A DNA stretch of 64,000 nt from Adhaeribacter pallidiroseus (GTDB lineage Bacteria; Bacteroidota; Bacteroidia; Cytophagales; Hymenobacteraceae): the NCBI RefSeq assembly GCF_003340495.1, contig NZ_QASA01000001.1, positions 3,968,001 through 4,032,000 on the forward strand, given 5' to 3'. How positions within the stretch are numbered: the stretch's first letter is position 1; each line of letters starts with the position of its first letter. The position numbers were made by a program, and so were the translations under genes. Shown piece after piece: positions 1-64,000 of the stretch. Below the pieces are notes generated by a model. The model worked only from the letters and a program-made list of their open reading frames with translations. It searched no databases and was not told the DNA's origin.

Positions 1-440
1 CTAACTTTGGCTCTAATCAGGGCGAAATACCTGCTAAAACAATTCTGGCGACCAAGCTGGCTAAAGAAAAATATCCTAACTTGCTGATTGACGGAGAAAT
101 GCAAGCAAATACGGCGGTTAATAAAAGCTTGCTGCAAGAGCATTATCCATTCAGTGAATTAGCTGAAAAAGGGGCTAATACGCTTATATTTCCGGATTTA
201 ACTTCCGGAAATATCGCCTATAAATTGCTGCAAGAAATAGGTGGAGCCGAAGCAATTGGCCCGATTTTGATGGGTATGCACAAGCCCGTCCATATTTTAC
301 AGCTCGGATCATCCACCCGGGATATTGTGAACATGGTAGCCATTGCGGTAGTAGACGCACAAAATCATGAGGTCCGTTATAACAACCGCAAAAATAATTC
401 TCCTGAACCAGTTACAAGTAGTACGGGAGCTCTTAATTAA
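1..440 (+). CDS. maeB: NADP-dependent malic enzyme, C-terminal part (5' end outside window)
   Basis: The open frame runs in from the left edge (first full codon at base 3) to TAA at 438-440. It encodes about 145 C-terminal residues. They look like the phosphotransacetylase-like domain that ends MaeB-type malic enzymes: the stretch reading LIDGEMQANTAV, then NTLIFPDLTSGNIAYKLLQ, then a GPILMGMHKPVHIL segment. MaeB proteins oxidatively decarboxylate malate to pyruvate with NADP. The appended PTA-like domain is regulatory, not catalytic, in studied enzymes. The catalytic half is not visible, so a stand-alone phosphotransacetylase cannot be formally excluded, but the ending fits MaeB better. The methionine at base 81 is internal, because the family sequence continues upstream of it in frame. 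Confidence 0.8.
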   Translation, partial: NFGSNQGEIPAKTILATKLAKEKYPNLLIDGEMQANTAVNKSLLQEHYPFSELAEKGANTLIFPDLTSGNIAYKLLQEIGGAEAIGPILMGMHKPVHILQLGSSTRDIVNMVAIAVVDAQNHEVRYNNRKNNSPEPVTSSTGALN

Positions 441-603
441 GTAATGATTATAATGGCTAAAAAAAGGGGTGGTTTAGCACCCATCACAGAACTATTTGCC
501 CTTGTGCTTATTTTATGATTAAGGCCTGAAACCAACGCTTAACAGATAATTTTTAAAAATTTATGCTGGATGCTAACTACAATAAGCCTATACAAAGTTA
601 TAT

Positions 604-1194
604 ATGATTGCGTACATTGATGGTAAATTAACTTACAAAGACCCAACTTTTGTAATCATTGAAGTTGGTGGCGTAGGTTATCAAATAAAGATTTCTTTAA
701 ACACGTATGCGGGTTTAACCGAAGGGGAACGTTGCAAATTATTTACTTTCCTGCATATAAAAGAAGATGCGCATACTTTATACGGATTTAGCGAGCTGTC
801 CGAAAAAAATATTTTCCTGCATCTTATTTCTATTTCGGGGGTAGGGCCCAATACCGGTCTGATGATTCTTTCTTCTTTAAGCGTTGCCGAAATTCAGCAA
901 GCTATTGTGCGCGAAGATGTACCTACTATTCAACGTATTAAAGGAATTGGCGTTAAAACGGCTCAGCGTTTAATATTAGAATTAAAAGACAAGCTGAAAA
1001 AAGAAGTACTCTTGGACCAGACAAACGTTTCGGTAACCGCACACAATACCAATCAAAATGAGGCGTTATCTGCTTTGATAACCTTAGGTTTTGCTCGAAC
1101 CGTTGCCGAGAAAACGCTTGATGCCATTATTAAGCGCGAAGGCAATCACCTGACGGTGGAGGCATTAATCAAACTTGCTTTAAAATCTTCCTGA
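604..1194 (+). CDS. ruvA: Holliday junction branch migration protein RuvA
   Basis: A 196-aa protein of normal RuvA length. It has the N-terminal OB-fold (starting MIAYIDGKL, with VGGVGYQI near residues 21-28), a middle region with two helix-hairpin-helix motifs (SISGVGPNTGL and IKGIGVKTAQRLI), and a short C-terminal three-helix domain (about residues 150-196) that contacts RuvB. RuvA binds four-way DNA junctions as a tetramer and loads the RuvB motor during recombinational repair in the cytoplasm. The next gene, sprA, starts 21 bases downstream on the same strand, so the two may be co-transcribed. The ATG at 604 matches the family N-terminus exactly. Confidence 0.97.
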   Translation: MIAYIDGKLTYKDPTFVIIEVGGVGYQIKISLNTYAGLTEGERCKLFTFLHIKEDAHTLYGFSELSEKNIFLHLISISGVGPNTGLMILSSLSVAEIQQAIVREDVPTIQRIKGIGVKTAQRLILELKDKLKKEVLLDQTNVSVTAHNTNQNEALSALITLGFARTVAEKTLDAIIKREGNHLTVEALIKLALKSS

Positions 1195-1215
1195 AGAAAT
1201 ATATTTACATTTCGC

Positions 1216-4200
1216 TTGAATAAAAGTAGACATCACGTAGTTATTGCGTCTGTTGCGGTTGTTACTATGTTCGCCTGGCTTTCCGAAGCCGGAACATTAA
1301 CCGGCAATAATGCTTTAAACCTAAATGCGCTAAAAAGTTTAGTAGCCGATACTATAGTTACCGATACCGTAACGAGCGAAGGTTATCGCAAATCCAGGCG
1401 CCCCGACTTTCGGCCGAAAGACCGGATCGGCGATCCTTTTTCTAACCGTACCTCCCGGTCGCCCATGTTGCTCAAAAATCCGGACAACATTGATTTAAAT
1501 GTAGATCTGGACGACAGTCTCCGTTATTTTGAAATAAAAGAAAAAGTAGGCGATCTAAATTTTAGAAATCCTACTATCATGACGTACGAAGAGTACACAA
1601 GGTTTCAGCAACAGCAAGCGATCCGTAATTATTGGCGGAGCAAAGCCGAAGGTGGCGTAACCGGCGAGAAAGCATCTGGCCGTTCTTTACTTAGTCCTAA
1701 GATTGCCGTAGTTAGCCCCTTGTTCGATCGTATTTTTGGCGGCAATTTCGTAGACATTCAAACCAATGGAAATGCGGGCTTAAAATTTGGCGCCCGGTTT
1801 AGCCGCAACTTTAATCAATCGTTACCACTGCGCCGGCAACGAACCGGTGATTTTGAATTTGATCAGAACTTAGCTATTAACGTAACAGGCCGGATTGGGG
1901 AGAAACTCAAACTTAATTTTAATTGGGATACGAAAGCCAACTTTGAGTTTGAGAACAACATTAAAATGGATTATACCGGCTACGAAGAAGAAATAATCCG
2001 CAAGATTGAAGCTGGTAACGTTAGCCTTCCTTTAAATAATAGCCTAATTGCCGGAGCCCAGAATTTATTTGGGGTAAAAGCGCAAATGCAATTTGGTAAA
2101 CTGGGCGTCACTACCGTTTTGTCGAATGTTCGGGGCCGCACCGACCAGATTAATATTCAAAACGGAGCCCAGAACCGGCCGTTTGAAATTAAAGTAGATC
2201 AATACGAACGCGACCGACATTACTTTTTATCCCAATTTTTCCGCGATCGGTACGATCGCTCTTTGCGCGATTTACCCCAACTGAAATCCGGTATCACCAT
2301 CCGCCGCTTGGAAGTATACATTACCAACGATAACCGGGCTACCGAGAACCTGCGCAACGTGGTTACCCTGATGGACTTAGCGGAGGCCGATACTACCAAA
2401 ACCTTAAGAGATAAGTTGATTTACAAAACTGGTACCGCTTTAACGGTACCCGCCAGTAACGATGCTAACGCTTTATTCAGCCAAATAAATAATTTCCGGG
2501 ATAATAATACGGTTGATGAGCAATTACAGCGTTTAGATCCAATAACTCCACTTCAAAAAAATGTAGATTTTGAACACGTTCGAGCCCGGCGTTTAGACCC
2601 TAAAGAATATAATTTCAGCCCGGAGTTAGGCTACATTTCCCTGAACATCCAGATGTTGCCCGAACAGGTATTAGGCGTAGCGTACGAATATACGTTTAAC
2701 GGGCGCGTTTACCGGGTAGGCGAATTACAAGATGATTACCAGAACGTAGGTGATAATCAGGTGATTTTTTTAAAAATGTTGAAGTCTACAAACCCCGCTT
2801 TAAATCTGCCCACCTGGGATCTGATGATGAAAAACGTTTATTCCCTGAACGCCAATCAGGTAACCCGGGAAGGATTTCAGATGAACATTATCTACAAAGA
2901 CGATGAAACCGGAGTAGATCTGGCCAGCTTAAAAGAAGGCCAAAATATCAGAGATATTCCGCTGGTAGAAGTTTTTAACCTGGATAAAGTAAATACCAAC
3001 AACGATGCCCCTCCGGATGGCAACTTTGACTTTTTAACGGGCTTAACGATCGATCCGGAAAATGGTCGCATTTACTTCCCGGAAGTCGAACCTTTTGGCT
3101 CTTACTTACGCAGTAAATTTGCCCCTGAGGAAGCAAATTTAGCCGAGAAATACGTATTCCAGGAATTATACGACCAAACCCAAAGCGATGCCCAGCAAGT
3201 TACCAGTAAAGCTAAATTTTTTCTAAGAGGGCGCTACCAAGCCAGTTCTACCGACGAAATAGCCTTACCGGGTATTCAAGTAGCAGAAGGCTCGGTGCGG
3301 GTTCGGTCTGGAGGCAACTTACTTACCGAAGGCGTGGACTACCGGGTTGATTATGCGCTGGCGCGGGTAAAAATTTTAAATCCTAGCTATCTGAACTCGG
3401 CGAGTAACCTGAGCGTAGAATTTGAAAAAGCCGAAATTATTAATCCGCAGCCCCGCTCCATGATTGGTACGCGCCTGGATTATGCTTTAAGCCGCGACAT
3501 TGGTTTAGGCGCCACGTTGCTGCACCTCGGCGAAACGCCTTATAATAATAACCGGGTTAGTATTGGCGATGAACCTTCTAATAACACCATTTACGGCTTG
3601 GATGTCAGCCTTAAAAAAGAATCCCGGCTCTTAACTACCCTTACCGACAAACTGCCTTTTATTGAAACCAAAGAACCTTCGGCTTTTGCTTTCAACGCTG
3701 AATTTGCGCAGTTACTACCCGCAAGATCCAAGTTAAAAGGCGAAGATGGCGTTTCTTATATCGATGATTTTGAAGGAGCAGAGTCGTCTTATTCTTTGTC
3801 CAGTAGCAGTAACAATAACAACTGGCGATTGGCCGCTACTCCCGCCCCGCTAGTCGGTGCCCGTACGGGTTTGGCCTATGCGGATAACCGGGCTCATTTG
3901 GCCTGGTACACCATCGACCAAGGGGTATATTACCGAAACGGCAACCAGCATCCAAATAATATTACCGAGGAAGTTTTAAAAAATCATTATATCCGGGGGA
4001 TTAATCGTAAAGAAATATTTCCGAATCGGGATCTAGACGCCGTAAACAATTTTGAGTACCCATTTGATCTGGCTTTTTACCCAGCTGAACGAGGTCAATA
4101 CAACTACAACCAAAGCGTAAGTTCCGATGGCAAGCTTCTGCCCAACGCAGCTAATCCCGTTGATAACTGGGGTGGTATTAGCCGGGAAATAACCTTTGAT

Positions 4201-7200
4201 ACTGATTTTGATAATGCCAACATTGAATACCTGGAGTTTTGGATGATGGACCCTTTTCTGGGGGTAACCAATCCAAACTCGAGATACACCGTTATTGATG
4301 ATGACAACGATCAAACTGTTAACGATAAAGCCAACACTACGGGTGGCGAGTTAATATTTAACTTAGGTAATGTTTCGGAAGACTTATTAAAAGATCAAAA
4401 CCGCTACGAATTTGAAAACGGTTTACCTACCGAAGCAGCTCCCAGCAACATTGCCACTACGCCTAAGCCCGACACAGACCGCACTCCCTGGGGGTAGTAA
4501 CCCGGCGCCAATTCTTAACCGATGCTTTTGATAATACGTCTGGTAGTCGCCAGTTTCAGGATATTGGCTTGGAAGGTTTAACAGATACGGAGGAAAAACA
4601 ATTTTTTACGGGGGTTTACCAGCAATTGGCCGACCCCTCGAATGATAATTTTAAGCACCACTTAAATCAGGATTACGATAATCGCGATGTTAAAATACTG
4701 GGCCGTTACAAATACTATAACGGTATGGAAGGTAACTCAGCCGAAAACAGCGTGGAAGCGGCTTACTCTTATCCCGATAAAGAAGATTTAAACAAAGATA
4801 ATATTGTATCGGATGTAGAACGCTACTATGAATACAAAATAGATCTCCGCCCGGGCAAATTAGAGGTAGGCCAGAATTACATTGTAGATAAAGTAGTAAA
4901 TCAAGGGGATAGCGCCAAAAACGGGGATAAAGTAACCTGGTATTTATTCCGGATTCCGGTTCGTCAGCCTACCGGAAATGTAAATAACATTCAAGGTTTT
5001 AAATCCATCCGGTTCCTGCGCATGTACTTAACCCGGTTTCAAGAGCCCGTGGTACTCCGGACGGTACAAATGCAATTTGTATCCAATCAATGGCGGAAAT
5101 ACTTGGGCTCGGTGTCGGAGGGTGGCGCGCCGTGTACGGGTAATTGCGATACCGACGTAGATAATTTTACTGTTTCCACCGTGAACCTGGAAGAAAATGG
5201 GGAATCGGATACAGGCAATATAAAATACGTGATTCCACCGGGTATTTACCGGCAATTTGATAATTCATCGGTTACTACCCGGCGGCAAAATGAGCAATCG
5301 CTGCAAATCTGCGTGGATAATTTAAAAGATTCCTTTGGTAAAGCGGTTTACAAGAACGTAACCATGGATATGCTTATTTACAAGCGACTAAAATTGTTTA
5401 TTCACGCGCAAAGCTTAAATGGCAGCACCCGCGACGACGAAGTCCGGGCCTTTATCCGGATTGGTACGGACTATACTCAAAATTACTACGAATACTCCTT
5501 GCCTTTAAAGATTACCCGGAATGGAGCCATTAATGAGCAAGAAATCTGGCAGGTAGAAAACATGATTGACGTTGCTTTCCAACAATTTATTGACGCGAAG
5601 GCTGCCAGAAATCAAAAACAGGCAAATATCTTACAACCTTTTCCGGTAGATTTAGGAAATGGCAGAACAATTACCGTGGTAGGTAATCCGGATTTTAGCT
5701 CGGTACAAGGTATTATGATGGGAGTGCTTAACCCTAAAACCCCTGACCGGGCCGATAAATCATTTTGTGTTTGGGCAGATGAGTTACGCGTAGCCGATTT
5801 TGATAAGAAAGCCGGTTGGGCCGCCAATGCCCGCGCAAATTTAAAATTAGCCGATTTAGCCAATATTTCGGCTACGGGTTCCTACACGACCGTTGGCTTT
5901 GGGGCGTTACAGGAAAAAATTGCCCAACGAGCGCGCGCCAATACCGCGCAGTTTGATATAAACGCTAATATTGCCGCCGATAAGTTCTTACCGGAAAGAT
6001 TAGGTATTCGCATTCCGGTTTCGGTGCAATACGGGAAAGCGACCCAGGAACCTCGTTACGATCCATTAGATCCGGACACCCCGTTAGAGCAATCGTTACA
6101 GAAGTTTGGGGATGATAATGAAAAAAGGGAGAAATACCGGAAGGAAGTTATCAATCAAACGACAACCAAAAGCTTTAACTTATTAAATGTTCGGAAAGAA
6201 AAAACAGATCCGGATGCGAAACCGCACCCTTACGATATCGAGAATTTGTCACTATCGTACGCTTACAGCGAGTTGAAGCATACCGATATTTTTACGGATA
6301 ACGATTTAACGAAAACTTACACGGGAGGCTTAGCTTACGCGTTTAATGGCGCTCCTAAAAATTATACACCGCTTAGTAAAGTAGCTGCTTTTAAGTCTCC
6401 TTATTTAAAATTTTTGCAAGAATTCAACTTTACGCCGCTGCCGAGCCGGGTAGCTTTCCGCGCTGATTTAGACCGACGTTATAATGAGGTATTTCTGCAA
6501 CGTCGCGTTAATGCAAATGAAACACCTGTTAGATTAGATCCTAAATATGCGACTTTCCAGAAAACATTCTTCTTTAACCGGGTGTACGATATCAAGTGGG
6601 ATTTAACGAAGAGTTTGACCTTTGATTATACCGCAACCAACCGGTCGGTAGTAGATGAACCAAAAGGCCAGATCAACGGCGATGACCCAAAATTAAGAGG
6701 TAAGAACGACTCTATCTGGCACAACTTATGGCGTGGTGGGCGTACTACTAACTTTGATCAGTCAGCAGCGGTTACTTATCGCTTACCTCTGGATAAGTTT
6801 CCGTTAACCGATTGGGTAAGCGGCGACGTACGTTACGCAGCGGGTTATACCTGGACTTCGGGTTCTACGGTATTATTAAGCGATTCGCTGGGCTTAGGTA
6901 ATACCATCCAGAACAACAGCGATGCCAGTGTAACCGGTAAAGTAGATTTAATGCGCTTATACAATAAAGTTAAATTCTTGAAAGCCATTAACGAAGCTAC
7001 TCCGGCGGCAGGTGCCCGGCCTCCGCAACCAGCAGCACCTGGTGCCGCTGCCCCGCAAGACACTACCGAGAAGAAACCCGAGTTACGCGCTTTGAAAGCC
7101 ACGTTGAAGGTATTAATGGCCGTACAATCTATTAATTTTACTTACCAGTTAACGCGCGGTAATTTAGTACCAGGTTATCTACCTAAGTCCAGGTTCCTGG

Positions 7201-8534
7201 GCTTCGACGAAGGTTTTAGTGCGCCTGGGTTACCGTTTATTTTGGGAAAGCAGTTTGAATTAAGCGAATTGTACAACATGATAGATCGGAATGGCTGGTA
7301 TACCAACAATAGTCATTTGTTAAATACAGCCTTTAGCGGTTTACGTACGGAGAATTTTTCGGCCCGGACGAATGTCGTTCCGTTCAAAAACTTTAACATT
7401 CAGGTGGAAGCCCGGCGGGAACGTTCGGATATTGAAGAAGCTTTTTACCGTTTATCCGTGGATGAAGCAACCGGCAACCCCATTAGTAACATGGAAGAAT
7501 TGCAAAACCCGTATCATACCGGTTCATTTAGTACTTCTATTATTTCGCTGGGTACGATGTTCGAAAGCAAACGGGGTAATGGTTCGCAAGCTTTTGATAA
7601 TTTTATTAAATACCGGTCTAATATTGCTCCCCTTTTATCCGCTGCTAACCCAGATAAAACCGGTACTTACACTAAAAACTCGCAGGATGTTTTAATTCCG
7701 GCCTTTATGTATGCTTACACGGGTAAGGATATTAACGCTTATGATCCGAATAAAAAGGCTGGCCGATCTACTAATTTATTTAAAAGCATTCCGCTGCCAA
7801 ACTGGCGATTAGATTATAATGGTTTAGCGGAGTTACCTTTTATTAAGCAATACTTTAGCTCGTTCACGTTGGCGCATGCTTATAGCTCGGTGTATAGCAT
7901 TAACAGCTTTGCTACTTCCTTAAGTTACACCACCGAACCAGTAACCGGATTTTCAACGTTTAAAAACGAAAGAAATGAGTTTGAACCGTACTACGTAATA
8001 GGCCAGCTAACCATCATGGAGCGGTTAACACCTCTATTGGGTATTAATTTTAAAACTCAGAAAAACATTATCGGCCGCATAGAATATCGTACCGAGCGTA
8101 ATCTGGCCCTTAACATGGCTACAAATGCGCAAGTAACCGAAGTTGGCATTAAAGATTACGTTATTGGGTTAGGATATGCTACCACTAATTTCCGGGTACC
8201 TTTTAAAATTAATGGCGAACGGATTGTGCTTAAAAATGAATTAAACGCCCGTTTTGATTTTACCTTACGCGATAACCTGACTATTCAACGATCTATTATC
8301 AACGATACGACTGGCATTGCTGGACCTGGTATTGAACAAGAACGAAGCGATAACGTGCCCACAAATGGCACCAAACAAATTCAGATTAAACCTACCATTG
8401 ATTACACAGTAAATCAAAAACTAAATATTCAGTTTTACTTTACCCGGGTGGTTTCGGAACCTAAAATATCCAGTTCATTTAAAAATACGGTTTCCGAAGG
8501 TGGTATTCAGTTACGTTACAGCTTATCGCAGTAA
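1216..8534 (+). pseudogene. sprA: T9SS translocon protein SprA (Sov), frame broken once near base 4492
   Basis: Two frames together form one giant SprA. Bases 1216-4497 give 1093 residues and the -1 frame continues to 8534. Adding one G to the run at 4490-4494 joins them as TPWGVV..RRQFLTDAFDN and gives about 2439 aa, close to the roughly 2400-aa Flavobacterium SprA. SprA forms the very large outer-membrane beta-barrel of the type IX secretion translocon, through which CTD-bearing cargo passes. Visible features are an N-terminal export signal, the SprA_N-type region around residues 95-150, the SYIDDFEGAE motif near 847-856, and long barrel-like stretches. A Pro/Ala-rich insert lies near base 7000-7060. 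The start is TTG at 1216, 21 bases after ruvA. As printed the gene makes no full protein. A sequencing deletion is more likely than a real null, because porU, porV and T9SS cargo are intact nearby. Confidence 0.93.
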
Positions 8535-8609
8535 ATAAAACATTATTTAAAAAATCAGGTATTATGGTAAAGCTGTAAATTGGCGAAGGTACCAGAGTTA
8601 AATTCTTAC

Positions 8610-8617
8610 TATATTTG
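8610..8617 (+). promoter_or_regulatory. Putative -7 promoter element for gcvH
   Basis: TATATTTG matches the Bacteroidota -7 consensus TAnnTTTG and lies 59 bases before the gcvH ATG, after the end of sprA. I see no clear TTG at the usual -33 spacing, so this is a match to half of the consensus only. Confidence 0.4.
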
Positions 8618-8676
8618 CGCCGCAACCCTTAAAATAAAGCCACTAGTAACATAAACACCTAAAACTGAAACAAAAA

Positions 8677-9057
8677 ATGAATTTACCACAGGACCTCCGT
8701 TATACCAAAGATCATGAGTGGGTACGTATAGAAGGTGATATTGCCTACGTGGGCATTACTGATTTTGCACAAAGCGAGCTAGGCGATATTGTTTACGTAG
8801 ATATTGATACCCAGGATAAACAGGTGAATAAGGAAGAAGTATTTGGCACGGTAGAAGCCGTAAAAACAGTTTCCGATTTGTTTAGCCCGCTTACCGGTAC
8901 GGTGCTGGAAGTTAATCCGAAGCTGGATTCTAATCCGGAACTAGTTAATTCAGACCCGTATGGTCAAGGCTGGATGATTAAATTAGCAATAGATAATACC
9001 AGTGAAACAGAGGAATTGCTAACGGCTGAAGCATATGCCGAATTAGTAGGTGTTTAA
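8677..9057 (+). CDS. gcvH: Glycine cleavage system H protein
   Basis: A 126-aa protein of standard H-protein length. The lipoyl-carrying lysine is K63 in the [13 protein letters not shown] motif, inside the typical hybrid-motif fold. GcvH shuttles the aminomethyl group from the P-protein to the T-protein and then to dihydrolipoamide dehydrogenase during glycine breakdown. It must be lipoylated, and in many bacteria it also serves as a lipoyl relay. The lipoyl synthase gene lipA is on the other strand about 25 kb away. Downstream after 47 bases is a VanZ-like gene, an arrangement (sprA, gcvH, vanZ-like) that I recall from other gliding Bacteroidota. A -7 element upstream suggests its own promoter. 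Confidence 0.97.
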
Positions 9058-9104
9058 TTAAATTATAAAAAGTAAAGCACCCCTATTTTTAAATTTTTAA
9101 CACG

Positions 9105-9506
9105 TTGCTGTTTCGAAAACCTTATTTTCCAGCGTTGAGTTGGGCAGTGATCATTTTAATATTAACGTTGCTGCCACCTCAAGCATTACCGAAAGTTCCG
9201 GATTGGAGCCTCACAAGTATTCATTCGCTGGCGCATCTATTTATTTTTATGACCTGGGCTTTCTTGTTATTAACAGGCTTTTTCCGGGCCGCTACAAGTG
9301 GCAAATACAATCGCATCTGGGTTACTTTTATTCTGGCTGTAAGCTACGGCGCACTGATTGAGGTATTACAAGGATTAATGCGGCTGGGTCGCCAACCCGA
9401 TATTGTTGATATTTTCTTTAATACTTTAGGCGCTTTGTTGGGGATTGCTGCTTTCTTCCTGGTTAAAAAGTTTTTTGTTAAGGAACCGCTGCGCGCTGCA
9501 AAATAG
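9105..9506 (+). CDS. VanZ-like family membrane protein
   Basis: A 133-aa protein with about four hydrophobic helices. It has the VanZ-like layout: an early LTLLPPQALPKVPD loop after helix 1, a conserved HSLAHLFIFMTWAF second helix, an ALIEVLQGLMRLGRQPDIVDIFFNTLGALLG segment, and a basic tail. The function of most VanZ-like proteins is unknown; the name comes from a teicoplanin-resistance accessory protein, and no antibiotic role should be inferred here. The start is TTG at 9105, which places a hydrophobic helix after a short basic leader. Its position behind sprA and gcvH suggests co-transcription with gcvH. Confidence 0.8.
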   Translation: MLFRKPYFPALSWAVIILILTLLPPQALPKVPDWSLTSIHSLAHLFIFMTWAFLLLTGFFRAATSGKYNRIWVTFILAVSYGALIEVLQGLMRLGRQPDIVDIFFNTLGALLGIAAFFLVKKFFVKEPLRAAK

Positions 9507-9517
9507 GAGTTCGTTAT

Positions 9518-10507
9518 TTATTTAACAGCGTTAGGTAACGGCTCTTTTTGCGCAAAAGCGGTGATATTTTGCAAAGTTACTTCCGCAATTTTGTGCAGGG
9601 CATTCTGCGTAAAAAAGGCTTGATGACCGGTTATCAGCACGTTTGGAAAAGCTAACAAACGGGTAAATACATCGTCTTGAATTACTTTATCGGATAAATC
9701 CGCAAAAAACAAGTCCCCTTCTTCTTCATATACATCTAAGCCAAGATAGCCAATTTGTTCGTGCTTTAAACCTTCGATTACCGCTATTGTATCAATTAAA
9801 GCGCCACGGCTGGTGTTAATAAGCATAACACCGCGTTTCATTTGCGCAATAGTGGTTTTGTTTACAATATGGAAGGTGTCTGGCGTAAGCGGGCAATGTA
9901 AGGAGATAATATCCGACTCGGAGTAGATAGTGGCTAAATCCGTGTACTTTAAACCAATTTCTCGTCCTTCGGGCTGTTGCAGCACATCGTATCCTAACAC
10001 TCGGCAGCCTAGCCCTTTAAAAATCCGGGCGGCGGCAAATCCTATCTTTCCTAAGCCAATTAAACCAACGGTTTTATCGTGTAAATCAAAGCCCATTAAT
10101 CCGTTTAAAGAAAAGTTACCTTCGCGTATCCGGTTATAAGCCCGGTGGGTTTTCCGGTTTAGCGTAAGTACCAAAGCCAGGGTGTGTTCGGCAACGGAAT
10201 AAGGCGAGTAAGCCGGAACCCGGACGACTGGAATTTTAAATTTTTGAGCGGCTGTTAAATCAACATGATTGTAACCGGCGGATCGCAACGCTAGTAATTG
10301 CACATTTAAATCCGCAAGTTGCTGTATTACCGCCAGACTAGCTTCATCGTTCACGAAAATACAAACCACATCAAAACTGCGGGCCAATACGGCCGTATCG
10401 GCATGTAAAGGCACATCCAGGAAATGCAATTCATGGTGATGAGCCTTATTCAAATTCTCAAAAAATTGTTTATCGTAAGGTTTGGCACTAAAGAATACCA
10501 CCCGCAT
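9518..10507 (-). CDS. ldhA: D-2-hydroxyacid dehydrogenase (D-lactate dehydrogenase type)
   Basis: A 329-aa protein with the 2-hydroxyacid dehydrogenase fold. The substrate-binding domain comes first (RSAGYNHVDLTAA near residues 95-107). The Rossmann NAD-binding motif follows (GLIGLGKIG near 148-156), then INTSRGALID with the substrate-contacting Arg, and a catalytic His in LITGHQAFFT. The overall pattern is closest to LdhA-type D-lactate dehydrogenases, which reduce pyruvate to D-lactate with NADH in the cytoplasm, but related enzymes act on other 2-oxoacids. It converges with the VanZ-like gene, their stops being only 11 bases apart. It lies 36 bases downstream of yicC on the same strand, so read-through from yicC is possible. 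Confidence 0.85.
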   Translation of the reverse strand: MRVVFFSAKPYDKQFFENLNKAHHHELHFLDVPLHADTAVLARSFDVVCIFVNDEASLAVIQQLADLNVQLLALRSAGYNHVDLTAAQKFKIPVVRVPAYSPYSVAEHTLALVLTLNRKTHRAYNRIREGNFSLNGLMGFDLHDKTVGLIGLGKIGFAAARIFKGLGCRVLGYDVLQQPEGREIGLKYTDLATIYSESDIISLHCPLTPDTFHIVNKTTIAQMKRGVMLINTSRGALIDTIAVIEGLKHEQIGYLGLDVYEEEGDLFFADLSDKVIQDDVFTRLLAFPNVLITGHQAFFTQNALHKIAEVTLQNITAFAQKEPLPNAVK

Positions 10508-10543
10508 TACAAAAGCTCCTTCACCCGTTAGAATTTTAAAATT

Positions 10544-11428
10544 TTAAAGAATATTGTTGAGTTGTTCCTTTATTTTTTCGAGTTCTTCTTTCATCTCCAC
10601 CACGAACCTTTGTATGGTGGCATCGTTGGCTTTAGAGCCGATAGTATTGATTTCGCGACCAATTTCCTGCGATATAAAGCCTAACTTTTTACCGGTGGGC
10701 TCGGGTAAATACACGGTTTCGGTAAAGTAATGCAAATGGTTTATTAATCTAACTTTCTCTTCCGCAATGTCCAGTTTCTCAATAAAATAAATCATTTCCT
10801 GCTCAAAGCGGTTTTCATTAAAAAGTTCGGACGTGTTGATTTCGGCGAGATGGGTGCGAAGCCGGTTCCGGATGTGCTCTACCCGAATGGGATCTTGTTT
10901 ATCAATCTCGGCCAGTAGTATCCGGATGCGATCGATGTAAGTCATAATTTCGGTGGTTAAGGCCTTACCTTCGTCTGTCCGGAAATTATTAAAATTTTGC
11001 AAAGCTTCTTCCAATATTACCTGCACTTCTTCCCAGGTAATTACATCGGCTTCTTCCTCTAATCCGGAACCTTGCTGAATAACTTCGGGCATTTGCAGTG
11101 CTAACCGGAACAACTCATTTTTATTAGCCCCTATCCGGTCGGCGGCCATTTCCAGCTCAGAGTAATACATTTGTAACAATTCGGTATTAATAGAATTGCG
11201 GGCTTTGGCCATGCGGTTACGCGAAAAATCAACGGTAAGATTAACTTTACCGCGCACCAAGCATTTGGTAAGTACATTCCGGATTTCATGTTCTTTATCC
11301 GCCAGAAAGCGCGGTACCCGCACAGATAAGTCCATGCTTTTCGAATTAAGTGACTTTATCTCAATACAAATGGTATATTGGTCGGTTTCTCTTTGGGCCA
11401 AGCCGTAGCCGGTCATTGATTTTAACAT
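10544..11428 (-). CDS. YicC family endoribonuclease
   Basis: A 294-aa protein, the usual length for YicC/YloC. The N-terminal domain begins MLKSMTGYGLAQ and contains the typical EIKSLNSKSMDLSVRVPR stretch. The C-terminal DUF1732-like part includes PTGKKLGFISQEIGREINTIGSKA, the most conserved motif of the family. Members studied in E. coli act as endoribonucleases that trim or destroy some RNAs. In many Bacteroidota the next gene is guanylate kinase, but here it is a 2-hydroxyacid dehydrogenase. A TACCTTTG -7 element sits 31 bases before the start. The identification is firm; the biological role in this lineage is inferred from the family. Confidence 0.92.
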   Translation of the reverse strand: MLKSMTGYGLAQRETDQYTICIEIKSLNSKSMDLSVRVPRFLADKEHEIRNVLTKCLVRGKVNLTVDFSRNRMAKARNSINTELLQMYYSELEMAADRIGANKNELFRLALQMPEVIQQGSGLEEEADVITWEEVQVILEEALQNFNNFRTDEGKALTTEIMTYIDRIRILLAEIDKQDPIRVEHIRNRLRTHLAEINTSELFNENRFEQEMIYFIEKLDIAEEKVRLINHLHYFTETVYLPEPTGKKLGFISQEIGREINTIGSKANDATIQRFVVEMKEELEKIKEQLNNIL

Positions 11429-11459
11429 GCGAGCTAATTTTAGAAATCAAAGTAAAATT

Positions 11460-11467
11460 CAAAGGTA
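11460..11467 (-). promoter_or_regulatory. Putative -7 promoter element for yicC
   Basis: Read on the minus strand the bases are TACCTTTG, matching the Bacteroidota -7 consensus TAnnTTTG, 31 bases before the yicC ATG. A convincing -33 TTG at the right spacing was not found. Confidence 0.4.
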
Positions 11468-11623
11468 CACGATAAAGTAATGTTTCTTTTTTTATTTTTC
11501 AGTTGCATTCCACTAATTTTAACCGAATTTTAAAATTTGGTTTTTGCCCCGGCGGAAACTAATTTTGTCTGAAAATCCTTATTTTAATACGCTATACAGT
11601 AAAAGCGAAGGAATTAGTAAAAG

Positions 11624-11878
11624 ATGAGATTAAACTCTTATAAAACTCTGAAGACGAAGTGCGGCAAAGAGTTTGATAAAGACCTATTAAAAGTAATGGC
11701 CTTTAGCACAAAAAACTTCAAGTACTCTCACACTACTTATACTATCTACAAAACGGAATCAGAAGGCTATCTTTATTGTTCGTATAAATACGATGCCGTA
11801 ACTGATTACACTACGGTAGATTGTGAAATTATCAGTGAGCAAGAAGCCTTGGTTCATTTAAATAAAACAGCTTCTTAA
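11624..11878 (+). CDS. Small protein of unknown function (84 aa)
   Basis: I do not recognise this protein. It is 84 residues, without signal peptide or membrane helix, rich in Tyr, Lys and Thr. A middle part of alternating polar and aromatic residues (YTIYKTESEGYLYCSY) suggests beta strands. It contains two Cys residues (C13 and C52) plus C62, with no metal-binding spacing. It stands alone between divergent yicC and co-directional purQ, and a hairpin with a T-tract follows it directly at 11902-11934, which supports a real transcription unit ending here. ATG at 11624 is the only reasonable start. Confidence 0.6.
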   Translation: MRLNSYKTLKTKCGKEFDKDLLKVMAFSTKNFKYSHTTYTIYKTESEGYLYCSYKYDAVTDYTTVDCEIISEQEALVHLNKTAS

Positions 11879-11901
11879 CGGTTTAAATTTTAAAATTACC
11901 T

Positions 11902-11934
11902 GGCTACTTTTTAATAAGTAGCCTTTTGTTTTTT
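11902..11934 (+). terminator. Rho-independent terminator after the 84-aa gene
   Basis: An 8-bp stem GGCTACTT/AAGTAGCC with a 6-base loop is followed by a T-rich run (TTTTGTTTTTT). It lies 24 bases after the stop of the small unknown gene and upstream of the purQ promoter. Confidence 0.7.
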
Positions 11935-11980
11935 ATCTCGGTACCAGTAAATTCCGGCATATTAACTTTAATTATGGTAA

Positions 11981-12009
11981 TTGTATGTCATTTTAAACTC
12001 TTATATTTG
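11981..12009 (+). promoter_or_regulatory. Bacteroidota promoter for purQ (-33 TTG, -7 TATATTTG)
   Basis: TTG at 11981-11983 and TATATTTG at 12002-12009 are separated by 18 bases, a good fit to the Bacteroidota sigma-ABfr promoter. The -7 element ends only 4 bases before the ATG at 12014, so the predicted transcript start falls at or next to the start codon and the mRNA would have almost no leader. Confidence 0.6.
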
Positions 12010-12013
12010 CCTC

Positions 12014-12706
12014 ATGAAATTTGGTGTAGTAATTTTCCCAGGCTCTAACTGCGACCAGGATGTGATCGAAGTTTTAAGCCGCACATCGCAAAAGCCGGTA
12101 GCCCGCCTCTGGCACAAAGATCACGATTTACAAAACTGTGATTTTATTGTATTACCGGGTGGTTTTTCTTACGGCGATTACCTGCGTTCGGGCGCCATTG
12201 CCCGCTTTTCTCCTATTATGCAAGAGGTAATTGCGCACGCTAACAAAGGTGGCTATGTTTTAGGTATTTGCAATGGTTTTCAAATTTTAACGGAAGCTGG
12301 CTTATTGCCGGGAGCCTTATTACGTAACATTGAGCAAAAGTTTATTTGTAAAAACGTTTACATAAAACCCGAAACAAATACTTTACTACCTACCCGGCAC
12401 TTGGACATGAACAAAGCCTATCAAATTCCGGTAGCGCACGGTGAAGGTCGTTTTTTTGCGGATACTGATACTCTGAAGCAGTTGAATGACGATGAGCAAG
12501 TGATGTTCCGGTACAGCGATGAAAATGGTGATACTAACGCTTGCTATAATTGTAATGGCAGCCTGGAAAGTATTGCGGGGATTAGTAATGCGGGTAAAAA
12601 CGTATTTGGTATGATGCCGCACCCGGAACGGGCCGCTGATCTGGAATTATGTAATGTGGCCGGCTTATCTATTTTCGAATCTATTCTGGATAGTGTGCCG
12701 GCTTAA
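12014..12706 (+). CDS. purQ: Phosphoribosylformylglycinamidine synthase, glutaminase subunit PurQ
   Basis: A 230-aa class I glutamine amidotransferase. The N-terminus MKFGVVIFPGSNCDQD is diagnostic. The nucleophile is C86 in GICNGFQ, and the His-Glu pair sits in MMPHPERA near residue 206. PurQ releases ammonia from glutamine for the PurL synthase in step four of purine synthesis and works with PurS, whose gene is at 18810. No purL is in this window. The upstream in-frame TTG at 11981 would add 11 residues unlike the family and is itself the -33 box, so ATG 12014 is chosen. A tandem 16-bp repeat follows the gene. Confidence 0.96.
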   Translation: MKFGVVIFPGSNCDQDVIEVLSRTSQKPVARLWHKDHDLQNCDFIVLPGGFSYGDYLRSGAIARFSPIMQEVIAHANKGGYVLGICNGFQILTEAGLLPGALLRNIEQKFICKNVYIKPETNTLLPTRHLDMNKAYQIPVAHGEGRFFADTDTLKQLNDDEQVMFRYSDENGDTNACYNCNGSLESIAGISNAGKNVFGMMPHPERAADLELCNVAGLSIFESILDSVPA

Positions 12707-12733
12707 TAAAGTACTTATAGCAGCCATTATTTG

Positions 12734-12765
12734 AAAGCTTTCAGCTATTAAAGCTTTCAGCTATT
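12734..12765. repeat. Perfect tandem repeat, 2 x 16 bp
   Basis: The unit AAAGCTTTCAGCTATT occurs twice back to back (12734-12749 and 12750-12765), just after purQ. Each unit contains the palindrome AAAGCTTT. No function is evident. An 11-mer AT-rich motif overlaps its right edge. Confidence 0.8.
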
Positions 12766-12814
12766 TTTAAATTTTTTCTTTTCTCAACCTTGCAAATAAA
12801 GGGTAGTAATTAAA

Positions 12815-12858
12815 AAACCAGAAGCTCCTTGTGTTAAATAACAAGGAGCTTCTGGTTT
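12815..12858. terminator. Bidirectional terminator between purQ and the Omp85-like gene
   Basis: Perfect 18-bp arms (12815-12832 and 12841-12858) surround an 8-base loop, with A-runs on the left and T-runs on the right. It sits between two convergent genes and can serve both. Confidence 0.8.
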
Positions 12859-12879
12859 ATAGGTAACACGATATAAAAT

Positions 12880-15800
12880 TTAAAAATCGTAACCTAATGT
12901 TAGGTATATAATTGGCCCGGTACTCTTAAAGTTTTCTTGACCCCAAGCCATATCTGCTTTGCCATATACTCCCAACAGGGTAGTACGGGCACCAACACCA
13001 TAACCAAATAAAAACGGATTCCGGTAATTAACTACAGTTGCTTGGAAAGGATTATTGTTAAACTCTCCTTGTTTACCGCCTAATACCTGCGTATTGTAGG
13101 AATTTTTCCGGTTAAACGGACTTACTCCGGTATACGCAGAACCTATATCGGTAAAGCCGGTAAATTGCAGATTACGGAAAAATCCGGAACCAATGGGCGT
13201 ATCTTTTAACAAGTATTGAACAATAGGAATCCGTAATTCAGAATTTAATAACAAAGCGGAGGTACCATTGCGGGCATTATATTTAAACCCGCGCATGTTG
13301 GTAGCAAATTGTAGGAAAAATAATTCTGCTGGGCGGGGTGGCGTACCTTTATAAATATTAGGACCATCATCGTCGTAAGATTTAAACAACCAGTTATCCA
13401 TGCCACCCAGTAAAAACCGGTTCGGCGATGGTCCAAAATAATGCCCGTAGGTAAGCCGGTTAGCAAAAATAATCTGGCGGTGTACTTTCTGGTAATGCCG
13501 GAAATCCAAATAAAATTTATTAAAACTTTCGTTTTTTTGATCTAAACCTTTCAAAGCCAAAATACCAGCTTTCATCCGGGTTCCTTCGTACATGTTTACA
13601 CCCATGGTTACGGAGTTGTCAAAAACTACTTCAGCACCACCACCGGCAAAATTCATAATACTGTCTGGGTCGGTGAATATATCCGTAACGGTGTATTTAG
13701 TATGCACAAATTTTGGTAATAACCGAACACTTAAACTATGCGTGAGCGGGTAAATAATAGCCGGCGTAAACTCGTGCCGGCTATACCGTAGTTGCTTAGT
13801 CGGATAATCATTAAAAATACTTTGTTTCTGATACGACACCCGCAAATCGTACCGGTGTTTCAGGTTACTGTATTCGGTATAGAAGTTACTCGACCGTAAA
13901 TCGGTTACTAAAAACACGCCTCCCCGAATTCGGTGATCTTCGAACATATCCGACATTCCTACTTCGGCCACAATACCAAAGTTCATTAACGGATCCTGGT
14001 AAATGGAGGTAATTAGCTTGTTAATGCTGAATCGCAAATCGTATTTTACCGGTCCGGCTAATTGCACTGCCTCGGTGGATGGAACAGGTGCTGTTTGGCC
14101 AGAACGGGCCCCTGTAACACTTCTGGGCCGGGCCGGCTTTTGCTGATCAGTTTCAAATTCGTAATTACGAGTATCTACGGCTTTATCTTTGGCAATACCC
14201 TTATCCCCGGTAGTATTTGTTTGCGTAGAATCCAGGGGAGCAGTTGTGTTTGTTGGAGCAGTAGTAACTTGTGGTGTTTCTTTAGGTGTAGTTACTACCG
14301 GGCGTATAGAGCGTTGTTCCAGGGTTTGCTGCCGAACCGTTTTAAAATCTGGATTAGGCTGAAAACTAAAGTTTGGAAAAAGATACACAAAGTCGTGATC
14401 ACGGTCAGCGGCTACCAGCGTCAGCAAACTGTTATTTTGGTTATAGTCGTAACTTCTGATGTTTTGTAAATACGCCGATACCCGTTCATTTTGCCCAGAT
14501 GCCAGGTTATAACGATACAGGGAACGTACGCCGGTTTCTTCGCCCAGATACAGAAAGCTTTGTTCATCCAGCGGGCGGGGGTTAGCTTCGTTAGAAATAG
14601 AGCGGGTAAGCTGCTTAAACGCAAAACCTTGTTTATTTAAATCGTAGTAGTAGATATCAAAATTATTAACCACTTTGTCAAACTGCGGCACAACCGCACC
14701 GGTTGAATCCAGAAAACGGTTAGAGGAAAATACTAATCCGGCATTTCCTTTCATAAAAACTACATTCCGGTCGTCGTAAATATCATTAGTTATTTGTTCG
14801 GCTTTGCGGCCCCGGTATAAATAAATATCACTCTTTCCATCCCGCACGGCACTCATAACCAGCATTTTTCCATCTTCGGAGTAATCCATGTCCAAAATCT
14901 GCGTAAACTGGTTTAATGCCCCATCAGGCTTACCCAAAATCGATTTTATAGTCTTGGAAATAGAAAAATTACGCCGGTCGAGGTAATAACTGGATAAAGT
15001 TACTACTCCCCTTTTTATTTCAGCAATGCCTAATTGGGTATTCGATTTCCAGGCCAATAAAGGCATTTTGGTATCTATCTGCTGATCGGGCGTTTTGTAG
15101 CCGCCTTTTTTAATATTGGATATACGTCGCTTGGCAATGTCGTAAAGTTTAATTTCGTACTGGCCGCGGTCGTTTTCTACGTAAGCCAGTTTGGTACCAT
15201 TCGGCGTAAATACCGGTTCACTGTAAACATTGTCTTTGCGGTTTTTCCGGAATAATTGCCGGTTAGCGTCTAAAGTGGTTAAACGAGAACTTGGCAAGGA
15301 GTTCATTTGCAAATAGTAGCTATTCCAATCCCGTACAAAGCGGCGGTACGGAATATTTAAACTGCTGGAAATTCCAATCTCTACGTCGCGGGTAATGCGG
15401 GTTAAATTTAAAATATTTTGGATAGAGGTATACCCGTAGCGCTCGGTAATGTAATTCCACACCGCCTGACCAGCTAATTGTTGGTTCCGGACGAACAAGG
15501 CTTCGGGCTTTTTACTTTTAGTTTTAAGCACCATATCGCGCATGTAATTATCCATGTCTACGTTCCAGCCTTCGGTAATGTATGTAGCGGCCCCGGTGAT
15601 AAACCAATCGGGTAGTTTTAACAAATAACTGCTTTGCAATACTTCTTTTAAACTGCCGCCATACATCATATCGTTGAGGAGCAGCATGGTAATATTATAG
15701 CTAATATTTTTCTTAAACCGGGTTTGGGTACCGTCAAAAGCCAGCTCTACCTTATTTTTTAAAAACATGGTTTCGCCGCCGGTTTGGTAACGGTCATCGT

Positions 15801-16155
15801 TCAGGCCAATGTTGCTTTGGCGCATATCGGCAATGGAATTATACAGAATAAGGGTAGTTTTGGAATACGGATAGTAGCCGATGATGCTGGTAATGCGCTT
15901 TAGTTCTTTTTCGGCGTATTCGGCAGTGTTAATAGCGGCTTGTTTGCCACCGGTATAAAAGTATACATTAAAGTTTTGGGTACTGTAAAACTGCCAATCG
16001 AAGCTCTTGTATTGAATGCGGTTTTTTCCGAAAGCCTCCTGCCCCACTATCTGGTTCTGGGCAAAGGCTGTTAAATTTAAAAAAAAGATACTTAGCGCCA
16101 GCAGAAATCTTTTTTGCCAACAAAAAGAAAAGGCGTGTTTAAAAGTGCTACTCAT
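12880..16155 (-). CDS. Outer-membrane protein: peptidase-MA-like domain, PD40 propeller and Omp85-like barrel
   Basis: This 1091-aa protein has a signal peptide ending near residue 33 (LTAFAQ). Residues about 45-290 resemble the gluzincin fold of peptidase MA proteins (LPDWFITGAATYITEGWN), but no HExxH motif is present, so catalysis is unlikely. Residues about 310-600 hold TolB/PD40-like propeller repeats (VFTPNGTKLAYVENDRGQYEI; YSEDGKMLVMSAVRDGKSDIYLY). A Thr/Pro/Gln-rich linker follows (about 620-700). The last 375 residues are beta-barrel-like, with an L6-type MRGF motif, an LLLNSELRIPIV strand and a terminal Phe, as in Omp85-family barrels. Databases tend to call such proteins TolB-like. 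It sits 9 bases after a FAD oxidoreductase gene. Its exact job is unknown; a role in moving or inserting surface molecules is only a guess. Confidence 0.7.
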   Translation of the reverse strand: MSSTFKHAFSFCWQKRFLLALSIFFLNLTAFAQNQIVGQEAFGKNRIQYKSFDWQFYSTQNFNVYFYTGGKQAAINTAEYAEKELKRITSIIGYYPYSKTTLILYNSIADMRQSNIGLNDDRYQTGGETMFLKNKVELAFDGTQTRFKKNISYNITMLLLNDMMYGGSLKEVLQSSYLLKLPDWFITGAATYITEGWNVDMDNYMRDMVLKTKSKKPEALFVRNQQLAGQAVWNYITERYGYTSIQNILNLTRITRDVEIGISSSLNIPYRRFVRDWNSYYLQMNSLPSSRLTTLDANRQLFRKNRKDNVYSEPVFTPNGTKLAYVENDRGQYEIKLYDIAKRRISNIKKGGYKTPDQQIDTKMPLLAWKSNTQLGIAEIKRGVVTLSSYYLDRRNFSISKTIKSILGKPDGALNQFTQILDMDYSEDGKMLVMSAVRDGKSDIYLYRGRKAEQITNDIYDDRNVVFMKGNAGLVFSSNRFLDSTGAVVPQFDKVVNNFDIYYYDLNKQGFAFKQLTRSISNEANPRPLDEQSFLYLGEETGVRSLYRYNLASGQNERVSAYLQNIRSYDYNQNNSLLTLVAADRDHDFVYLFPNFSFQPNPDFKTVRQQTLEQRSIRPVVTTPKETPQVTTAPTNTTAPLDSTQTNTTGDKGIAKDKAVDTRNYEFETDQQKPARPRSVTGARSGQTAPVPSTEAVQLAGPVKYDLRFSINKLITSIYQDPLMNFGIVAEVGMSDMFEDHRIRGGVFLVTDLRSSNFYTEYSNLKHRYDLRVSYQKQSIFNDYPTKQLRYSRHEFTPAIIYPLTHSLSVRLLPKFVHTKYTVTDIFTDPDSIMNFAGGGAEVVFDNSVTMGVNMYEGTRMKAGILALKGLDQKNESFNKFYLDFRHYQKVHRQIIFANRLTYGHYFGPSPNRFLLGGMDNWLFKSYDDDGPNIYKGTPPRPAELFFLQFATNMRGFKYNARNGTSALLLNSELRIPIVQYLLKDTPIGSGFFRNLQFTGFTDIGSAYTGVSPFNRKNSYNTQVLGGKQGEFNNNPFQATVVNYRNPFLFGYGVGARTTLLGVYGKADMAWGQENFKSTGPIIYLTLGYDF

Positions 16156-16164
16156 ATTAAGGAA

Positions 16165-17238
16165 TCAAATACGCTTAAAAAATTTTAAATACCGGCTGAT
16201 ATCTGCCTCCGGCTCCAGTTGGGCTCCGTTTAAGCTAGCCACAAAATTGCTTGCCAGATAAGGAGCCATCATTACTCCTTTTGAACCCATGCCATTAAAA
16301 ATACCTATTTGCGGGTGAGTCGGATGCCAACCTATTAAAGGCCTCCGATCCCGGACCGCCGGCCGGATGCCTACGGATTGTTTGGTTATTACAAAGGGCT
16401 TTTTAATAATCTGTTCCGTTCGCTCTTGCAACTCGGTCATGGCTTCGGCGCTAGGCTGCTCGTTTACTTCGCGCCAGTTGTAGGTTGCCCCCACTTTAAA
16501 CCCATTAGTACCAAAAGGAAGAACGTAAACAGCTTTGTTATAGATACATTCCGTTGGAAATTTCTCAATTTTAATATCTAAAACTTCTCCTTTGTTCGGT
16601 GAAAAAGGCAACCAGTTAAAGTACGGATTGTTAATAGCCTGGTATCCTTCACAAAAAACGATTTTTCGGGCCGTAATAGTATTATTATCTTGTTTATATG
16701 AAATAAAATCCGGGTTTATCTGCAATCGGGCCAGCTCAAAATCTTCGTTAATTAAAATATGAGGCGGCTTTAAGGCGGCTAATAATATATCCAACAATAC
16801 CGGAACATCCAGGTAGCCACTCTGCGCCAACTCAATAGCTCCAAATTCCTGATTGATATTTTCGGATAACGGCAGATTCAGATGAACTTGTTTAATAAAT
16901 TCTTGTATGGCCGGATTGCTACTTTTACCCATCCAGGTATTTTGCTCTTCTACCGAAGAAAATAATTTAAAAATAGGCAACGGCTGCCAGATCTTTACAT
17001 TAAATTCCTTTTCAATCTGCTGATAAAACGCAATGGCAAAAGGTACGAACTTATCGGCGAGCCAAGACTTGGCAAAACGTTTACCCGCTAACGGATTAAT
17101 CAAACCCGCTGCTACCCGCGAAGCGGAGTTTGCTTTAAAAGTATCAAAAACCGCCAGTGTATAACCTTGCTGGCTCAAGGTACGCGTTAAAATTCCGCCG
17201 GCTAAACCATGCCCGACCAAGATAAAATCGTAATTCAT
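16165..17238 (-). CDS. FAD-dependent oxidoreductase, DAO family
   Basis: A 357-aa protein with an N-terminal dinucleotide-binding motif (FILVGHGLAGGILTRTL, residues 5-21) and a C-terminal FAD contact (GIFNGMGSKGVMMAPYLA). A SRVAAGLINPLAGKRFAKSW stretch follows the first strand, as in the DadA/ThiO group and in the C-terminal domain of MnmC. Members oxidise amine groups of amino acids or modified bases. The substrate here cannot be told. It has no MnmC methyltransferase half. It is followed 9 bases later by the large outer-membrane gene, probably one operon, although no functional link is obvious. Confidence 0.8.
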   Translation of the reverse strand: MNYDFILVGHGLAGGILTRTLSQQGYTLAVFDTFKANSASRVAAGLINPLAGKRFAKSWLADKFVPFAIAFYQQIEKEFNVKIWQPLPIFKLFSSVEEQNTWMGKSSNPAIQEFIKQVHLNLPLSENINQEFGAIELAQSGYLDVPVLLDILLAALKPPHILINEDFELARLQINPDFISYKQDNNTITARKIVFCEGYQAINNPYFNWLPFSPNKGEVLDIKIEKFPTECIYNKAVYVLPFGTNGFKVGATYNWREVNEQPSAEAMTELQERTEQIIKKPFVITKQSVGIRPAVRDRRPLIGWHPTHPQIGIFNGMGSKGVMMAPYLASNFVASLNGAQLEPEADISRYLKFFKRI

Positions 17239-17443
17239 CTGGAGTAAGGTACTACAAGTATTCCTGAATTTAGTAACTTACCGCCTTATTTCTGTGGCAT
17301 CAACAATTAAAAACAAGAAAGTAAACAACTTACCCGAATCCTTGCTTCAACAAAATTTAAAAAAAACCTGTCATAACGCCCCTTAACTTGTTTCGGTAAT
17401 CTTACCCTAAGTATTTATTAAAATACGAAATAATTTTAAATAA

Positions 17444-18079
17444 ATGATTGTAACCCGTTTTACTTTTAATGCTTTTGCCGAAAACACCTATGTTTTGCAC
17501 GACGAAACAAAGGCGTGCCTGATCGTAGATCCCGGCTGTTACGACAAAAGCGAGCAGCTCCTTCTCTCGGATTTTATAAAAACGCAGGGTCTGCAAGTAA
17601 CCCGGTTAATTAACACCCATTGCCACATCGACCATGTGTTGGGCAATAAATATGTGGTGGATACCTACCAAGTAGATTTTGCCATCCACGAAGCCGATTT
17701 ACCTACTTTACGGGCCCAAGTTGTTTTTGCCCCCCGTTATGGAATTACAAATTACGAAGAACAATTACCAACGCATTATTTAACAGAAAACGAATCGGTA
17801 CGTTTTGGTAATACCGAGTTACAGGTTTTATTTACGCCGGGCCATGCACCCGGCCATGTGGTTTTTTATCACGAACCATCGGGGCAATTAATCGGCGGCG
17901 ATGTTCTGTTTCAACGCAGTATCGGCCGCACCGACTTACCCGGCGGCAATTACGAAACGCTGCTTAAAAGCATAAAAACAAAGTTGTTTCCTTTACCCGA
18001 TGCTACTATTGTTTACCCGGGTCATGGCCCCAATACTACTATTGGCGAAGAGAAAAAACATAACCCTTTTTTACGGTAA
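17444..18079 (+). CDS. MBL fold metallo-hydrolase (glyoxalase II-like)
   Basis: A 211-aa metallo-beta-lactamase fold protein. The metal site is clear: THCHIDHVLG gives H59, H61, D63 and H64, followed by GHAPGHVVFY, GGDVLF and YPGHGP, which complete the binuclear centre. Length and motif spacing fit the stand-alone hydroxyacylglutathione-hydrolase-like group, which hydrolyse thioesters. The true substrate is unknown, and YtxJ elsewhere in the window hints at bacillithiol rather than glutathione thiols. It is 23 bases upstream of pssA on the same strand, so they may share a transcript, followed by purS. Confidence 0.88.
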   Translation: MIVTRFTFNAFAENTYVLHDETKACLIVDPGCYDKSEQLLLSDFIKTQGLQVTRLINTHCHIDHVLGNKYVVDTYQVDFAIHEADLPTLRAQVVFAPRYGITNYEEQLPTHYLTENESVRFGNTELQVLFTPGHAPGHVVFYHEPSGQLIGGDVLFQRSIGRTDLPGGNYETLLKSIKTKLFPLPDATIVYPGHGPNTTIGEEKKHNPFLR

Positions 18080-18102
18080 TCGGACAGGAAATTTAAAAAT
18101 TC

Positions 18103-18813
18103 ATGAAAAAAGTTATTCCGAATACCATTACCTGCTTAAATCTTTTTACCGGCTGCGTGGCTATTTTCGCCGCTTTTCAGGATAGTTTGGTATTTGCGGC
18201 CTGGTTGGTTTATCTGGCCGCTATTTTTGATTTTTTAGATGGCATGCTGGCCCGGCTCCTGCACGCTTACTCCGAAATTGGCAAGCAACTCGACTCCCTA
18301 GCGGATATGGTTTCTTTTGGGGTATTGCCCGGAGTAATTATGTTTAAACTCATGCAAAAAGCTATACAAACCTCCGATTGGGCTTCCTTAGTAACCATGG
18401 AGCTTTTTCCATTTCTGGCTTTTATCATGATTATTTTTTCGGCGTTACGTTTAGCAAAATTTAATATTGATTCGCGGCAAACTTCGTCGTTTATTGGCGT
18501 ACCCACGCCAGCCAATACGCTTTTAATCAGCTCCTTACCACTTATCCTGGAAAATGACCTTTTTCAGCTCCATGACCTGATTTTGAATCCGGTGGTACTA
18601 CTGGTGTTAACCATCGGAATGAGTTTGTTATTAGTGGCCGAAATACCCTTGTTTGCTTTAAAATTTAAAAATTTAACCTGGAAAGATAACTCGATCCGGT
18701 TTATTTTTATATTAATTACCATACCCTTATTGTTTCTTCTTAAATTCGCGGCTATTCCGCTTGTAATCGTTTTGTATATTCTTTTATCCTTACTAAAACC
18801 ATCTTACTCATGA
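18103..18813 (+). CDS. pssA: CDP-diacylglycerol-serine O-phosphatidyltransferase
   Basis: A 236-aa integral membrane enzyme. The CDP-alcohol phosphatidyltransferase signature DGx2ARx8Gx3Dx3D is complete in the stretch from D46 (DFLDGMLARLL) to the second Asp pair (KQLDSLAD). About six to eight hydrophobic helices follow, with an FIGVPTPANT loop typical of bacterial PssA. It condenses CDP-diacylglycerol with serine to phosphatidylserine, the precursor of phosphatidylethanolamine, at the inner membrane. The decarboxylase gene is not in the window. Its stop overlaps the purS start by four bases (ATGA at 18810-18813), pointing to translational coupling. Confidence 0.94.
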   Translation: MKKVIPNTITCLNLFTGCVAIFAAFQDSLVFAAWLVYLAAIFDFLDGMLARLLHAYSEIGKQLDSLADMVSFGVLPGVIMFKLMQKAIQTSDWASLVTMELFPFLAFIMIIFSALRLAKFNIDSRQTSSFIGVPTPANTLLISSLPLILENDLFQLHDLILNPVVLLVLTIGMSLLLVAEIPLFALKFKNLTWKDNSIRFIFILITIPLLFLLKFAAIPLVIVLYILLSLLKPSYS

Positions 18814-19067
18814 AATTTACCGCCGAAATTGACATTATGCCGCACGCAGAATTATTAGATCCGCAAGGCAAAGCCGTAATGTTAGGGCTGGAACATTTAG
18901 GCTTAGAGCAGGTTGCCGATGTTCGTATTGGTAAGCACATAACCCTGGCCCTGGAAGCAGAGAATGAAGCGGCGGCTCAGGAAAAAGTTGAAAATGCCTG
19001 TAAAAAACTGTTAGCCAACCTGATTATGGAATCGTATTCGTACGAACTCACCGCCAGCCAACAATAA
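18810..19067 (+). CDS. purS: Phosphoribosylformylglycinamidine synthase subunit PurS
   Basis: An 85-aa protein with the PurS layout: MKFTAEIDIMPHAELLDPQGKAV at the start, then GLEQVADVRIGKHITLAL and a C-terminal NLIMESYSYEL strand. PurS bridges PurL and PurQ and helps channel ammonia in the fourth step of purine synthesis. Its presence shows that this organism uses the three-part PurS/Q/L enzyme rather than the large single-chain form. It overlaps pssA by ATGA. The partner purQ is 6 kb away. A weak terminator-like hairpin follows. Confidence 0.95.
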   Translation: MKFTAEIDIMPHAELLDPQGKAVMLGLEHLGLEQVADVRIGKHITLALEAENEAAAQEKVENACKKLLANLIMESYSYELTASQQ

Positions 19068-19111
19068 ATTTACTTTTTTACAGTTCATAAAGCAACAACG
19101 GAACTGCAAAT

Positions 19112-19148
19112 AGATAATCTTGTAAAACAACTTCGTATAAGGTTATCT
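19112..19148 (+). terminator. Weak terminator-like hairpin after purS
   Basis: Imperfect 13-bp arms (AGATAATCTTGTA with TATAAGGTTATCT) pair with two G-U-type mismatches around an 11-base loop, followed by TTTTATATTTT. It lies between purS and porU. Confidence 0.4.
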
Positions 19149-19166
19149 TTTATATTTTGGGATATT

Positions 19167-22100
19167 ATGCTTAAAAGCGCTCTCAGCTTTTTAATTTTAT
19201 TTTTATCCCTTTCGGCTTATAGTCAAACGGCAGTTAAGCCCGGTCCGGGGCTTCGCCGGTATGCCGATGGCTCGGTGTTACGCAGTGGTAAATGGTACAA
19301 AATTGGGGTTTCGGCCAGCGGCTTGTACAAACTAGATAAAACTGCCCTGCAAAATATGGGAATAGCGGTTACCAGTCTTAATCCGAAATTTATCCGATTA
19401 TTTGGTAATGGTGGGGGCATGTTGCCCCAGCGCAATGCCTCGCCCCGCCCCGATGATTTAGTGGAAAATGCTATTTACGTAGCTGGCGAAGCAGATGGTA
19501 AATTCGACGAAACTGATTACGTGTTGTTTTACGCGCAGGGGCCACATACCTGGACTTTAGATACCAGCAAACAAACTTTCCGGCACGAGTATAACATCTA
19601 CTCCGATACAACTTACTATTTTTTGCAAGTCAACCAATCGGCTGGTTTAAGAATACAAAAGCAAAAGCCCGTAACTGGCGCAACAGTTACGATTGATTCC
19701 TATACCGAAAGAGTGTTTCATGAAGTAGATTTAAAAAATAAACTGCTTTCTGGTCGGCAATGGGTGGGTGAAGAATTTAGCGCTTTTACTTTAAGCCGGG
19801 ATTTTGCCTTTACCATCCCGGATCTTGTACCTGGATCAGTGGTGCAGGTCCAAGCAGCCGTAGTAGGCGATTCGCCTACGAATAGCGCCTTCAATGTGAA
19901 GTTAAATGATATTGCTCTTGGTTCCATTAACTTAGCTGGGCGAGGAAACTTTGATTATCATCCCGTTGGTGTGTTTCAGTTGGGTACCTTCGAGAAAAAC
20001 AGCAACACTTTACCACTAACCAACGAGCTTAAAATAAATTTAACTTACAATACTACCGGTAACGCCGCGGCCTTGGGTTACCTGGATTATCTAGAAATTA
20101 TTGCGGAAAGATCATTAAAGCTTACCGGAAACCAGACACTCTTCCGGTCTTTTCAAAATATTCATCCGGGAGCAATTTCTACATTTACCGTAAGCAATAT
20201 GCCAGCCCATGCTGTGGTTTGGGATATTACGCATCCACAACAACCGGAAGCATTAAATTTGAAAATTATAAGTAGCGAGGCCACTTTTACTACCAACACC
20301 GATTCGCTAAAAGAGTTTATTGCTTTTACTGGGCAAAATTTCTCAATACCCACTGTGGCGGGTAAAATAGCAAATCAAAACTTGCATGCCTTAAATAAAG
20401 AGGGTAAAACTGATTTAATTATTTTAACGCACCCCAACTTTTTCCTGCAAGCCGAAAGACTAGCGGCTCACCGGCAAACCCATGATAACCTGCAGGTACA
20501 GGTGGTAACTACCAATCAGGTATACAATGAATTTTCGTCAGGAGCTCAAGATATTACCGCTATCCGCGATTTTATGAAAATGTTGTACGATCGTAAAACT
20601 CCGGAGCGACCTTTGTACCTGCTTTTATTGGGCGATGCATCTTATGATTATAAATCTGCAAACAATAATAATTCGCAAAACCGCACTCTTAATAATACCA
20701 ACTATGTTCCGGTTTATCAATCGCGCGAATCACTGGACCCCCTGGAAAGTTATTCTTCAGAAGATTATTATGGTTTTTTAGACGACAACGAAGGCTTCTG
20801 GGACGAAACTAATTTTACTAATCCGGATTTAATGGATATTGGAATTGGCCGTTTACCCGTACGTACTTTGCAGGAAGCAGAAATAATGGTTACTAAATTA
20901 ATAAACTACGACCATCCAAAAGCCTTTGGTAATTGGCGTAACCGCTTAGTGCTGGCCGCTGATGATGGAGATGGCACTGAACACCTGCGCGATGCGGAGT
21001 TTTTAGCCGATTACATGAAAGTAAATCATCCGGCCTACAATCTTCGTAAAGTTTACCTGGATATGTATAAACAGGAAAACAATGCTAGCGGACAAATATC
21101 GCCGCAAGCGAGCAAAAGTATTGACCAAACCCTGGAACAAGGCGCCCTGCTGATAAACTATACCGGTCACGGTAGCGAAACTAGCTTGGCGCAAGAAAAA
21201 ATAGTAACTATTCCGCAAATGGCTAACTGGAAGAATAAAGATAAATTAGCCTTTTTAGTAACTGCTACTTGCGAGTTTGGCCGTTACGACGATCCGGCTC
21301 GTGCATCAGGAGCCGAGCAAGCATTATTTAATGCAAATGGCGGGGCTATTGGTTTAATTTCTACTACTCGCCCCGTATACGCCGGCGGCAACCGCGTGTT
21401 AAATAAAAACTTTTTCGAATTTGCCTTTACCCCGGTTAATGGTCAAATGCCCCGCTTGGGTAATGTATTACAGCAAACCAAAAACACCAGCCTTTCGCAG
21501 GTAAATAATCGGAATTTTGCCTTAATGGGTGATCCAACTATGCGTCTGGCCTACCCTGCGCTGCAAGTTAGTTTAAATAAAATGAATAATCGGGAGGTTA
21601 ACACCGGAACTGATACCTTAAAAGCCTTGAGTAAAATTACTTTATCCGGCAGTGTAAAAGATGTTAACCAAACGGTAATTACTTCTTTTAACGGCCAGGT
21701 ACAAACCACCGTTTACGAAAAAGAAACCCAGATAAATACCCTCGGCGACGAAAGCGCAAACGGAGTTAGTAATGTACGTGCGGTACAAATCCGGGAAAAT
21801 ATTATCTATGATGGGGTAGCCTCAGTTAAAGAAGGTTTATTTTCCGTTACTTTTATGGTACCTAAAGATATCGCGTATAACTTAGGTCAAGGAAAAATTA
21901 GTTTTTATGCTTTTTCCTCAACTGGTGATGCCCAGGGTGTATACAACAATATTGTTGTGGGGGGCGCTAACCCCAATGGCTTACCCGATAACAAACCTCC
22001 TACTGTTCGCTTATTTATGGATGATGAATCCTTTGTTTCCGGCGGATTAACCAGTTCTACTCCCACTTTATTAGCGCATATTGCCGACGAGAATGGCATT

Positions 22101-22652
22101 AATACAACAGGTGTGGGTATTGGGCACGAAATTACCGCGGTGTTAGATAACGATAAAAATCAACCTATTATTTTAAATAACTATTTTACCGCCAAAGCAG
22201 ATAATTACCAAGCTGGTTTGGTTCGTTATCCCCTTCAAAATCTATCAGTTGGAAAACACTTGATAGCGGTTAAAGCTTGGGATACTTATAATAATTCAAC
22301 AGAAAGTAAAATAGAACTCTTGGTAGCTAGCTCAGAAAAACTTGTATTAGACCAAGTACTCACTTACCCAAATCCCATGCAGGATCATACTACCTTCCAA
22401 TTTAGTCATAATAGGCAAGGCGAAGACATTAATATTAAAATAAATATATATAATATAACTGGTAGCCTCGTAAAAACATTAACTGGCACCAGTTTTGCCA
22501 GTAAACCACGATTAAACGCCATATCCTGGAATGGTCAGAACGAAAATAATCAACCTTTAACACCCGGGTTATATCTTTATGTCCTTACTGTTCGTTCCAA
22601 ACGTGATGGTTCAGAAGCATCAAAAACTAAAAAGTTGGTTTTATTAAACTAA
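19167..22652 (+). CDS. porU: T9SS sortase PorU (C25 family)
   Basis: A 1161-aa surface protein with signal peptide 1-20 (ending SAYSQ). The gingipain-type C25 peptidase domain spans about residues 405-810. The catalytic pair is H668 in INYTGHGSET and C702 in TATCEFGRYDDP. The last 90 residues (PNPMQDHTTFQFSH, ITGSLVKTL, SWNGQNENNQPLTPGLYLYVL) form a FlgD-like, type A-like C-terminal domain. PorU removes the sorting CTD from T9SS cargo at the cell surface and attaches the product to a lipid anchor. The length matches PorU of other Bacteroidota. porV follows 50 bases downstream, the usual porU-porV pair, which act together in the attachment complex. Confidence 0.96.
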   Translation: MLKSALSFLILFLSLSAYSQTAVKPGPGLRRYADGSVLRSGKWYKIGVSASGLYKLDKTALQNMGIAVTSLNPKFIRLFGNGGGMLPQRNASPRPDDLVENAIYVAGEADGKFDETDYVLFYAQGPHTWTLDTSKQTFRHEYNIYSDTTYYFLQVNQSAGLRIQKQKPVTGATVTIDSYTERVFHEVDLKNKLLSGRQWVGEEFSAFTLSRDFAFTIPDLVPGSVVQVQAAVVGDSPTNSAFNVKLNDIALGSINLAGRGNFDYHPVGVFQLGTFEKNSNTLPLTNELKINLTYNTTGNAAALGYLDYLEIIAERSLKLTGNQTLFRSFQNIHPGAISTFTVSNMPAHAVVWDITHPQQPEALNLKIISSEATFTTNTDSLKEFIAFTGQNFSIPTVAGKIANQNLHALNKEGKTDLIILTHPNFFLQAERLAAHRQTHDNLQVQVVTTNQVYNEFSSGAQDITAIRDFMKMLYDRKTPERPLYLLLLGDASYDYKSANNNNSQNRTLNNTNYVPVYQSRESLDPLESYSSEDYYGFLDDNEGFWDETNFTNPDLMDIGIGRLPVRTLQEAEIMVTKLINYDHPKAFGNWRNRLVLAADDGDGTEHLRDAEFLADYMKVNHPAYNLRKVYLDMYKQENNASGQISPQASKSIDQTLEQGALLINYTGHGSETSLAQEKIVTIPQMANWKNKDKLAFLVTATCEFGRYDDPARASGAEQALFNANGGAIGLISTTRPVYAGGNRVLNKNFFEFAFTPVNGQMPRLGNVLQQTKNTSLSQVNNRNFALMGDPTMRLAYPALQVSLNKMNNREVNTGTDTLKALSKITLSGSVKDVNQTVITSFNGQVQTTVYEKETQINTLGDESANGVSNVRAVQIRENIIYDGVASVKEGLFSVTFMVPKDIAYNLGQGKISFYAFSSTGDAQGVYNNIVVGGANPNGLPDNKPPTVRLFMDDESFVSGGLTSSTPTLLAHIADENGINTTGVGIGHEITAVLDNDKNQPIILNNYFTAKADNYQAGLVRYPLQNLSVGKHLIAVKAWDTYNNSTESKIELLVASSEKLVLDQVLTYPNPMQDHTTFQFSHNRQGEDINIKINIYNITGSLVKTLTGTSFASKPRLNAISWNGQNENNQPLTPGLYLYVLTVRSKRDGSEASKTKKLVLLN

Positions 22653-22702
22653 AAATTTAAAAAAATCCAGATAGTAAAACGTTAGAAACCGCTAAACCCA
22701 TT

Positions 22703-23839
22703 ATGAATAAATTCTTCAAAACTCTATTAGCCGCCTTTCCGGTGGTGTCTCTTTTTATTGCAAATTTATCTCAGGCTCAAACAAGTTTCACAGGTTCTAA
22801 CGTAGTTACTACGGCGGTCCCGGTTTTAACTATTGCGCCTGATGCCCGTTCTGCGGGTATGGGTGATGCGGGAGTTGCCATTTCTCCGGATGTAAATGCT
22901 GCCTTTTATAACCCGGCCAAGTTAGGTTTTATCACCACCGATTTTAGTGCAGGTGCTTCTTACTCGCCGTGGCTACGTAATATCATCAACGATATGTCTA
23001 TTTCTTATGTATCCGCAGTTAAGAAAGTCAATGAACGTGCTGCCTTCTCTGCATCTTTACTTTATTTCGACTTAGGCGATATTCAATTTACTGACGAGCA
23101 AGGCAATCCAGTACAGCAATTTAATCCGAAAGAGTATACAGTAAGCTTAGGATATGGCCAGCAATTAAGCGAAAATTTAAGTTTAGGTGTTGGGGCTCGC
23201 TTTATTCACTCGAATCTTTCGGCAGGTATTAACGATTCCAGACCAGGTAATTCTGCTGCTGCTGATATTGGGATTTACTATACCAAAGATCTTACCTTAG
23301 GTGCCCGCAATTATAATCTATCATTAGGCGGTAATATATCAAACATTGGGGCCAAAATCGCCTATACCAACGCTGACCGGAAAGATTTTTTACCTACTAA
23401 TTTAAAATTGGGTACAGCGTTTACGATGGAGTTGGATCCGTTTAATACCCTTACCTTAGCTGTAGATGCCAACAAATTATTGGTACCATCGCAAGGAGCT
23501 AATTTTAACCAGAGTGTGCCTAGCGCTATTTTCAGTTCTTTTGGTGATGCTCCCGGAGGATTTAGTGAAGAAATGCAGGAAGTTGTATTAAATACTGGTT
23601 TAGAATACTGGTACAATCAACTATTTGCGGCCCGGTTAGGTTATTTTTACGAAAGCCCGGATAAAGGAGATCGCCATTATTTAAGTCTTGGTTTAGGCGT
23701 TCGTACGCAGAAGTTTGGCTTAGATGCCGCTTATCTTGTTCCAAACCGAGATAGAACTAGCCCATTATCTAGTACTATTCGTTTCACTTTACACTTAAAC
23801 TTAGGTGCCGAAGAAGAAACAACTGTTCCAACTGAATAA
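22703..23839 (+). CDS. porV: T9SS outer-membrane shuttle protein PorV
   Basis: A 378-aa outer-membrane barrel with a signal peptide ending near residue 26 (LSQAQ). The diagnostic PorV start of the mature protein is visible: VPVLTIAPDARSAGMGDAG, then VAISPDVNAAFYNPAKLGF, then strands rich in alternating hydrophobic residues to the end. PorV belongs to the FadL-like barrel group. It collects cargo CTDs from the SprA translocon and presents them to PorU. It pairs with porU upstream. Its stop is followed 7 bases later by the start of an M16-like gene, so all three probably share a transcript. Confidence 0.95.
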   Translation: MNKFFKTLLAAFPVVSLFIANLSQAQTSFTGSNVVTTAVPVLTIAPDARSAGMGDAGVAISPDVNAAFYNPAKLGFITTDFSAGASYSPWLRNIINDMSISYVSAVKKVNERAAFSASLLYFDLGDIQFTDEQGNPVQQFNPKEYTVSLGYGQQLSENLSLGVGARFIHSNLSAGINDSRPGNSAAADIGIYYTKDLTLGARNYNLSLGGNISNIGAKIAYTNADRKDFLPTNLKLGTAFTMELDPFNTLTLAVDANKLLVPSQGANFNQSVPSAIFSSFGDAPGGFSEEMQEVVLNTGLEYWYNQLFAARLGYFYESPDKGDRHYLSLGLGVRTQKFGLDAAYLVPNRDRTSPLSSTIRFTLHLNLGAEEETTVPTE

Positions 23840-23846
23840 ACGATAC

Positions 23847-25127
23847 ATGCTTAACCGATCTGTAGCTCCTGCCCTTGAAGAAATATCTTCCGTACAACTA
23901 CCTGCTAGTGAAGTAACTACTTTCTCTAACGGAAGTCGGTTACATTGCCTATATAATGCCACACAACCTATTCTTAAATTTGAAATCGTTGTGAAAGCAG
24001 GTAAATGGCACGAGCCTTATAATGGTCTCTCCTACTTAACTGCCAAAATGTTACTGGAGGGTACCCAAAACTTCACAGCCAAACAAATTGCTGATCAAAT
24101 TGCTTTTTATGGAGCATCTTTGGAGAGCAACCAAGGTTTTGATCGAACATCCATTACTCTATATACTCTTACAAAGCATTTTAATTCACTTACAGAATTA
24201 TTTGCTGAAATTCTGCATTTACCTACTTTTCCGGAGAAGGAATTTGATTTATTAAAGATTCGAACGGTTCAAAATATCAGTGTTGAGAAAAAGAAGAACT
24301 CCTATTTAGCCAATCAACTGTTTACCCGAAATATTTACGGCCCTCATCATCCGTATACTACCGGCATGGACGAAGTTATTTTAAATCAAACTACTTTAGC
24401 CGAAGTAAAAGATTTTTACCAGAAACATTATAACCTTGCTGAAGCCGAAATATTTATTTGTGGTGATTTTAATGCAGCGCATATTGCCCAGATAGAACAA
24501 CTATTTGGCAAATCCAACCTAACAGGTGAGACAGGACTACCCATCACGTACAAGCCGTCCGGAATTTTAAAAAAAGATTTTTTAATAAAAGAAGATAGTT
24601 TACAATCTTCTATTCGGGTGGGCAGTTCCTGGCCAAATTTGAATCACCCGGATTATCATAAACTGGCTTTATTAAATAAAATATTAGGTGGCTATTTTGG
24701 TTCCCGTCTAATGAAAAACATACGGGAAGATAAAGGCTTTACTTATGGCATTTATTCTACTATTTCGGTAAAAGAGCAACATGCCATTCTGTTGATTGCT
24801 ACAGACGTAAATTATTTAAATGCACAGCAAACTTTAGACGAGATTTACAAAGAGATTGCTTTATTAAAGAACGAGTTAGTTGATTCATCAGAATTAGAAA
24901 CAGTTCAAAATTATACTTTAGGTAAATTAGCAAATGATTTGAGTACAATCTTTGATCAATCCGAAAAGTATAAAAATTTAATTGTGCATCAGTTGCCCGT
25001 AACCTTTTACTCGGATTATATTGCCGAAGTAAAATCAGTTACACCCGAACAACTACTTTCGCTAGCAAATCAATATTACATTTTCGAAAATTTTCATGAA
25101 GTTGTAGTTGGGAAACCAGTAGAGTAA
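23847..25127 (+). CDS. M16 family protein lacking the zinc-binding motif
   Basis: A 426-aa protein with the insulinase-like (M16) double domain: an N-terminal FEIVVKAGKWHEPYNGLSYLTAKMLLEGT segment and a C-terminal half with GGYFGSRLMKNIREDKGFTYGIYS. The zinc motif HxxEH is replaced by Y63, A66 and K67, so it cannot bind the metal. It resembles the inactive partner of two-chain M16 enzymes, which supplies the substrate-positioning RGF/TYG region. An M16 protein with an intact HLFEH lies 15 kb away at 40153. ATG at 23847 is preferred over the in-frame 23805, which would overlap porV by 35 bases. The close spacing to porV suggests one operon. Confidence 0.85.
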   Translation: MLNRSVAPALEEISSVQLPASEVTTFSNGSRLHCLYNATQPILKFEIVVKAGKWHEPYNGLSYLTAKMLLEGTQNFTAKQIADQIAFYGASLESNQGFDRTSITLYTLTKHFNSLTELFAEILHLPTFPEKEFDLLKIRTVQNISVEKKKNSYLANQLFTRNIYGPHHPYTTGMDEVILNQTTLAEVKDFYQKHYNLAEAEIFICGDFNAAHIAQIEQLFGKSNLTGETGLPITYKPSGILKKDFLIKEDSLQSSIRVGSSWPNLNHPDYHKLALLNKILGGYFGSRLMKNIREDKGFTYGIYSTISVKEQHAILLIATDVNYLNAQQTLDEIYKEIALLKNELVDSSELETVQNYTLGKLANDLSTIFDQSEKYKNLIVHQLPVTFYSDYIAEVKSVTPEQLLSLANQYYIFENFHEVVVGKPVE

Positions 25128-25145
25128 ACCAGCTCCAAATATTAA

Positions 25146-25198
25146 AAATGAAAGGCGAAGAAACTGATAGTTCTTCTCAGTTTCTTCGCCTTTCATTT
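25146..25198. terminator. Bidirectional terminator between the M16-like and TonB receptor genes
   Basis: Perfect 22-bp arms (25146-25167 and 25177-25198) around a 9-base loop, between two convergent genes. The stem contains GAAAGGCGAAGAAACTGA and its complement. Confidence 0.8.
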
Positions 25199-25317
25199 AG
25201 CTGGTAACTATTCCTGAAGATTAAATATGTTAATAGTAATTGCAGGTTGGAAATTATTTTCTTTAAATTTTAGCCTTTTTTAAGCCCCAGAAATCTCTAA
25301 AGTTAGGAATAAACAGT

Positions 25318-27591
25318 CTAATGTTTAATTAAATATCTCAATTGAACACCTGCATAATAATTACGGTTTGGTGCCGCTTGAAAATAACGGCCGCCGAATG
25401 CATTCAAGTCATTGCCTAAGCTATACTTTTTATCTAAAGCGTTATCAATTCCACCATATAATTCCACTTGCCATTTAACACCTAATTGTCGTTTGATACC
25501 GGTCCGGGCACCAAGCAAGAAGAATGAATCTGCATATACTGTATTTGCGTCATTAAGCGGAAGTTTACTGGTATAATTAGTTGTAACATTTGCATAAAAT
25601 CCAATTTGACTTTCAAAGTCTAAACCCATTAACCAAACGTGAGGCGGAGTACCGGTGAGTTTGTTACCTGAGTAATCAGCATCATTTTGTTTATAGTTCT
25701 GGAATCTAAAATGACTATAAGCGTAAGTGCTCCATACTTTAAAAAGCTTAACTGGTCTGTTTATATTCTGAATAAAAGTATATGCAAGCGCGGCCTCTAT
25801 CCCCTGTTGTCGGGTGGCACCCGCATTATCAAATATTACGATTCCGTCCGGATTGGTTCGGCTTACAATAGTTTCATTTAGCTTAAACCAAAACCCAACC
25901 AAGTCAAAGCTTAATTTTTGGTGCAAGGTGCTTCCTCGTACGCCCACTTCATAATTTAAACCTCGTTCCGGTTGTAATCGAACATTGAAGCTTCCGTCAG
26001 ATGGACGTATTTCTGCGTCAGTCGGAGGTGAAAACCCAGTACTGATGCTACCATGAGCCGAAAGGTGAGGATTAATTACTTTGAGTAAAGCTACTCGCGG
26101 TGAAAACTGTGGATCAATTGGTTTCTCATTCCGGTAGTTACTAGTAGTATCGGCATCCGATATCCGGGCAAGATCGTAACGCATAAAGTTCAAGCTTCCC
26201 CCTAATGTAAAGATAAAATTACCTGGCAAATTGGCTTCGGTTTGAGCAAAAACAAAACCTTGATCCATAGTTACTTCATCATCAAAATTCATCTTGCCCG
26301 GCTCTCCTACTCTGTTTTCATAATGTCGGGAATTTACAAAACTGTGTTGATACTCGCCACCTATAGTAAACCGGGATGGTTGGGCCGCAATGGAAATAGA
26401 ATATGTAGTCTGGGTACGTCCGCCAAATGCTTGATTGGCATTACGTTCATAATCCGTAGTAAAGGGATTGTCTAAAAACGAAAACACCCCAAATATGGAT
26501 GTATTATTCTGCCAGTGTTCATTAAATTGATATTGATGCCCTAAACCAATATTAATACCTTGCAATTTTAGAGATGTTTTTTGATCAACATTTAGCTTTC
26601 GGGCCGCCTGAGGATCTGCATCGTATTGCTCCCGGGTAAGAGCACCGGGTAGTTGGTAATATAAATCGGTGAAGTAGGTATGAAAAGTAAACTTTTGTTT
26701 ATCAGATGGAAATAGTTGACCGGACAGCAGAACAGCATCCCGGTCCATAGCACTTTGCTGACGATAACCATCGAGTTTTTGTTTGGCGTAACGTACCAGA
26801 AAAGCGGACTTATCAGAACCAGTAGCGGCAGTTGCTGTGAACCGACGCAAGCCGTATGAACCGGCCATATAGCTAGATTCTAAGATGCTTTCTCCAGCAT
26901 TTGGCCGGATAGTTTCTAAACGCACCGTACCTCCGGTACCGGCACCATAAACACTTCCGGCTGGTCCTTTTAAAACTTCTATGCGCCCGATAGTACCCGC
27001 ATCAATTAAATTCAAAGGTAATGTACCATTTGCTTCTACTAAAGGCACATCATTCAAATACATTTTAACGTTCCGAACCCCAAAAGGAGCTCTTAAGCTA
27101 CTACCTCTGATAGATAAACGATAGCTTGCAGTAGCCCGTTCTTCCATACGCACCCCAGGTAAAGTATTTAGTGCAGGCACCAACGACGTGGTACTAAATC
27201 GTTCCAGTTCCCGAGTGGTTAGTAAACCAACGGATGCAGCTGTTTGTTGTAGAGGCCGATTTGTTGCGTAACCCGTAATTACCACCTCCTGTAAAGCTTT
27301 TTCCGCAATTTGTAAATAAACAACTTTGTCTTTATATAGTACCTCGGCATGCAATTTTCTAGAGTAATATCCTACCATTGAAATTACAATAGTATCATCT
27401 GCAGAAGGGACAGTTAAAGTAAACGCGCCTTTATCGTTCGTAATTGTTCCATTGTTGGTACCCAATACACTTACGCTTGCTCCTGCTAATGGCTGCTGGT
27501 TAGCAGCTCCCACCACTTTACCCGAAAATGTTTGTTGCGAAAAAGCTATTGAAGCATTAAAAATTAAAAATAATAGAAAAAAAAATTTCAT
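25318..27591 (-). CDS. TonB-dependent outer-membrane receptor
   Basis: A 757-aa protein with a signal peptide ending near residue 18 (IAFSQ). A carboxypeptidase-regulatory-like domain (residues about 20-100, with GKVVGAANQQPLAGASVSV) is typical of Bacteroidota receptors. The plug domain starts near LQEVVITGYA and carries SIRGSSLRAPFGVRN and RIEVLKGPAGSVYGAGTGGTVRLE. The rest is a 22-strand-type barrel ending YYAGVQLRYLIKH. Such receptors import iron chelates, cobalamin or sugars using TonB energy. No SusD partner is adjacent, so a glycan role is less likely; iron chelate uptake is a guess. It stands alone, with a terminator downstream. Confidence 0.93.
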   Translation of the reverse strand: MKFFFLLFLIFNASIAFSQQTFSGKVVGAANQQPLAGASVSVLGTNNGTITNDKGAFTLTVPSADDTIVISMVGYYSRKLHAEVLYKDKVVYLQIAEKALQEVVITGYATNRPLQQTAASVGLLTTRELERFSTTSLVPALNTLPGVRMEERATASYRLSIRGSSLRAPFGVRNVKMYLNDVPLVEANGTLPLNLIDAGTIGRIEVLKGPAGSVYGAGTGGTVRLETIRPNAGESILESSYMAGSYGLRRFTATAATGSDKSAFLVRYAKQKLDGYRQQSAMDRDAVLLSGQLFPSDKQKFTFHTYFTDLYYQLPGALTREQYDADPQAARKLNVDQKTSLKLQGINIGLGHQYQFNEHWQNNTSIFGVFSFLDNPFTTDYERNANQAFGGRTQTTYSISIAAQPSRFTIGGEYQHSFVNSRHYENRVGEPGKMNFDDEVTMDQGFVFAQTEANLPGNFIFTLGGSLNFMRYDLARISDADTTSNYRNEKPIDPQFSPRVALLKVINPHLSAHGSISTGFSPPTDAEIRPSDGSFNVRLQPERGLNYEVGVRGSTLHQKLSFDLVGFWFKLNETIVSRTNPDGIVIFDNAGATRQQGIEAALAYTFIQNINRPVKLFKVWSTYAYSHFRFQNYKQNDADYSGNKLTGTPPHVWLMGLDFESQIGFYANVTTNYTSKLPLNDANTVYADSFFLLGARTGIKRQLGVKWQVELYGGIDNALDKKYSLGNDLNAFGGRYFQAAPNRNYYAGVQLRYLIKH

Positions 27592-27825
27592 TTAGTAGAG
27601 CTTAATAAACTAGTATAGACGTGCGTTTGAGGAAAGTTGTTCTCTTCTTACAGTTAATTATAACTTAGAAAATCACATTGAATGTTCTTAATAAACTTAT
27701 CGTAACTTTATAGACTGTCGTAAATATAGCTTAGAACCAGCTTCCAACCACATAATGAAGGAACTTAGGGCTTAAATCATTTTCTAAATTTTATACAGTT
27801 TATTAGTTCTCAGTAGCTTAAAACG

Positions 27826-27873
27826 TATAATAAAAAAGGCTTCTCTTGTCTAAGAGAAGCCTTTTTTATTATA
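27826..27873 (-). terminator. Terminator of the adhesin-SprF-PorE-like operon
   Basis: Perfect 22-bp arms (27826-27847 and 27852-27873) with a 4-base loop. The GC-rich core AAGGCTTCTCTT is flanked by A/T runs. It lies 15 bases after the stop of the PorE-like gene. Confidence 0.85.
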
Positions 27874-27887
27874 CAAGTACATCCAAA

Positions 27888-29891
27888 TTACCTAGAAGCC
27901 AAATCCTTTTGAATTTTGAAAGTAGTCCGGCGGTTTTGTTGATGTTCCTCTTCAGAACAAGATACACCATCTACGCACCTGTTTACGGGTTGAGATTCAC
28001 CGTATCCGCGGGCTGTTAACCGTTCCCGGGATACACCTTGAGACACCAGGTAGTTAACAGTAGCCTCGGCTCGCAGTTCAGAGAGCAACTGATTATAACC
28101 TTCTCCTTCCCGGCTATCACAATGAGAACCCATTTCAATTTTAACTCGTGGATTTGCCAATAAAGTAGAAGCTAGTTTATCTAACTCCAATGCGGCATCT
28201 GCCCGGATTTCCCATTTATTTAAATCAAAATAAATGTTTGCTAAAGAAATAGGAGTATTAGTTTGAATCCGATCAAATAATAAAGTAACATTTACCGTAT
28301 CCGGGGCATTTAGTGGTATTTGCACGCTTGCTGGTTGCGTTAAAAATTTAGCTTTAGATCCTAACAATAAATAATTACTACCTTTAAAAATTTTTAAATA
28401 ATAATGTCCGTTTTTATCTGAAGTTACTATTAAAGAATCCCGTGAATTAGGCTGAGTTAACCGCAAGCGAACATCGCTTAAAGAAACTAAGCTTTTTTCA
28501 CCCACTTGTCCGGCTAATCGTTCTAAGGTTGTTACGGCTAGTACCGCTGGCTGCTGAATCATAGAAAAGCTATAAATATCAGCAGTTGCTTCTTCACTAA
28601 ATCGATCGGAAGAAAATAGCCCGGTTTGCCCTGAACTTTCTACCAACATACCATAATCATTCCGTGAAGAGTTAATAGGTGCCATTAAATTGGTTACCGC
28701 TGTCCAAGTAGAACGTTCGCCTGTAGCGGAGAATAAATCAAGTCCGCCAAAACCAGCATGACCATCTGACGAAAAATAAAGGGTCCCTTTTTGATCAAAA
28801 GCAGGGAACATTTCCCGTCCGTTAGTATTTACCGCATTGCCTGCATTTACCGGTTTGCTCCAAGTGTCATTACCCATTCGTTCGCAATAATAAATATCAG
28901 TCTGACCAAACCCACCTGGCATGTCCGAAATAAAATAAAGTAAGTTACCATCCGGTGATAAAACCGGATGACCTACTGAATACTCTTCTATTTTGTTGTA
29001 AGCAAAAGGTCTGGCTTCCGACCATTTGTCACCTTGTTTTTCAGAAGTATAAATCTCCAGGCGATTGATAAAACCTGAAGCAAATGGATTTTCTACCCAG
29101 CTGGTTGGATCAGGGTTAGCTTTAGTATTTTTTAATTTTACTAAGTTGGTACGCGTAAAATAAGTGGTTGTATGCGATGAATCTAAAGTTGCCGGACCAT
29201 TATGATAACTTGCATTTACATTAGAAGTAAGAAGGGTTGGTTTAGACCAAGCAGATCCATTTTTTGCGCTGGAATACAATTTTAAATACGGGCGACCCGT
29301 CCAACCAAATATTTTCTCTTTCGCTTTAGTACCCGAAACATTTACGCTACGATCCGAAGTAAAGATAATACCATCTTTATAAGAGACAGGGCTGAAATCA
29401 GAATATAAAGAATTAAGTTCAGTAGCTGGTTTAACCTCGAACAAAGGAGAACGCTTTAGCCATCGCGTAGCTAAGTCGCAAGATTCTGCTAGTTTAAGAG
29501 CATATGCAGCTTCAGAAGGTTGTTTTTCACCATATTGTAGATATTGTACTTTTGCTTCCTCGTACTTACCATTAGTATGCAGCATTTGTGCATAATACAA
29601 GATATTTATGGGATCAACTTCCGGGAACTTTAAAGCCTCTGCATACCAGGATTCTGCTGCTACAGAATGGTTACTAAGACGATTTGCATCCGCTAAACGC
29701 TGCATAATAGCAAGAGTTGGGGGCTTTTTTTCAATTGCCTTTTTATATTCTTCTATAGCTAAAGCATATTTATAGCTGTTGAAGTATTGTTCCGCTTTTC
29801 GAATTGCCGATTGGGCCTGCAACCGTATAGGTAAGCTGCCTAATGCAACTACTAGCAGTAAAAAGTATAACTTTGTATAAGTGTATTTCAT
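27888..29891 (-). CDS. PorE-like T9SS protein: TPR, PD40 propeller, CRD and OmpA domains
   Basis: A 667-aa exported protein with a signal peptide ending at about residue 27 (RLQAQ). Residues about 30-150 are TPR-like helices (KYALAIEEYKKAIEKKP). About 160-440 form a PD40-type propeller (GHPVLSPDGNLLYFISDMPGG; MFPAFDQKGTLYFSSDGHAGFGGLDLF). About 450-540 form a carboxypeptidase-regulatory-like domain. The last 120 are an OmpA domain (IYFDLNKWEIRADA, GSHCDSREGEGYNQLLSELRA, NRRTTF) that binds peptidoglycan. This order matches PorE of Porphyromonas gingivalis, which tethers T9SS parts to the cell wall. It lies 20 bases after a porP/sprF-family gene. Such OmpA genes exist in several copies per genome, so this may be an operon-specific paralogue rather than core PorE. 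Confidence 0.85.
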   Translation of the reverse strand: MKYTYTKLYFLLLVVALGSLPIRLQAQSAIRKAEQYFNSYKYALAIEEYKKAIEKKPPTLAIMQRLADANRLSNHSVAAESWYAEALKFPEVDPINILYYAQMLHTNGKYEEAKVQYLQYGEKQPSEAAYALKLAESCDLATRWLKRSPLFEVKPATELNSLYSDFSPVSYKDGIIFTSDRSVNVSGTKAKEKIFGWTGRPYLKLYSSAKNGSAWSKPTLLTSNVNASYHNGPATLDSSHTTTYFTRTNLVKLKNTKANPDPTSWVENPFASGFINRLEIYTSEKQGDKWSEARPFAYNKIEEYSVGHPVLSPDGNLLYFISDMPGGFGQTDIYYCERMGNDTWSKPVNAGNAVNTNGREMFPAFDQKGTLYFSSDGHAGFGGLDLFSATGERSTWTAVTNLMAPINSSRNDYGMLVESSGQTGLFSSDRFSEEATADIYSFSMIQQPAVLAVTTLERLAGQVGEKSLVSLSDVRLRLTQPNSRDSLIVTSDKNGHYYLKIFKGSNYLLLGSKAKFLTQPASVQIPLNAPDTVNVTLLFDRIQTNTPISLANIYFDLNKWEIRADAALELDKLASTLLANPRVKIEMGSHCDSREGEGYNQLLSELRAEATVNYLVSQGVSRERLTARGYGESQPVNRCVDGVSCSEEEHQQNRRTTFKIQKDLASR

Positions 29892-29911
29892 GGTATTTTC
29901 GTGGCCGATTT

Positions 29912-30868
29912 TTAAAAATATTGTGGTGTCAACATTTTAGTTTCTGCTTTCTTAAAGAGTAGCACTCCTAATGAAAATTCATGCGTATTGTAGTTGTTCA
30001 ATTGTGTCAACGTAAAATCGTAAGAGTAACCTAACCGGAGTTTAGGCGATAAAAATATTTCTCCTATGACTGAAACTGCATCTTTGGTGGTTAAACTTGT
30101 TGCCTCAAAATTATTCTGAAAAATATTGGCAGCGGTCCGGTAAGAGCCACCCAACCAAATTCGATTGTCAACTAGTAGAAAAGCATTCAGATCGATATTG
30201 GTTGGCCCTTGAAAGTTTTCTTTCATCAAGACAGAAGGCTTAAACTTTAGATGTTCTCCTAAGTCAAAAACATAGCCAGCTGTAAGAAAGTAGTTTCGTT
30301 CTGTATTAAATGTAATTTCACGGTTTGTTCCAATTAAGTCAGTGGCCGACATACCTAAATAAAACCGATCCGAATGAAAGTATAATCCAATTCTTAAATC
30401 GGGAGTAATAACGTTTGTTTCTGCATTGATAATGGTAGGATCATTAGGATCAATGGTACTAAGTTTGTTCCGGTCTACTCGAAACTGGGAAGCTCCAGCA
30501 GCTACACCTAAACTGAGCACACCCGTTTCGGAAACATTTAGTTTTACTGCTCCATTAAGGGTAGCGGAAGTGCGTCGCTGCGCACCGATTTGGTCATTTA
30601 CCGCTTGAGCTCCTATTCCTATCCGATTAGACTTTGTTACCCCATCTATGCTGAAAGATTCGGTAGTAGGAGCCCCATCCAGACCTGTCCACTGGGTTCG
30701 GTAAAACGCATTTAGGTGGATGACATCTTTACTACCTGCATAAGCAGGATTTATAACCAACCCGTTAAATATATACTGGGTATATTGTGGCTTTTGCTGG
30801 GCAAGTGCACCACAGGATACTAGCATGGCAAGAATAAATAAACGTAATTTCATATCTATATTTTTCAA
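29912..30868 (-). CDS. PorP/SprF family T9SS outer-membrane protein
   Basis: A 318-aa protein with a signal peptide ending near residue 23 (CGALAQ). The family hallmark follows: QKPQYTQYIFNGLVINPAYAGSKD, then AFYRTQWTGLDGAPTTESFSIDG, and a barrel ending in TQLNNYNTHEFSLGVLL. PorP/SprF proteins are outer-membrane barrels of the T9SS. SprF-type copies encoded next to large adhesins export that adhesin specifically through type B (CHU_C) CTDs. The gene sits 13 bases after the 1004-aa adhesin and 20 bases before the PorE-like gene, so the three form a cargo-plus-transporter operon. Confidence 0.93.
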   Translation of the reverse strand: MKNIDMKLRLFILAMLVSCGALAQQKPQYTQYIFNGLVINPAYAGSKDVIHLNAFYRTQWTGLDGAPTTESFSIDGVTKSNRIGIGAQAVNDQIGAQRRTSATLNGAVKLNVSETGVLSLGVAAGASQFRVDRNKLSTIDPNDPTIINAETNVITPDLRIGLYFHSDRFYLGMSATDLIGTNREITFNTERNYFLTAGYVFDLGEHLKFKPSVLMKENFQGPTNIDLNAFLLVDNRIWLGGSYRTAANIFQNNFEATSLTTKDAVSVIGEIFLSPKLRLGYSYDFTLTQLNNYNTHEFSLGVLLFKKAETKMLTPQYF

Positions 30869-30881
30869 CTTTAGATGCAGA

Positions 30882-33800
30882 TTATCTTACTACGGTGATA
30901 TAGCCCCGGTAAACTTTAGTAGTACTATCGCATAATTTTACCCGCAGTACATAAAAGTAAGTAGCTTCGCCTAGACCATTTGCCCGCCAATCATTTTGGT
31001 AATTTTTGGCTCGGTATACTTCATTGCCCCAACGATTAATAACCTGAACTTCATTTTCCGGGAACTTAAGCAGATTATCTATTACCCAGGTTTCATTTTT
31101 ATCGTCACCGTTTGGAGTGAAGGCTGTTGGGAAGATTAGGTTTGCATCTGCTGCTTTAGCATTTGCCTCCAACATAGCAGCCACACCATTACAACCATTA
31201 GCATTGTTAGCTATGACCCCAATGGTTCCTTTCCGATCTAAGCGGTCAGCAGTAACCTTAATAGAGGTTGTACCTTGTCCAGACAGGATTGTAAAACCCT
31301 CTGGCACGGACCAAGTATAAGTGCTTACTCCTGGTATTTCATTAATAGAGTAAACTAAGCCAGAGCAAGGACCACTTTTGTCGGTAATAACTGGAACTGC
31401 TGGAATAGCAACTGGTACAATATTTCCGGTTGTTACGCTACCACCAACACCACAAGAATTAGCTATTGATACAGATATTGTACCTGGGTCAGTACCTATG
31501 ATTACGGTTATACTTGCTGTATTTTGACCAGAACGAATTTGCCAGTTACTTGGCACCGTCCAGGTATAAGTTTCGGCTCCAGCAACCGGATTTACGTTAA
31601 AGGTTTGTTCTGAACCGGCACAAGCAGCAAGTGGCCCGTTAATAGTTGCAGGTAATACAGGAGCTTGATTTACTTTTACATGTACAACCAGTGGTTCCCC
31701 GTTAGCACACGCCGTATTTATATTAATGGGGATTATTGATATTTCTGAGTTTTCCTGAGCCGTCTCATCTACTCTAACCACTATGGTACTACCGGAACCA
31801 GTTAGTTTAATAAATCCTTTTGGTAGATTGTAAAGAAAGCCAGTTACGCCATTAAAATTTTCTACGGAATAGGTTACAATATCACCCACGCATACTTGCA
31901 TCTTACTCGCAACTAATACTGGCACCGGAGGAGTTACACAAATTACAACTTGGGATACATCATTGTTCGGTTTCAAATCTACTTGGTTACCGGTAACTTT
32001 AGCTATGTTTGATACTTGACCAACTACTGTAGGAATAGCCGTTAAGGTGACGGAAGCTTCGGCTCCTACGGCTAAACTACCTACATTCCAAGTATAAACT
32101 CCGGCAATATTATCAAACACCGCTTCTGGGGAGGAACGAACATATTTTAGATCATTTTTTAAATCGTTTGATAATTCATCCAGTATAATTACTCCAGAAG
32201 CTTCTTTTGGCCCATTATTGCGAACAGTAAGAGTATAAGTTATTTCTGAACCTATAGCTACTGTAGAGCTACTTGCTGTTTTAGTAATTTGTAAATCTGC
32301 CCGTGGTACGTCTCCTGCGATTGTTGTAACGGTAGCCCGATTGTTTAAGCTGGTAGGATCAGTTACGGCATTATTTGATATTTCAGCCCGGTTAATTATT
32401 TTGCCACTTTTAACAATACGCGCATTAACAACTAACTCAACTGCTTTGTCAGGACCTACTTCCAGAGTACCAATAGTTAATAAATTAGAACTACTAAGTG
32501 AAATTGGATCAACAGATAAATTTTGGCTGTAGAGAGTTCCGGGAGTCACAATCGGCTCGCCAATTACAGTTAAATAATCAGCTGGGAATATATCAGTTAG
32601 TGTAACATTAGTTGCCTTATTAGGTCCTAAATTTTCTACTCTAACTTTATACTCTAACTCATCGCCAACATTTGCTACGGTTTTATCAACCGTTTTAGTA
32701 ACATAAAGATTGGCGGAGGTTGCTGGTATCTCAACCGTTACTTGCGCATTATCTTGCGTCGGGTTAGAATCTTTTACCTCGGATAAAACAGATACCTGAT
32801 TCATCACTTCTGATTTAGCCACCAGCGCTTTGGCTACTACCGTAATAACTACTTTTTCTTTTAATTTTAAATTTCCCAGTTTAATCCGGAAAACTTTACT
32901 CTCCCGATCCAAAATAATATCAGCTGAACCAGGTGTATTCGTATTCTGATAAGCCACATCATAACTAACTACATCCATATAAGCCCAAGGGAAATCCTCA
33001 ATTACTTCCACGTTAGTAGCTTCTTGTGGGCCATAGTTTATTACTGTTATCGCGAAACTTACTTCTTCCCCAATGGGCACTTTCTTCCGGGTTGAAGTTT
33101 TGGTAATACTTAAATCAGCTTCAACTACGTTAGCTAAAGATATATTATTATCCTGCAGAGTTACGCTTCCGTTTACTGCTAATAGTCGTCCTTCTACGCT
33201 GGCGCCTTCGCTCAAGCGAATAGCTTCTCCGGTAGGAGAATCATTATTGTTAACTAAGTAATTACCTCGTAATGCTGAATTAGCTCCCGGTATACCTCCT
33301 GAAGTAGCCGGTACTAATACACCTCCAATTTGAAAAAACACGTTTTTAGCTTGAGTGCCACTTTCCAGGTTTATAACAGAACCAGGTTCAAAAGTAAAAT
33401 TGCCTTCTATTTTAAAAATAAAAACAGCATCAGGCCGATTTAAACCATTCAGCCGCAGAAGACCAGATAAGAGAACATTAGGATCACTAAAGCTGTATAC
33501 CCCTGGGGTTAGTAGCATACCGTTCGTAACAGCAGGATCATTATCTGGTGTAAAACCGTTGCCTAATATTGGAGCATGCGTACTTGTTGGTGATTGATTA
33601 GATATAAAATCATAAGCTTCTTGCACACTTTGCTGAACCGCTTCAGCAGTTGCATTATTTACTTCGGAATTACGAAGAACTCTTCCTTGATCGGTTTCAG
33701 GATTAAAACCAGTTAAGGCTCCGGTGGTAACCGCAACATCAGCGTAAATTACTGTCTCCTCCGTACTAGTGATACCAGCAGGCCCAAGTACAGCGAAATT

Positions 33801-33896
33801 TTGAGCTGCCTTTAAATCAGGAGCTTTCTCTTGTTGCGCAAATAGCTGAAATGCTGCAAGAAACAAGAAGGTAAAAATGGGTAATATTCTTTTCAT
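30882..33896 (-). CDS. T9SS surface adhesin: ice-binding-like (DUF3494), DUF11 repeats, CHU_C signal
   Basis: A 1004-aa surface protein with a signal peptide 1-21 (FQLFAQ). Residues about 25-260 match the DUF3494 ice-binding-like domain: an NFAVLGPAGITSTEETVIYADVAV start, AVFIFKIEGNFTFEPGSVINL, NVFFQIGG and VEGRLLAVNGSVTL. Three DUF11-type repeats follow, beginning ADLSITKTS, ANLYVTKTV and ADLQITKTA (about 262-655). PKD/Ig-like modules with Cys pairs run to about 910. The end (LIFPTAFTPNGDDKNETWVI, VINRWGNEVYRA) is the gliding-motility-associated CHU_C (type B) T9SS signal. The protein is first in an operon with porP/sprF and a PorE-like gene. Ice binding is only one known role of DUF3494; adhesion is equally possible. 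Confidence 0.9.
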   Translation of the reverse strand: MKRILPIFTFLFLAAFQLFAQQEKAPDLKAAQNFAVLGPAGITSTEETVIYADVAVTTGALTGFNPETDQGRVLRNSEVNNATAEAVQQSVQEAYDFISNQSPTSTHAPILGNGFTPDNDPAVTNGMLLTPGVYSFSDPNVLLSGLLRLNGLNRPDAVFIFKIEGNFTFEPGSVINLESGTQAKNVFFQIGGVLVPATSGGIPGANSALRGNYLVNNNDSPTGEAIRLSEGASVEGRLLAVNGSVTLQDNNISLANVVEADLSITKTSTRKKVPIGEEVSFAITVINYGPQEATNVEVIEDFPWAYMDVVSYDVAYQNTNTPGSADIILDRESKVFRIKLGNLKLKEKVVITVVAKALVAKSEVMNQVSVLSEVKDSNPTQDNAQVTVEIPATSANLYVTKTVDKTVANVGDELEYKVRVENLGPNKATNVTLTDIFPADYLTVIGEPIVTPGTLYSQNLSVDPISLSSSNLLTIGTLEVGPDKAVELVVNARIVKSGKIINRAEISNNAVTDPTSLNNRATVTTIAGDVPRADLQITKTASSSTVAIGSEITYTLTVRNNGPKEASGVIILDELSNDLKNDLKYVRSSPEAVFDNIAGVYTWNVGSLAVGAEASVTLTAIPTVVGQVSNIAKVTGNQVDLKPNNDVSQVVICVTPPVPVLVASKMQVCVGDIVTYSVENFNGVTGFLYNLPKGFIKLTGSGSTIVVRVDETAQENSEISIIPININTACANGEPLVVHVKVNQAPVLPATINGPLAACAGSEQTFNVNPVAGAETYTWTVPSNWQIRSGQNTASITVIIGTDPGTISVSIANSCGVGGSVTTGNIVPVAIPAVPVITDKSGPCSGLVYSINEIPGVSTYTWSVPEGFTILSGQGTTSIKVTADRLDRKGTIGVIANNANGCNGVAAMLEANAKAADANLIFPTAFTPNGDDKNETWVIDNLLKFPENEVQVINRWGNEVYRAKNYQNDWRANGLGEATYFYVLRVKLCDSTTKVYRGYITVVR

Positions 33897-34076
33897 ACGA
33901 TGATTAAAACATATAAAGCAACCTGTAACTATTTATGCTGTACGAACTTACTTAGTTATACATAAAATTACTATATACATTTACAAATATGATTCCACTT
34001 TTATATATAATTACATTGCAATAATAAAATTTTTATATTTTTTTCTTATAATAATTCTGAATGCCGTAATTCCCTT

Positions 34077-34122
34077 AAAAGCAAAAAGCCCCATCAGTTA
34101 TCTGATGGGGCTTTTTGCTTTT
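34077..34122 (-). terminator. Terminator after lipA
   Basis: Perfect 21-bp arms (34077-34097 and 34102-34122) with a 4-base loop. The core AGCCCCATCAG is flanked by A/T runs. It lies 15 bases after the lipA stop. Confidence 0.85.
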
Positions 34123-34137
34123 GTAATTATATCTTTT

Positions 34138-35031
34138 TTAAATAAATACGTGCCGCTCTGCGTGGTAAGACGATCGTACCAATGGGCCAGATTCAACGTA
34201 TTTAAGGCCTCGGTTAAGACCTTCTTCGCGATAATGCGCAAATAAATCAGGATGAATAAACTCTGCTACTTCTAAATGCCGCTTGGTAGGTTGTAAGTAT
34301 TGCCCTAAAGTTAAAATATCTAAACCATTGGCCACTAAATCATCTATGGCTTGGTAAACCTGATCTTTGGTTTCTCCTACTCCCAGCATGATACCCGATT
34401 TGGTGCGCTTACCATATTCTTTAATGTGTTTAATTTGTTCTAAACTACGCTCATATTTAGCTTGTGGACGTACCATACGGTATAATTCTTTTACTGTTTC
34501 CATATTATGCGAAACTACTTCCTGACCAGCTGAGATCATGGTAAGTAAAGCATCCCAGTTTGCTTTTACATCCGGAATAAGGGTTTCAATAGTTGTTTCG
34601 GGCGATAATTGTTTTACTTGCACTACGGTTTCGTGCCAAATGCTGGCGCCCCGATCTTTTAATTCATCGCGGTTAACTGAGGTAATAACAGCATGCTTTA
34701 CTCCCATTAACTTAATTGCTTCTGCTACCCGCCGCGGTTCATCCTGATCATATTCGTTAGGGCGACCGGTTGCTACGGCACAAAACGAACAACTGCGCGT
34801 ACACACGTTTCCTAAAATCATAAAGGTAGCCGTTCCAGCACCCCAACATTCGCCCATATTAGGGCAATTACCGCTTTCGCAGATAGTATGTAATTTATAT
34901 TGATCTACCAGATTTCTGACCTTGGCATATTCTTTCCCAACCGGTAATTTTACCCGTAACCAATCTGGCTTTCGTGCTTTGGTTGGTGCTTCTACCGGTT
35001 GAATAACCGGAAGCATAACAATTTCTTCCAT
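34138..35031 (-). CDS. lipA: Lipoyl synthase
   Basis: A 297-aa radical SAM enzyme. Both iron-sulfur sites are visible: the auxiliary cluster cysteines C51, C56 and C62 ([12 protein letters not shown]) and the SAM cluster C77, C81 and C84 (CTRSCSFC), plus the C-terminal SYHAE region. It inserts two sulfurs into protein-bound octanoyl groups to make lipoyl groups, needed by GcvH and 2-oxoacid dehydrogenases (both have genes in this window). The ATG at 35031 (MEEIVMLPV) is chosen. The longer frame from 35112 adds 27 residues unlike the family and crosses a promoter element (35036-35043) whose transcript would begin next to the chosen start. Confidence 0.97.
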
Positions 35032-35035
35032 AATA

Positions 35036-35062
35036 CAAAGATAGGCAAATATTCGGATGCAA
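35036..35062 (-). promoter_or_regulatory. Promoter for lipA (-7 TATCTTTG, possible -33 TTG)
   Basis: On the minus strand TATCTTTG (35043-35036) fits TAnnTTTG, with a TTG at 35062-35060, 16 bases upstream. The element ends 4 bases before the lipA ATG, the same geometry as purQ, predicting a nearly leaderless mRNA. Confidence 0.5.
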
Positions 35063-35296
35063 TAAATTTCTAAAAATTTAACCGCACTAAAATTCAAGGA
35101 AGGCTTCGTCAATCTATATCTCTTAACAAGTTAATATAAAGAGAAGACCTAATAAATTTTAAATTTTGGATTAATAAGCTTTGTGCAACTATACTGTTAT
35201 TAAGATATTATAACAATAAAAGAAGGAAGATGTTGTAGCGGTAATCAGTTATGGGTTTTTAGGAAGTTTAAACTACAACAAAAAGACAGATCTCTA

Positions 35297-36055
35297 TTAC
35301 TTACGCCGACCGTAATATAGTGTTAAATAAAACGAAGGGAAAAACTGAGAATTATCTGCTTGAGGTATAATAACCATTTTCTTAGAAAAAGTTTCGAGTA
35401 CAAAGCCGACCTCCACTCCGGTAACGTCCTCCCGGTAACGGCCATATTCAAAATTAACCCCACCACGTACGTGCAAACCAGGCCGGAACTTACTCTCACC
35501 TAACCCGGTGAAAAATGCCGCACTACCCCGGATTCTGTTTTCAAAATCAGTATGAATTTCTGGATTATAAGCTTCTACGCGGTAATCGGCTACGGCATTG
35601 GGCCCACGGGAATAATCGGTGTAATCGTAAACAATATAATAAGGTGCTAATAAACCAATAGAAGGGCCGGCAGCAAAAAAGCCATTTACCTGAACACCAG
35701 ATTCCGGAGCCTTCCGGAAAAATACATATTCGCGACCAACCTCCGGACGAAGTACAAATAAATAATTAGCTTTCCCGTAAATAAAAGAATTACCAGTACT
35801 GGATGAATAACGACGGTTCTCTTTTGGATGCTTAACTTCTACTACTTCCAGAGCCCAGAATTTAAACCAGCTGTTCTGCAGATAACTCGATGATTTAATT
35901 ACGCCTCCACCAATAAGGCCGCCATTAGTGTTAAAATTAAGGCCGTAGGTAAATTCTTTTTGAGGTAGTTGGTCGTCTTGCTGGGCGTAAATTGGCAACG
36001 TAGCCAAGCTTAAAATAGCAAATAAAAGTATATTCTTTAACACTTTGATAACCAT
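35297..36055 (-). CDS. Outer-membrane beta-barrel protein of unknown function
   Basis: I do not know a function for this 252-aa protein. It has a signal peptide ending near residue 25 (LPIYAQ) and then alternating hydrophobic/polar segments with many Tyr, Gly and Phe (TYGLNFNTNGGLIGGGVI, VNGFFAAGPSIGLLAPYYIVY), ending in FYLTLYYGRR. That is the pattern of a small outer-membrane barrel of eight to ten strands. Proteins of this kind are common in Bacteroidota. It stands alone downstream of a long AT-rich gap. ATG at 36055 places the signal peptide correctly. Confidence 0.7.
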   Translation of the reverse strand: MVIKVLKNILLFAILSLATLPIYAQQDDQLPQKEFTYGLNFNTNGGLIGGGVIKSSSYLQNSWFKFWALEVVEVKHPKENRRYSSSTGNSFIYGKANYLFVLRPEVGREYVFFRKAPESGVQVNGFFAAGPSIGLLAPYYIVYDYTDYSRGPNAVADYRVEAYNPEIHTDFENRIRGSAAFFTGLGESKFRPGLHVRGGVNFEYGRYREDVTGVEVGFVLETFSKKMVIIPQADNSQFFPSFYLTLYYGRRK

Positions 36056-36545
36056 TTAAATTGGTTAAAATTAAATAAATTTACGAGTACCCCAAAAATA
36101 AGTTTATGGGTTAAAATAATACTTTCACAACTAATTCTTAAGATAAACTACTCGCACAAATATTATAGAAAATAGCAAGTAAAACCTTAATAAATAATAA
36201 AGCGCAGTGTTTAATAATAGCTTAACTAGCAGTCTAGGTGCTGTATATTTGATAATTAAAATAGTTAATTAGCAAGATTTAAATAAATAACAAGCAAATG
36301 GAATAAATACTAACTTTCGCTAAAGTCCACTATGCGTTAATTTTTGTATTTAATATAATTAATTATGATCTGCAATATTTTATCAATAAACGAGTTTTAA
36401 GCTATTTTATTGCGTGCTGAAGTATATTAGAATGAAATGTTAAACAGCTAATACATCTAAATTTGGTTTTATTGTTTAGTAAATTACCTAAGCTTTTCAC
36501 TTACTTTGTTGTAGTTTATTTTCTTGAAAAGAAAGCACCAACATA
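36056..36545. other. AT-rich intergenic stretch without a recognisable gene
   Basis: About 490 bases, very AT-rich, with no open frame of note, no tRNA-like clover leaf and no strong hairpin that I could see. It separates the barrel gene from ytxJ, both on the minus strand, so it probably holds the promoter of the former and the 3' end of the latter's transcript. Confidence 0.5.
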
Positions 36546-36887
36546 CTAAGCCAATGCTTTTTTTACTTCATCTAGCCTAATTCCTAGATGTGACCAATCG
36601 GAGGTACACTCGCCATCGCGGATTAAAAGCAATTGCGGCGACTCGTGCCGAACCTCAAAAAGGGTAGCAATCTGATTTGATACAGATCTATAAGATAAAA
36701 GGTCTAAATAGTACGGTTTCACGTTATCTAGGCCTATAGTATCCCATTGTCGCTCTAAACGGCTTTTAGCCGTAGCGCTTATGGAACAAGAGGTACTATG
36801 TTTGAAAATTATAACTGGTTGTTGTTTCGATTCTGCCTTTATATTTTCTAATTGTTCCGCAGAGGTAAGTGCATTCCATTGAATCAT
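36546..36887 (-). CDS. ytxJ: Bacillithiol system redox protein YtxJ (BrxC-like)
   Basis: A 113-aa thioredoxin-fold protein. The active-site motif is FKHSTSCSIS with a single cysteine (C34), corresponding to the TCPIS-type motif of BrxC/YtxJ. The later PQLLLIRDGE segment holds the cis-Pro loop. Members reduce mixed disulfides between proteins and bacillithiol in the cytoplasm. This implies bacillithiol as the low-molecular-weight thiol, although no bshABC gene is in the window. A further Cys is present in GECTSDWSHLG. It is followed upstream on the same strand by two small exported proteins. Confidence 0.85.
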   Translation of the reverse strand: MIQWNALTSAEQLENIKAESKQQPVIIFKHSTSCSISATAKSRLERQWDTIGLDNVKPYYLDLLSYRSVSNQIATLFEVRHESPQLLLIRDGECTSDWSHLGIRLDEVKKALA

Positions 36888-36917
36888 GTAAACTCCTTTC
36901 TGTTACTAAAACATCTT

Positions 36918-37268
36918 TTATTTCTTTTTCCGGTTTCCCTTACGCATAAGTTTAAGTTTAAAGGCTTCTGTATAAGCGAGATGTTCTGGGTTATTATACA
37001 TATAATCTTCCCAACCTTCTTCCACTTCTACCCTTTTCCGGCTGGCTTTTCCTTTTTTATACGTAAAATAATTGGTATTTAAATGTGTTTCTTTATAATC
37101 GGTTTCTATACGTGCTGCTTCTCGCTTATTACGTTTATTTTCAGCTTTTAATTGGCTATTACCTACATAAGCAATTTGAGCAGAAGCTTGTAAATTCAGG
37201 CTTATAATAACTACTATAAAAACAAAAACTATTTTTAAATAGAACGACGGAAGCGAAATGGTATTCAT
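36918..37268 (-). CDS. Small exported basic protein of unknown function
   Basis: I do not recognise this 116-aa protein. It has an N-terminal hydrophobic segment (about residues 10-28) ending in QASAQ, a likely signal peptidase I site. The mature part of about 85 residues is rich in Lys, Arg, Glu and Tyr and ends in a strongly basic tail (KLMRKGNRKKK). It lies 30 bases upstream of ytxJ and 32 bases downstream of another small exported protein on the same strand, so the three could be co-transcribed. The region is AT-rich. Confidence 0.55.
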   Translation of the reverse strand: MNTISLPSFYLKIVFVFIVVIISLNLQASAQIAYVGNSQLKAENKRNKREAARIETDYKETHLNTNYFTYKKGKASRKRVEVEEGWEDYMYNNPEHLAYTEAFKLKLMRKGNRKKK

Positions 37269-37300
37269 AATTACTTTATTTACTTAGCAGCGTACTAGTT

Positions 37301-37609
37301 TTATACTAATTTTGTACGCTTTGGTTTTTGCTTTAAGTTTTTATAGCTCTTCTTTTTCATTAATCCATTTTTATCGTAGCCCACTGGTTTGCTTTGGCCA
37401 AACCCCTCTTGATTAGGAATAGTAGGATCCGCTTTTTTTTTAAAAATAGCTAAGCCTCGCTTATTACCAATCTTCGGGCAAGGAATTTTACTACGATTAC
37501 ACCCCGTGAGTATAATCGAACAGATAATGATAATGGCTAAAGAAGCACTAATATAGTTTATGCTATTATTGCCTGTCTTAATTAGATAACTTCTTTTCAG
37601 TTTAAACAT
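37301..37609 (-). CDS. Small lipoprotein of unknown function
   Basis: A 102-aa protein if ATG 37609 (MFKLKRSYLIK) is used. A hydrophobic helix then ends in the lipobox-like SIILTGCN, so a lipid-modified cysteine is likely. The mature part is short and basic, ending KSYKNLKQKPKRTKLV. The longer frame from 37660 adds 17 hydrophobic residues before the basic leader, which would spoil a normal lipoprotein signal. It resembles the many species-specific small lipoproteins of Bacteroidota. It neighbours another small basic exported protein. Confidence 0.55.
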   Translation of the reverse strand: MFKLKRSYLIKTGNNSINYISASLAIIIICSIILTGCNRSKIPCPKIGNKRGLAIFKKKADPTIPNQEGFGQSKPVGYDKNGLMKKKSYKNLKQKPKRTKLV

Positions 37610-37867
37610 AATAATATATAAATATAAAGATAAATTAACAACTAATAAAACTAAGATCAAAATAAATATATAAATTTTACTATTTGTTTATTAACAAAAT
37701 CTTTGAATGAACATTAAAAAGAACTACGATCTTCTTCTAATAATCACAATCCAAATTAATGTTCTAGCAAAGAATACTCAATCGTCTATAAAAGTTATTA
37801 TTTAAATAAAATATTAAAGATATCTAACAAGGTACTTAATGAGCAGAATTATCATTCTTTTTGACTT

Positions 37868-39847
37868 TTAATACTGCAGCAACTGCTCTATTTTTTGTTT
37901 TAAACGCTGCATGGGCAAAAACAACTGCTCTAAAGGAGGCGAAAAAGGTACGGGCGTATCTAAACTACCAACCCGTATCACTGGGCTATCTAGATGCCGG
38001 AAGCAATGCTCGGATATCCAGGCGCTGATTTCTGCACCTATTCCACCAGTTACGGTATCTTCGTGTACTATTAAAACCCGACCAGTTTTCTGAACAGTTG
38101 TTCTAACGGCTTCCTGGTCCCAGGGTAATAAGGTTCTTAAATCTAGGATATCGGCTTTTACTTCGGGCATGGTCTGCAATAGCTGCGTGGCCCAATGTAC
38201 TCCCAGCCCATACGTAATAATCGAAAAGTCAGCACCTTCCATTACCAGATGAGCTTTTCCTATTTCTATGGTATAATAATTATCCGGCACTTGAGTAGTA
38301 ATAGAACGATACAAGAGTTTATGCTCAAAGTATAATATTGGGTTAGGATCAGCAATAGCCGCATTTAACAAACCTTTGGCCTCGTAAGGGCTGGATGGAT
38401 AAACCATTTTAAGGCCTGGTGTATGAAAAAACCAGGCTTCGTTAGATTGCGAGTGGAAAGGGCCAGCGGCGGTACCAGCTCCTGTCGGCATCCGGATAAC
38501 TACATCGGCATTTTGCCCCCAACGGTAATGCGATTTCGCCAAATTATTTACTATCTGATTAAAAGCACAGCTCACAAAATCGGCGAACTGCATTTCTATT
38601 ACGGATTTTTTCTTTTTTATCGATAAGCCCAAACCAATTCCCACAATAGCCGACTCGCAGAGAGGTGTATTGCGAACGCGCTCCTTGCCAAATTGCTCCA
38701 CTAAACCTTCCGTTACTTTAAACACCCCGCCGTATTCGGCAATGTCCTGCCCCATTAATATTAACTCCGGGTATTTCTCCAGGCTTTGGCGCAAAGCATC
38801 GGTTATGGCATCTACGTAGCGCTTCTCAGATTGCCTATCGGAGGCAGGTTCTTCTACAGCTGGTTGATACGGCGCATATACATCGGCAAGTTCCGTGGCT
38901 TCATCGGCAGTGGGCATGGGGGTAGCAAAAGCTGCTTCTAAACCTTGGTCAATGGTGGCTTTAAATTCATCGCGGGTAGCGGCCAACAACCGAGCGGTTA
39001 ATACTTTTTCATCGAGCAGGTATTTTTCGTAGTTTTCTACCGGGTCCTTTTTCGACCATTTTTCAAATAATTCCTGCGGTACATATTTGGTACCCGATGC
39101 TTCTTCGTGGCCGCGCATCCGGAAGGTCATGGCTTCAATTAAAATCGGGCGCGGATTTTTGCGCATACTGGCGGCCGTTTGGCGAACCGTATCGTACACT
39201 TCCAACACATTGTTGCCGTCAATCTGCAAAGTATCTATACCGTAGGCCGGGCCTTTATCAATAAAATAATTAAATTTAAACTGCTCCGAATTAGGCGTAG
39301 ATAAACCGTAACCGTTGTTTTCGATCATAAAAATAACCGGCAAATTCCAAACAGCGGCTACATTTAAAGCTTCGTGAAAATCGCCTTCACTGGCACCCCC
39401 ATCACCACTAAAAACCAAGGTTACTTTCTTTTTTTTCTCTAATAAATCGGCTAAAGCAATGCCATCGGCTACGGCTAGTTGCGGACCTAGGTGCGAGATC
39501 ATACCGACGATATGGTGTTCTTGGGAGCCAAAATGGAAAGATCGATCGCGGCCTTTGGTAAAGCCGGTTGTTTTGCCTTGAAACTGCGCAAATAACCGGT
39601 CCAAAGGCATATTCCGGCAGGTAAAAATTCCTAAATTCCGATGTAAGGGCAATATATACTCGTCGGGATCCAGCGCCAGGGCGGCACCTACCGATATGGC
39701 TTCTTGCCCAATCCCCGAAAACCATTTACTAATACGGCCTTGGCGCAGCAAAATCAGCATGCGTTCTTCAATCATGCGGGGTAGTAAAATACCGCGGTAC
39801 AAGTGCAACAGGTCGTCGTCGGAGTAATCTTTGCGATTATAATTCAT
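37868..39847 (-). CDS. 2-oxoacid dehydrogenase E1, alpha and beta fused
   Basis: A 659-aa fusion. Residues about 1-310 are the E1 alpha part, with the thiamine diphosphate motif GDGGASEGDFHEALNVAA..MIENNGYG. Residues about 340-659 are the E1 beta part (ILMGQDIAEYGGVF, EMQFADFVSCAFNQI, RMPTGAGTAAGPFHSQ, HEDTVTGGIGAEI). These enzymes decarboxylate pyruvate or branched-chain 2-oxoacids and load the acyl group on the lipoyl arm of E2. The sequence is nearer the branched-chain (2-oxoisovalerate) type than pyruvate E1, but the substrate is uncertain. No E2 or E3 gene is adjacent. Separate alpha and beta chains are the rule in most bacteria; fused forms are common in Bacteroidota. Confidence 0.9.
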   Translation of the reverse strand: MNYNRKDYSDDDLLHLYRGILLPRMIEERMLILLRQGRISKWFSGIGQEAISVGAALALDPDEYILPLHRNLGIFTCRNMPLDRLFAQFQGKTTGFTKGRDRSFHFGSQEHHIVGMISHLGPQLAVADGIALADLLEKKKKVTLVFSGDGGASEGDFHEALNVAAVWNLPVIFMIENNGYGLSTPNSEQFKFNYFIDKGPAYGIDTLQIDGNNVLEVYDTVRQTAASMRKNPRPILIEAMTFRMRGHEEASGTKYVPQELFEKWSKKDPVENYEKYLLDEKVLTARLLAATRDEFKATIDQGLEAAFATPMPTADEATELADVYAPYQPAVEEPASDRQSEKRYVDAITDALRQSLEKYPELILMGQDIAEYGGVFKVTEGLVEQFGKERVRNTPLCESAIVGIGLGLSIKKKKSVIEMQFADFVSCAFNQIVNNLAKSHYRWGQNADVVIRMPTGAGTAAGPFHSQSNEAWFFHTPGLKMVYPSSPYEAKGLLNAAIADPNPILYFEHKLLYRSITTQVPDNYYTIEIGKAHLVMEGADFSIITYGLGVHWATQLLQTMPEVKADILDLRTLLPWDQEAVRTTVQKTGRVLIVHEDTVTGGIGAEISAWISEHCFRHLDSPVIRVGSLDTPVPFSPPLEQLFLPMQRLKQKIEQLLQY

Positions 39848-40152
39848 CAGAAAAATCAGTTTATTCTATCAAAATTAGCGAAAAACAAAACAATTGGTGC
39901 ATCTCTTATTTTTAGTTTAACTACTGGTTAAACTATAACAAGTAATAAAATTTAAAAAAAAGACCAGAAAAATTTTGCCTAGCACCAGAACCGAATTTTC
40001 TTTTATTTCTTGTAAAGCTAATTTTATTACCATAACTAAATGCAGGAAAGAGAGTAACAACTTAAATTGTTATAAAAAACTGGTAATTTTGTAGAATTAA
40101 CTGGTTATAATAACCTGAAAACGAATCAAATATTTAAAAATTAATTTTTTCT
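39848..40152. promoter_or_regulatory. Divergent promoter region between E1 and the active M16 gene
   Basis: About 305 AT-rich bases between divergent genes. A minus-strand TAATTTTG (39877-39870) lies 22 bases before the E1 start, and a plus-strand TAATTTTG (40084-40091) lies 61 bases before the M16 start; both fit TAnnTTTG. One copy of the AAATTTAAAAA motif is at 39948-39958. No gene is visible. Confidence 0.45.
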
Positions 40153-41409
40153 GTGATAGATTTTAAAGAATTTACTCTGGATAATGGTTTGCGTGTAATT
40201 GTGCACGAAGATTTTGCTACACCGATGGCGGTGCTGAATGTATTATACGATGTAGGCTCCAAAGATGAATCGGAAACGCAAACAGGCTTTGCGCATTTAT
40301 TTGAACACTTAATGTTTAGCGGCTCGGTTAATATACCGAGTTACGACGAACCTTTGCAAAAAGTAGGCGGCGAAAATAATGCGTTTACCAGTCCTGATAT
40401 TACCAATTATTACTTAACGGTTCCGGCTGCCAACATTGAAACCGGCTTTTGGCTCGAATCGGACCGGATGCTAGATTTAGCTTTTTCGGAGCAAGGCTTG
40501 GAAGTGCAGCGAAAAGTAGTGGTGGAAGAATTTAAGCAAAATTATTTAAACCAGCCTTACGGCGATGTGTGGCTAAAATTACGCCCGCTGGCCTACCAGC
40601 AACACCCCTATAAATGGGCCACCATCGGTAAAGAAATTTCGCATATTGCCGATGCGCAAATAACCGACGTTAAGAACTTTTTCCGGAAGCACTATTCCCC
40701 TATAAACGCTATTTTGGTAGTAGCTGGTAATGTAACGGTAGATAAAGCGAAACACCTGGCCGAAAAATGGTTCGGGCCCATTCCCTCCGGGCAAAAATAC
40801 CACCGCCAGTTACCCGCCGAACCCGTGCAAAAACAAGCCCGGAATTTAGAAGTAGTAGCTGATGTACCTTTAAGTGCGCTCTACAAAGCGTACCACATGC
40901 CTTCGCGCCTGAACGATGGTTATTACGCAGCCGACTTGCTCAGCGATATTTTAGGTCGGGGAAAATCGTCGCGGTTGTATAATGCTTTAGTAAAAGAACA
41001 GAAAATTTTTAATTCTATTGCTGCTTCTATGACGGGATCCATGGAACCCGGCTTATTAATCATTCAAGGAAAGTTAAACGAAGGGGTTTCTTTAATTGAA
41101 GCAGATGCTGCTGTAGAAGCCATTACCGCTGAAATTCAACAACAAGAAGTAGAGGCACAAGAGCTAACCAAAGTTAAAAATCAGTCGGAAGCTTCTATTG
41201 TATTTTCAGAAATTGAGTTACTAAACCGGGCTATGAATTTAGCTTACAGCAAGTTACTCGGCGATGCTAATTTGGTGAATGAAGAAGGTACGCACATTCA
41301 AGCCGTAACTACCGGGGATATATTGCAAACTGCAAGGCAGGTGCTTCGTCCGGAAAACTGTTCGACATTATATTACCAGGCAAAAACGCAAGAAACAACA
41401 GCTAACTAA
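40153..41409 (+). CDS. M16 family zinc metallopeptidase
   Basis: A 418-aa insulinase-family peptidase with an intact inverted zinc motif HLFEH (H48, E51, H52) and the downstream Glu in VVVEEFKQNY. The second domain contains LLSDILGRGKSSRLYNALVKEQKIF. No signal peptide is evident with the GTG start at 40153, so it may be cytoplasmic, or the true start may differ. M16 proteins cut oligopeptides inside a clam-shell chamber, often with an inactive partner. The zinc-less M16 gene behind porV is a candidate partner, but the two are 15 kb apart and this is only an inference. About 420 residues is the standard half-size chain. Confidence 0.88.
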   Translation: MIDFKEFTLDNGLRVIVHEDFATPMAVLNVLYDVGSKDESETQTGFAHLFEHLMFSGSVNIPSYDEPLQKVGGENNAFTSPDITNYYLTVPAANIETGFWLESDRMLDLAFSEQGLEVQRKVVVEEFKQNYLNQPYGDVWLKLRPLAYQQHPYKWATIGKEISHIADAQITDVKNFFRKHYSPINAILVVAGNVTVDKAKHLAEKWFGPIPSGQKYHRQLPAEPVQKQARNLEVVADVPLSALYKAYHMPSRLNDGYYAADLLSDILGRGKSSRLYNALVKEQKIFNSIAASMTGSMEPGLLIIQGKLNEGVSLIEADAAVEAITAEIQQQEVEAQELTKVKNQSEASIVFSEIELLNRAMNLAYSKLLGDANLVNEEGTHIQAVTTGDILQTARQVLRPENCSTLYYQAKTQETTAN

Positions 41410-41511
41410 CATCTGACCAATTGATTTTAAATTAGTTTAATGGAATAAAGAAATAAGAAGAATGACCAACGAAGGCTAGTAAGCTGGGTTCACGCCTGAT
41501 TTTTTAAATTT

Positions 41512-41715
41512 TTACTTATTTTCCGGCTGAGATTTTAGGGTTGAAACAGGCGGCACCCGTTCAACTTGGCGGGAAGTATCGGGAGTTAGGGTGAAGGACC
41601 CCGTAGGCAATGTTTTTTTTACGGGAGCTAATGCCTGGACCAACCACGGAAAGATAACAGCCGGCACCAACAAACCTAAACAACAACTCAATACTAACCG
41701 GAGAATCCGCTTCAT
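41512..41715 (-). CDS. Possible small membrane-anchored protein
   Basis: A 67-residue frame with a basic leader, a hydrophobic helix (about 6-30, LVLSCCLGLLVPAVIFPWLVQAL) and a Pro/Thr/Ser-rich tail. I do not recognise it. In favour of a real gene are an ATG, a typical signal-anchor shape and lack of overlap with other genes. Against it are the short length and no conserved motif. It lies between convergent-side ends of the active M16 gene and the aldo/keto reductase. Confidence 0.4.
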   Translation of the reverse strand: MKRILRLVLSCCLGLLVPAVIFPWLVQALAPVKKTLPTGSFTLTPDTSRQVERVPPVSTLKSQPENK

Positions 41716-41863
41716 ACCAACAAAAATAAAATTTTAAGAAGAAAGTGTTTTCAGCATCTAAGAAGGTGGAAGCAAATTATTCTTTTAATTTCGAGTTTAA
41801 AAGCAAAACTTAAAATTTAAATTCTAGAAGATAATAGCGCTCAAAACCTAGTTTTTAAGAACT

Positions 41864-41912
41864 AAAAAGCCGAAGACAGTCCGTTATTTAAACAAACCAA
41901 CTTCGGCTTTTT
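41864..41912 (-). terminator. Terminator-like hairpin after the aldo/keto reductase gene
   Basis: Twelve-base arms AAAAAGCCGAAG and CTTCGGCTTTTT with a long 25-base loop. The minus-strand transcript would end in a T-run, about 90 bases after the gene stop. The loop length makes it less certain. Confidence 0.5.
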
Positions 41913-42004
41913 GATAAGCTAACAAATAGGCTAAAAAATTACTTCACACAGCTTAGTCGCTCTTCTTATTACTTTATTTCAATATTTTTTTAAATTTTCT
42001 CCCT

Positions 42005-42997
42005 CTACGCTACCATTTTTACGTCGGCTAACAAAGTATTAATCTGACTAAGCTCATCGGGGGTAAGCATAAAATCAGTGGCTTTAGCATTTTCGGTTAC
42101 TTGTTCCGGATTACGGGCTCCTACTAAGGCTGCCGCAATAGCAGGTTGCTGAATGGTCCAGTTAATAACTAATTGCGCTAACGTTACGCCATACCCATCG
42201 GCGATTGGTTTTATTTGTTGCAAAAAGGCGTTGATGGTTGTGCGGTTGTGCGGTTTAAAGTGCAAGGTATTGGGCCGATGGTCGCCTTCTTCAAATTGGT
42301 AGTCGTCGGTTATTTTGCCGGTTAAAATGCCCCGCTGTAAAGGGCTGTAAGCTAAAATGCCGCGACCATGTTCCAGGCAATACGGCACTACCTCGGCTTC
42401 TACTTTACGCTCAACCATGCTGTAAGGCACTTGGTTAGTAACTTGTTTTACAGTTTGGTCGGCAATGCGCATTTGCTCGGCACTGTAATTACAAACTCCT
42501 GAGGCGCGAATTTTTCCTTCCTGCAGCAATCTATCTATAGCTTCCATGGTTTCGTCGATGGGCGTAGATACATCAGGCCAGTGAATTTGATACAAATCAA
42601 TGTAATCGGTTTGGAGGCGTTTTAAACTTTGTTCGCATTCGTAGATTACACTTTCTTTACCGGCAAATTTGTAGATTTTAAGATCATGGCCCTTGTCATC
42701 TTTCGAAGCCATAAAATCGCCGGGCCGCTCAATATCCCAGCGCATGCCGTATTTGGTTAAAATCTGAGCTTCGTGGCGTTTGCCTTTTAATGCCTGCCCC
42801 ACAATTTCCTCACTCACGCCTTGCCCGTACACCGGGGCCGTATCAATGGTGGTAATGCCCAGTTCCAAAGCTTTGTGAATAGCCGCCAATGCATCATCTT
42901 TATCGGCGCCGCCCCACATCCAACCACCAATGGCCCAAGCCCCAAAAGTAATCGCCGAGACTTTCACGCCGCTATCGGCCAGTTCGTTGTATTTCAT
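42005..42997 (-). CDS. Aldo/keto reductase
   Basis: A 330-aa TIM-barrel oxidoreductase. The catalytic tetrad is readable: D52 and Y57 (TIDTAPVYGQG), K82 (ILTKYG) and H139 (YQIHW). The C-terminal ALVGARNPEQVTENAKA segment binds the NADPH phosphate. Close relatives reduce aldehydes and sugar ketones; the substrate is unknown. The neighbouring minus-strand genes (a Tat-exported sugar isomerase-like protein and an alpha-L-fucosidase) suggest carbohydrate metabolism, but they are separated from this gene by 240 bases and a terminator, so it is probably its own unit. Confidence 0.92.
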   Translation of the reverse strand: MKYNELADSGVKVSAITFGAWAIGGWMWGGADKDDALAAIHKALELGITTIDTAPVYGQGVSEEIVGQALKGKRHEAQILTKYGMRWDIERPGDFMASKDDKGHDLKIYKFAGKESVIYECEQSLKRLQTDYIDLYQIHWPDVSTPIDETMEAIDRLLQEGKIRASGVCNYSAEQMRIADQTVKQVTNQVPYSMVERKVEAEVVPYCLEHGRGILAYSPLQRGILTGKITDDYQFEEGDHRPNTLHFKPHNRTTINAFLQQIKPIADGYGVTLAQLVINWTIQQPAIAAALVGARNPEQVTENAKATDFMLTPDELSQINTLLADVKMVA

Positions 42998-43181
42998 AGT
43001 TTGTTCGTTTTTGTAGTTTAAGTTTTTTTATGGAAAGAATTATGTTACCATACTTGTGCTTCTTAAGCGAAATGCATTATACGAGTTTCTCCTGTAGATT
43101 AGATTAATTTTACGGCCGCAATTTTAATTATTTCATTAGGCGCAACTTAACATACTGATTCCATTGCGGTATCTAAACAAA

Positions 43182-43205
43182 AAAGACGCTACATGCAGCG
43201 TCTTT
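43182..43205 (-). terminator. Terminator after the sugar isomerase-like gene
   Basis: Nine-base arms AAAGACGCT and AGCGTCTTT with a 6-base loop. On the minus strand they are followed by a T-run (opposite AAAAAA at 43179-43184). It lies 31 bases after the gene stop. Confidence 0.7.
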
Positions 43206-43236
43206 CAATTAATAGCAAACTACTCCGAACATTATT

Positions 43237-44229
43237 TTAAACCAACCCAGCTTCCCGCAATAGAGTGCGTAAGGTTTGTAGATCTTGTTTCATGGCGGCC
43301 AAAACTTCTTCTTTGGGTTTGGTAATTTGCTTTTTGCCTTGATCAGCTCCCCCCAGATCGTACTCCAGGTGGATGGACATGGGCCCGGAGATTTGGTATT
43401 GCTTGACCAGGCTAAAGAATTTTTTAAAATTTACCATGCCTTGGCCCAGCGGTACTAACTCGTGTTTCCACTTCCCGTCTTTTTTGGCCCAGTAAAAATC
43501 TTTAATATCCAGGCAATGAATATAGTTTTTTAGTAGCTCGAGGTTATTTTCCCACGATTCGCCGCCTTCGGCCGTGGCGTGCATAATGTCGTACTGCACC
43601 CCTAACCAACGCGGGTCCACGTCTTTTAACAATTCCCATAAATCCCACACGGCCGCCCCCAGGCTAGTGCCAGAGTGATTTTGGTAAGCCCCGTGGATAT
43701 TGTATTTTTTATTCAGGGCGGCTAAGCCCTGCACTTGCTTTTTATATTTTGCAATTGTTTTTAGCACGCCGAGCTTCGGATCGTATTCTACCCAATCGGT
43801 GCGGTAATATTTAACGCCGGCCTGGCTAGCGGCTTTTAAAACAGGTTCGGTTAAGGGATGCTGGGGGTCGAAGATATTCGTGACGATCATGGGCACTTCC
43901 AAGCCGGCTTTCCGGATTTGCGCGATAGCTTTGGGTAACTCGGTTGCGGCTTGTTCCGGCTCAATGTGGCCGCCTTTGCGTACGGTTAAATCAATGCCAT
44001 CATAGCCTAAAGCAGCCACGGCTTTGGCCATTTCGGGAATGCTTAACCACTGCAATTGCTTGGAGAAAATACAAATCAGGCGGTCGGTTTTTGCCGGCTT
44101 CGCGGGCAGTAATTTGTTGGCCAGCCCAGCTACCGGCAACAAAGCGCCAGCGGTGGCTAAAGTGCTCATAAAAGCCCGCCGGGAAAGGTTTTCTGTAGCG
44201 GAGATATTATTTACATTATTTATAACCAT
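43237..44229 (-). CDS. Tat-exported sugar phosphate isomerase/epimerase-like protein
   Basis: A 330-aa protein with a twin-arginine leader (NLSRRAFMSTLATAGALLPVAGL, about residues 14-36). An AP_endonuc_2/xylose-isomerase-like TIM barrel follows, including ALGYDGIDLTVRKGGHIEP, YQNHSGTSLG, VQYDIMHATAEGG, CLDIKDFYW and MSIHLEYDLGG, which supply the usual Glu/Asp/His metal ligands. Secreted Bacteroidota proteins of this class are thought to act on sugars or 3-keto sugars in the periplasm. The substrate is unknown. It is 44 bases downstream of a broken lipoprotein gene and near a fucosidase, all on the minus strand, perhaps one sugar-related operon. Confidence 0.88.
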   Translation of the reverse strand: MVINNVNNISATENLSRRAFMSTLATAGALLPVAGLANKLLPAKPAKTDRLICIFSKQLQWLSIPEMAKAVAALGYDGIDLTVRKGGHIEPEQAATELPKAIAQIRKAGLEVPMIVTNIFDPQHPLTEPVLKAASQAGVKYYRTDWVEYDPKLGVLKTIAKYKKQVQGLAALNKKYNIHGAYQNHSGTSLGAAVWDLWELLKDVDPRWLGVQYDIMHATAEGGESWENNLELLKNYIHCLDIKDFYWAKKDGKWKHELVPLGQGMVNFKKFFSLVKQYQISGPMSIHLEYDLGGADQGKKQITKPKEEVLAAMKQDLQTLRTLLREAGLV

Positions 44230-44272
44230 AACTTTTTGCTAAAAAAGGCTTATTCTGTGTATTTGTAATAGT

Positions 44273-45090
44273 TTACAATTTTCTTAAAGCAAAACTTTTT
44301 CCTCTTCTTATCAGCGGATCATCTACATCTTCAATTGGCTGCAGTTCAAACAACTGAATGATATCCGCCTCTTGAATCATTTCGCACCGCATATCTGGTA
44401 AAGCTTTCGAATTGCTAGACAAAATCAAAAAGTCTTTACTTTCGGCACTGGAAAGAACATATTTGTTATAATTTGAATAGCCCGTTAAAAACCCATCTTT
44501 TTTAAAAGTTAGTTCTGACCGGGTAGAGTCCGGTAACAAAATTTCGTACTTACCTGCAAACCATTTATTTGTTAGCCGTTCTAACTGCTCCGAAAACAAG
44601 ATAGAGGGAGCTTTACCTTTAATATCCTCTAATGGCAGAACCTTTCTATATTTTTTAATTCTATTTGTAGCTTTTAGCTCTACTTCCAAAGTAGAATCTG
44701 TAAATGTTTTAATTGTAAAAGCAGGTTCCCGCGTATAATCCAATACCTGGTTATTAGGCAACACAAAAAATAATCTTCTTCCATTAAGTTCCTCTCGTTG
44801 CCATATAATATGCTGTCTCCTTGGTAGAGTAAATGAGTATAGGAATCAGCCAGGGAATCGGTTTTAGTTACAGAGTTATACTTCTTCAAATTCGGTAGAT
44901 ACTCTGTATTTTCCCATAATCCCGCTATCCTTGGATATTTTAATTTTTTACGAGATTTAGCAGATGTGGCTGGGTTTAAGACAGACTTAGCCACTTGGTT
45001 AGATTCTTTTACTTTGGCCGAATCTCTTTTTCTATCACAACTAATCACTAGCAAAAACAAAATAAACAAGGCTGCTTGTTTCATATTCAT
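44273..45090 (-). pseudogene. Lipoprotein of unknown function, frame broken once near base 44767
   Basis: Two overlapping frames form one 272-aa lipoprotein if one base is added to the A-run at 44765-44770 (T-run on the coding strand). The join then reads NLMEEDYFFVLPNNQVLDY. The first half starts MNMKQAALFILFLLVISCDRK, with a lipobox cysteine; ATG 45090 is preferred to 45153, which would overlap the fucosidase gene. The second half contains repeated Thr/Lys-rich beta-like stretches (FTIKTFTDSTLEVELKATN). I do not recognise a family; the text IAGLWENTEYLPNL and later segments resemble lipocalin-like stress proteins, but weakly. It is AT-rich compared with its neighbours. Confidence 0.65.
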
Positions 45091-45121
45091 CCTGGCTACC
45101 AAATAACTTTTTGCGCAACCG

Positions 45122-46483
45122 CTACTCTTTATCAGAAGCTTTATAGAAACCAACTTCGGCTAACTGCACGGGTTGCTTAGCCTGAAGTACCGTGAAACGT
45201 ACTTTGCTGGTTTTAATTTCCGGAAAGCGCAACAGCCGTTTGTAGCCAATGGTGGTAAATGTTTCTACTTTTTGCCAGGTTTTACCGTTCCAGAACTCCA
45301 GGGTTGCTTCCATATTGCGCTGGCCGTTCGCTATATTTTCCTGGAACATCGCCCGGTCAAAAGTTATTGTTTTTTTAAAATTTAATTCCAGTGGTTTGTT
45401 TACCGGAACGGTAATGCTGGTTTTTAGTTGATCATCGGTGAGTGTTGCCGGGCTGGTACCTTTTGCCAGATTGGTTTTAAATGTTTCGTTTAAAATACTT
45501 CGGAAATCGTACAAACTTTTAATATCCGGTTCGGAGAATAAACCTTGGCGATTGGGTGGAATGTTGAGTAAAAGCAAACTATTACGGCCTACTGATTGAT
45601 AATATAGATGCACCAGTTCTTTGCCGGATTTAACTTTGCTATCTTCGGCGGGATGATAGAACCAACCCGGGCGGATGGATACATCGGTCTCGGCCGGAAT
45701 CCAGGATTTACCATTCGGGTCGCCGGTGTTTAAATAAGCAGGGTCGGCTTTACCAGGTGCCAAATCAGTGGCATTGATGGTGGACCAGCAGGTTTGTCCC
45801 GCATTACCCGATTCATTACCGACCCAACGCACATCCGGGCCCGCATCCGAAAACAAAATGGCTTTGGGTTGCAACTCTCGTACTAATTGCCAGTAACTGT
45901 TAAAATCGTATTGCATGTCTTTGGCATTTTTGCCTTTAGCCCCATCGAACCACACTTCCGAGACTTCGCCGTAATTGGTGAGCAGTTCTTTTAGTTGATT
46001 TTTATAAAAATCGTTGTATTGGTTAGTGCCGTAGGTAGGTTCATGCTGATCCCAGGGCGAAAGATAGAATCCGAATTTTATACCGTACTCCCGGCAAGCC
46101 TCCGCAATTTCTTTCACCACATCGCCTTGTCCATCTTTCCAGGGACTGCTTTTTACCGAATGATCGGTGTACTTACTGGGCCATAAACAAAAACCATCGT
46201 GGTGCTTAGCCGTAATTATGGCGATTTTAAAACCCGTTTCTTTTAAAGTTTTTACTAATTTCCGGGCATCGAATTGCGCGGGATTAAAAATTTGGGGACT
46301 TTCGGTTCCATCGCCCCATTCTTTATCGGTGTAAGTATTTACCGTGAAATGCAGAAAAGCGGTAGTTTCGAGTTGCTGCCAGGCCAGCTGCCGGGGAGTA
46401 GGTTTAGGTAAAGTTTGGGAATACGCCGGCGGGTACAGGAACAAAGCAATAAACAGAATACAAAAAGTACGTAGCATTCGCAT
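45122..46483 (-). CDS. Alpha-L-fucosidase (GH29)
   Basis: A 453-aa secreted glycosidase with signal peptide 1-23 (PPAYSQ). The GH29 TIM barrel shows FLHFTVNTYTDKEWGDGTESP, the AKHHDGFCLWPSKYTDHSV motif (residues 93-110) and the nucleophile D180 in VSEVWFDGAKG. The C-terminal 120 residues form a beta-sandwich, resembling the F5/8-type domain often appended in this family. It removes fucose from glycan ends in the periplasm or outside. The acid/base residue cannot be fixed without an alignment. Upstream is a 310-base gap; the lipoprotein gene begins 31 bases after its stop. Confidence 0.93.
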   Translation of the reverse strand: MRMLRTFCILFIALFLYPPAYSQTLPKPTPRQLAWQQLETTAFLHFTVNTYTDKEWGDGTESPQIFNPAQFDARKLVKTLKETGFKIAIITAKHHDGFCLWPSKYTDHSVKSSPWKDGQGDVVKEIAEACREYGIKFGFYLSPWDQHEPTYGTNQYNDFYKNQLKELLTNYGEVSEVWFDGAKGKNAKDMQYDFNSYWQLVRELQPKAILFSDAGPDVRWVGNESGNAGQTCWSTINATDLAPGKADPAYLNTGDPNGKSWIPAETDVSIRPGWFYHPAEDSKVKSGKELVHLYYQSVGRNSLLLLNIPPNRQGLFSEPDIKSLYDFRSILNETFKTNLAKGTSPATLTDDQLKTSITVPVNKPLELNFKKTITFDRAMFQENIANGQRNMEATLEFWNGKTWQKVETFTTIGYKRLLRFPEIKTSKVRFTVLQAKQPVQLAEVGFYKASDKE

Positions 46484-46793
46484 GTAATTTATTTAAAAAT
46501 AAACTCGATTTTGGGTATAGCAATACGAGGTACTTAGCATAAATAAAAGTACCTGTTTTAACTACCCATCCTTTTATTAGGCCAGAATTTAAAACGAAGG
46601 AAACCAATAATCTGGAAGGTACGAAATAACAACCCTACTTTTTTATTTACTAAAGTTATAACCCTGTTTTTGGATTAGATGCGACATAGCTATTTTTTAA
46701 ATTTCAAGCTATAAGCAACTTATTTTCTTAAAACTAAAAGCAACAAAAAAGCCGTTCCACACTGGGAACGGCTTTTTTACATTACATTATATT
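46484..46793. other. Intergenic region upstream of the fucosidase gene
   Basis: About 310 bases between two minus-strand genes. It holds a strong terminator (46745-46778) for the SGNH lipoprotein gene and one AAATTTAAAAA motif (46694-46704). The rest presumably carries the fucosidase promoter, but I saw no convincing TAnnTTTG/TTG pair. Confidence 0.5.
46745..46778 (-). terminator. Terminator after the SGNH lipoprotein gene
   Basis: Perfect 14-bp arms AAAAAAGCCGTTCC and GGAACGGCTTTTTT with a 6-base loop, 15 bases after the gene stop. Confidence 0.85.
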
Positions 46794-48188
46794 TTATGGA
46801 AATAATACAGCCCGGTATTGAGTAATATCGGCCGTGGGTATCCGGGAGTTGTACTTTGCGTTAATGGCTTTAATCATTTCGTTGGCCACTAGGGCGTAAC
46901 CGCGCGGGGTTAAGTGCACCCCATCCAGCGAAAACAAATTACCGGTAATAAAAGCCGGCGAGTAGGCTACTCCGTTCTGCGTAAAACCGCCCTGAAGGCT
47001 ATTAAAATAAGTATAGGCATCAAAAACCGCTAAACCTTTTTCCTCGGCTTTGGCTTTTAAAATATTATTAAAATTAATAGTAGCGTCGCTCACATCTTTT
47101 TGCTCCGCAGCATCCAACAAAAGAGCACTTGGCCAAGGATTACCCGCGCTCACCCCAAATAGCTGCGTAGTATCAATCTGGTAATTTACCAAAATAGTAA
47201 TCAAACCCAGGGTAGGATTGGTAGGAACGGCTTGCCGGGCTAAATCGCGCCAGTATTTACCAGTCCGTTGCCCTACTAAAGGCAAGTAAGTACTGGAGGT
47301 TAAAGGAAATAAAATATTGCCGCCGGCCGCATCTTTTATTTGCGACGTAGCAATCTGAATGCGGGCATTGCTATTTCGGGTAAGCGCCACCATGCCCGGT
47401 ACCCCGGCGGTGGTTAATAAACCTTTAATGGTTGGCCCTACTGTAGTAAAGAACGGAATACCCGTAACATCCGGGATGGTAGCCACAATACCATTGGCAC
47501 CATTGGCGGTTAAGGCATTGATAACTTCGGAATTGTTGGTGGTAAAGGTTTCGGTTGCGGTTATAGAATTGGCAAAGGCACCCGCAGTAGCATAGCCCAG
47601 AATATCGTTATTACCCAACCAGCAACTAAAAAAAGTTGGATTGCTAGCCGCTACCCGGGCCAGATACGTTTGCGTAGGATTGGTAGTAATGCGCTCAAAA
47701 TACGGATTACCCTGCGAGCTGCCGTACCCCGCCGTTTGAATATCCGACATCCGGATGCCCGGTACACCCAGGTTATTGATTTCTTCGGTGTATTTGGTGT
47801 AGAGCGTCGGGTTTTGGCTCCTAATGGCCAACTTTTCGGTTACGGGCGTTAGTACCGGTAATCCGGTGGGGCTAAAGGCACTTAAACGGAGGTAACCGCT
47901 GCCGTTTTCTTGTTCTTCGGTGAACAAAGGCTGGGTAAAATCGCCTCCTCCGGCTTGCTGGAACTGCTGCGCTAAAATGCTCGGGTACGAATTTAATTGC
48001 CCTTCGCGGTACAAGCCGCCATCCATATAACCTGCCGTAAGGGAATTACCCACGGCCACGTATTTATCCAGGTTCAGGTCGCCTTTACTTACCTTCACCA
48101 CATCTTCTATTTCGGGGTCGCAACCCGAAATTAGCAGGATACTAGCTATAAAGGCTAAGGCACTATATTTTTGTAAGCTATTTTTCAT
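46794..48188 (-). CDS. SGNH/GDSL hydrolase lipoprotein
   Basis: A 464-aa lipoprotein with the lipobox at ILLISGCD (C23). The SGNH esterase blocks are visible: block I KYVAVGNSLTAGYMDGG (Ser nucleophile in GNSLT), block III CWLGNNDILGY and block V DGVHLTPRGYALVANE with the Asp and His. Such enzymes cut ester bonds of lipids or acetylated sugars; the substrate is unknown. It follows a FadL-type outer-membrane channel gene by 23 bases. In other Bacteroidota this pair is also adjacent, suggesting hydrolysis of a lipid and uptake of the fatty acid through the channel. Confidence 0.88.
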   Translation of the reverse strand: MKNSLQKYSALAFIASILLISGCDPEIEDVVKVSKGDLNLDKYVAVGNSLTAGYMDGGLYREGQLNSYPSILAQQFQQAGGGDFTQPLFTEEQENGSGYLRLSAFSPTGLPVLTPVTEKLAIRSQNPTLYTKYTEEINNLGVPGIRMSDIQTAGYGSSQGNPYFERITTNPTQTYLARVAASNPTFFSCWLGNNDILGYATAGAFANSITATETFTTNNSEVINALTANGANGIVATIPDVTGIPFFTTVGPTIKGLLTTAGVPGMVALTRNSNARIQIATSQIKDAAGGNILFPLTSSTYLPLVGQRTGKYWRDLARQAVPTNPTLGLITILVNYQIDTTQLFGVSAGNPWPSALLLDAAEQKDVSDATINFNNILKAKAEEKGLAVFDAYTYFNSLQGGFTQNGVAYSPAFITGNLFSLDGVHLTPRGYALVANEMIKAINAKYNSRIPTADITQYRAVLFP

Positions 48189-48211
48189 TTTAACTATAAC
48201 CGAAAGATTTT

Positions 48212-49461
48212 TTAAAAATTATAATTTACCGCGATGCCCGGAATGTAACCTACGGCTTTATAGGTGCCGGGCACTCCCCCTGATAAGTTAGCCGCATCGC
48301 TGCGCTTCTCCCGGTTTACGTACAGAAAAGAAGCATCAATCCCAATTTTTTCGGTAAGCTGGTAACTCAACCCAGCCGATACGCCTATCGCATTGGCATC
48401 GGGTGTTTCGGGTGTAAGATAGCCGCTTTCTACCGGCGATTGATCGAGGTAAGCGCCCGCCCTTACTTGTAGCTTATCCGATACAGCGTATTCGGCACCT
48501 AAACGGTAAATAAACACATCCTGGTAATTACGGGCATTTTCCGTAAAATTGCTGCCGTTTACCGCTTGGCTATAATCAAACCGCAGCGATTTATAAACAC
48601 TCCACTGCACATATTGCACATCAGCTGCTAAGGTTAGTTGGTCGGTAGCCCGCAGGCCTAAACCTAAAGTTATGTTAGCCGGTAAAGGTAACGTAACATC
48701 AAACCGGGTACCGGCCGGAAAACGGGAAGCAATCGGAGCGGCCCCGGGAGTAGTAAAAGTAGCGTCGCCATCTTTAACTTCCATGGTTACTTTAGAGCGG
48801 TAATTAAGGCCCACTGATAAATTTTCCGTGGCCTGAAAATAAATACCAGCGTTAAAGCCGTATCCTAGGGCACTACCGTCTAATTCCACATGGCCTTCTT
48901 GGCGGTTGGCATCTTGCAGCGGAATGCTACGTTGCAGGTTTACGCCGCCTAAGGCCAGAATAGGCCCGGCCCCAATGCTAAGTTTATCGGTAAGGGCATA
49001 GCTAAAAGTTGGCTGAACAAAAATGGCTTGTAAGGTCAGTTCATTTAATCCAAATCGACCCTGCCAATTATCGCCCCAATTCACGGAAGAGCCAAAGGGC
49101 GTATATACCCCAATGCCCACGCGCGCTTTATCATTCGCAAATCCGTAAGAGCCATACACCTGAAAAGGCGTACCCACCGGATTATCGGTTTGCGCGGTAG
49201 CGTTACCTGGCTCCAACTCCTGATAAGCGCTTTTAGAAAACAAGGTACTTATGCCGACTTGTACGCCATTTTGCCGGATGCGCGCCAAGGCGCCGGGATT
49301 AAAAAAATACTGGCCTGATCCCGAGCTAAACCTACCCCGGTGTGTCCCATGCCAATTTGTTTCTGACCCTGTAAATTTACTTGAAATCCTCCGGCGTACG
49401 TTACCGCAGTTAACCCGGATAAAAAGACACCTCCTAGAATGGAAAGTAATTTTGCTCTCAT
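48212..49461 (-). pseudogene. FadL/OmpP1-type outer-membrane transporter, frame broken once near base 49304
   Basis: One base added to the A-run at 49301-49307 (T-run on the coding strand) joins two frames into a 416-aa FadL-family protein. The true N-terminus is MRAKLLSILGGVFLSGLTAVTYAGG (signal peptide) at 49461. It runs into GFQVNLQGQKQIGMGHTGVGLARDQASIFFNPGALARI, the classic FadL beginning. The C-terminal part (LSYQLTEKIGIDASFLYVN, VNYNF end) is a 14-strand barrel pattern. FadL channels move long-chain fatty acids and other hydrophobic compounds across the outer membrane. The 49567 frame start gives an out-of-frame N-terminus and should not be used. It is paired with an SGNH hydrolase gene. 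Confidence 0.85.
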
Positions 49462-49869
49462 ATTGCTTGTTTCGTTCGTTAAGGCACTTACAGCTATAAC
49501 AAAAATAAAAATTTAAACCGGCGTTACCACACAGATTTTTAAAAATATTTAAAATTACCAGGTACATTTTACCTATTATCTAAAAATTACAGGTAATTAC
49601 GAGACTTTATTAAATATTTTTAAATTATAAAGTGCATTAAATCAATGCTTTCCGGAAAGTATGACCTTTGTATTTATTGTTAACTGTTTTAACGAAAGCA
49701 GTAGGTTTATAGATGGTATTTTTTCATGATTTTGCGGGAATTTTATTCTTTTTTAATTCCAACAGTCTCCTGAACGCATCATACTACTTGGCTTTTTGGA
49801 AAGAGCAAATAAAATAAGGGTAACTCGCGACACCTGAATCCGTTTACTTAACCGAAAAAAGTTACCAAG
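49462..49869. promoter_or_regulatory. Divergent intergenic region between the FadL-like gene and the TrxR-like gene
   Basis: About 410 AT-rich bases. On the minus strand TATTTTTG (49507-49500) fits the -7 consensus 38 bases before the FadL-like start. No matching promoter was clear for the plus-strand oxidoreductase gene. No RNA gene or repeat stands out. Confidence 0.4.
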
Positions 49870-50784
49870 ATGTACGATGTTATTATAGTGGGCGGCGGCC
49901 CGGCCGGAACGAGTGCCGCCATGTTGTTGGGGCGATGTGTACGCAATGTGCTCTTGTTTGATTCCGGTTTGGGCCGCAATCGTTGGTCGAACCACATGAA
50001 CGGTTTTATTTCCCGGGATGGCTACAATCCCGTAGAATTTATTAAACTGGCCCGCGAAGAATTAAAAAAATACCCGGTAGAAGTAAAAAATCAAATTGTA
50101 AAAAGCGTTAAGCGCGTAGAAAATTACTTTGAAGTAACCGATCGGGATGATCATTGCTACGTAGCCCGCAAAGTTCTGTTGGCTACCGGCTTAAAAGATA
50201 AACTACCCGACATACCGGGTATGGAAGAAAAATACGGCAAAAGTGTGCACCATTGCCCTTACTGCGACGGTTGGGAATCGCGCAACAAACCTTTGGGTGC
50301 CTACGGCAAAGGCCGCGACGCGGTAGGTTTATCTTTATCGTTAAAAACGTGGAGCAACGACGTAACCTTATACACCGACGGCACCCGTAAACTGCGCCGC
50401 GAAGACTCCGCTTTACTGGAAGCGAACGACATTAAAATTTGTACCGCGTCCATTGAACGGCTGGCTGGCGCAGGTAGCGAACTTTCCGAAATAATCTTGC
50501 AAGGTGGCCGTAGCCTGAAATGCGAAGCTTTGTTTTTTAGTACGGGTTCGGAACAACAGTGCGATTTAGCCACCAACTTAGGCTGCGATTTTACGAGCAA
50601 AGGCGTGGTACGGACTTATAAAAACCAGCAAACCAACATTCCCGGATTGTACGTAGCCGGCGACGCCTCCCGCGACATGCAACTGGTAATTGTAGCGGCT
50701 TCGGAAGGTACTAAAGCTGGGGTGATGATTAACAAAGAACTACAAGAAGAATTCCGGCTGCAAATTACTGATGTGCGGGTATAA
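49870..50784 (+). CDS. Thioredoxin reductase-like FAD/NAD(P) oxidoreductase
   Basis: A 304-aa flavoprotein with the FAD motif VGGGPAGTSAAMLLGR (residues 7-22), a redox CxxC motif HCPYCDG (C129, C132) and a second FAD motif GLYVAGDAS near the C-terminus. The NAD(P) motif is unusual: GAYGKGRDAVGLSLSL replaces the normal GxGxxA/G fingerprint. The group with this layout in Bacteroidota is separate from housekeeping TrxB; the partner thiol protein is unknown. CPYC may still be redox active. It faces away from the FadL-like gene and is followed 68 bases later by an AT-rich AbiGi gene. Confidence 0.85.
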   Translation: MYDVIIVGGGPAGTSAAMLLGRCVRNVLLFDSGLGRNRWSNHMNGFISRDGYNPVEFIKLAREELKKYPVEVKNQIVKSVKRVENYFEVTDRDDHCYVARKVLLATGLKDKLPDIPGMEEKYGKSVHHCPYCDGWESRNKPLGAYGKGRDAVGLSLSLKTWSNDVTLYTDGTRKLRREDSALLEANDIKICTASIERLAGAGSELSEIILQGGRSLKCEALFFSTGSEQQCDLATNLGCDFTSKGVVRTYKNQQTNIPGLYVAGDASRDMQLVIVAASEGTKAGVMINKELQEEFRLQITDVRV

Positions 50785-50851
50785 AATTTAAAAATTTATA
50801 TTGTATAGAAAAATAGGTTTAATATTCTATTTAAATCTCATATTCTAAATA

Positions 50852-51723
50852 ATGAGCTTATCAGCAAATACACTATTTCATTTTACGTCTAATATTGATT
50901 ACCTAATTGGCATTTTGGTTAACGGATTTCTTCCAAGATATAGTCTTGAAGACTTTACATTTGCTTATCCAGAATCTAGAAATCCAGGAATAAAGCATCC
51001 ATTTAAAATTGGGGTCCCAATGACTTGCTTCTGTGATATAAGGTTAACCCAAACCAAAAACCATTCTGCAACTTATGGAAAGTTTGTCATTGGAATGCAA
51101 AAAGAATGGGGAATTAAGAATAGAATTACACCAGTAACATATTTTCATCCTTACTCTAAAATCCTAATGAGTTAGTACACTATGGTCATATAATATGGGA
51201 TAGTATATTAAGTTTAAGTGGAAAATCATTAGAAGAATTACAATCCGATTTATGGAGTATGAACGTTGAAGAATATTCCCAACCAATAAAAGACCTTATA
51301 AATGTTACAAGCTTTGTACATACTTTATTTCACTTTTACAAACCAATTTCTGGTACCGTAATCCGGAATGACTTAGAAGAATTTGTATACTTCTATGACG
51401 AAAGAGAATGGAGATACTGCCCTGATTTGTCAGATGAAGATAATCCTGGACGTAGTAAATACCTGCCTTTATTGTTTGAAGAACAATACATGAATCAAGA
51501 AATAAAAAATGCGGAAAACTTGAGGTTACAACAAATAAATCAACTTTTATTCTCTGAAAATGACATTAAGTATCTAATTCTTCCCAGCAGAAGTAACCTA
51601 TCTGAATTTCTGAAGAAACTTGAAAACGCTCAGAAAGAAACTATAAACACTTACCAAAAGTTAGACATTTTATCACTTCTTCCTTTAATAAGATTCTATG
51701 ATGAAATTGAAGAAGATCAGTAA
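50852..51723 (+). pseudogene. AbiGi-type abortive infection protein, frame broken once near base 51160
   Basis: One base added to the A-run at 51158-51161 joins bases 50852-51175 to the frame ending at 51723, giving 290 aa. The join reads HPYSKNPNELVHYGHIIWDS. The start MSLSANTLFHFTSNIDYLIGIL..GFLPRY, then VPMTCFCDIRLTQTKNHSATYGKFVIGM and KEWGIKNRITPVTYF, fits the AbiGi family, whose Lactococcus member is the antitoxin-like half of the AbiG phage-exclusion pair. No AbiGii partner is next to it; many Bacteroidota carry AbiGi-like genes alone. Base composition is clearly more AT-rich than the genes on both sides, which suggests horizontal transfer. Whether it is functional depends on whether the missing base is real. 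Confidence 0.75.
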
Positions 51724-51732
51724 ATTATAACC

Positions 51733-52728
51733 GTGTTACTTATTTGCATTATTAAATTGTGGAATAAACGTCGTTTCCTAATAAGTTTATTATTACTCTT
51801 ACTCCCACCGCAGGTTTTTTCGTGGGGATTTTTTGCCCACCAGCGCATTAACCGGCTGGCGGTATTTACGCTGCCGCCCGAAATGATCGGCTTTTACAAA
51901 CAACACCTGGCCTACCTCACCGAAAACGCCGTTAACCCCGATAAGCGCCGCTACATGCTGCCCCAGGAAGGCCCGCGCCACTTTATTGATTTAGATGTAT
52001 ACGGCGATAGCGCTGCTTTAAAACTGCCCCGTACCTGGCAGGCCGCTCTTACCAAATTCACCGAAGATTCGTTAATGAAACACGGCATCGTGCCCTGGCA
52101 CATTAACCGCGTTAAAAACCAACTCACCGAAGCTTTTAAACAACACGATCAACTCCGGATTCTCCAAATATCCGCCGATTTGGGCCATTACGTGGCCGAT
52201 GCTTGCGTGCCGCTGCACACCACCCACAACTACAACGGGCAGTTTACCAATCAACGCGGCATTCATGGTTTATGGGAATCGCGGCTACCGGAGTTGTTGG
52301 CCGATCAGTACGATTTTCTGGTAGGCCCCGCGCAATATATTAATCAGCCACAAGTACAAGCCTGGAAAATTGTACAACGGTCCAATGGCGCTTTAGATTC
52401 GGTTTTTCGTTTCGAGCAAGAAGTATCGGCGAGTTTTAGCGCCGACCGGAAATATGCTTTTGAGGAACGTGGCGGAACAACGGTTAGAGTGTATGCCGCT
52501 CCTTTTTCTAAAGCCTATCACCAACGTTTACACGGCCAAGTCGAACGCCAGATGCGGCTCGCCATTAAATTAGTGGCTAGTTATTGGTACACCAGTTGGG
52601 TAGATGCCGGTCAGCCGGATCTGCGGAACTTGCAACCGCTCACCGAATCGCAGAAAAAACTTTTGCTGGAGGAAAAACAACAATTAAAACCGGTTTTAAC
52701 TCCCGAGCGTCCCCACGAAGCCTTTTGA
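51733..52728 (+). CDS. Zinc-dependent phospholipase C / S1-P1 nuclease-fold protein
   Basis: A secreted protein of 331 aa from GTG 51733, or about 323 from TTG 51757 (LWNKRRFLIS), which gives a cleaner signal peptide. Cleavage after PPQVFS would leave Trp as the first mature residue (WGFFAHQRIN). An N-terminal Trp and a nearby His are zinc ligands in the phospholipase C/S1-P1 nuclease fold. Further ligands fit DLGHYVADACVPLHTTHNYNG and GIHGLWESRL. These enzymes use three zinc ions to cut phosphodiesters of lipids or nucleic acids. The substrate is unknown. It begins 9 bases after the AbiGi-type gene but has normal base composition. Confidence 0.8.
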   Translation: MLLICIIKLWNKRRFLISLLLLLLPPQVFSWGFFAHQRINRLAVFTLPPEMIGFYKQHLAYLTENAVNPDKRRYMLPQEGPRHFIDLDVYGDSAALKLPRTWQAALTKFTEDSLMKHGIVPWHINRVKNQLTEAFKQHDQLRILQISADLGHYVADACVPLHTTHNYNGQFTNQRGIHGLWESRLPELLADQYDFLVGPAQYINQPQVQAWKIVQRSNGALDSVFRFEQEVSASFSADRKYAFEERGGTTVRVYAAPFSKAYHQRLHGQVERQMRLAIKLVASYWYTSWVDAGQPDLRNLQPLTESQKKLLLEEKQQLKPVLTPERPHEAF

Positions 52729-52816
52729 TGTTGTTACCATTTAAAAAGCAACGAAAAAACAGGTAGACGAGGTAAAATTTAAAAAAATTAGCTGAATTTA
52801 CCTTTCTCTTTTCACT

Positions 52817-53735
52817 TTAGATAACGGTTTCGTAACGGTGTATTTCGTTGAGGTGCATAATAATATTTCCGTTTTCGTCGGTTTCGTAAGCTCGCTGGAA
52901 ACGGGCATTCCAAACGATTTGGTCATGTTGGTAAGAATAGCTGGTATGCAAAATCTGGCTAAACGTATCATCAAAACCTTTCACATGAATTAGAATCTCG
53001 GCCTCTTGGCGGCTCAGTTCTTCCGTAGATTTACCGTACAGCGGACTTTCTTCGTTTATCACGTGCACCAGGGTCCAGTTCATCGGAAAGAAAATAATGT
53101 TCGCTACTTCTAGTTTTAAGCTGTAGTACTTGCGGTTATGCTGATCGTTGGTATGATCCACGAGTACCAGCATCATCCGGCTTTCCATTTCCATCAGCAT
53201 ATTACTGCGTTGATTTACAATCCGGAACATGAGCTTTGGAAAAGGCTCGGCGGGTGTAACCACCATGTTGCGGCTAAACAAAATGCGGGCCGATGGCCGC
53301 GAAAAGCGCCCATAAAGCAAGCCGGTAGCCAAGGCAAAAAATAACCAGCCACACATGGCTTCAAAACTCGCGATAATATTAGCCGGAATACCCTGGGGCG
53401 AAATATTGCCGTAACCCACCGTGGTAAAAGTTTGTACGCTAAAAAGAAAACGCTCAAGTACGTATGAATGGCACTTGTAGTAGGCAAGTTGGCTAAGTGT
53501 TCAATACCAGCCAGGTAATAACATCCCGCAAAAAGTAAGTTAATCAGCAAATAAAAAAGCAGCATTAAAGTTAAAAAATAGGCCACGAAGCATTGATCAG
53601 AAAAAGGTAAAAATCGCGACTGTTAAACCCCCCGCCCTTGCGCACCACGTTATAAGTACCATCCGGGTTGATCATGCGCTTGGTTCTACCGGCGTATTTT
53701 TCACCGAAGCCCGGGTCGTTGGTTTGCTGCAACAT
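52817..53735 (-). pseudogene. KirBac-type inward rectifier potassium channel, frame broken twice
   Basis: Three minus-strand frames make one 306-aa channel when one base is added near 53581 (SWPYFLTLM junction) and one near 53455 (HTYLERFLFSVQ junction). The start is ATG at 53735 (MLQQTNDPGFGEKYAGRTKR). The N-terminal slide helix and RDFYLFLINASWPYF, first membrane helix, selectivity filter TTVGYGNIS (TVGYG at 106-110), second helix and the large cytoplasmic IRK domain (FSRNMVVTPAEPFPKLMFRIVNQRSNML, EEEL-like strands to the end) all match KirBac proteins. They conduct potassium across the inner membrane under lipid control. As printed only fragments would be made. Confidence 0.88.
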
Positions 53736-53863
53736 AAGAATCTTTTAACTTTTGCGCTTGTAAATTAAAACGTTTCCTGACTCTGAAGTAAACTCCTTTT
53801 AAAACTTCTCTGGGAACAGCTATGTATAATGAGAGTGCCTTTACAGCTAATAGTTAAACGTGC

Positions 53864-54988
53864 CTACTTATTGCCATGTAGCTTATAAAAAACAATGGCC
53901 GATTCGTTTAACTTTTTCACCTGTTTATTATGGACATCAACCAAGTTCACTAGTCCTTGGTTTTTTAAATTTTCGAATGCTTGCAAGTAATTTAATTTGC
54001 GGTAAGGCGTACCCAGCACATGTTCTTCGTAAACTTCCCGGATGGTGCGGTAATGAAAGCGGCTCCGGCTATTGGCTAGTTCTTCCACCAAGTTTTCCAG
54101 ACAATACGGATGCAGGTACCGGAAAAACCCAGGCAATTCTACGGGTTGTGGTCTCTGGTTTACCTGGAACAAGGGCACGCCATCGGGTTGGTAATCACTG
54201 TATGGCTCCAGTATTTCCCGGAACTGAAAATACAATTCTTTCTTTTTAGAGGCTACCAACAGGTAAAAATGGAGCTGGTCTTTTTCAGGGAGATTAATCC
54301 GGAGCGTGACACAATTGTAATTTCGGTCTAGCAGCGCGTTTTCTAAAGCTTCCAAGCTTTGTTGTTCCCGTTTACGCAAATTAGTTTCCTGCTGCCACCT
54401 TGTTTTTAACGCCTTCCAACGATCGCCCAATAACCCTGAAAATTCTTTTTCTTCGTTACCGGAGGTAACCGCGGCTTTTAGCTTATTTAAGTTAAACAAT
54501 AACCATAAATCCGAATGCGGGCTAAGAAGCGCTTGCTCCAGTTTGTCCAATGCGTAAACGGTTGCAAACGGGTCGGCAGCCACTAAGGTAGCCGAAGATT
54601 CTGGAAAGGTAACTCCGGGATCGGAGGCCGGTAAATAAACCGGTTCATTGTTTAGCGCTGCATAAAAAGGCTGATTTTCTAAATCAGCTTTTAACTTTTC
54701 GGAGGCACCTTTTGCGGCCGAATAAAAATAAGTTTTCAGCTTTTCGTTTAATTCCGGTAAATTTTCGTTGGTTGCCGATACTGTTTGTAAAACGGTGACC
54801 GGTGAAATATCTTCCGGATTACCCGAACCAGCAAGCAAATCCAGGTACTGTAAATTTGAAATTTTTAAATTTTGCGGATGGAGATAGAAGGAATACCAGG
54901 TTTTAAAACAGGAAAGTAATATTTCTGATTTTATCTCGGCGGCAGTACGCTTTTTTTTAAAAAAATAATTTGTTTCGGTAACAGGCAT
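53864..54988 (-). CDS. TcmP-like (three-Cys-motif partner) protein
   Basis: A 374-aa protein. The N-terminal part RTAAEIKSEILLSCFKTWYSFYL, the SNLQYLDLLAGSGNPE motif and the later ATLVAADPFATVYALDK strand resemble the three-Cys-motif partner (TcmP) family. Its members have a methyltransferase-like fold and usually sit beside a three-Cys radical-SAM-like gene. The C-terminal third is winged-helix-like (FHYRTIREVYEEHVLGTPYRKLNYLQAFENLKNQGLVNLVD). The usual D-G-FAG-G motif is changed to D-LLAGSG. No three-Cys partner is nearby, and the role of the family is unclear; some are found with defence genes. I assign the family at moderate confidence only. Confidence 0.55.
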   Translation of the reverse strand: MPVTETNYFFKKKRTAAEIKSEILLSCFKTWYSFYLHPQNLKISNLQYLDLLAGSGNPEDISPVTVLQTVSATNENLPELNEKLKTYFYSAAKGASEKLKADLENQPFYAALNNEPVYLPASDPGVTFPESSATLVAADPFATVYALDKLEQALLSPHSDLWLLFNLNKLKAAVTSGNEEKEFSGLLGDRWKALKTRWQQETNLRKREQQSLEALENALLDRNYNCVTLRINLPEKDQLHFYLLVASKKKELYFQFREILEPYSDYQPDGVPLFQVNQRPQPVELPGFFRYLHPYCLENLVEELANSRSRFHYRTIREVYEEHVLGTPYRKLNYLQAFENLKNQGLVNLVDVHNKQVKKLNESAIVFYKLHGNK

Positions 54989-55160
54989 TTAAATTACGGT
55001 TCCACCCGGGCAGCTTATCTTGTTACAAATTTACGCGATTCCGGTTTCACTTACCGATTCATCCGGCGATATAAATAAAGTAAATTCATTCCTGAGTTTT
55101 TCCTGGGCACTAACATTTTTACCCAAATAAGTTTAAGAAAACAGCCGGGAGAAGCAGTAT

Positions 55161-55201
55161 AAATTTAAAAAAGCAGCCTGCTTGGCTGCTTTTTTAAATT
55201 T
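55161..55201 (-). terminator. Terminator after ettA
   Basis: Perfect 18-bp arms (55161-55178 and 55184-55201) with a 5-base loop; the GC core is AGCAGCC/GGCTGCT. Both outer arms are the AAATTTAAAAA motif. It lies 43 bases after the ettA stop. Confidence 0.85.
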
Positions 55202-55243
55202 ATTAGAAAAAGGAAATCGTATAAATTAAAATTACGATTTAAG

Positions 55244-56908
55244 TTACACTAGTTTTTTGTAGCGAATACGCTTGGGTTCTACGTCGCCGAGGCGTTTGCG
55301 TTTGGCTTCTTCGTAATCCGAGAAATTTCCTTCGAACCATACTGCCTGCGACTCGCCTTCAAAAGCCAAAATGTGGGTGGCGATCCGGTCCAGGAACCAG
55401 CGGTCGTGGGAAATAACTACGGCGCAACCCGCAAAGCTTTCCAAAGCATCTTCCAGGGCCCGGATCGCGTTTACATCCAGGTCGTTGGTGGGCTCATCGA
55501 GTAATAACAAGTTAGCGCCTTGCTTTAAAGTCATGGCCAGGTGCACGCGGTTGCGCTCCCCACCCGATAACACGCCTACTTTCTTTTCCTGATCGGCGCC
55601 GGTAAAGTTAAATTTGCTCACGTACGCCCGGGAATTGATTTGCCGGTTAGCCAGCAGCATGGTTTCGGTGCCGCCCGAAATCGTTTCGAACACTGTTTTG
55701 TTGGGATCCAGTGATTCGTGCTGCTGATCAACGTAAGCGGTTTCCACGGTGGGACCAATGGTAATGTTACCCACATCCGGTTTTTCGCGGTGCGTTATTA
55801 CCCGGAACAACGTGGATTTACCCGCGCCATTTGGCCCGATAATACCCACAATACCGGCTGGTGGCAACGAAAATGTTAAATTTTCAAATAGTAACTTATC
55901 GCCAAACGCTTTGCTTAATCCTTCGGCTTCGATTACCACATTTCCTAAACGCGGACCATCCGGGATAAATAATTCCAGTTTTTGTTCTTTTTCGCGGGCT
56001 TCTTCGCTGGCTAGTTTTTCATAATTACCTAAACGGGCTTTAGACTTAGCTTGACGGGCTTTCGGCACCATGCGGGCCCACTCCAGTTCGCGTTGTAAAG
56101 TTTTTTGGCGTTTGCTTTCCTGCTTTTCTTCTTTGGCTAAGCGGTTGGCTTTTTGCTCTAACCAGCTCGTATAATTTCCTTTCCACGGAATGCCTTCGCC
56201 ACGGTCCAGTTCCAAGATCCAGCCGGCCACTTTATCCAGAAAATACCGGTCGTGGGTTACGGCAATTACGGTACCTTTGTACTGCTGCAAGTGCTGCTCC
56301 AGCCACAAAACACTTTCGGCATCCAAGTGGTTGGTAGGCTCGTCGAGTAACAATACATCGGGTTCCTGCAACAGCAAACGGCATAAAGCCACCCGGCGTT
56401 TTTCGCCCCCGGATAAATTTCCCACGATGGCTTCGCCGGGCGGCGTGCGCAGGGCATCCATGGCGCGCTCCAGTTTGTTATCGAGTTCCCAGGCGTTATG
56501 TTGGTCCAGTTTTTCCTGCACTTCGCCCTGGCGGGTTAAAAGCTTATCGTAGTCGGCATCCGGGTCGGCAAAGGCTTCATTTATCTCGTCGAATTCTTTC
56601 AGTAATGCTACTACTTCGGCTACGCCTTCTTCAATTATTTCTTTTACCGTTTTATCCGGGTCGAGCTGGGGTTCTTGTTCCAGGTAGCCTACGCTGTAGC
56701 CCGGCGAAAAAGCGACTTCGCCCTGGTATTGCTTATCTACCCCGGCAATAACTTTTAATAAACTAGACTTACCCGAACCGTTAAGCCCCAGTACGCCTAT
56801 TTTGGCTCCGTAAAAAAACGACAGATAAATGTTTTTTAGAACTTGCTTTTGTGGCGGATAAATTTTATTTACGCCCGCCATAGAGAAAATGATAGTTTCG
56901 CTACTCAT
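55244..56908 (-). CDS. ettA: Energy-dependent translational throttle protein EttA
   Basis: A 554-aa ABC-F protein of EttA length. The first ATPase domain has GLNGSGKSS (41-49), LSGGEKRRVALC and LLLDEPTNHLDAESV. A linker rich in charged helices follows (NRLAKEEKQESKRQKTLQRELEWARMVPKARQAKSKARL). The second domain has GPNGAGKST, LSGGERNRVHLA and LLLDEPTNDLD. EttA binds the ribosomal exit site and couples the first peptide bond to ATP/ADP level; it does not transport. The WARM..KARQAKSKAR linker is diagnostic of EttA against other ABC-F types. It is transcribed alone, with a downstream terminator. Confidence 0.96.
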   Translation of the reverse strand: MSSETIIFSMAGVNKIYPPQKQVLKNIYLSFFYGAKIGVLGLNGSGKSSLLKVIAGVDKQYQGEVAFSPGYSVGYLEQEPQLDPDKTVKEIIEEGVAEVVALLKEFDEINEAFADPDADYDKLLTRQGEVQEKLDQHNAWELDNKLERAMDALRTPPGEAIVGNLSGGEKRRVALCRLLLQEPDVLLLDEPTNHLDAESVLWLEQHLQQYKGTVIAVTHDRYFLDKVAGWILELDRGEGIPWKGNYTSWLEQKANRLAKEEKQESKRQKTLQRELEWARMVPKARQAKSKARLGNYEKLASEEAREKEQKLELFIPDGPRLGNVVIEAEGLSKAFGDKLLFENLTFSLPPAGIVGIIGPNGAGKSTLFRVITHREKPDVGNITIGPTVETAYVDQQHESLDPNKTVFETISGGTETMLLANRQINSRAYVSKFNFTGADQEKKVGVLSGGERNRVHLAMTLKQGANLLLLDEPTNDLDVNAIRALEDALESFAGCAVVISHDRWFLDRIATHILAFEGESQAVWFEGNFSDYEEAKRKRLGDVEPKRIRYKKLV

Positions 56909-57179
56909 GCTTATTTTTTAATTTACAATAACAGTAGTACTCATTTTTTAAATTTCAGGCCGGAACGAGGTTCAGAAATTAATAAGCAGGCATTTTACCG
57001 GTGAAAAATCACATCAAACCAGCAGATATTACGTATTTCACCAGCAATACACTTTAAACCACGCATTAAGCCTTAAAAGTGGGCAAATATCGGAAATTAT
57101 AATAGTTTCTGATTATGAAAATAGTTGGAAATGGTTAAACTTGTAAAAAATTAAAAATTAAATTTACCGCGTTCCCTCG

Positions 57180-58490
57180 ATGGAAAACAAAGATTTATTG
57201 GAAGAAGCCAAAAAATACGGCTTTACTCAGGACAATCAGGTGTGGTTGAAGCCTTTTATGAATTTCCCGGCGCGCCAGGTTGGCGATGTGAAAGAAGTAG
57301 AAGACGAATCGCTGCAGTATTTTGCCTTTCGGTTTCAAACTTTTCAGGAAAAAGTAAATGCGCTCCTGGAAAAAATATCTACCTCCGAAAACAAAGGTTC
57401 TTTCTTAATGAAAGTGCTGCACTTGAAGGAACTGGTTGAGAAGTACGACGCTATCGGCGATTTTGAAGCTATTTATCACCAGCTTACTCAGGCTGAGAAC
57501 GAAATAAAAGTAGCCATTAGTAAAAACCGGGATAAAAACTTAACCACCAAAATTACTTTAATAGAAGAAGCAGAAGCGTTGCAGGAAAGTATTGATTGGA
57601 AAGAAACTACCGAAAAGCTAAAAGAGCTGCGGCAAAACTGGATAAAAACCGGCCCCATTGATAAAGCGCTTACCGATGAAATAGAAGATCGGTTTAAAAA
57701 CGCGGTAGAAGTATTTTTTAAGCGTAAGAAAGATTTTTATCAGGATAAGCAAAGTTTGCTGAATCGCACTTTAGATAAATACAAAGCTTTAATCGCGGAA
57801 TCAGAAGCCCTTAAAAATTCGGAAGAGTGGGAAGAAACTACCAAAAAGCTAAAAGATTTACAAAACCGGTGGAAAGAAGTGGGCGGTAACTTGCCCCGGA
57901 AAACGTCTACGGAATTATGGAATACTTTCCGGAAGGCGCATAATTACTTTTTCGAACGGCTGAAAAACAAAATTACGGTTACTAAAACCGAGTCAAAAGA
58001 TCGCTTCTTCGAAGACAACCTGAACAAGAAAAAACAACTGGTAGCCGAAGCACAAGGTTTGTTGCAGCTGAACACCCACGAAGCAGTAAAACAGGCCAAA
58101 GAACTGCAAGCCGCCTGGAAAAAAGTAGGACCGGTAAAAGGGGAAGAGTCGGACCGGGTTTGGGAACAGTTTATTATTGCTTGCGATAAGGTTTTTGAAG
58201 TAAGCAGCCTGGAGCATTTTATGCGCAAAAAGTACCCGAATGCCGATCGCAATAACCACGTTGAGCAAGTGCATAACCGCATTAATGCGCTCCGCGATTT
58301 TATTAAGTCGGATAAGCAAGAACTGGAGGTGCTGGAAACCAACTTAGGCAAATTATCGAGCGCACCCAACAACGATGCTTTTCGGACGATGATTCAAGGC
58401 AAAATCAAGAACTTTAACCGGAAGATTAAAACCAAGACCGAACTCATTGAACTGTTTAAAAGTAAACTGAATAAAGAAGTAACGGGCTAA
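57180..58490 (+). CDS. DUF349 domain protein with three repeats
   Basis: A 436-aa, highly charged, helical protein. Three DUF349 repeats are visible around residues 120-190 (EEAEALQESIDWKETTEKLKELRQNWIKTGPI), 198-265 (ESEALKNSEEWEETTKKLKDLQNRWKEVG) and 285-345 (EAQGLLQLNTHEAVKQAKELQAAWKKVGPV). The C-terminal 80 residues continue as coiled coil. DUF349 proteins lack an assigned function. No signal or membrane segment is present, so it is probably cytoplasmic. It has a free-standing position, 270 bases from ettA on the opposite strand. Confidence 0.88.
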   Translation: MENKDLLEEAKKYGFTQDNQVWLKPFMNFPARQVGDVKEVEDESLQYFAFRFQTFQEKVNALLEKISTSENKGSFLMKVLHLKELVEKYDAIGDFEAIYHQLTQAENEIKVAISKNRDKNLTTKITLIEEAEALQESIDWKETTEKLKELRQNWIKTGPIDKALTDEIEDRFKNAVEVFFKRKKDFYQDKQSLLNRTLDKYKALIAESEALKNSEEWEETTKKLKDLQNRWKEVGGNLPRKTSTELWNTFRKAHNYFFERLKNKITVTKTESKDRFFEDNLNKKKQLVAEAQGLLQLNTHEAVKQAKELQAAWKKVGPVKGEESDRVWEQFIIACDKVFEVSSLEHFMRKKYPNADRNNHVEQVHNRINALRDFIKSDKQELEVLETNLGKLSSAPNNDAFRTMIQGKIKNFNRKIKTKTELIELFKSKLNKEVTG

Positions 58491-58813
58491 AAAACCTTAG
58501 CCTGGTGATTTTAGTAAGTATTTCGTTACCAACTAAGTAGCGGTTTAAACTTTTAAAATTAAAAGAGACAAGCAATTTTACTTTTACTTTCTTAATAATT
58601 ACCTGCATAAAATAATTAATTGTGTGCTTCTTTGGCCCAGTTTAACCAGCAACAAAAACTAAAAACAAAGTCAAACATTTACCGGCGTTTACACGTTGTG
58701 ATTTTAAAAAATAAATAGCTACTTTATATATATTCCGTTGTATACCTAGTTATTTTTTATATTTTAGGTTTAATAAAGCATTCCACATTTTAACTTTTTA
58801 AGGAGATATAAAC
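58491..58813. other. Intergenic region between the DUF349 and DUF2795 genes
   Basis: About 320 AT-rich bases with no gene. The only feature seen is the unusually strong ribosome binding site at its right end. The rest may be a 5' untranslated region and promoter of the DUF2795 gene, but no clear TAnnTTTG was found. Confidence 0.4.
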
Positions 58814-58816
58814 ATG
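58799..58816 (+). promoter_or_regulatory. Strong Shine-Dalgarno site for the DUF2795 gene
   Basis: TAAGGAGATATAAACATG places AAGGAG 8 bases before the ATG. Most start sites in this window, as in most Bacteroidota, show no such purine-rich element, so this gene may be unusually well translated. Confidence 0.6.
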
Positions 58817-59035
58817 TATTGGACACTGGAATTGGCATCGTATTTAGAAGATGCACCTTGGCCTGCTACAAAAGATGAATTAATTGACTATTCGATTCGT
58901 TCTGGCGCCCCGATGGAGGTGGTTGAAAACCTGCAAGCCCTGGAAGATGATGGTCAGCCATATGAAAACATAGAAGAAGTTTGGCCGGATTATCCTACCA
59001 AAGAAGATTTTATGTTTAATGAGGACGAGTATTAA
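58814..59035 (+). CDS. DUF2795 domain protein
   Basis: A 73-aa acidic protein. The body TLELASYLEDAPWPATKDELIDYSIRSGAPMEVVENLQALEDDG matches the DUF2795 family, small proteins common in Bacteroidota, with a conserved tail YPTKEDFMFNEDEY. No function is known. Length, ATG and a strong ribosome binding site all agree. It stands alone; a palindrome begins 12 bases after its stop. Confidence 0.9.
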   Translation: MYWTLELASYLEDAPWPATKDELIDYSIRSGAPMEVVENLQALEDDGQPYENIEEVWPDYPTKEDFMFNEDEY

Positions 59036-59046
59036 AAATTATGATG

Positions 59047-59107
59047 AATTAGAAATTATGAATTAGAAACTAGAGATCAAATTATTTCTAATTCATAATT
59101 TCTAATT
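59047..59107. repeat. Perfect 23-bp inverted repeat before the ABC ATPase gene
   Basis: Arms 59047-59069 and 59085-59107 are exact reverse complements with a 15-base spacer. Each arm itself contains AATTAGAAA twice. It fills the gap between the DUF2795 stop and the ATPase start (59113). It could be a transcript-end hairpin of the DUF2795 gene or a trace of a small mobile palindrome; it is too AT-rich for a standard terminator. Confidence 0.85.
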
Positions 59108-59112
59108 TTAGT

Positions 59113-59829
59113 ATGTTAGAGATTAAAGATCTGGTTGCGGGATATGAGCAACGCGTGCTTATCCGCCATCTTTTTTTATCGCTGCCTGCACCTGCTTTCG
59201 TAGCCATTGTGGGCCATAATGGCGGAGGTAAAAGCACTTTTTTTAAAATTTTAACTGGCCAGGTGCCCTTTCAGCAAGGCCAAATCTGGTTGCTGGGCCA
59301 TAATCTGCAAAGTTTATCGCATCGGGCTGCTACGGGTTTGTTATCGTATTTACCCCAAAAAAACACCGTATCTTTTCCGATACCCGTAAGCAACCTGGTG
59401 GTGATGGGGCTGCTCCGGAATAAACATTTTTTAGAGAATTACAATGCCGCCGATTACCTCCGGGTAGCTACCCTGCTGGAAACCCTGGAAATCCCCCATT
59501 TGGCTAACCGCGATTTTACCCAACTTTCCGGCGGTGAGCAGCAGTTAGTGTGGCTGGCGCAACTCATGCTGCAAGACACCCGCTTGTGCCTGCTCGATGA
59601 GCCTACCCAACAATTAGATATTTACCATAAGAAAAAAGTTTTTGAGCTGCTTACCAGTTGGGTAAGTCAGCAGCGAAAAACCGTATTGTGTATTACGCAC
59701 GATTTATTAAACCTTTACGAGTACTCTGGCTACCTGCTCAATATTTCAAAACCGCATCCCCAACTGGAAGTGCTTAGTCCCCAAACCATCGACCAAAATG
59801 TAGCCTTTCTGGAGAAAAAACCAGCATGA
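59113..59829 (+). CDS. Orphan ABC transporter ATP-binding protein
   Basis: A 238-aa ATPase with all motifs: Walker A GHNGGGKST (34-42), Q-loop LSYLPQKN, signature LSGGEQQLVWLAQ, Walker B RLCLLDEPTQQLD and switch H in CITHDLLN. Overall it is closest to the FecE/HmuV group that powers iron-chelate, heme or cobalamin import. No permease or binding-protein gene is next to it, so its partner must be elsewhere. It begins 6 bases after a perfect 23-bp palindrome. The stop lies 27 bases from the converging GDPD gene's end. Confidence 0.85.
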   Translation: MLEIKDLVAGYEQRVLIRHLFLSLPAPAFVAIVGHNGGGKSTFFKILTGQVPFQQGQIWLLGHNLQSLSHRAATGLLSYLPQKNTVSFPIPVSNLVVMGLLRNKHFLENYNAADYLRVATLLETLEIPHLANRDFTQLSGGEQQLVWLAQLMLQDTRLCLLDEPTQQLDIYHKKKVFELLTSWVSQQRKTVLCITHDLLNLYEYSGYLLNISKPHPQLEVLSPQTIDQNVAFLEKKPA

Positions 59830-59855
59830 AACGCAGATTTTCGCGGATCAGGAAT

Positions 59856-60767
59856 TTACCTTACCATGGCCCGCATGGCTTTTACGTTATTAACCTCAAT
59901 GGCATCTGGTTGCAGTAAAATCATTTTGTAAATGGTATTGCGCGCCTTGCCGCCAAATAAAATTACTTTTAAGTTGTAATAACGGGCCAGTTTCATTTTA
60001 GCGGCATCCATGTGTTTGCCGTCCGCAACCAGGCCTTGCAATCGGTTACCCAATACCGTTTTTAAGCTTTTTTCAAAATCGCCGCTGATGTCTAGATATA
60101 ATTTGGCTTGTGGCTCTACATCCCGAAAAGCCTGCAATAAATCCGGCTTGTAATACACCAACGAGAGTTTTTTCAGAGGGTAATGGTACTTACGCAGCAA
60201 ACGCATTACGCTTTGGGCAAAAAAAGCATTCCGGCTGGGGTTGTAGCTGCGCAAATCCAGGTGCAGGTACGGGTACTCAGGTTGCTTGGGAATTTCCCGC
60301 AGCAAGTCTTCGAGCGAGATAAGTTTTTCATCGTGAAACAAGTCGTAAAACCAGCCACCCGTATAAGCTACTCTCAGCACATCATCGGCAAGTAAATCTT
60401 CAATCCGGCCTTTTCCCTCCGACATGGTGTTCAAGGTTTCGTCGTGGTATAAAATCGGGATGCCGTCGCGGCTTACGTGTACATCTACCTCCAGGCCGTC
60501 GGCGCCATCTTCGTGTAAAGCGGCCAGCAACGATTGGCGACTATTGGGCGGTAAAGGATTAAAAGGATTTAACGGCGAAAAGAAGGCCCGCCCGGCGTGG
60601 CCAATTATCTGCACATTTTTTTGTTCCGAAGTGAGCACATGCATCTTTCGACTAAACCGCACGGCATCGTAAACAAAAAATAGTACTACCATTATACTTA
60701 CTATTAAGAGCAGAAGCCATAATTTGCGTTGCCAAAGGGCTTGCTTCCGCGAAGAAGAGCTATTCAT
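59856..60767 (-). CDS. Glycerophosphodiester phosphodiesterase
   Basis: A 303-aa GDPD-family enzyme with an N-terminal membrane anchor (about residues 15-35). The catalytic start VQIIGHAGRAFFSPLN replaces the usual HRG with HAG, so the arginine is one place further on (HAGRA). The metal ligands GLEVDVHVSRDGIPILYHDETLNT are intact. A C-terminal TIM-barrel part (HMDAAKMKLARYYNLKVILFGGKA) follows. GDPD enzymes release alcohols from glycerophosphodiesters. The family normally has 240-300 residues. It diverges from the following glycosyltransferase gene by 72 bases. Confidence 0.88.
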   Translation of the reverse strand: MNSSSSRKQALWQRKLWLLLLIVSIMVVLFFVYDAVRFSRKMHVLTSEQKNVQIIGHAGRAFFSPLNPFNPLPPNSRQSLLAALHEDGADGLEVDVHVSRDGIPILYHDETLNTMSEGKGRIEDLLADDVLRVAYTGGWFYDLFHDEKLISLEDLLREIPKQPEYPYLHLDLRSYNPSRNAFFAQSVMRLLRKYHYPLKKLSLVYYKPDLLQAFRDVEPQAKLYLDISGDFEKSLKTVLGNRLQGLVADGKHMDAAKMKLARYYNLKVILFGGKARNTIYKMILLQPDAIEVNNVKAMRAMVR

Positions 60768-60839
60768 AAGTCAAATATAAAGTCCATTGGCCGAACGCCT
60801 AAAATTGAAGCATCTATTTTTTAGAAGCCCGCTTTATTT

Positions 60840-62468
60840 ATGTCATTTACTTTCCGAACAAATAACCAAAATTTAAATTTTACTGCTTCACCAAATGCTT
60901 CTCCTGCTCCCAACCGATATTTAATTCCCTTATCGGTTATCCTGCTTATTGCTTTTGTAATCCGGCTGCTGGCGGCGTTTTTTTCCGGAGGTTATGCATT
61001 CCATGACGATCATTTTGATGTAATTGAAATTGCGCAAAGTTGGTTATATAACCTGCCGGTCTGGATTCACGACGAAATACCACCTCGCCATAGTATGTTT
61101 TACGTAGGTATTCATTATGTAATATTTTACATCAGCGAAATGCTGGGTTTAACCAGCCCGACGGGTAAAATGTTGGTAGTACGGGTGCTACACGCTTTGT
61201 ACTCGTTGCTGGTAGTCTATTACGGCTATAAGATTACGGAATTGCTTTCGAACCAGCGTAATGCGCGTTTAGTAGGCTTAATGCTGGCCCTCGTTTGGTT
61301 TATGCCTTTTATGAGCGTCCGTAACCTGGTAGAAATGACTTGCCTTCCACCTTACCTGGCCGCTTTTTATTTAATTTTAAAACCAGACTCAACTAACCAG
61401 AAAATAATACTTGGCCGTTACCTGAGAGCAGGCGCTTTGCTGGGGCTTTCTTTTATTTTGTACTACCAGGTATTTATATTAGCGCTAGGAGCCGGTTTGG
61501 TGTTGCTTTTTCAGAAGCAATGGCTAAAGGTAATCTACCTAAGTTTAGGATTCAGTGCAATTGCTTTGCTTATACAGGGTACTATTGACGTAACTTTTTA
61601 TAAGTTCCCGTTTCATTCCGTTGTTACTTATTTTTTATATAAATCCGATAAAGCTTATAGTTACAGTTCTGGCCCGATTTACCGCTATCTAGTAGCCATA
61701 TTGTTTTTTTTGGTGCCACCGCTCAGCGTTTACTTACTAATTGGCTACGGCCGTACCGCTAAAATTGCTCCTACTTTGTTTGTGGCGGGTTTATTGTTTT
61801 TTGTAGTGCTTTCGGCCTTTCCAAACAAGCAGGAACAATTTATTTTGCCGCTTTTCCCTATTATCATAATTCTGGGCGTAATTGGCTGGCAAAGCTTTGC
61901 CCAGCAATCGCGGTTCTGGCAACCCCGTCGCCAGCTACTAGCAGCCAGCTGGACTTTCTTTTGGGTTCTAAATATTACTGCGGCGGTGCTGCTGGCCTTT
62001 TCATACCCCCAAAAAAGCCGCATTGCTCCTTTGGTATACCTATCCGGGAAAGAAAACCTGCACGGCATTTTACTCGAATTTGGTAATAACAATTTTCAGG
62101 TGCCGCCCTTGTTTTATTTGGGCCGGATGGCGGCCGAAGCCGGACCATTTATTACGGACCGTAAGAAAATATGGCAAAAATATAAAACCGGAACGCCGCT
62201 GCCCGCTGACTTTGTAATGGTGTATAGTCTAAACCACGAAAAACCTTTAAAAGCCTTACAAGCTGAAATAAAACCGGCTTACGCGCCTAATTACGTAGTA
62301 GTTGTGGGCCAAGATGATTTAAACAAACGTTTGCAACGCCTCCGACAACTTTATTCGCAAATCAAACTGGAGCAAACAATAGCACCTTCGCGCTACGACC
62401 AGGTAAGACATTGGTTAAGCCCATGGGAACATTCAGCCGAACAAGTACGCATTTATCAGGTAAAATAG
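60840..62468 (+). CDS. GT-C type membrane glycosyltransferase
   Basis: A 542-aa protein with roughly ten to twelve hydrophobic helices from residue 27 to about 395, then a soluble C-terminal domain of about 150 residues. The first outside loop contains acidic residues (GGYAFHDDHFDVIEIAQSW), as expected for the GT-C catalytic site of mannosyl/glucosyltransferases that use lipid-linked sugars (GT39/GT22-like). No narrower assignment is possible by eye. Downstream on the other strand, stops 8 bases apart, is a GtrA-type protein, also tied to polyprenyl sugars. The two may belong to cell-surface glycan building. Confidence 0.75.
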   Translation: MSFTFRTNNQNLNFTASPNASPAPNRYLIPLSVILLIAFVIRLLAAFFSGGYAFHDDHFDVIEIAQSWLYNLPVWIHDEIPPRHSMFYVGIHYVIFYISEMLGLTSPTGKMLVVRVLHALYSLLVVYYGYKITELLSNQRNARLVGLMLALVWFMPFMSVRNLVEMTCLPPYLAAFYLILKPDSTNQKIILGRYLRAGALLGLSFILYYQVFILALGAGLVLLFQKQWLKVIYLSLGFSAIALLIQGTIDVTFYKFPFHSVVTYFLYKSDKAYSYSSGPIYRYLVAILFFLVPPLSVYLLIGYGRTAKIAPTLFVAGLLFFVVLSAFPNKQEQFILPLFPIIIILGVIGWQSFAQQSRFWQPRRQLLAASWTFFWVLNITAAVLLAFSYPQKSRIAPLVYLSGKENLHGILLEFGNNNFQVPPLFYLGRMAAEAGPFITDRKKIWQKYKTGTPLPADFVMVYSLNHEKPLKALQAEIKPAYAPNYVVVVGQDDLNKRLQRLRQLYSQIKLEQTIAPSRYDQVRHWLSPWEHSAEQVRIYQVK

Positions 62469-62476
62469 CCCGGCGT

Positions 62477-62872
62477 TTACCGCGTAAAGGTGAACAGATA
62501 ATTAAAAAAGAAATTCCAGAAAAACACCAGTACCATCGCGCAAAACTTTGCGACGTAAAAGTTAAGTTTAAATTTTACAGTAAGCAGGTATACAAGCAGG
62601 TTGTTCAGAATTAATCCGACCAACGCGATGAGTAGAAATTTAGAAAACTGAACGGCAATGCCCGGATCTACGCTCCGGAAAGTCCACAGTCGGTTTAGAA
62701 GGTAGTTGTTGGTGCAGGCAATGGCAAAACCGGAGCTGTTGGCCAGATATTTATTCCAGCGCAGCTTTTCTCTTGTCAGGTAGGTTATACCGAAATCGAG
62801 CAATAAACCCGAAAAACCCACCAGCACAAACTTTAAAAATTTAAAAAACCAGGCTGTTGGGTTAGTAAACAT
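62477..62872 (-). CDS. GtrA family membrane protein
   Basis: A 131-aa protein with four predicted helices in the GtrA arrangement: FLKFVLVGFSGLLLDFGITYL (helix 1), YLANSSGFAIACTNNYLLNRLWTF (helix 2 and the conserved N-Y-L-L-N-R-W-T-F loop), FLLIALVGLILNNLLVYLL and a final AKFCAMVLVFFWNFFFNYLFTF. GtrA-like proteins help flip or deliver polyprenyl-phosphate sugars across the membrane. It converges with a GT-C glycosyltransferase gene. An AAATTTAAAAA motif lies inside its first codons (62837-62847). Confidence 0.92.
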   Translation of the reverse strand: MFTNPTAWFFKFLKFVLVGFSGLLLDFGITYLTREKLRWNKYLANSSGFAIACTNNYLLNRLWTFRSVDPGIAVQFSKFLLIALVGLILNNLLVYLLTVKFKLNFYVAKFCAMVLVFFWNFFFNYLFTFTR

Positions 62873-63153
62873 CTAAGAATACGTAATAGTGAAACGGGTT
62901 CCGTAACATGTAAGCAGCAACTGAAAATGGCCGCATTGGATTTGTCTGAAAACTCGCCAATAACTGAATTACCGCACTACCTGCCCACAGAAACTCTACC
63001 TACCGCTAACCCCCTACAGCTTCCGGCAGGTCGCAGATTATAGAAAATTTAAAAAAATATACTCAAACAAAACGGATACAAACCAAAAGCCCAGCTGCTT
63101 TTATAACAACGGGGCTTTTAATTTTTGAATAGATTAGTGCTAAGTGTTTTTGC

Positions 63154-64000
63154 TTACAAAGTAGCCATATCAATAACAAACCGGTATTTTACGTCGCTGC
63201 GGAGCATGCGTTCGTAAGCTTCGTTAATCTGGGCCATCGGAATTACTTCCACATCCGACATAATGTTGTTTTCGGCGCAGTAATCCAGCATTTCCTGTGT
63301 TTCGGGTATGCCACCAATCATGGAACCTACTAACCGCTTGCGACGAGAAATTAAACTAAAGCCTGCCACCGGAGCAGGCTCGGGCGGCGCTCCTACCAAA
63401 ATCATGGTGCCATCGCGGCGCAGTAAGCTTAAGTATAAGTTTAAATCGTGGGGTGCCGAAACCGTATCCAGAATAAAATCAAAATAATTAGTATATTCTT
63501 TCAGATGCTCCGGATTGCGGGTAACGGCAAATTTATGCGCGCCTAACTCTTTGGCATCGGCTTCTTTGCTAGGCGAAGTACTGAGTACCGTAACTTCGGC
63601 GCCCATAGAAGCGCCCAATTTTACGGCCATGTGGCCTAAGCCACCTAGTCCTACCACGCCTAATTTATGCCCTGCGCCTACTTTCCATTGCCGCAACGGC
63701 GAATAAGTAGTAATACCCGCGCATAACAAAGGCGCTACTCGCGATAAGTCTAATTTTTCGGATACTTTTAAAGTGTAATTTTCATCCACTACAATCTGGT
63801 TGGAGTAACCGCCGTAGGTTGGGGTTTTTCGATCCATTTCCAAGCCATTATAGGTGCTGGCCGTGTGCACTTCGCAGTATTGCTCCAAGCCTTCTTTACA
63901 GCTATGGCAGGTACGGCAAGAATCTACAAAACAACCCACACCGGCTAAATCACCTTCTTTAAACTTGGTTACCTGACTGCCCACTTTACTAATGCGGCCT
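63154..64000 (-). CDS. Zinc-dependent alcohol dehydrogenase, C-terminal part (5' end outside window)
   Basis: An open frame runs off the right edge; about 282 C-terminal residues are visible. The structural zinc cysteines (CFVDSCRTCHSCKEGLEQYC), the Rossmann motif GVVGLGGLGHMAVKLG and the end YRFVIDMA are those of the NADP-dependent cinnamyl-alcohol/YahK-like branch. These enzymes reduce aldehydes broadly. The GTG at 63984 is not a start, because the family sequence (GRISKVGSQVTKF) continues upstream in frame. The catalytic zinc cysteine lies outside the window. The gene is preceded by a 280-base gap from GtrA. Confidence 0.92.
   Translation of the reverse strand, partial: GRISKVGSQVTKFKEGDLAGVGCFVDSCRTCHSCKEGLEQYCEVHTASTYNGLEMDRKTPTYGGYSNQIVVDENYTLKVSEKLDLSRVAPLLCAGITTYSPLRQWKVGAGHKLGVVGLGGLGHMAVKLGASMGAEVTVLSTSPSKEADAKELGAHKFAVTRNPEHLKEYTNYFDFILDTVSAPHDLNLYLSLLRRDGTMILVGAPPEPAPVAGFSLISRRKRLVGSMIGGIPETQEMLDYCAENNIMSDVEVIPMAQINEAYERMLRSDVKYRFVIDMATL

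Follow-up and report, generated by a model that had tools for sequence, protein, structure and literature searches.

Single-Base Frame Breaks in Adhaeribacter pallidiroseus Are Most Likely Homopolymer Errors of the Genome Assembly

Introduction

Five genes in a stretch of the Adhaeribacter pallidiroseus chromosome, hereafter called the window (64,000 bases, positions 3968001-4032000 of contig 1 in a genome of 6.43 Mb assembled in 3 contigs), are each distributed over more than one reading frame. The question raised by this locus is whether these genes have been lost by mutation, are rescued during their expression, or only appear broken in the assembled sequence. An earlier note, based on the letters of the sequence, had counted six frame losses in the five genes and implied that they were sequencing or assembly errors. 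The analysis reported below supports this view. In our view it is highly probable (about 0.94) that all six breaks reflect wrong homopolymer lengths left in the assembly consensus, which most likely derives from long reads not polished with accurate short ones. Some runs of one base would have been called one base too short, and each shortened run would shift the reading frame so that an intact gene appears split.

Materials and Methods

Frame breaks were located with tblastn by comparing stop-to-stop frames of relatives with the window, and also in the reverse direction, with the addition of codon-position counts. The resulting census compared the A. pallidiroseus genome with three genomes of the same genus (G003, G004 and G006) and covered the genes having a homologue in the compared stretches of these relatives. 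Beyond the window, 660 kb more of the chromosome were taken in, together with the matching parts of the relatives. In the 464-kb block around the window, the alignment with G004 amounted to 71.7 kb upstream, 58.9 kb within the window and 124.6 kb downstream.

A site was accepted if both of its sides were coding, namely with a third-position share of at least 0.42 and the second position not above the first by more than 1; this rule is a loosened version of our first filter and was fixed after the rows had been seen. Ten rows of the A. pallidiroseus genome and 13 of its relatives failed the rule and were dropped; they resemble non-coding DNA at the upstream side of stop-to-stop frames, frames on the antisense strand, or tails read out of frame from genes that were already in the count. 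Three further A. pallidiroseus rows (offsets 7, -2 and -2) passed the rule but cover two adjacent sites each, and were not counted as sites. One row of the window, at 3998871 (offset +2, obtained with the G003 query only), was also discarded as a break; since this row fails our rule and G004 shows the junction as well, we read it as an ordinary gene start.

Breaks were assigned to homopolymers by the best match to the relative, with 3987 simulated one-base losses in intact genes as control. This procedure replaced an earlier placement by gapped alignment, which proved ambiguous at about 78% DNA identity. The rRNA loci, as well as those of a repeated element, differ in orientation and flanks, and the alignment of whole loci was replaced by that of their shared parts.

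Frame Breaks in the Genes of the Window

The largest of the five genes is sprA (SprA_N, PF14349; gliding and type IX secretion), which extends from 1216 to 8534 on the forward strand in two frames. Comparison by tblastn with three relatives places its break, of net -1, at 4479-4494, and two of these relatives narrow it to 4491-4494, by a run of 5 identical bases at 4490. Intact homologues have 2437-2442 residues, and an open frame of at least 2361 residues lies at the corresponding place in 33 of 38 relatives. The gene for a FadL/TodX-like outer membrane protein (PF03349; 48212-49479, reverse strand) has its initial 56-59 residues in a different frame from the rest. Two relatives agree on a net -1 break at 49294-49306, at a run of 7 starting at 49301, and the intact homologues have 416-419 residues.

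The third gene, encoding a KirBac-type inward rectifier (IRK_C, PF17655; 52817-53735, reverse strand), lies in three frames and shows two breaks of net -1 each, at 53437-53458 and 53574-53577. Both have been located by tblastn with one relative, G006; the nearby runs measure 5 bases at 53441, 4 at 53447 and 6 at 53573. The intact homologue has 326 residues and carries an Ion_trans_2 domain as well. The C-terminal piece of the A. pallidiroseus gene is matched in six of 38 relatives, G003 and G004 being without a match. The earlier note had proposed a comparison with homologous genes of sister strains; in genomes of the same genus, sprA, the FadL-like gene and the KirBac gene (the latter from G006 alone) are intact.

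For the other two genes, nothing aligns at the corresponding place in the compared stretches of G003, G004 and G006, and their breaks have been deduced from more distant homologues. The AbiGi-like gene (PF10899; 50852-51723, forward strand, GC 0.314) lies in two frames separated by a net -1 break, between about 51160, where the downstream open frame begins, and 51175, where the upstream one ends, by a run of 4 at 51158. Both frames match successive parts of one homologous protein in 15 of the 17 foreign loci compared, the exceptions being L114, which matches the upstream frame only, and L119, which has no match. Pfam and PADLOC matches in the two frames also continue one another, the PADLOC model having 260 positions. 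Within the order sample, 16 of 290 other genomes contain this family. This gene of low GC sits between two genes that are conserved in relatives; neither neighbor matches a PADLOC defence model, so that an AbiGii partner is not seen beside it.

The lipoprotein-like gene (44273-45153, reverse strand; GC 0.354 over 44273-45083) has two frames and a net -1 break near 44764, by a run of 6 at 44765. One frame matches residues 17-124 and the other residues 136-292 of a single homologue of 302 residues, and this break is the weakest of the six because the identity to the homologue is only 23% and 27%. Within the family sample, the gene was matched in one of 149 other genomes; with its low GC and rarity in the family, it may be either a recent arrival or a fast-evolving gene.

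All six frame losses are therefore confirmed, those in sprA, the FadL-like gene and KirBac (twice) by intact relatives and those in the AbiGi-like and lipoprotein-like genes by distant homologues. The homopolymers that had been listed at 4490, 44765, 49301 and 51158 have the positions and lengths originally given, and the claim that every loss is a deletion holds, each break being of net -1.

Distribution of Breaks along the Chromosome

The census identified a total of 16 break sites in 11 genes with queries from G004, G003 and G006. Queries from G004 alone detected three sites upstream of the window, two within it, five downstream (three of which in one gene) and three at 2.64-2.78 Mb. Besides genes of the window, the breaks affect dxs, carA, a DUF520 gene and a CN-hydrolase gene, as well as rpoC, which is discussed below. 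Breaks are thus spread over the chromosome and are special neither to the window nor to its five genes. By comparison with G004, one site occurs in about every 24 kb of the coding sequence that was aligned, a rate that may be an underestimate because the compared amount may contain some antisense frames. No site was found in six separate 20-kb stretches of the genome, among which only that at 0.9 Mb had a counterpart known among the compared sequences; the comparison of this stretch with its counterpart returned no break, which speaks against the error reading.

All 16 sites are of -1 type (two-sided p 3e-5 under equal chances of gain and loss). A run of at least four identical bases in the A. 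pallidiroseus sequence is touched by 13 of the 16 sites, versus 13.3% of the 3987 simulated one-base losses, and a run of at least five by 11 sites, versus 4.6% of the simulated losses. The other three sites, at runs of three bases or less, speak against the error reading. Hence, the error implied by the earlier note finds support in the direction and context of the breaks, and also in the rpoC and 23S data presented below.

The same-genus relatives provided a control. Under the identical rule, G003 and G006 showed no break, and G004 showed a single row, of +1 type (539006, from a G003 frame of 104 residues), which is doubtful; its translation does not look like protein. When A. pallidiroseus queries were run against G004, none of five rows passed the rule over 104,248 residues, whereas the reverse comparison produced 13 sites in A. 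pallidiroseus over 103,221 residues (p 1.1e-4, a value that serves as a guide only because sites within one gene are not independent).

The association with homopolymers would also be compatible with real breaks and their bypass, in which slippage during transcription or -1 slippage of the ribosome restores full-length proteins, RpoC included. Runs of A are known slippery sequences, and at six of the 16 sites the run measures 6 or 7 bases. However, runs do not exceed five bases at ten sites, and bypass would leave unexplained the one-base losses that separate the 23S copies. Programmed or slippage-based frameshifting resembles the present case in the presence of homopolymers at the frame changes, but here the frame changes are scattered over unrelated genes and are not conserved in relatives; since the latter keep sprA and rpoC in one frame, no conserved slippage signal is seen. 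We therefore regard bypass as extremely improbable. It is equally hard to credit a chromosome truly full of one-base homopolymer losses, some in essential genes, that would obtain working proteins through slippage of RNA polymerase or the ribosome.

Broken rpoC and the Pseudogene Alternative

Searching the A. pallidiroseus genome for PF04997 returned two matches, which are adjoining pieces of one rpoC gene in different frames. The sole rpoC found in the genome is thus broken in the same manner as the genes of the window, at a site near 4087337 of contig 1. In 37 of 38 relatives rpoC lies in one open frame of at least 1434 residues, the copy of G007 being divided between two contigs. Cells are not expected to survive unless their RNA polymerase beta-prime is intact.

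This finding weighs on the possibility that the strain has lost these genes through genuine one-base deletions. The breaks are present in the assembled sequence, sprA and the genes for the porin, the channel and the defence protein are plausibly dispensable, and pseudogene formation by single-base deletion would equally produce net -1 breaks in otherwise conserved genes. Nevertheless, pseudogene formation should spare essential genes, whereas the only rpoC match is broken and dxs and carA are broken alike. In-frame stops elsewhere in the genes, which the earlier note would have taken as counterevidence to error, do not occur in those parts of sprA, FadL and KirBac that were matched, a result that also argues against decay. 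The codon-position mismatch ratio, which would rise under relaxed constraint, has a median of 0.46 in the broken genes (12 rows, with sprA represented twice) and of 0.38 in a set of 200 others, a difference that is not significant (p 0.15). An extreme value belongs to a single gene outside the window. For sprA, fadL, carA and rpoC, the sequences of A. pallidiroseus and G004 are closer to each other than those of G003 and G004. Considering also the rRNA copies, which differ by one-base losses without substitutions, we deem it very unlikely that the broken genes are real pseudogenes.

An observation in favor of pseudogenes concerns a gene outside the window, which combines four breaks with lower conservation than that of the genes around it. 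It is located at 4043426-4043969 of contig 1, about 11 kb past the window end, and encodes a protein of about 280 residues without Pfam match, interrupted by four -1 sites; its conservation is lower in A. pallidiroseus (0.635) than in G003 (0.692). This gene may represent either genuine decay or a stretch of poor consensus.

An intermediate possibility, which overlaps with our preferred explanation, is that most breaks are errors but at least one of those in the accessory genes of the window (AbiGi, lipoprotein or KirBac) is real. The uneven presence of these genes among the sampled genomes, noted above for the KirBac piece (6/38), AbiGi (16/290) and the lipoprotein (1/149), is in line with such a mixture, as is the dependence of the AbiGi and lipoprotein breaks on distant homologues. 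Their direction and homopolymer context, however, match those of the breaks in rpoC and between the 23S copies, and we consider a mixture rather unlikely.

23S Copies as Internal Controls

The three 23S genes of A. pallidiroseus have 2892, 2891 and 2890 bases. Aligned over 4.8-4.9 kb, their regions show no substitution and three one-base losses, which fall in runs of 5, 7 and 7 bases (length in the longer copy), each relative to the other two copies. Conversely, the 23S copies of the relatives (three in G003, three in G004 and two in G006) have no gaps in any of their seven copy pairs, which differ by 0 to 3 substitutions. Losses that are confined to homopolymers and unaccompanied by substitutions would hardly be produced by mutation, but are what miscounted runs would produce.

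The genome also contains four nearly identical copies of an insertion-like element of about 1.85 kb, at 4153400, 5848505, 5829492 and 2677179 (L148-L151). No indels were found within their shared part, a result that tells little, since a frequency of one per 24 kb predicts only about 0.3.

Probable Homopolymer Errors and Their Consequences

The same type of break thus occurs in an indispensable gene and between rRNA copies that are otherwise identical, which makes mistakes in base counting very probable. As anticipated for homopolymer errors, the indels concentrate in homopolymers, are all losses and affect both an essential gene and repeats. Judging from this class of breaks as a whole, each single site of the window would belong to it. 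According to PMC8812927, bacterial assemblies made from long reads only can retain hundreds of errors, mostly homopolymer indels, and PMC12007338 describes one draft assembly in which false deletions predominate and are most frequent behind runs of four to five bases. The likeness with the present case extends to one-base losses, homopolymer context and the fragmentation of genes at many places of one assembly. Long reads would probably be the source of the errors, a deduction suited by the 3 contigs for 6.43 Mb, which are compatible with long reads rather than a demonstration of them.

It follows that the breaks very probably represent no biological feature of the organism and carry little biological weight: the affected genes should be treated neither as lost or split nor as recoded. 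Extrapolated to the whole genome, about one site per 24 kb would amount to a few hundred of them. Consequently, this record is not a reliable basis for counting genes, for calling pseudogenes or for claiming that functions such as gliding or type IX secretion are missing.

For other assemblies, the 23S copies provide a rapid test of this kind, namely the search for identical repeats differing in homopolymer length alone. With regard to other genomes, sprA is also split in G009, another single-contig genome (contig 1, 2226365-2229507), apparently by a -1 change that may reflect a similar error.
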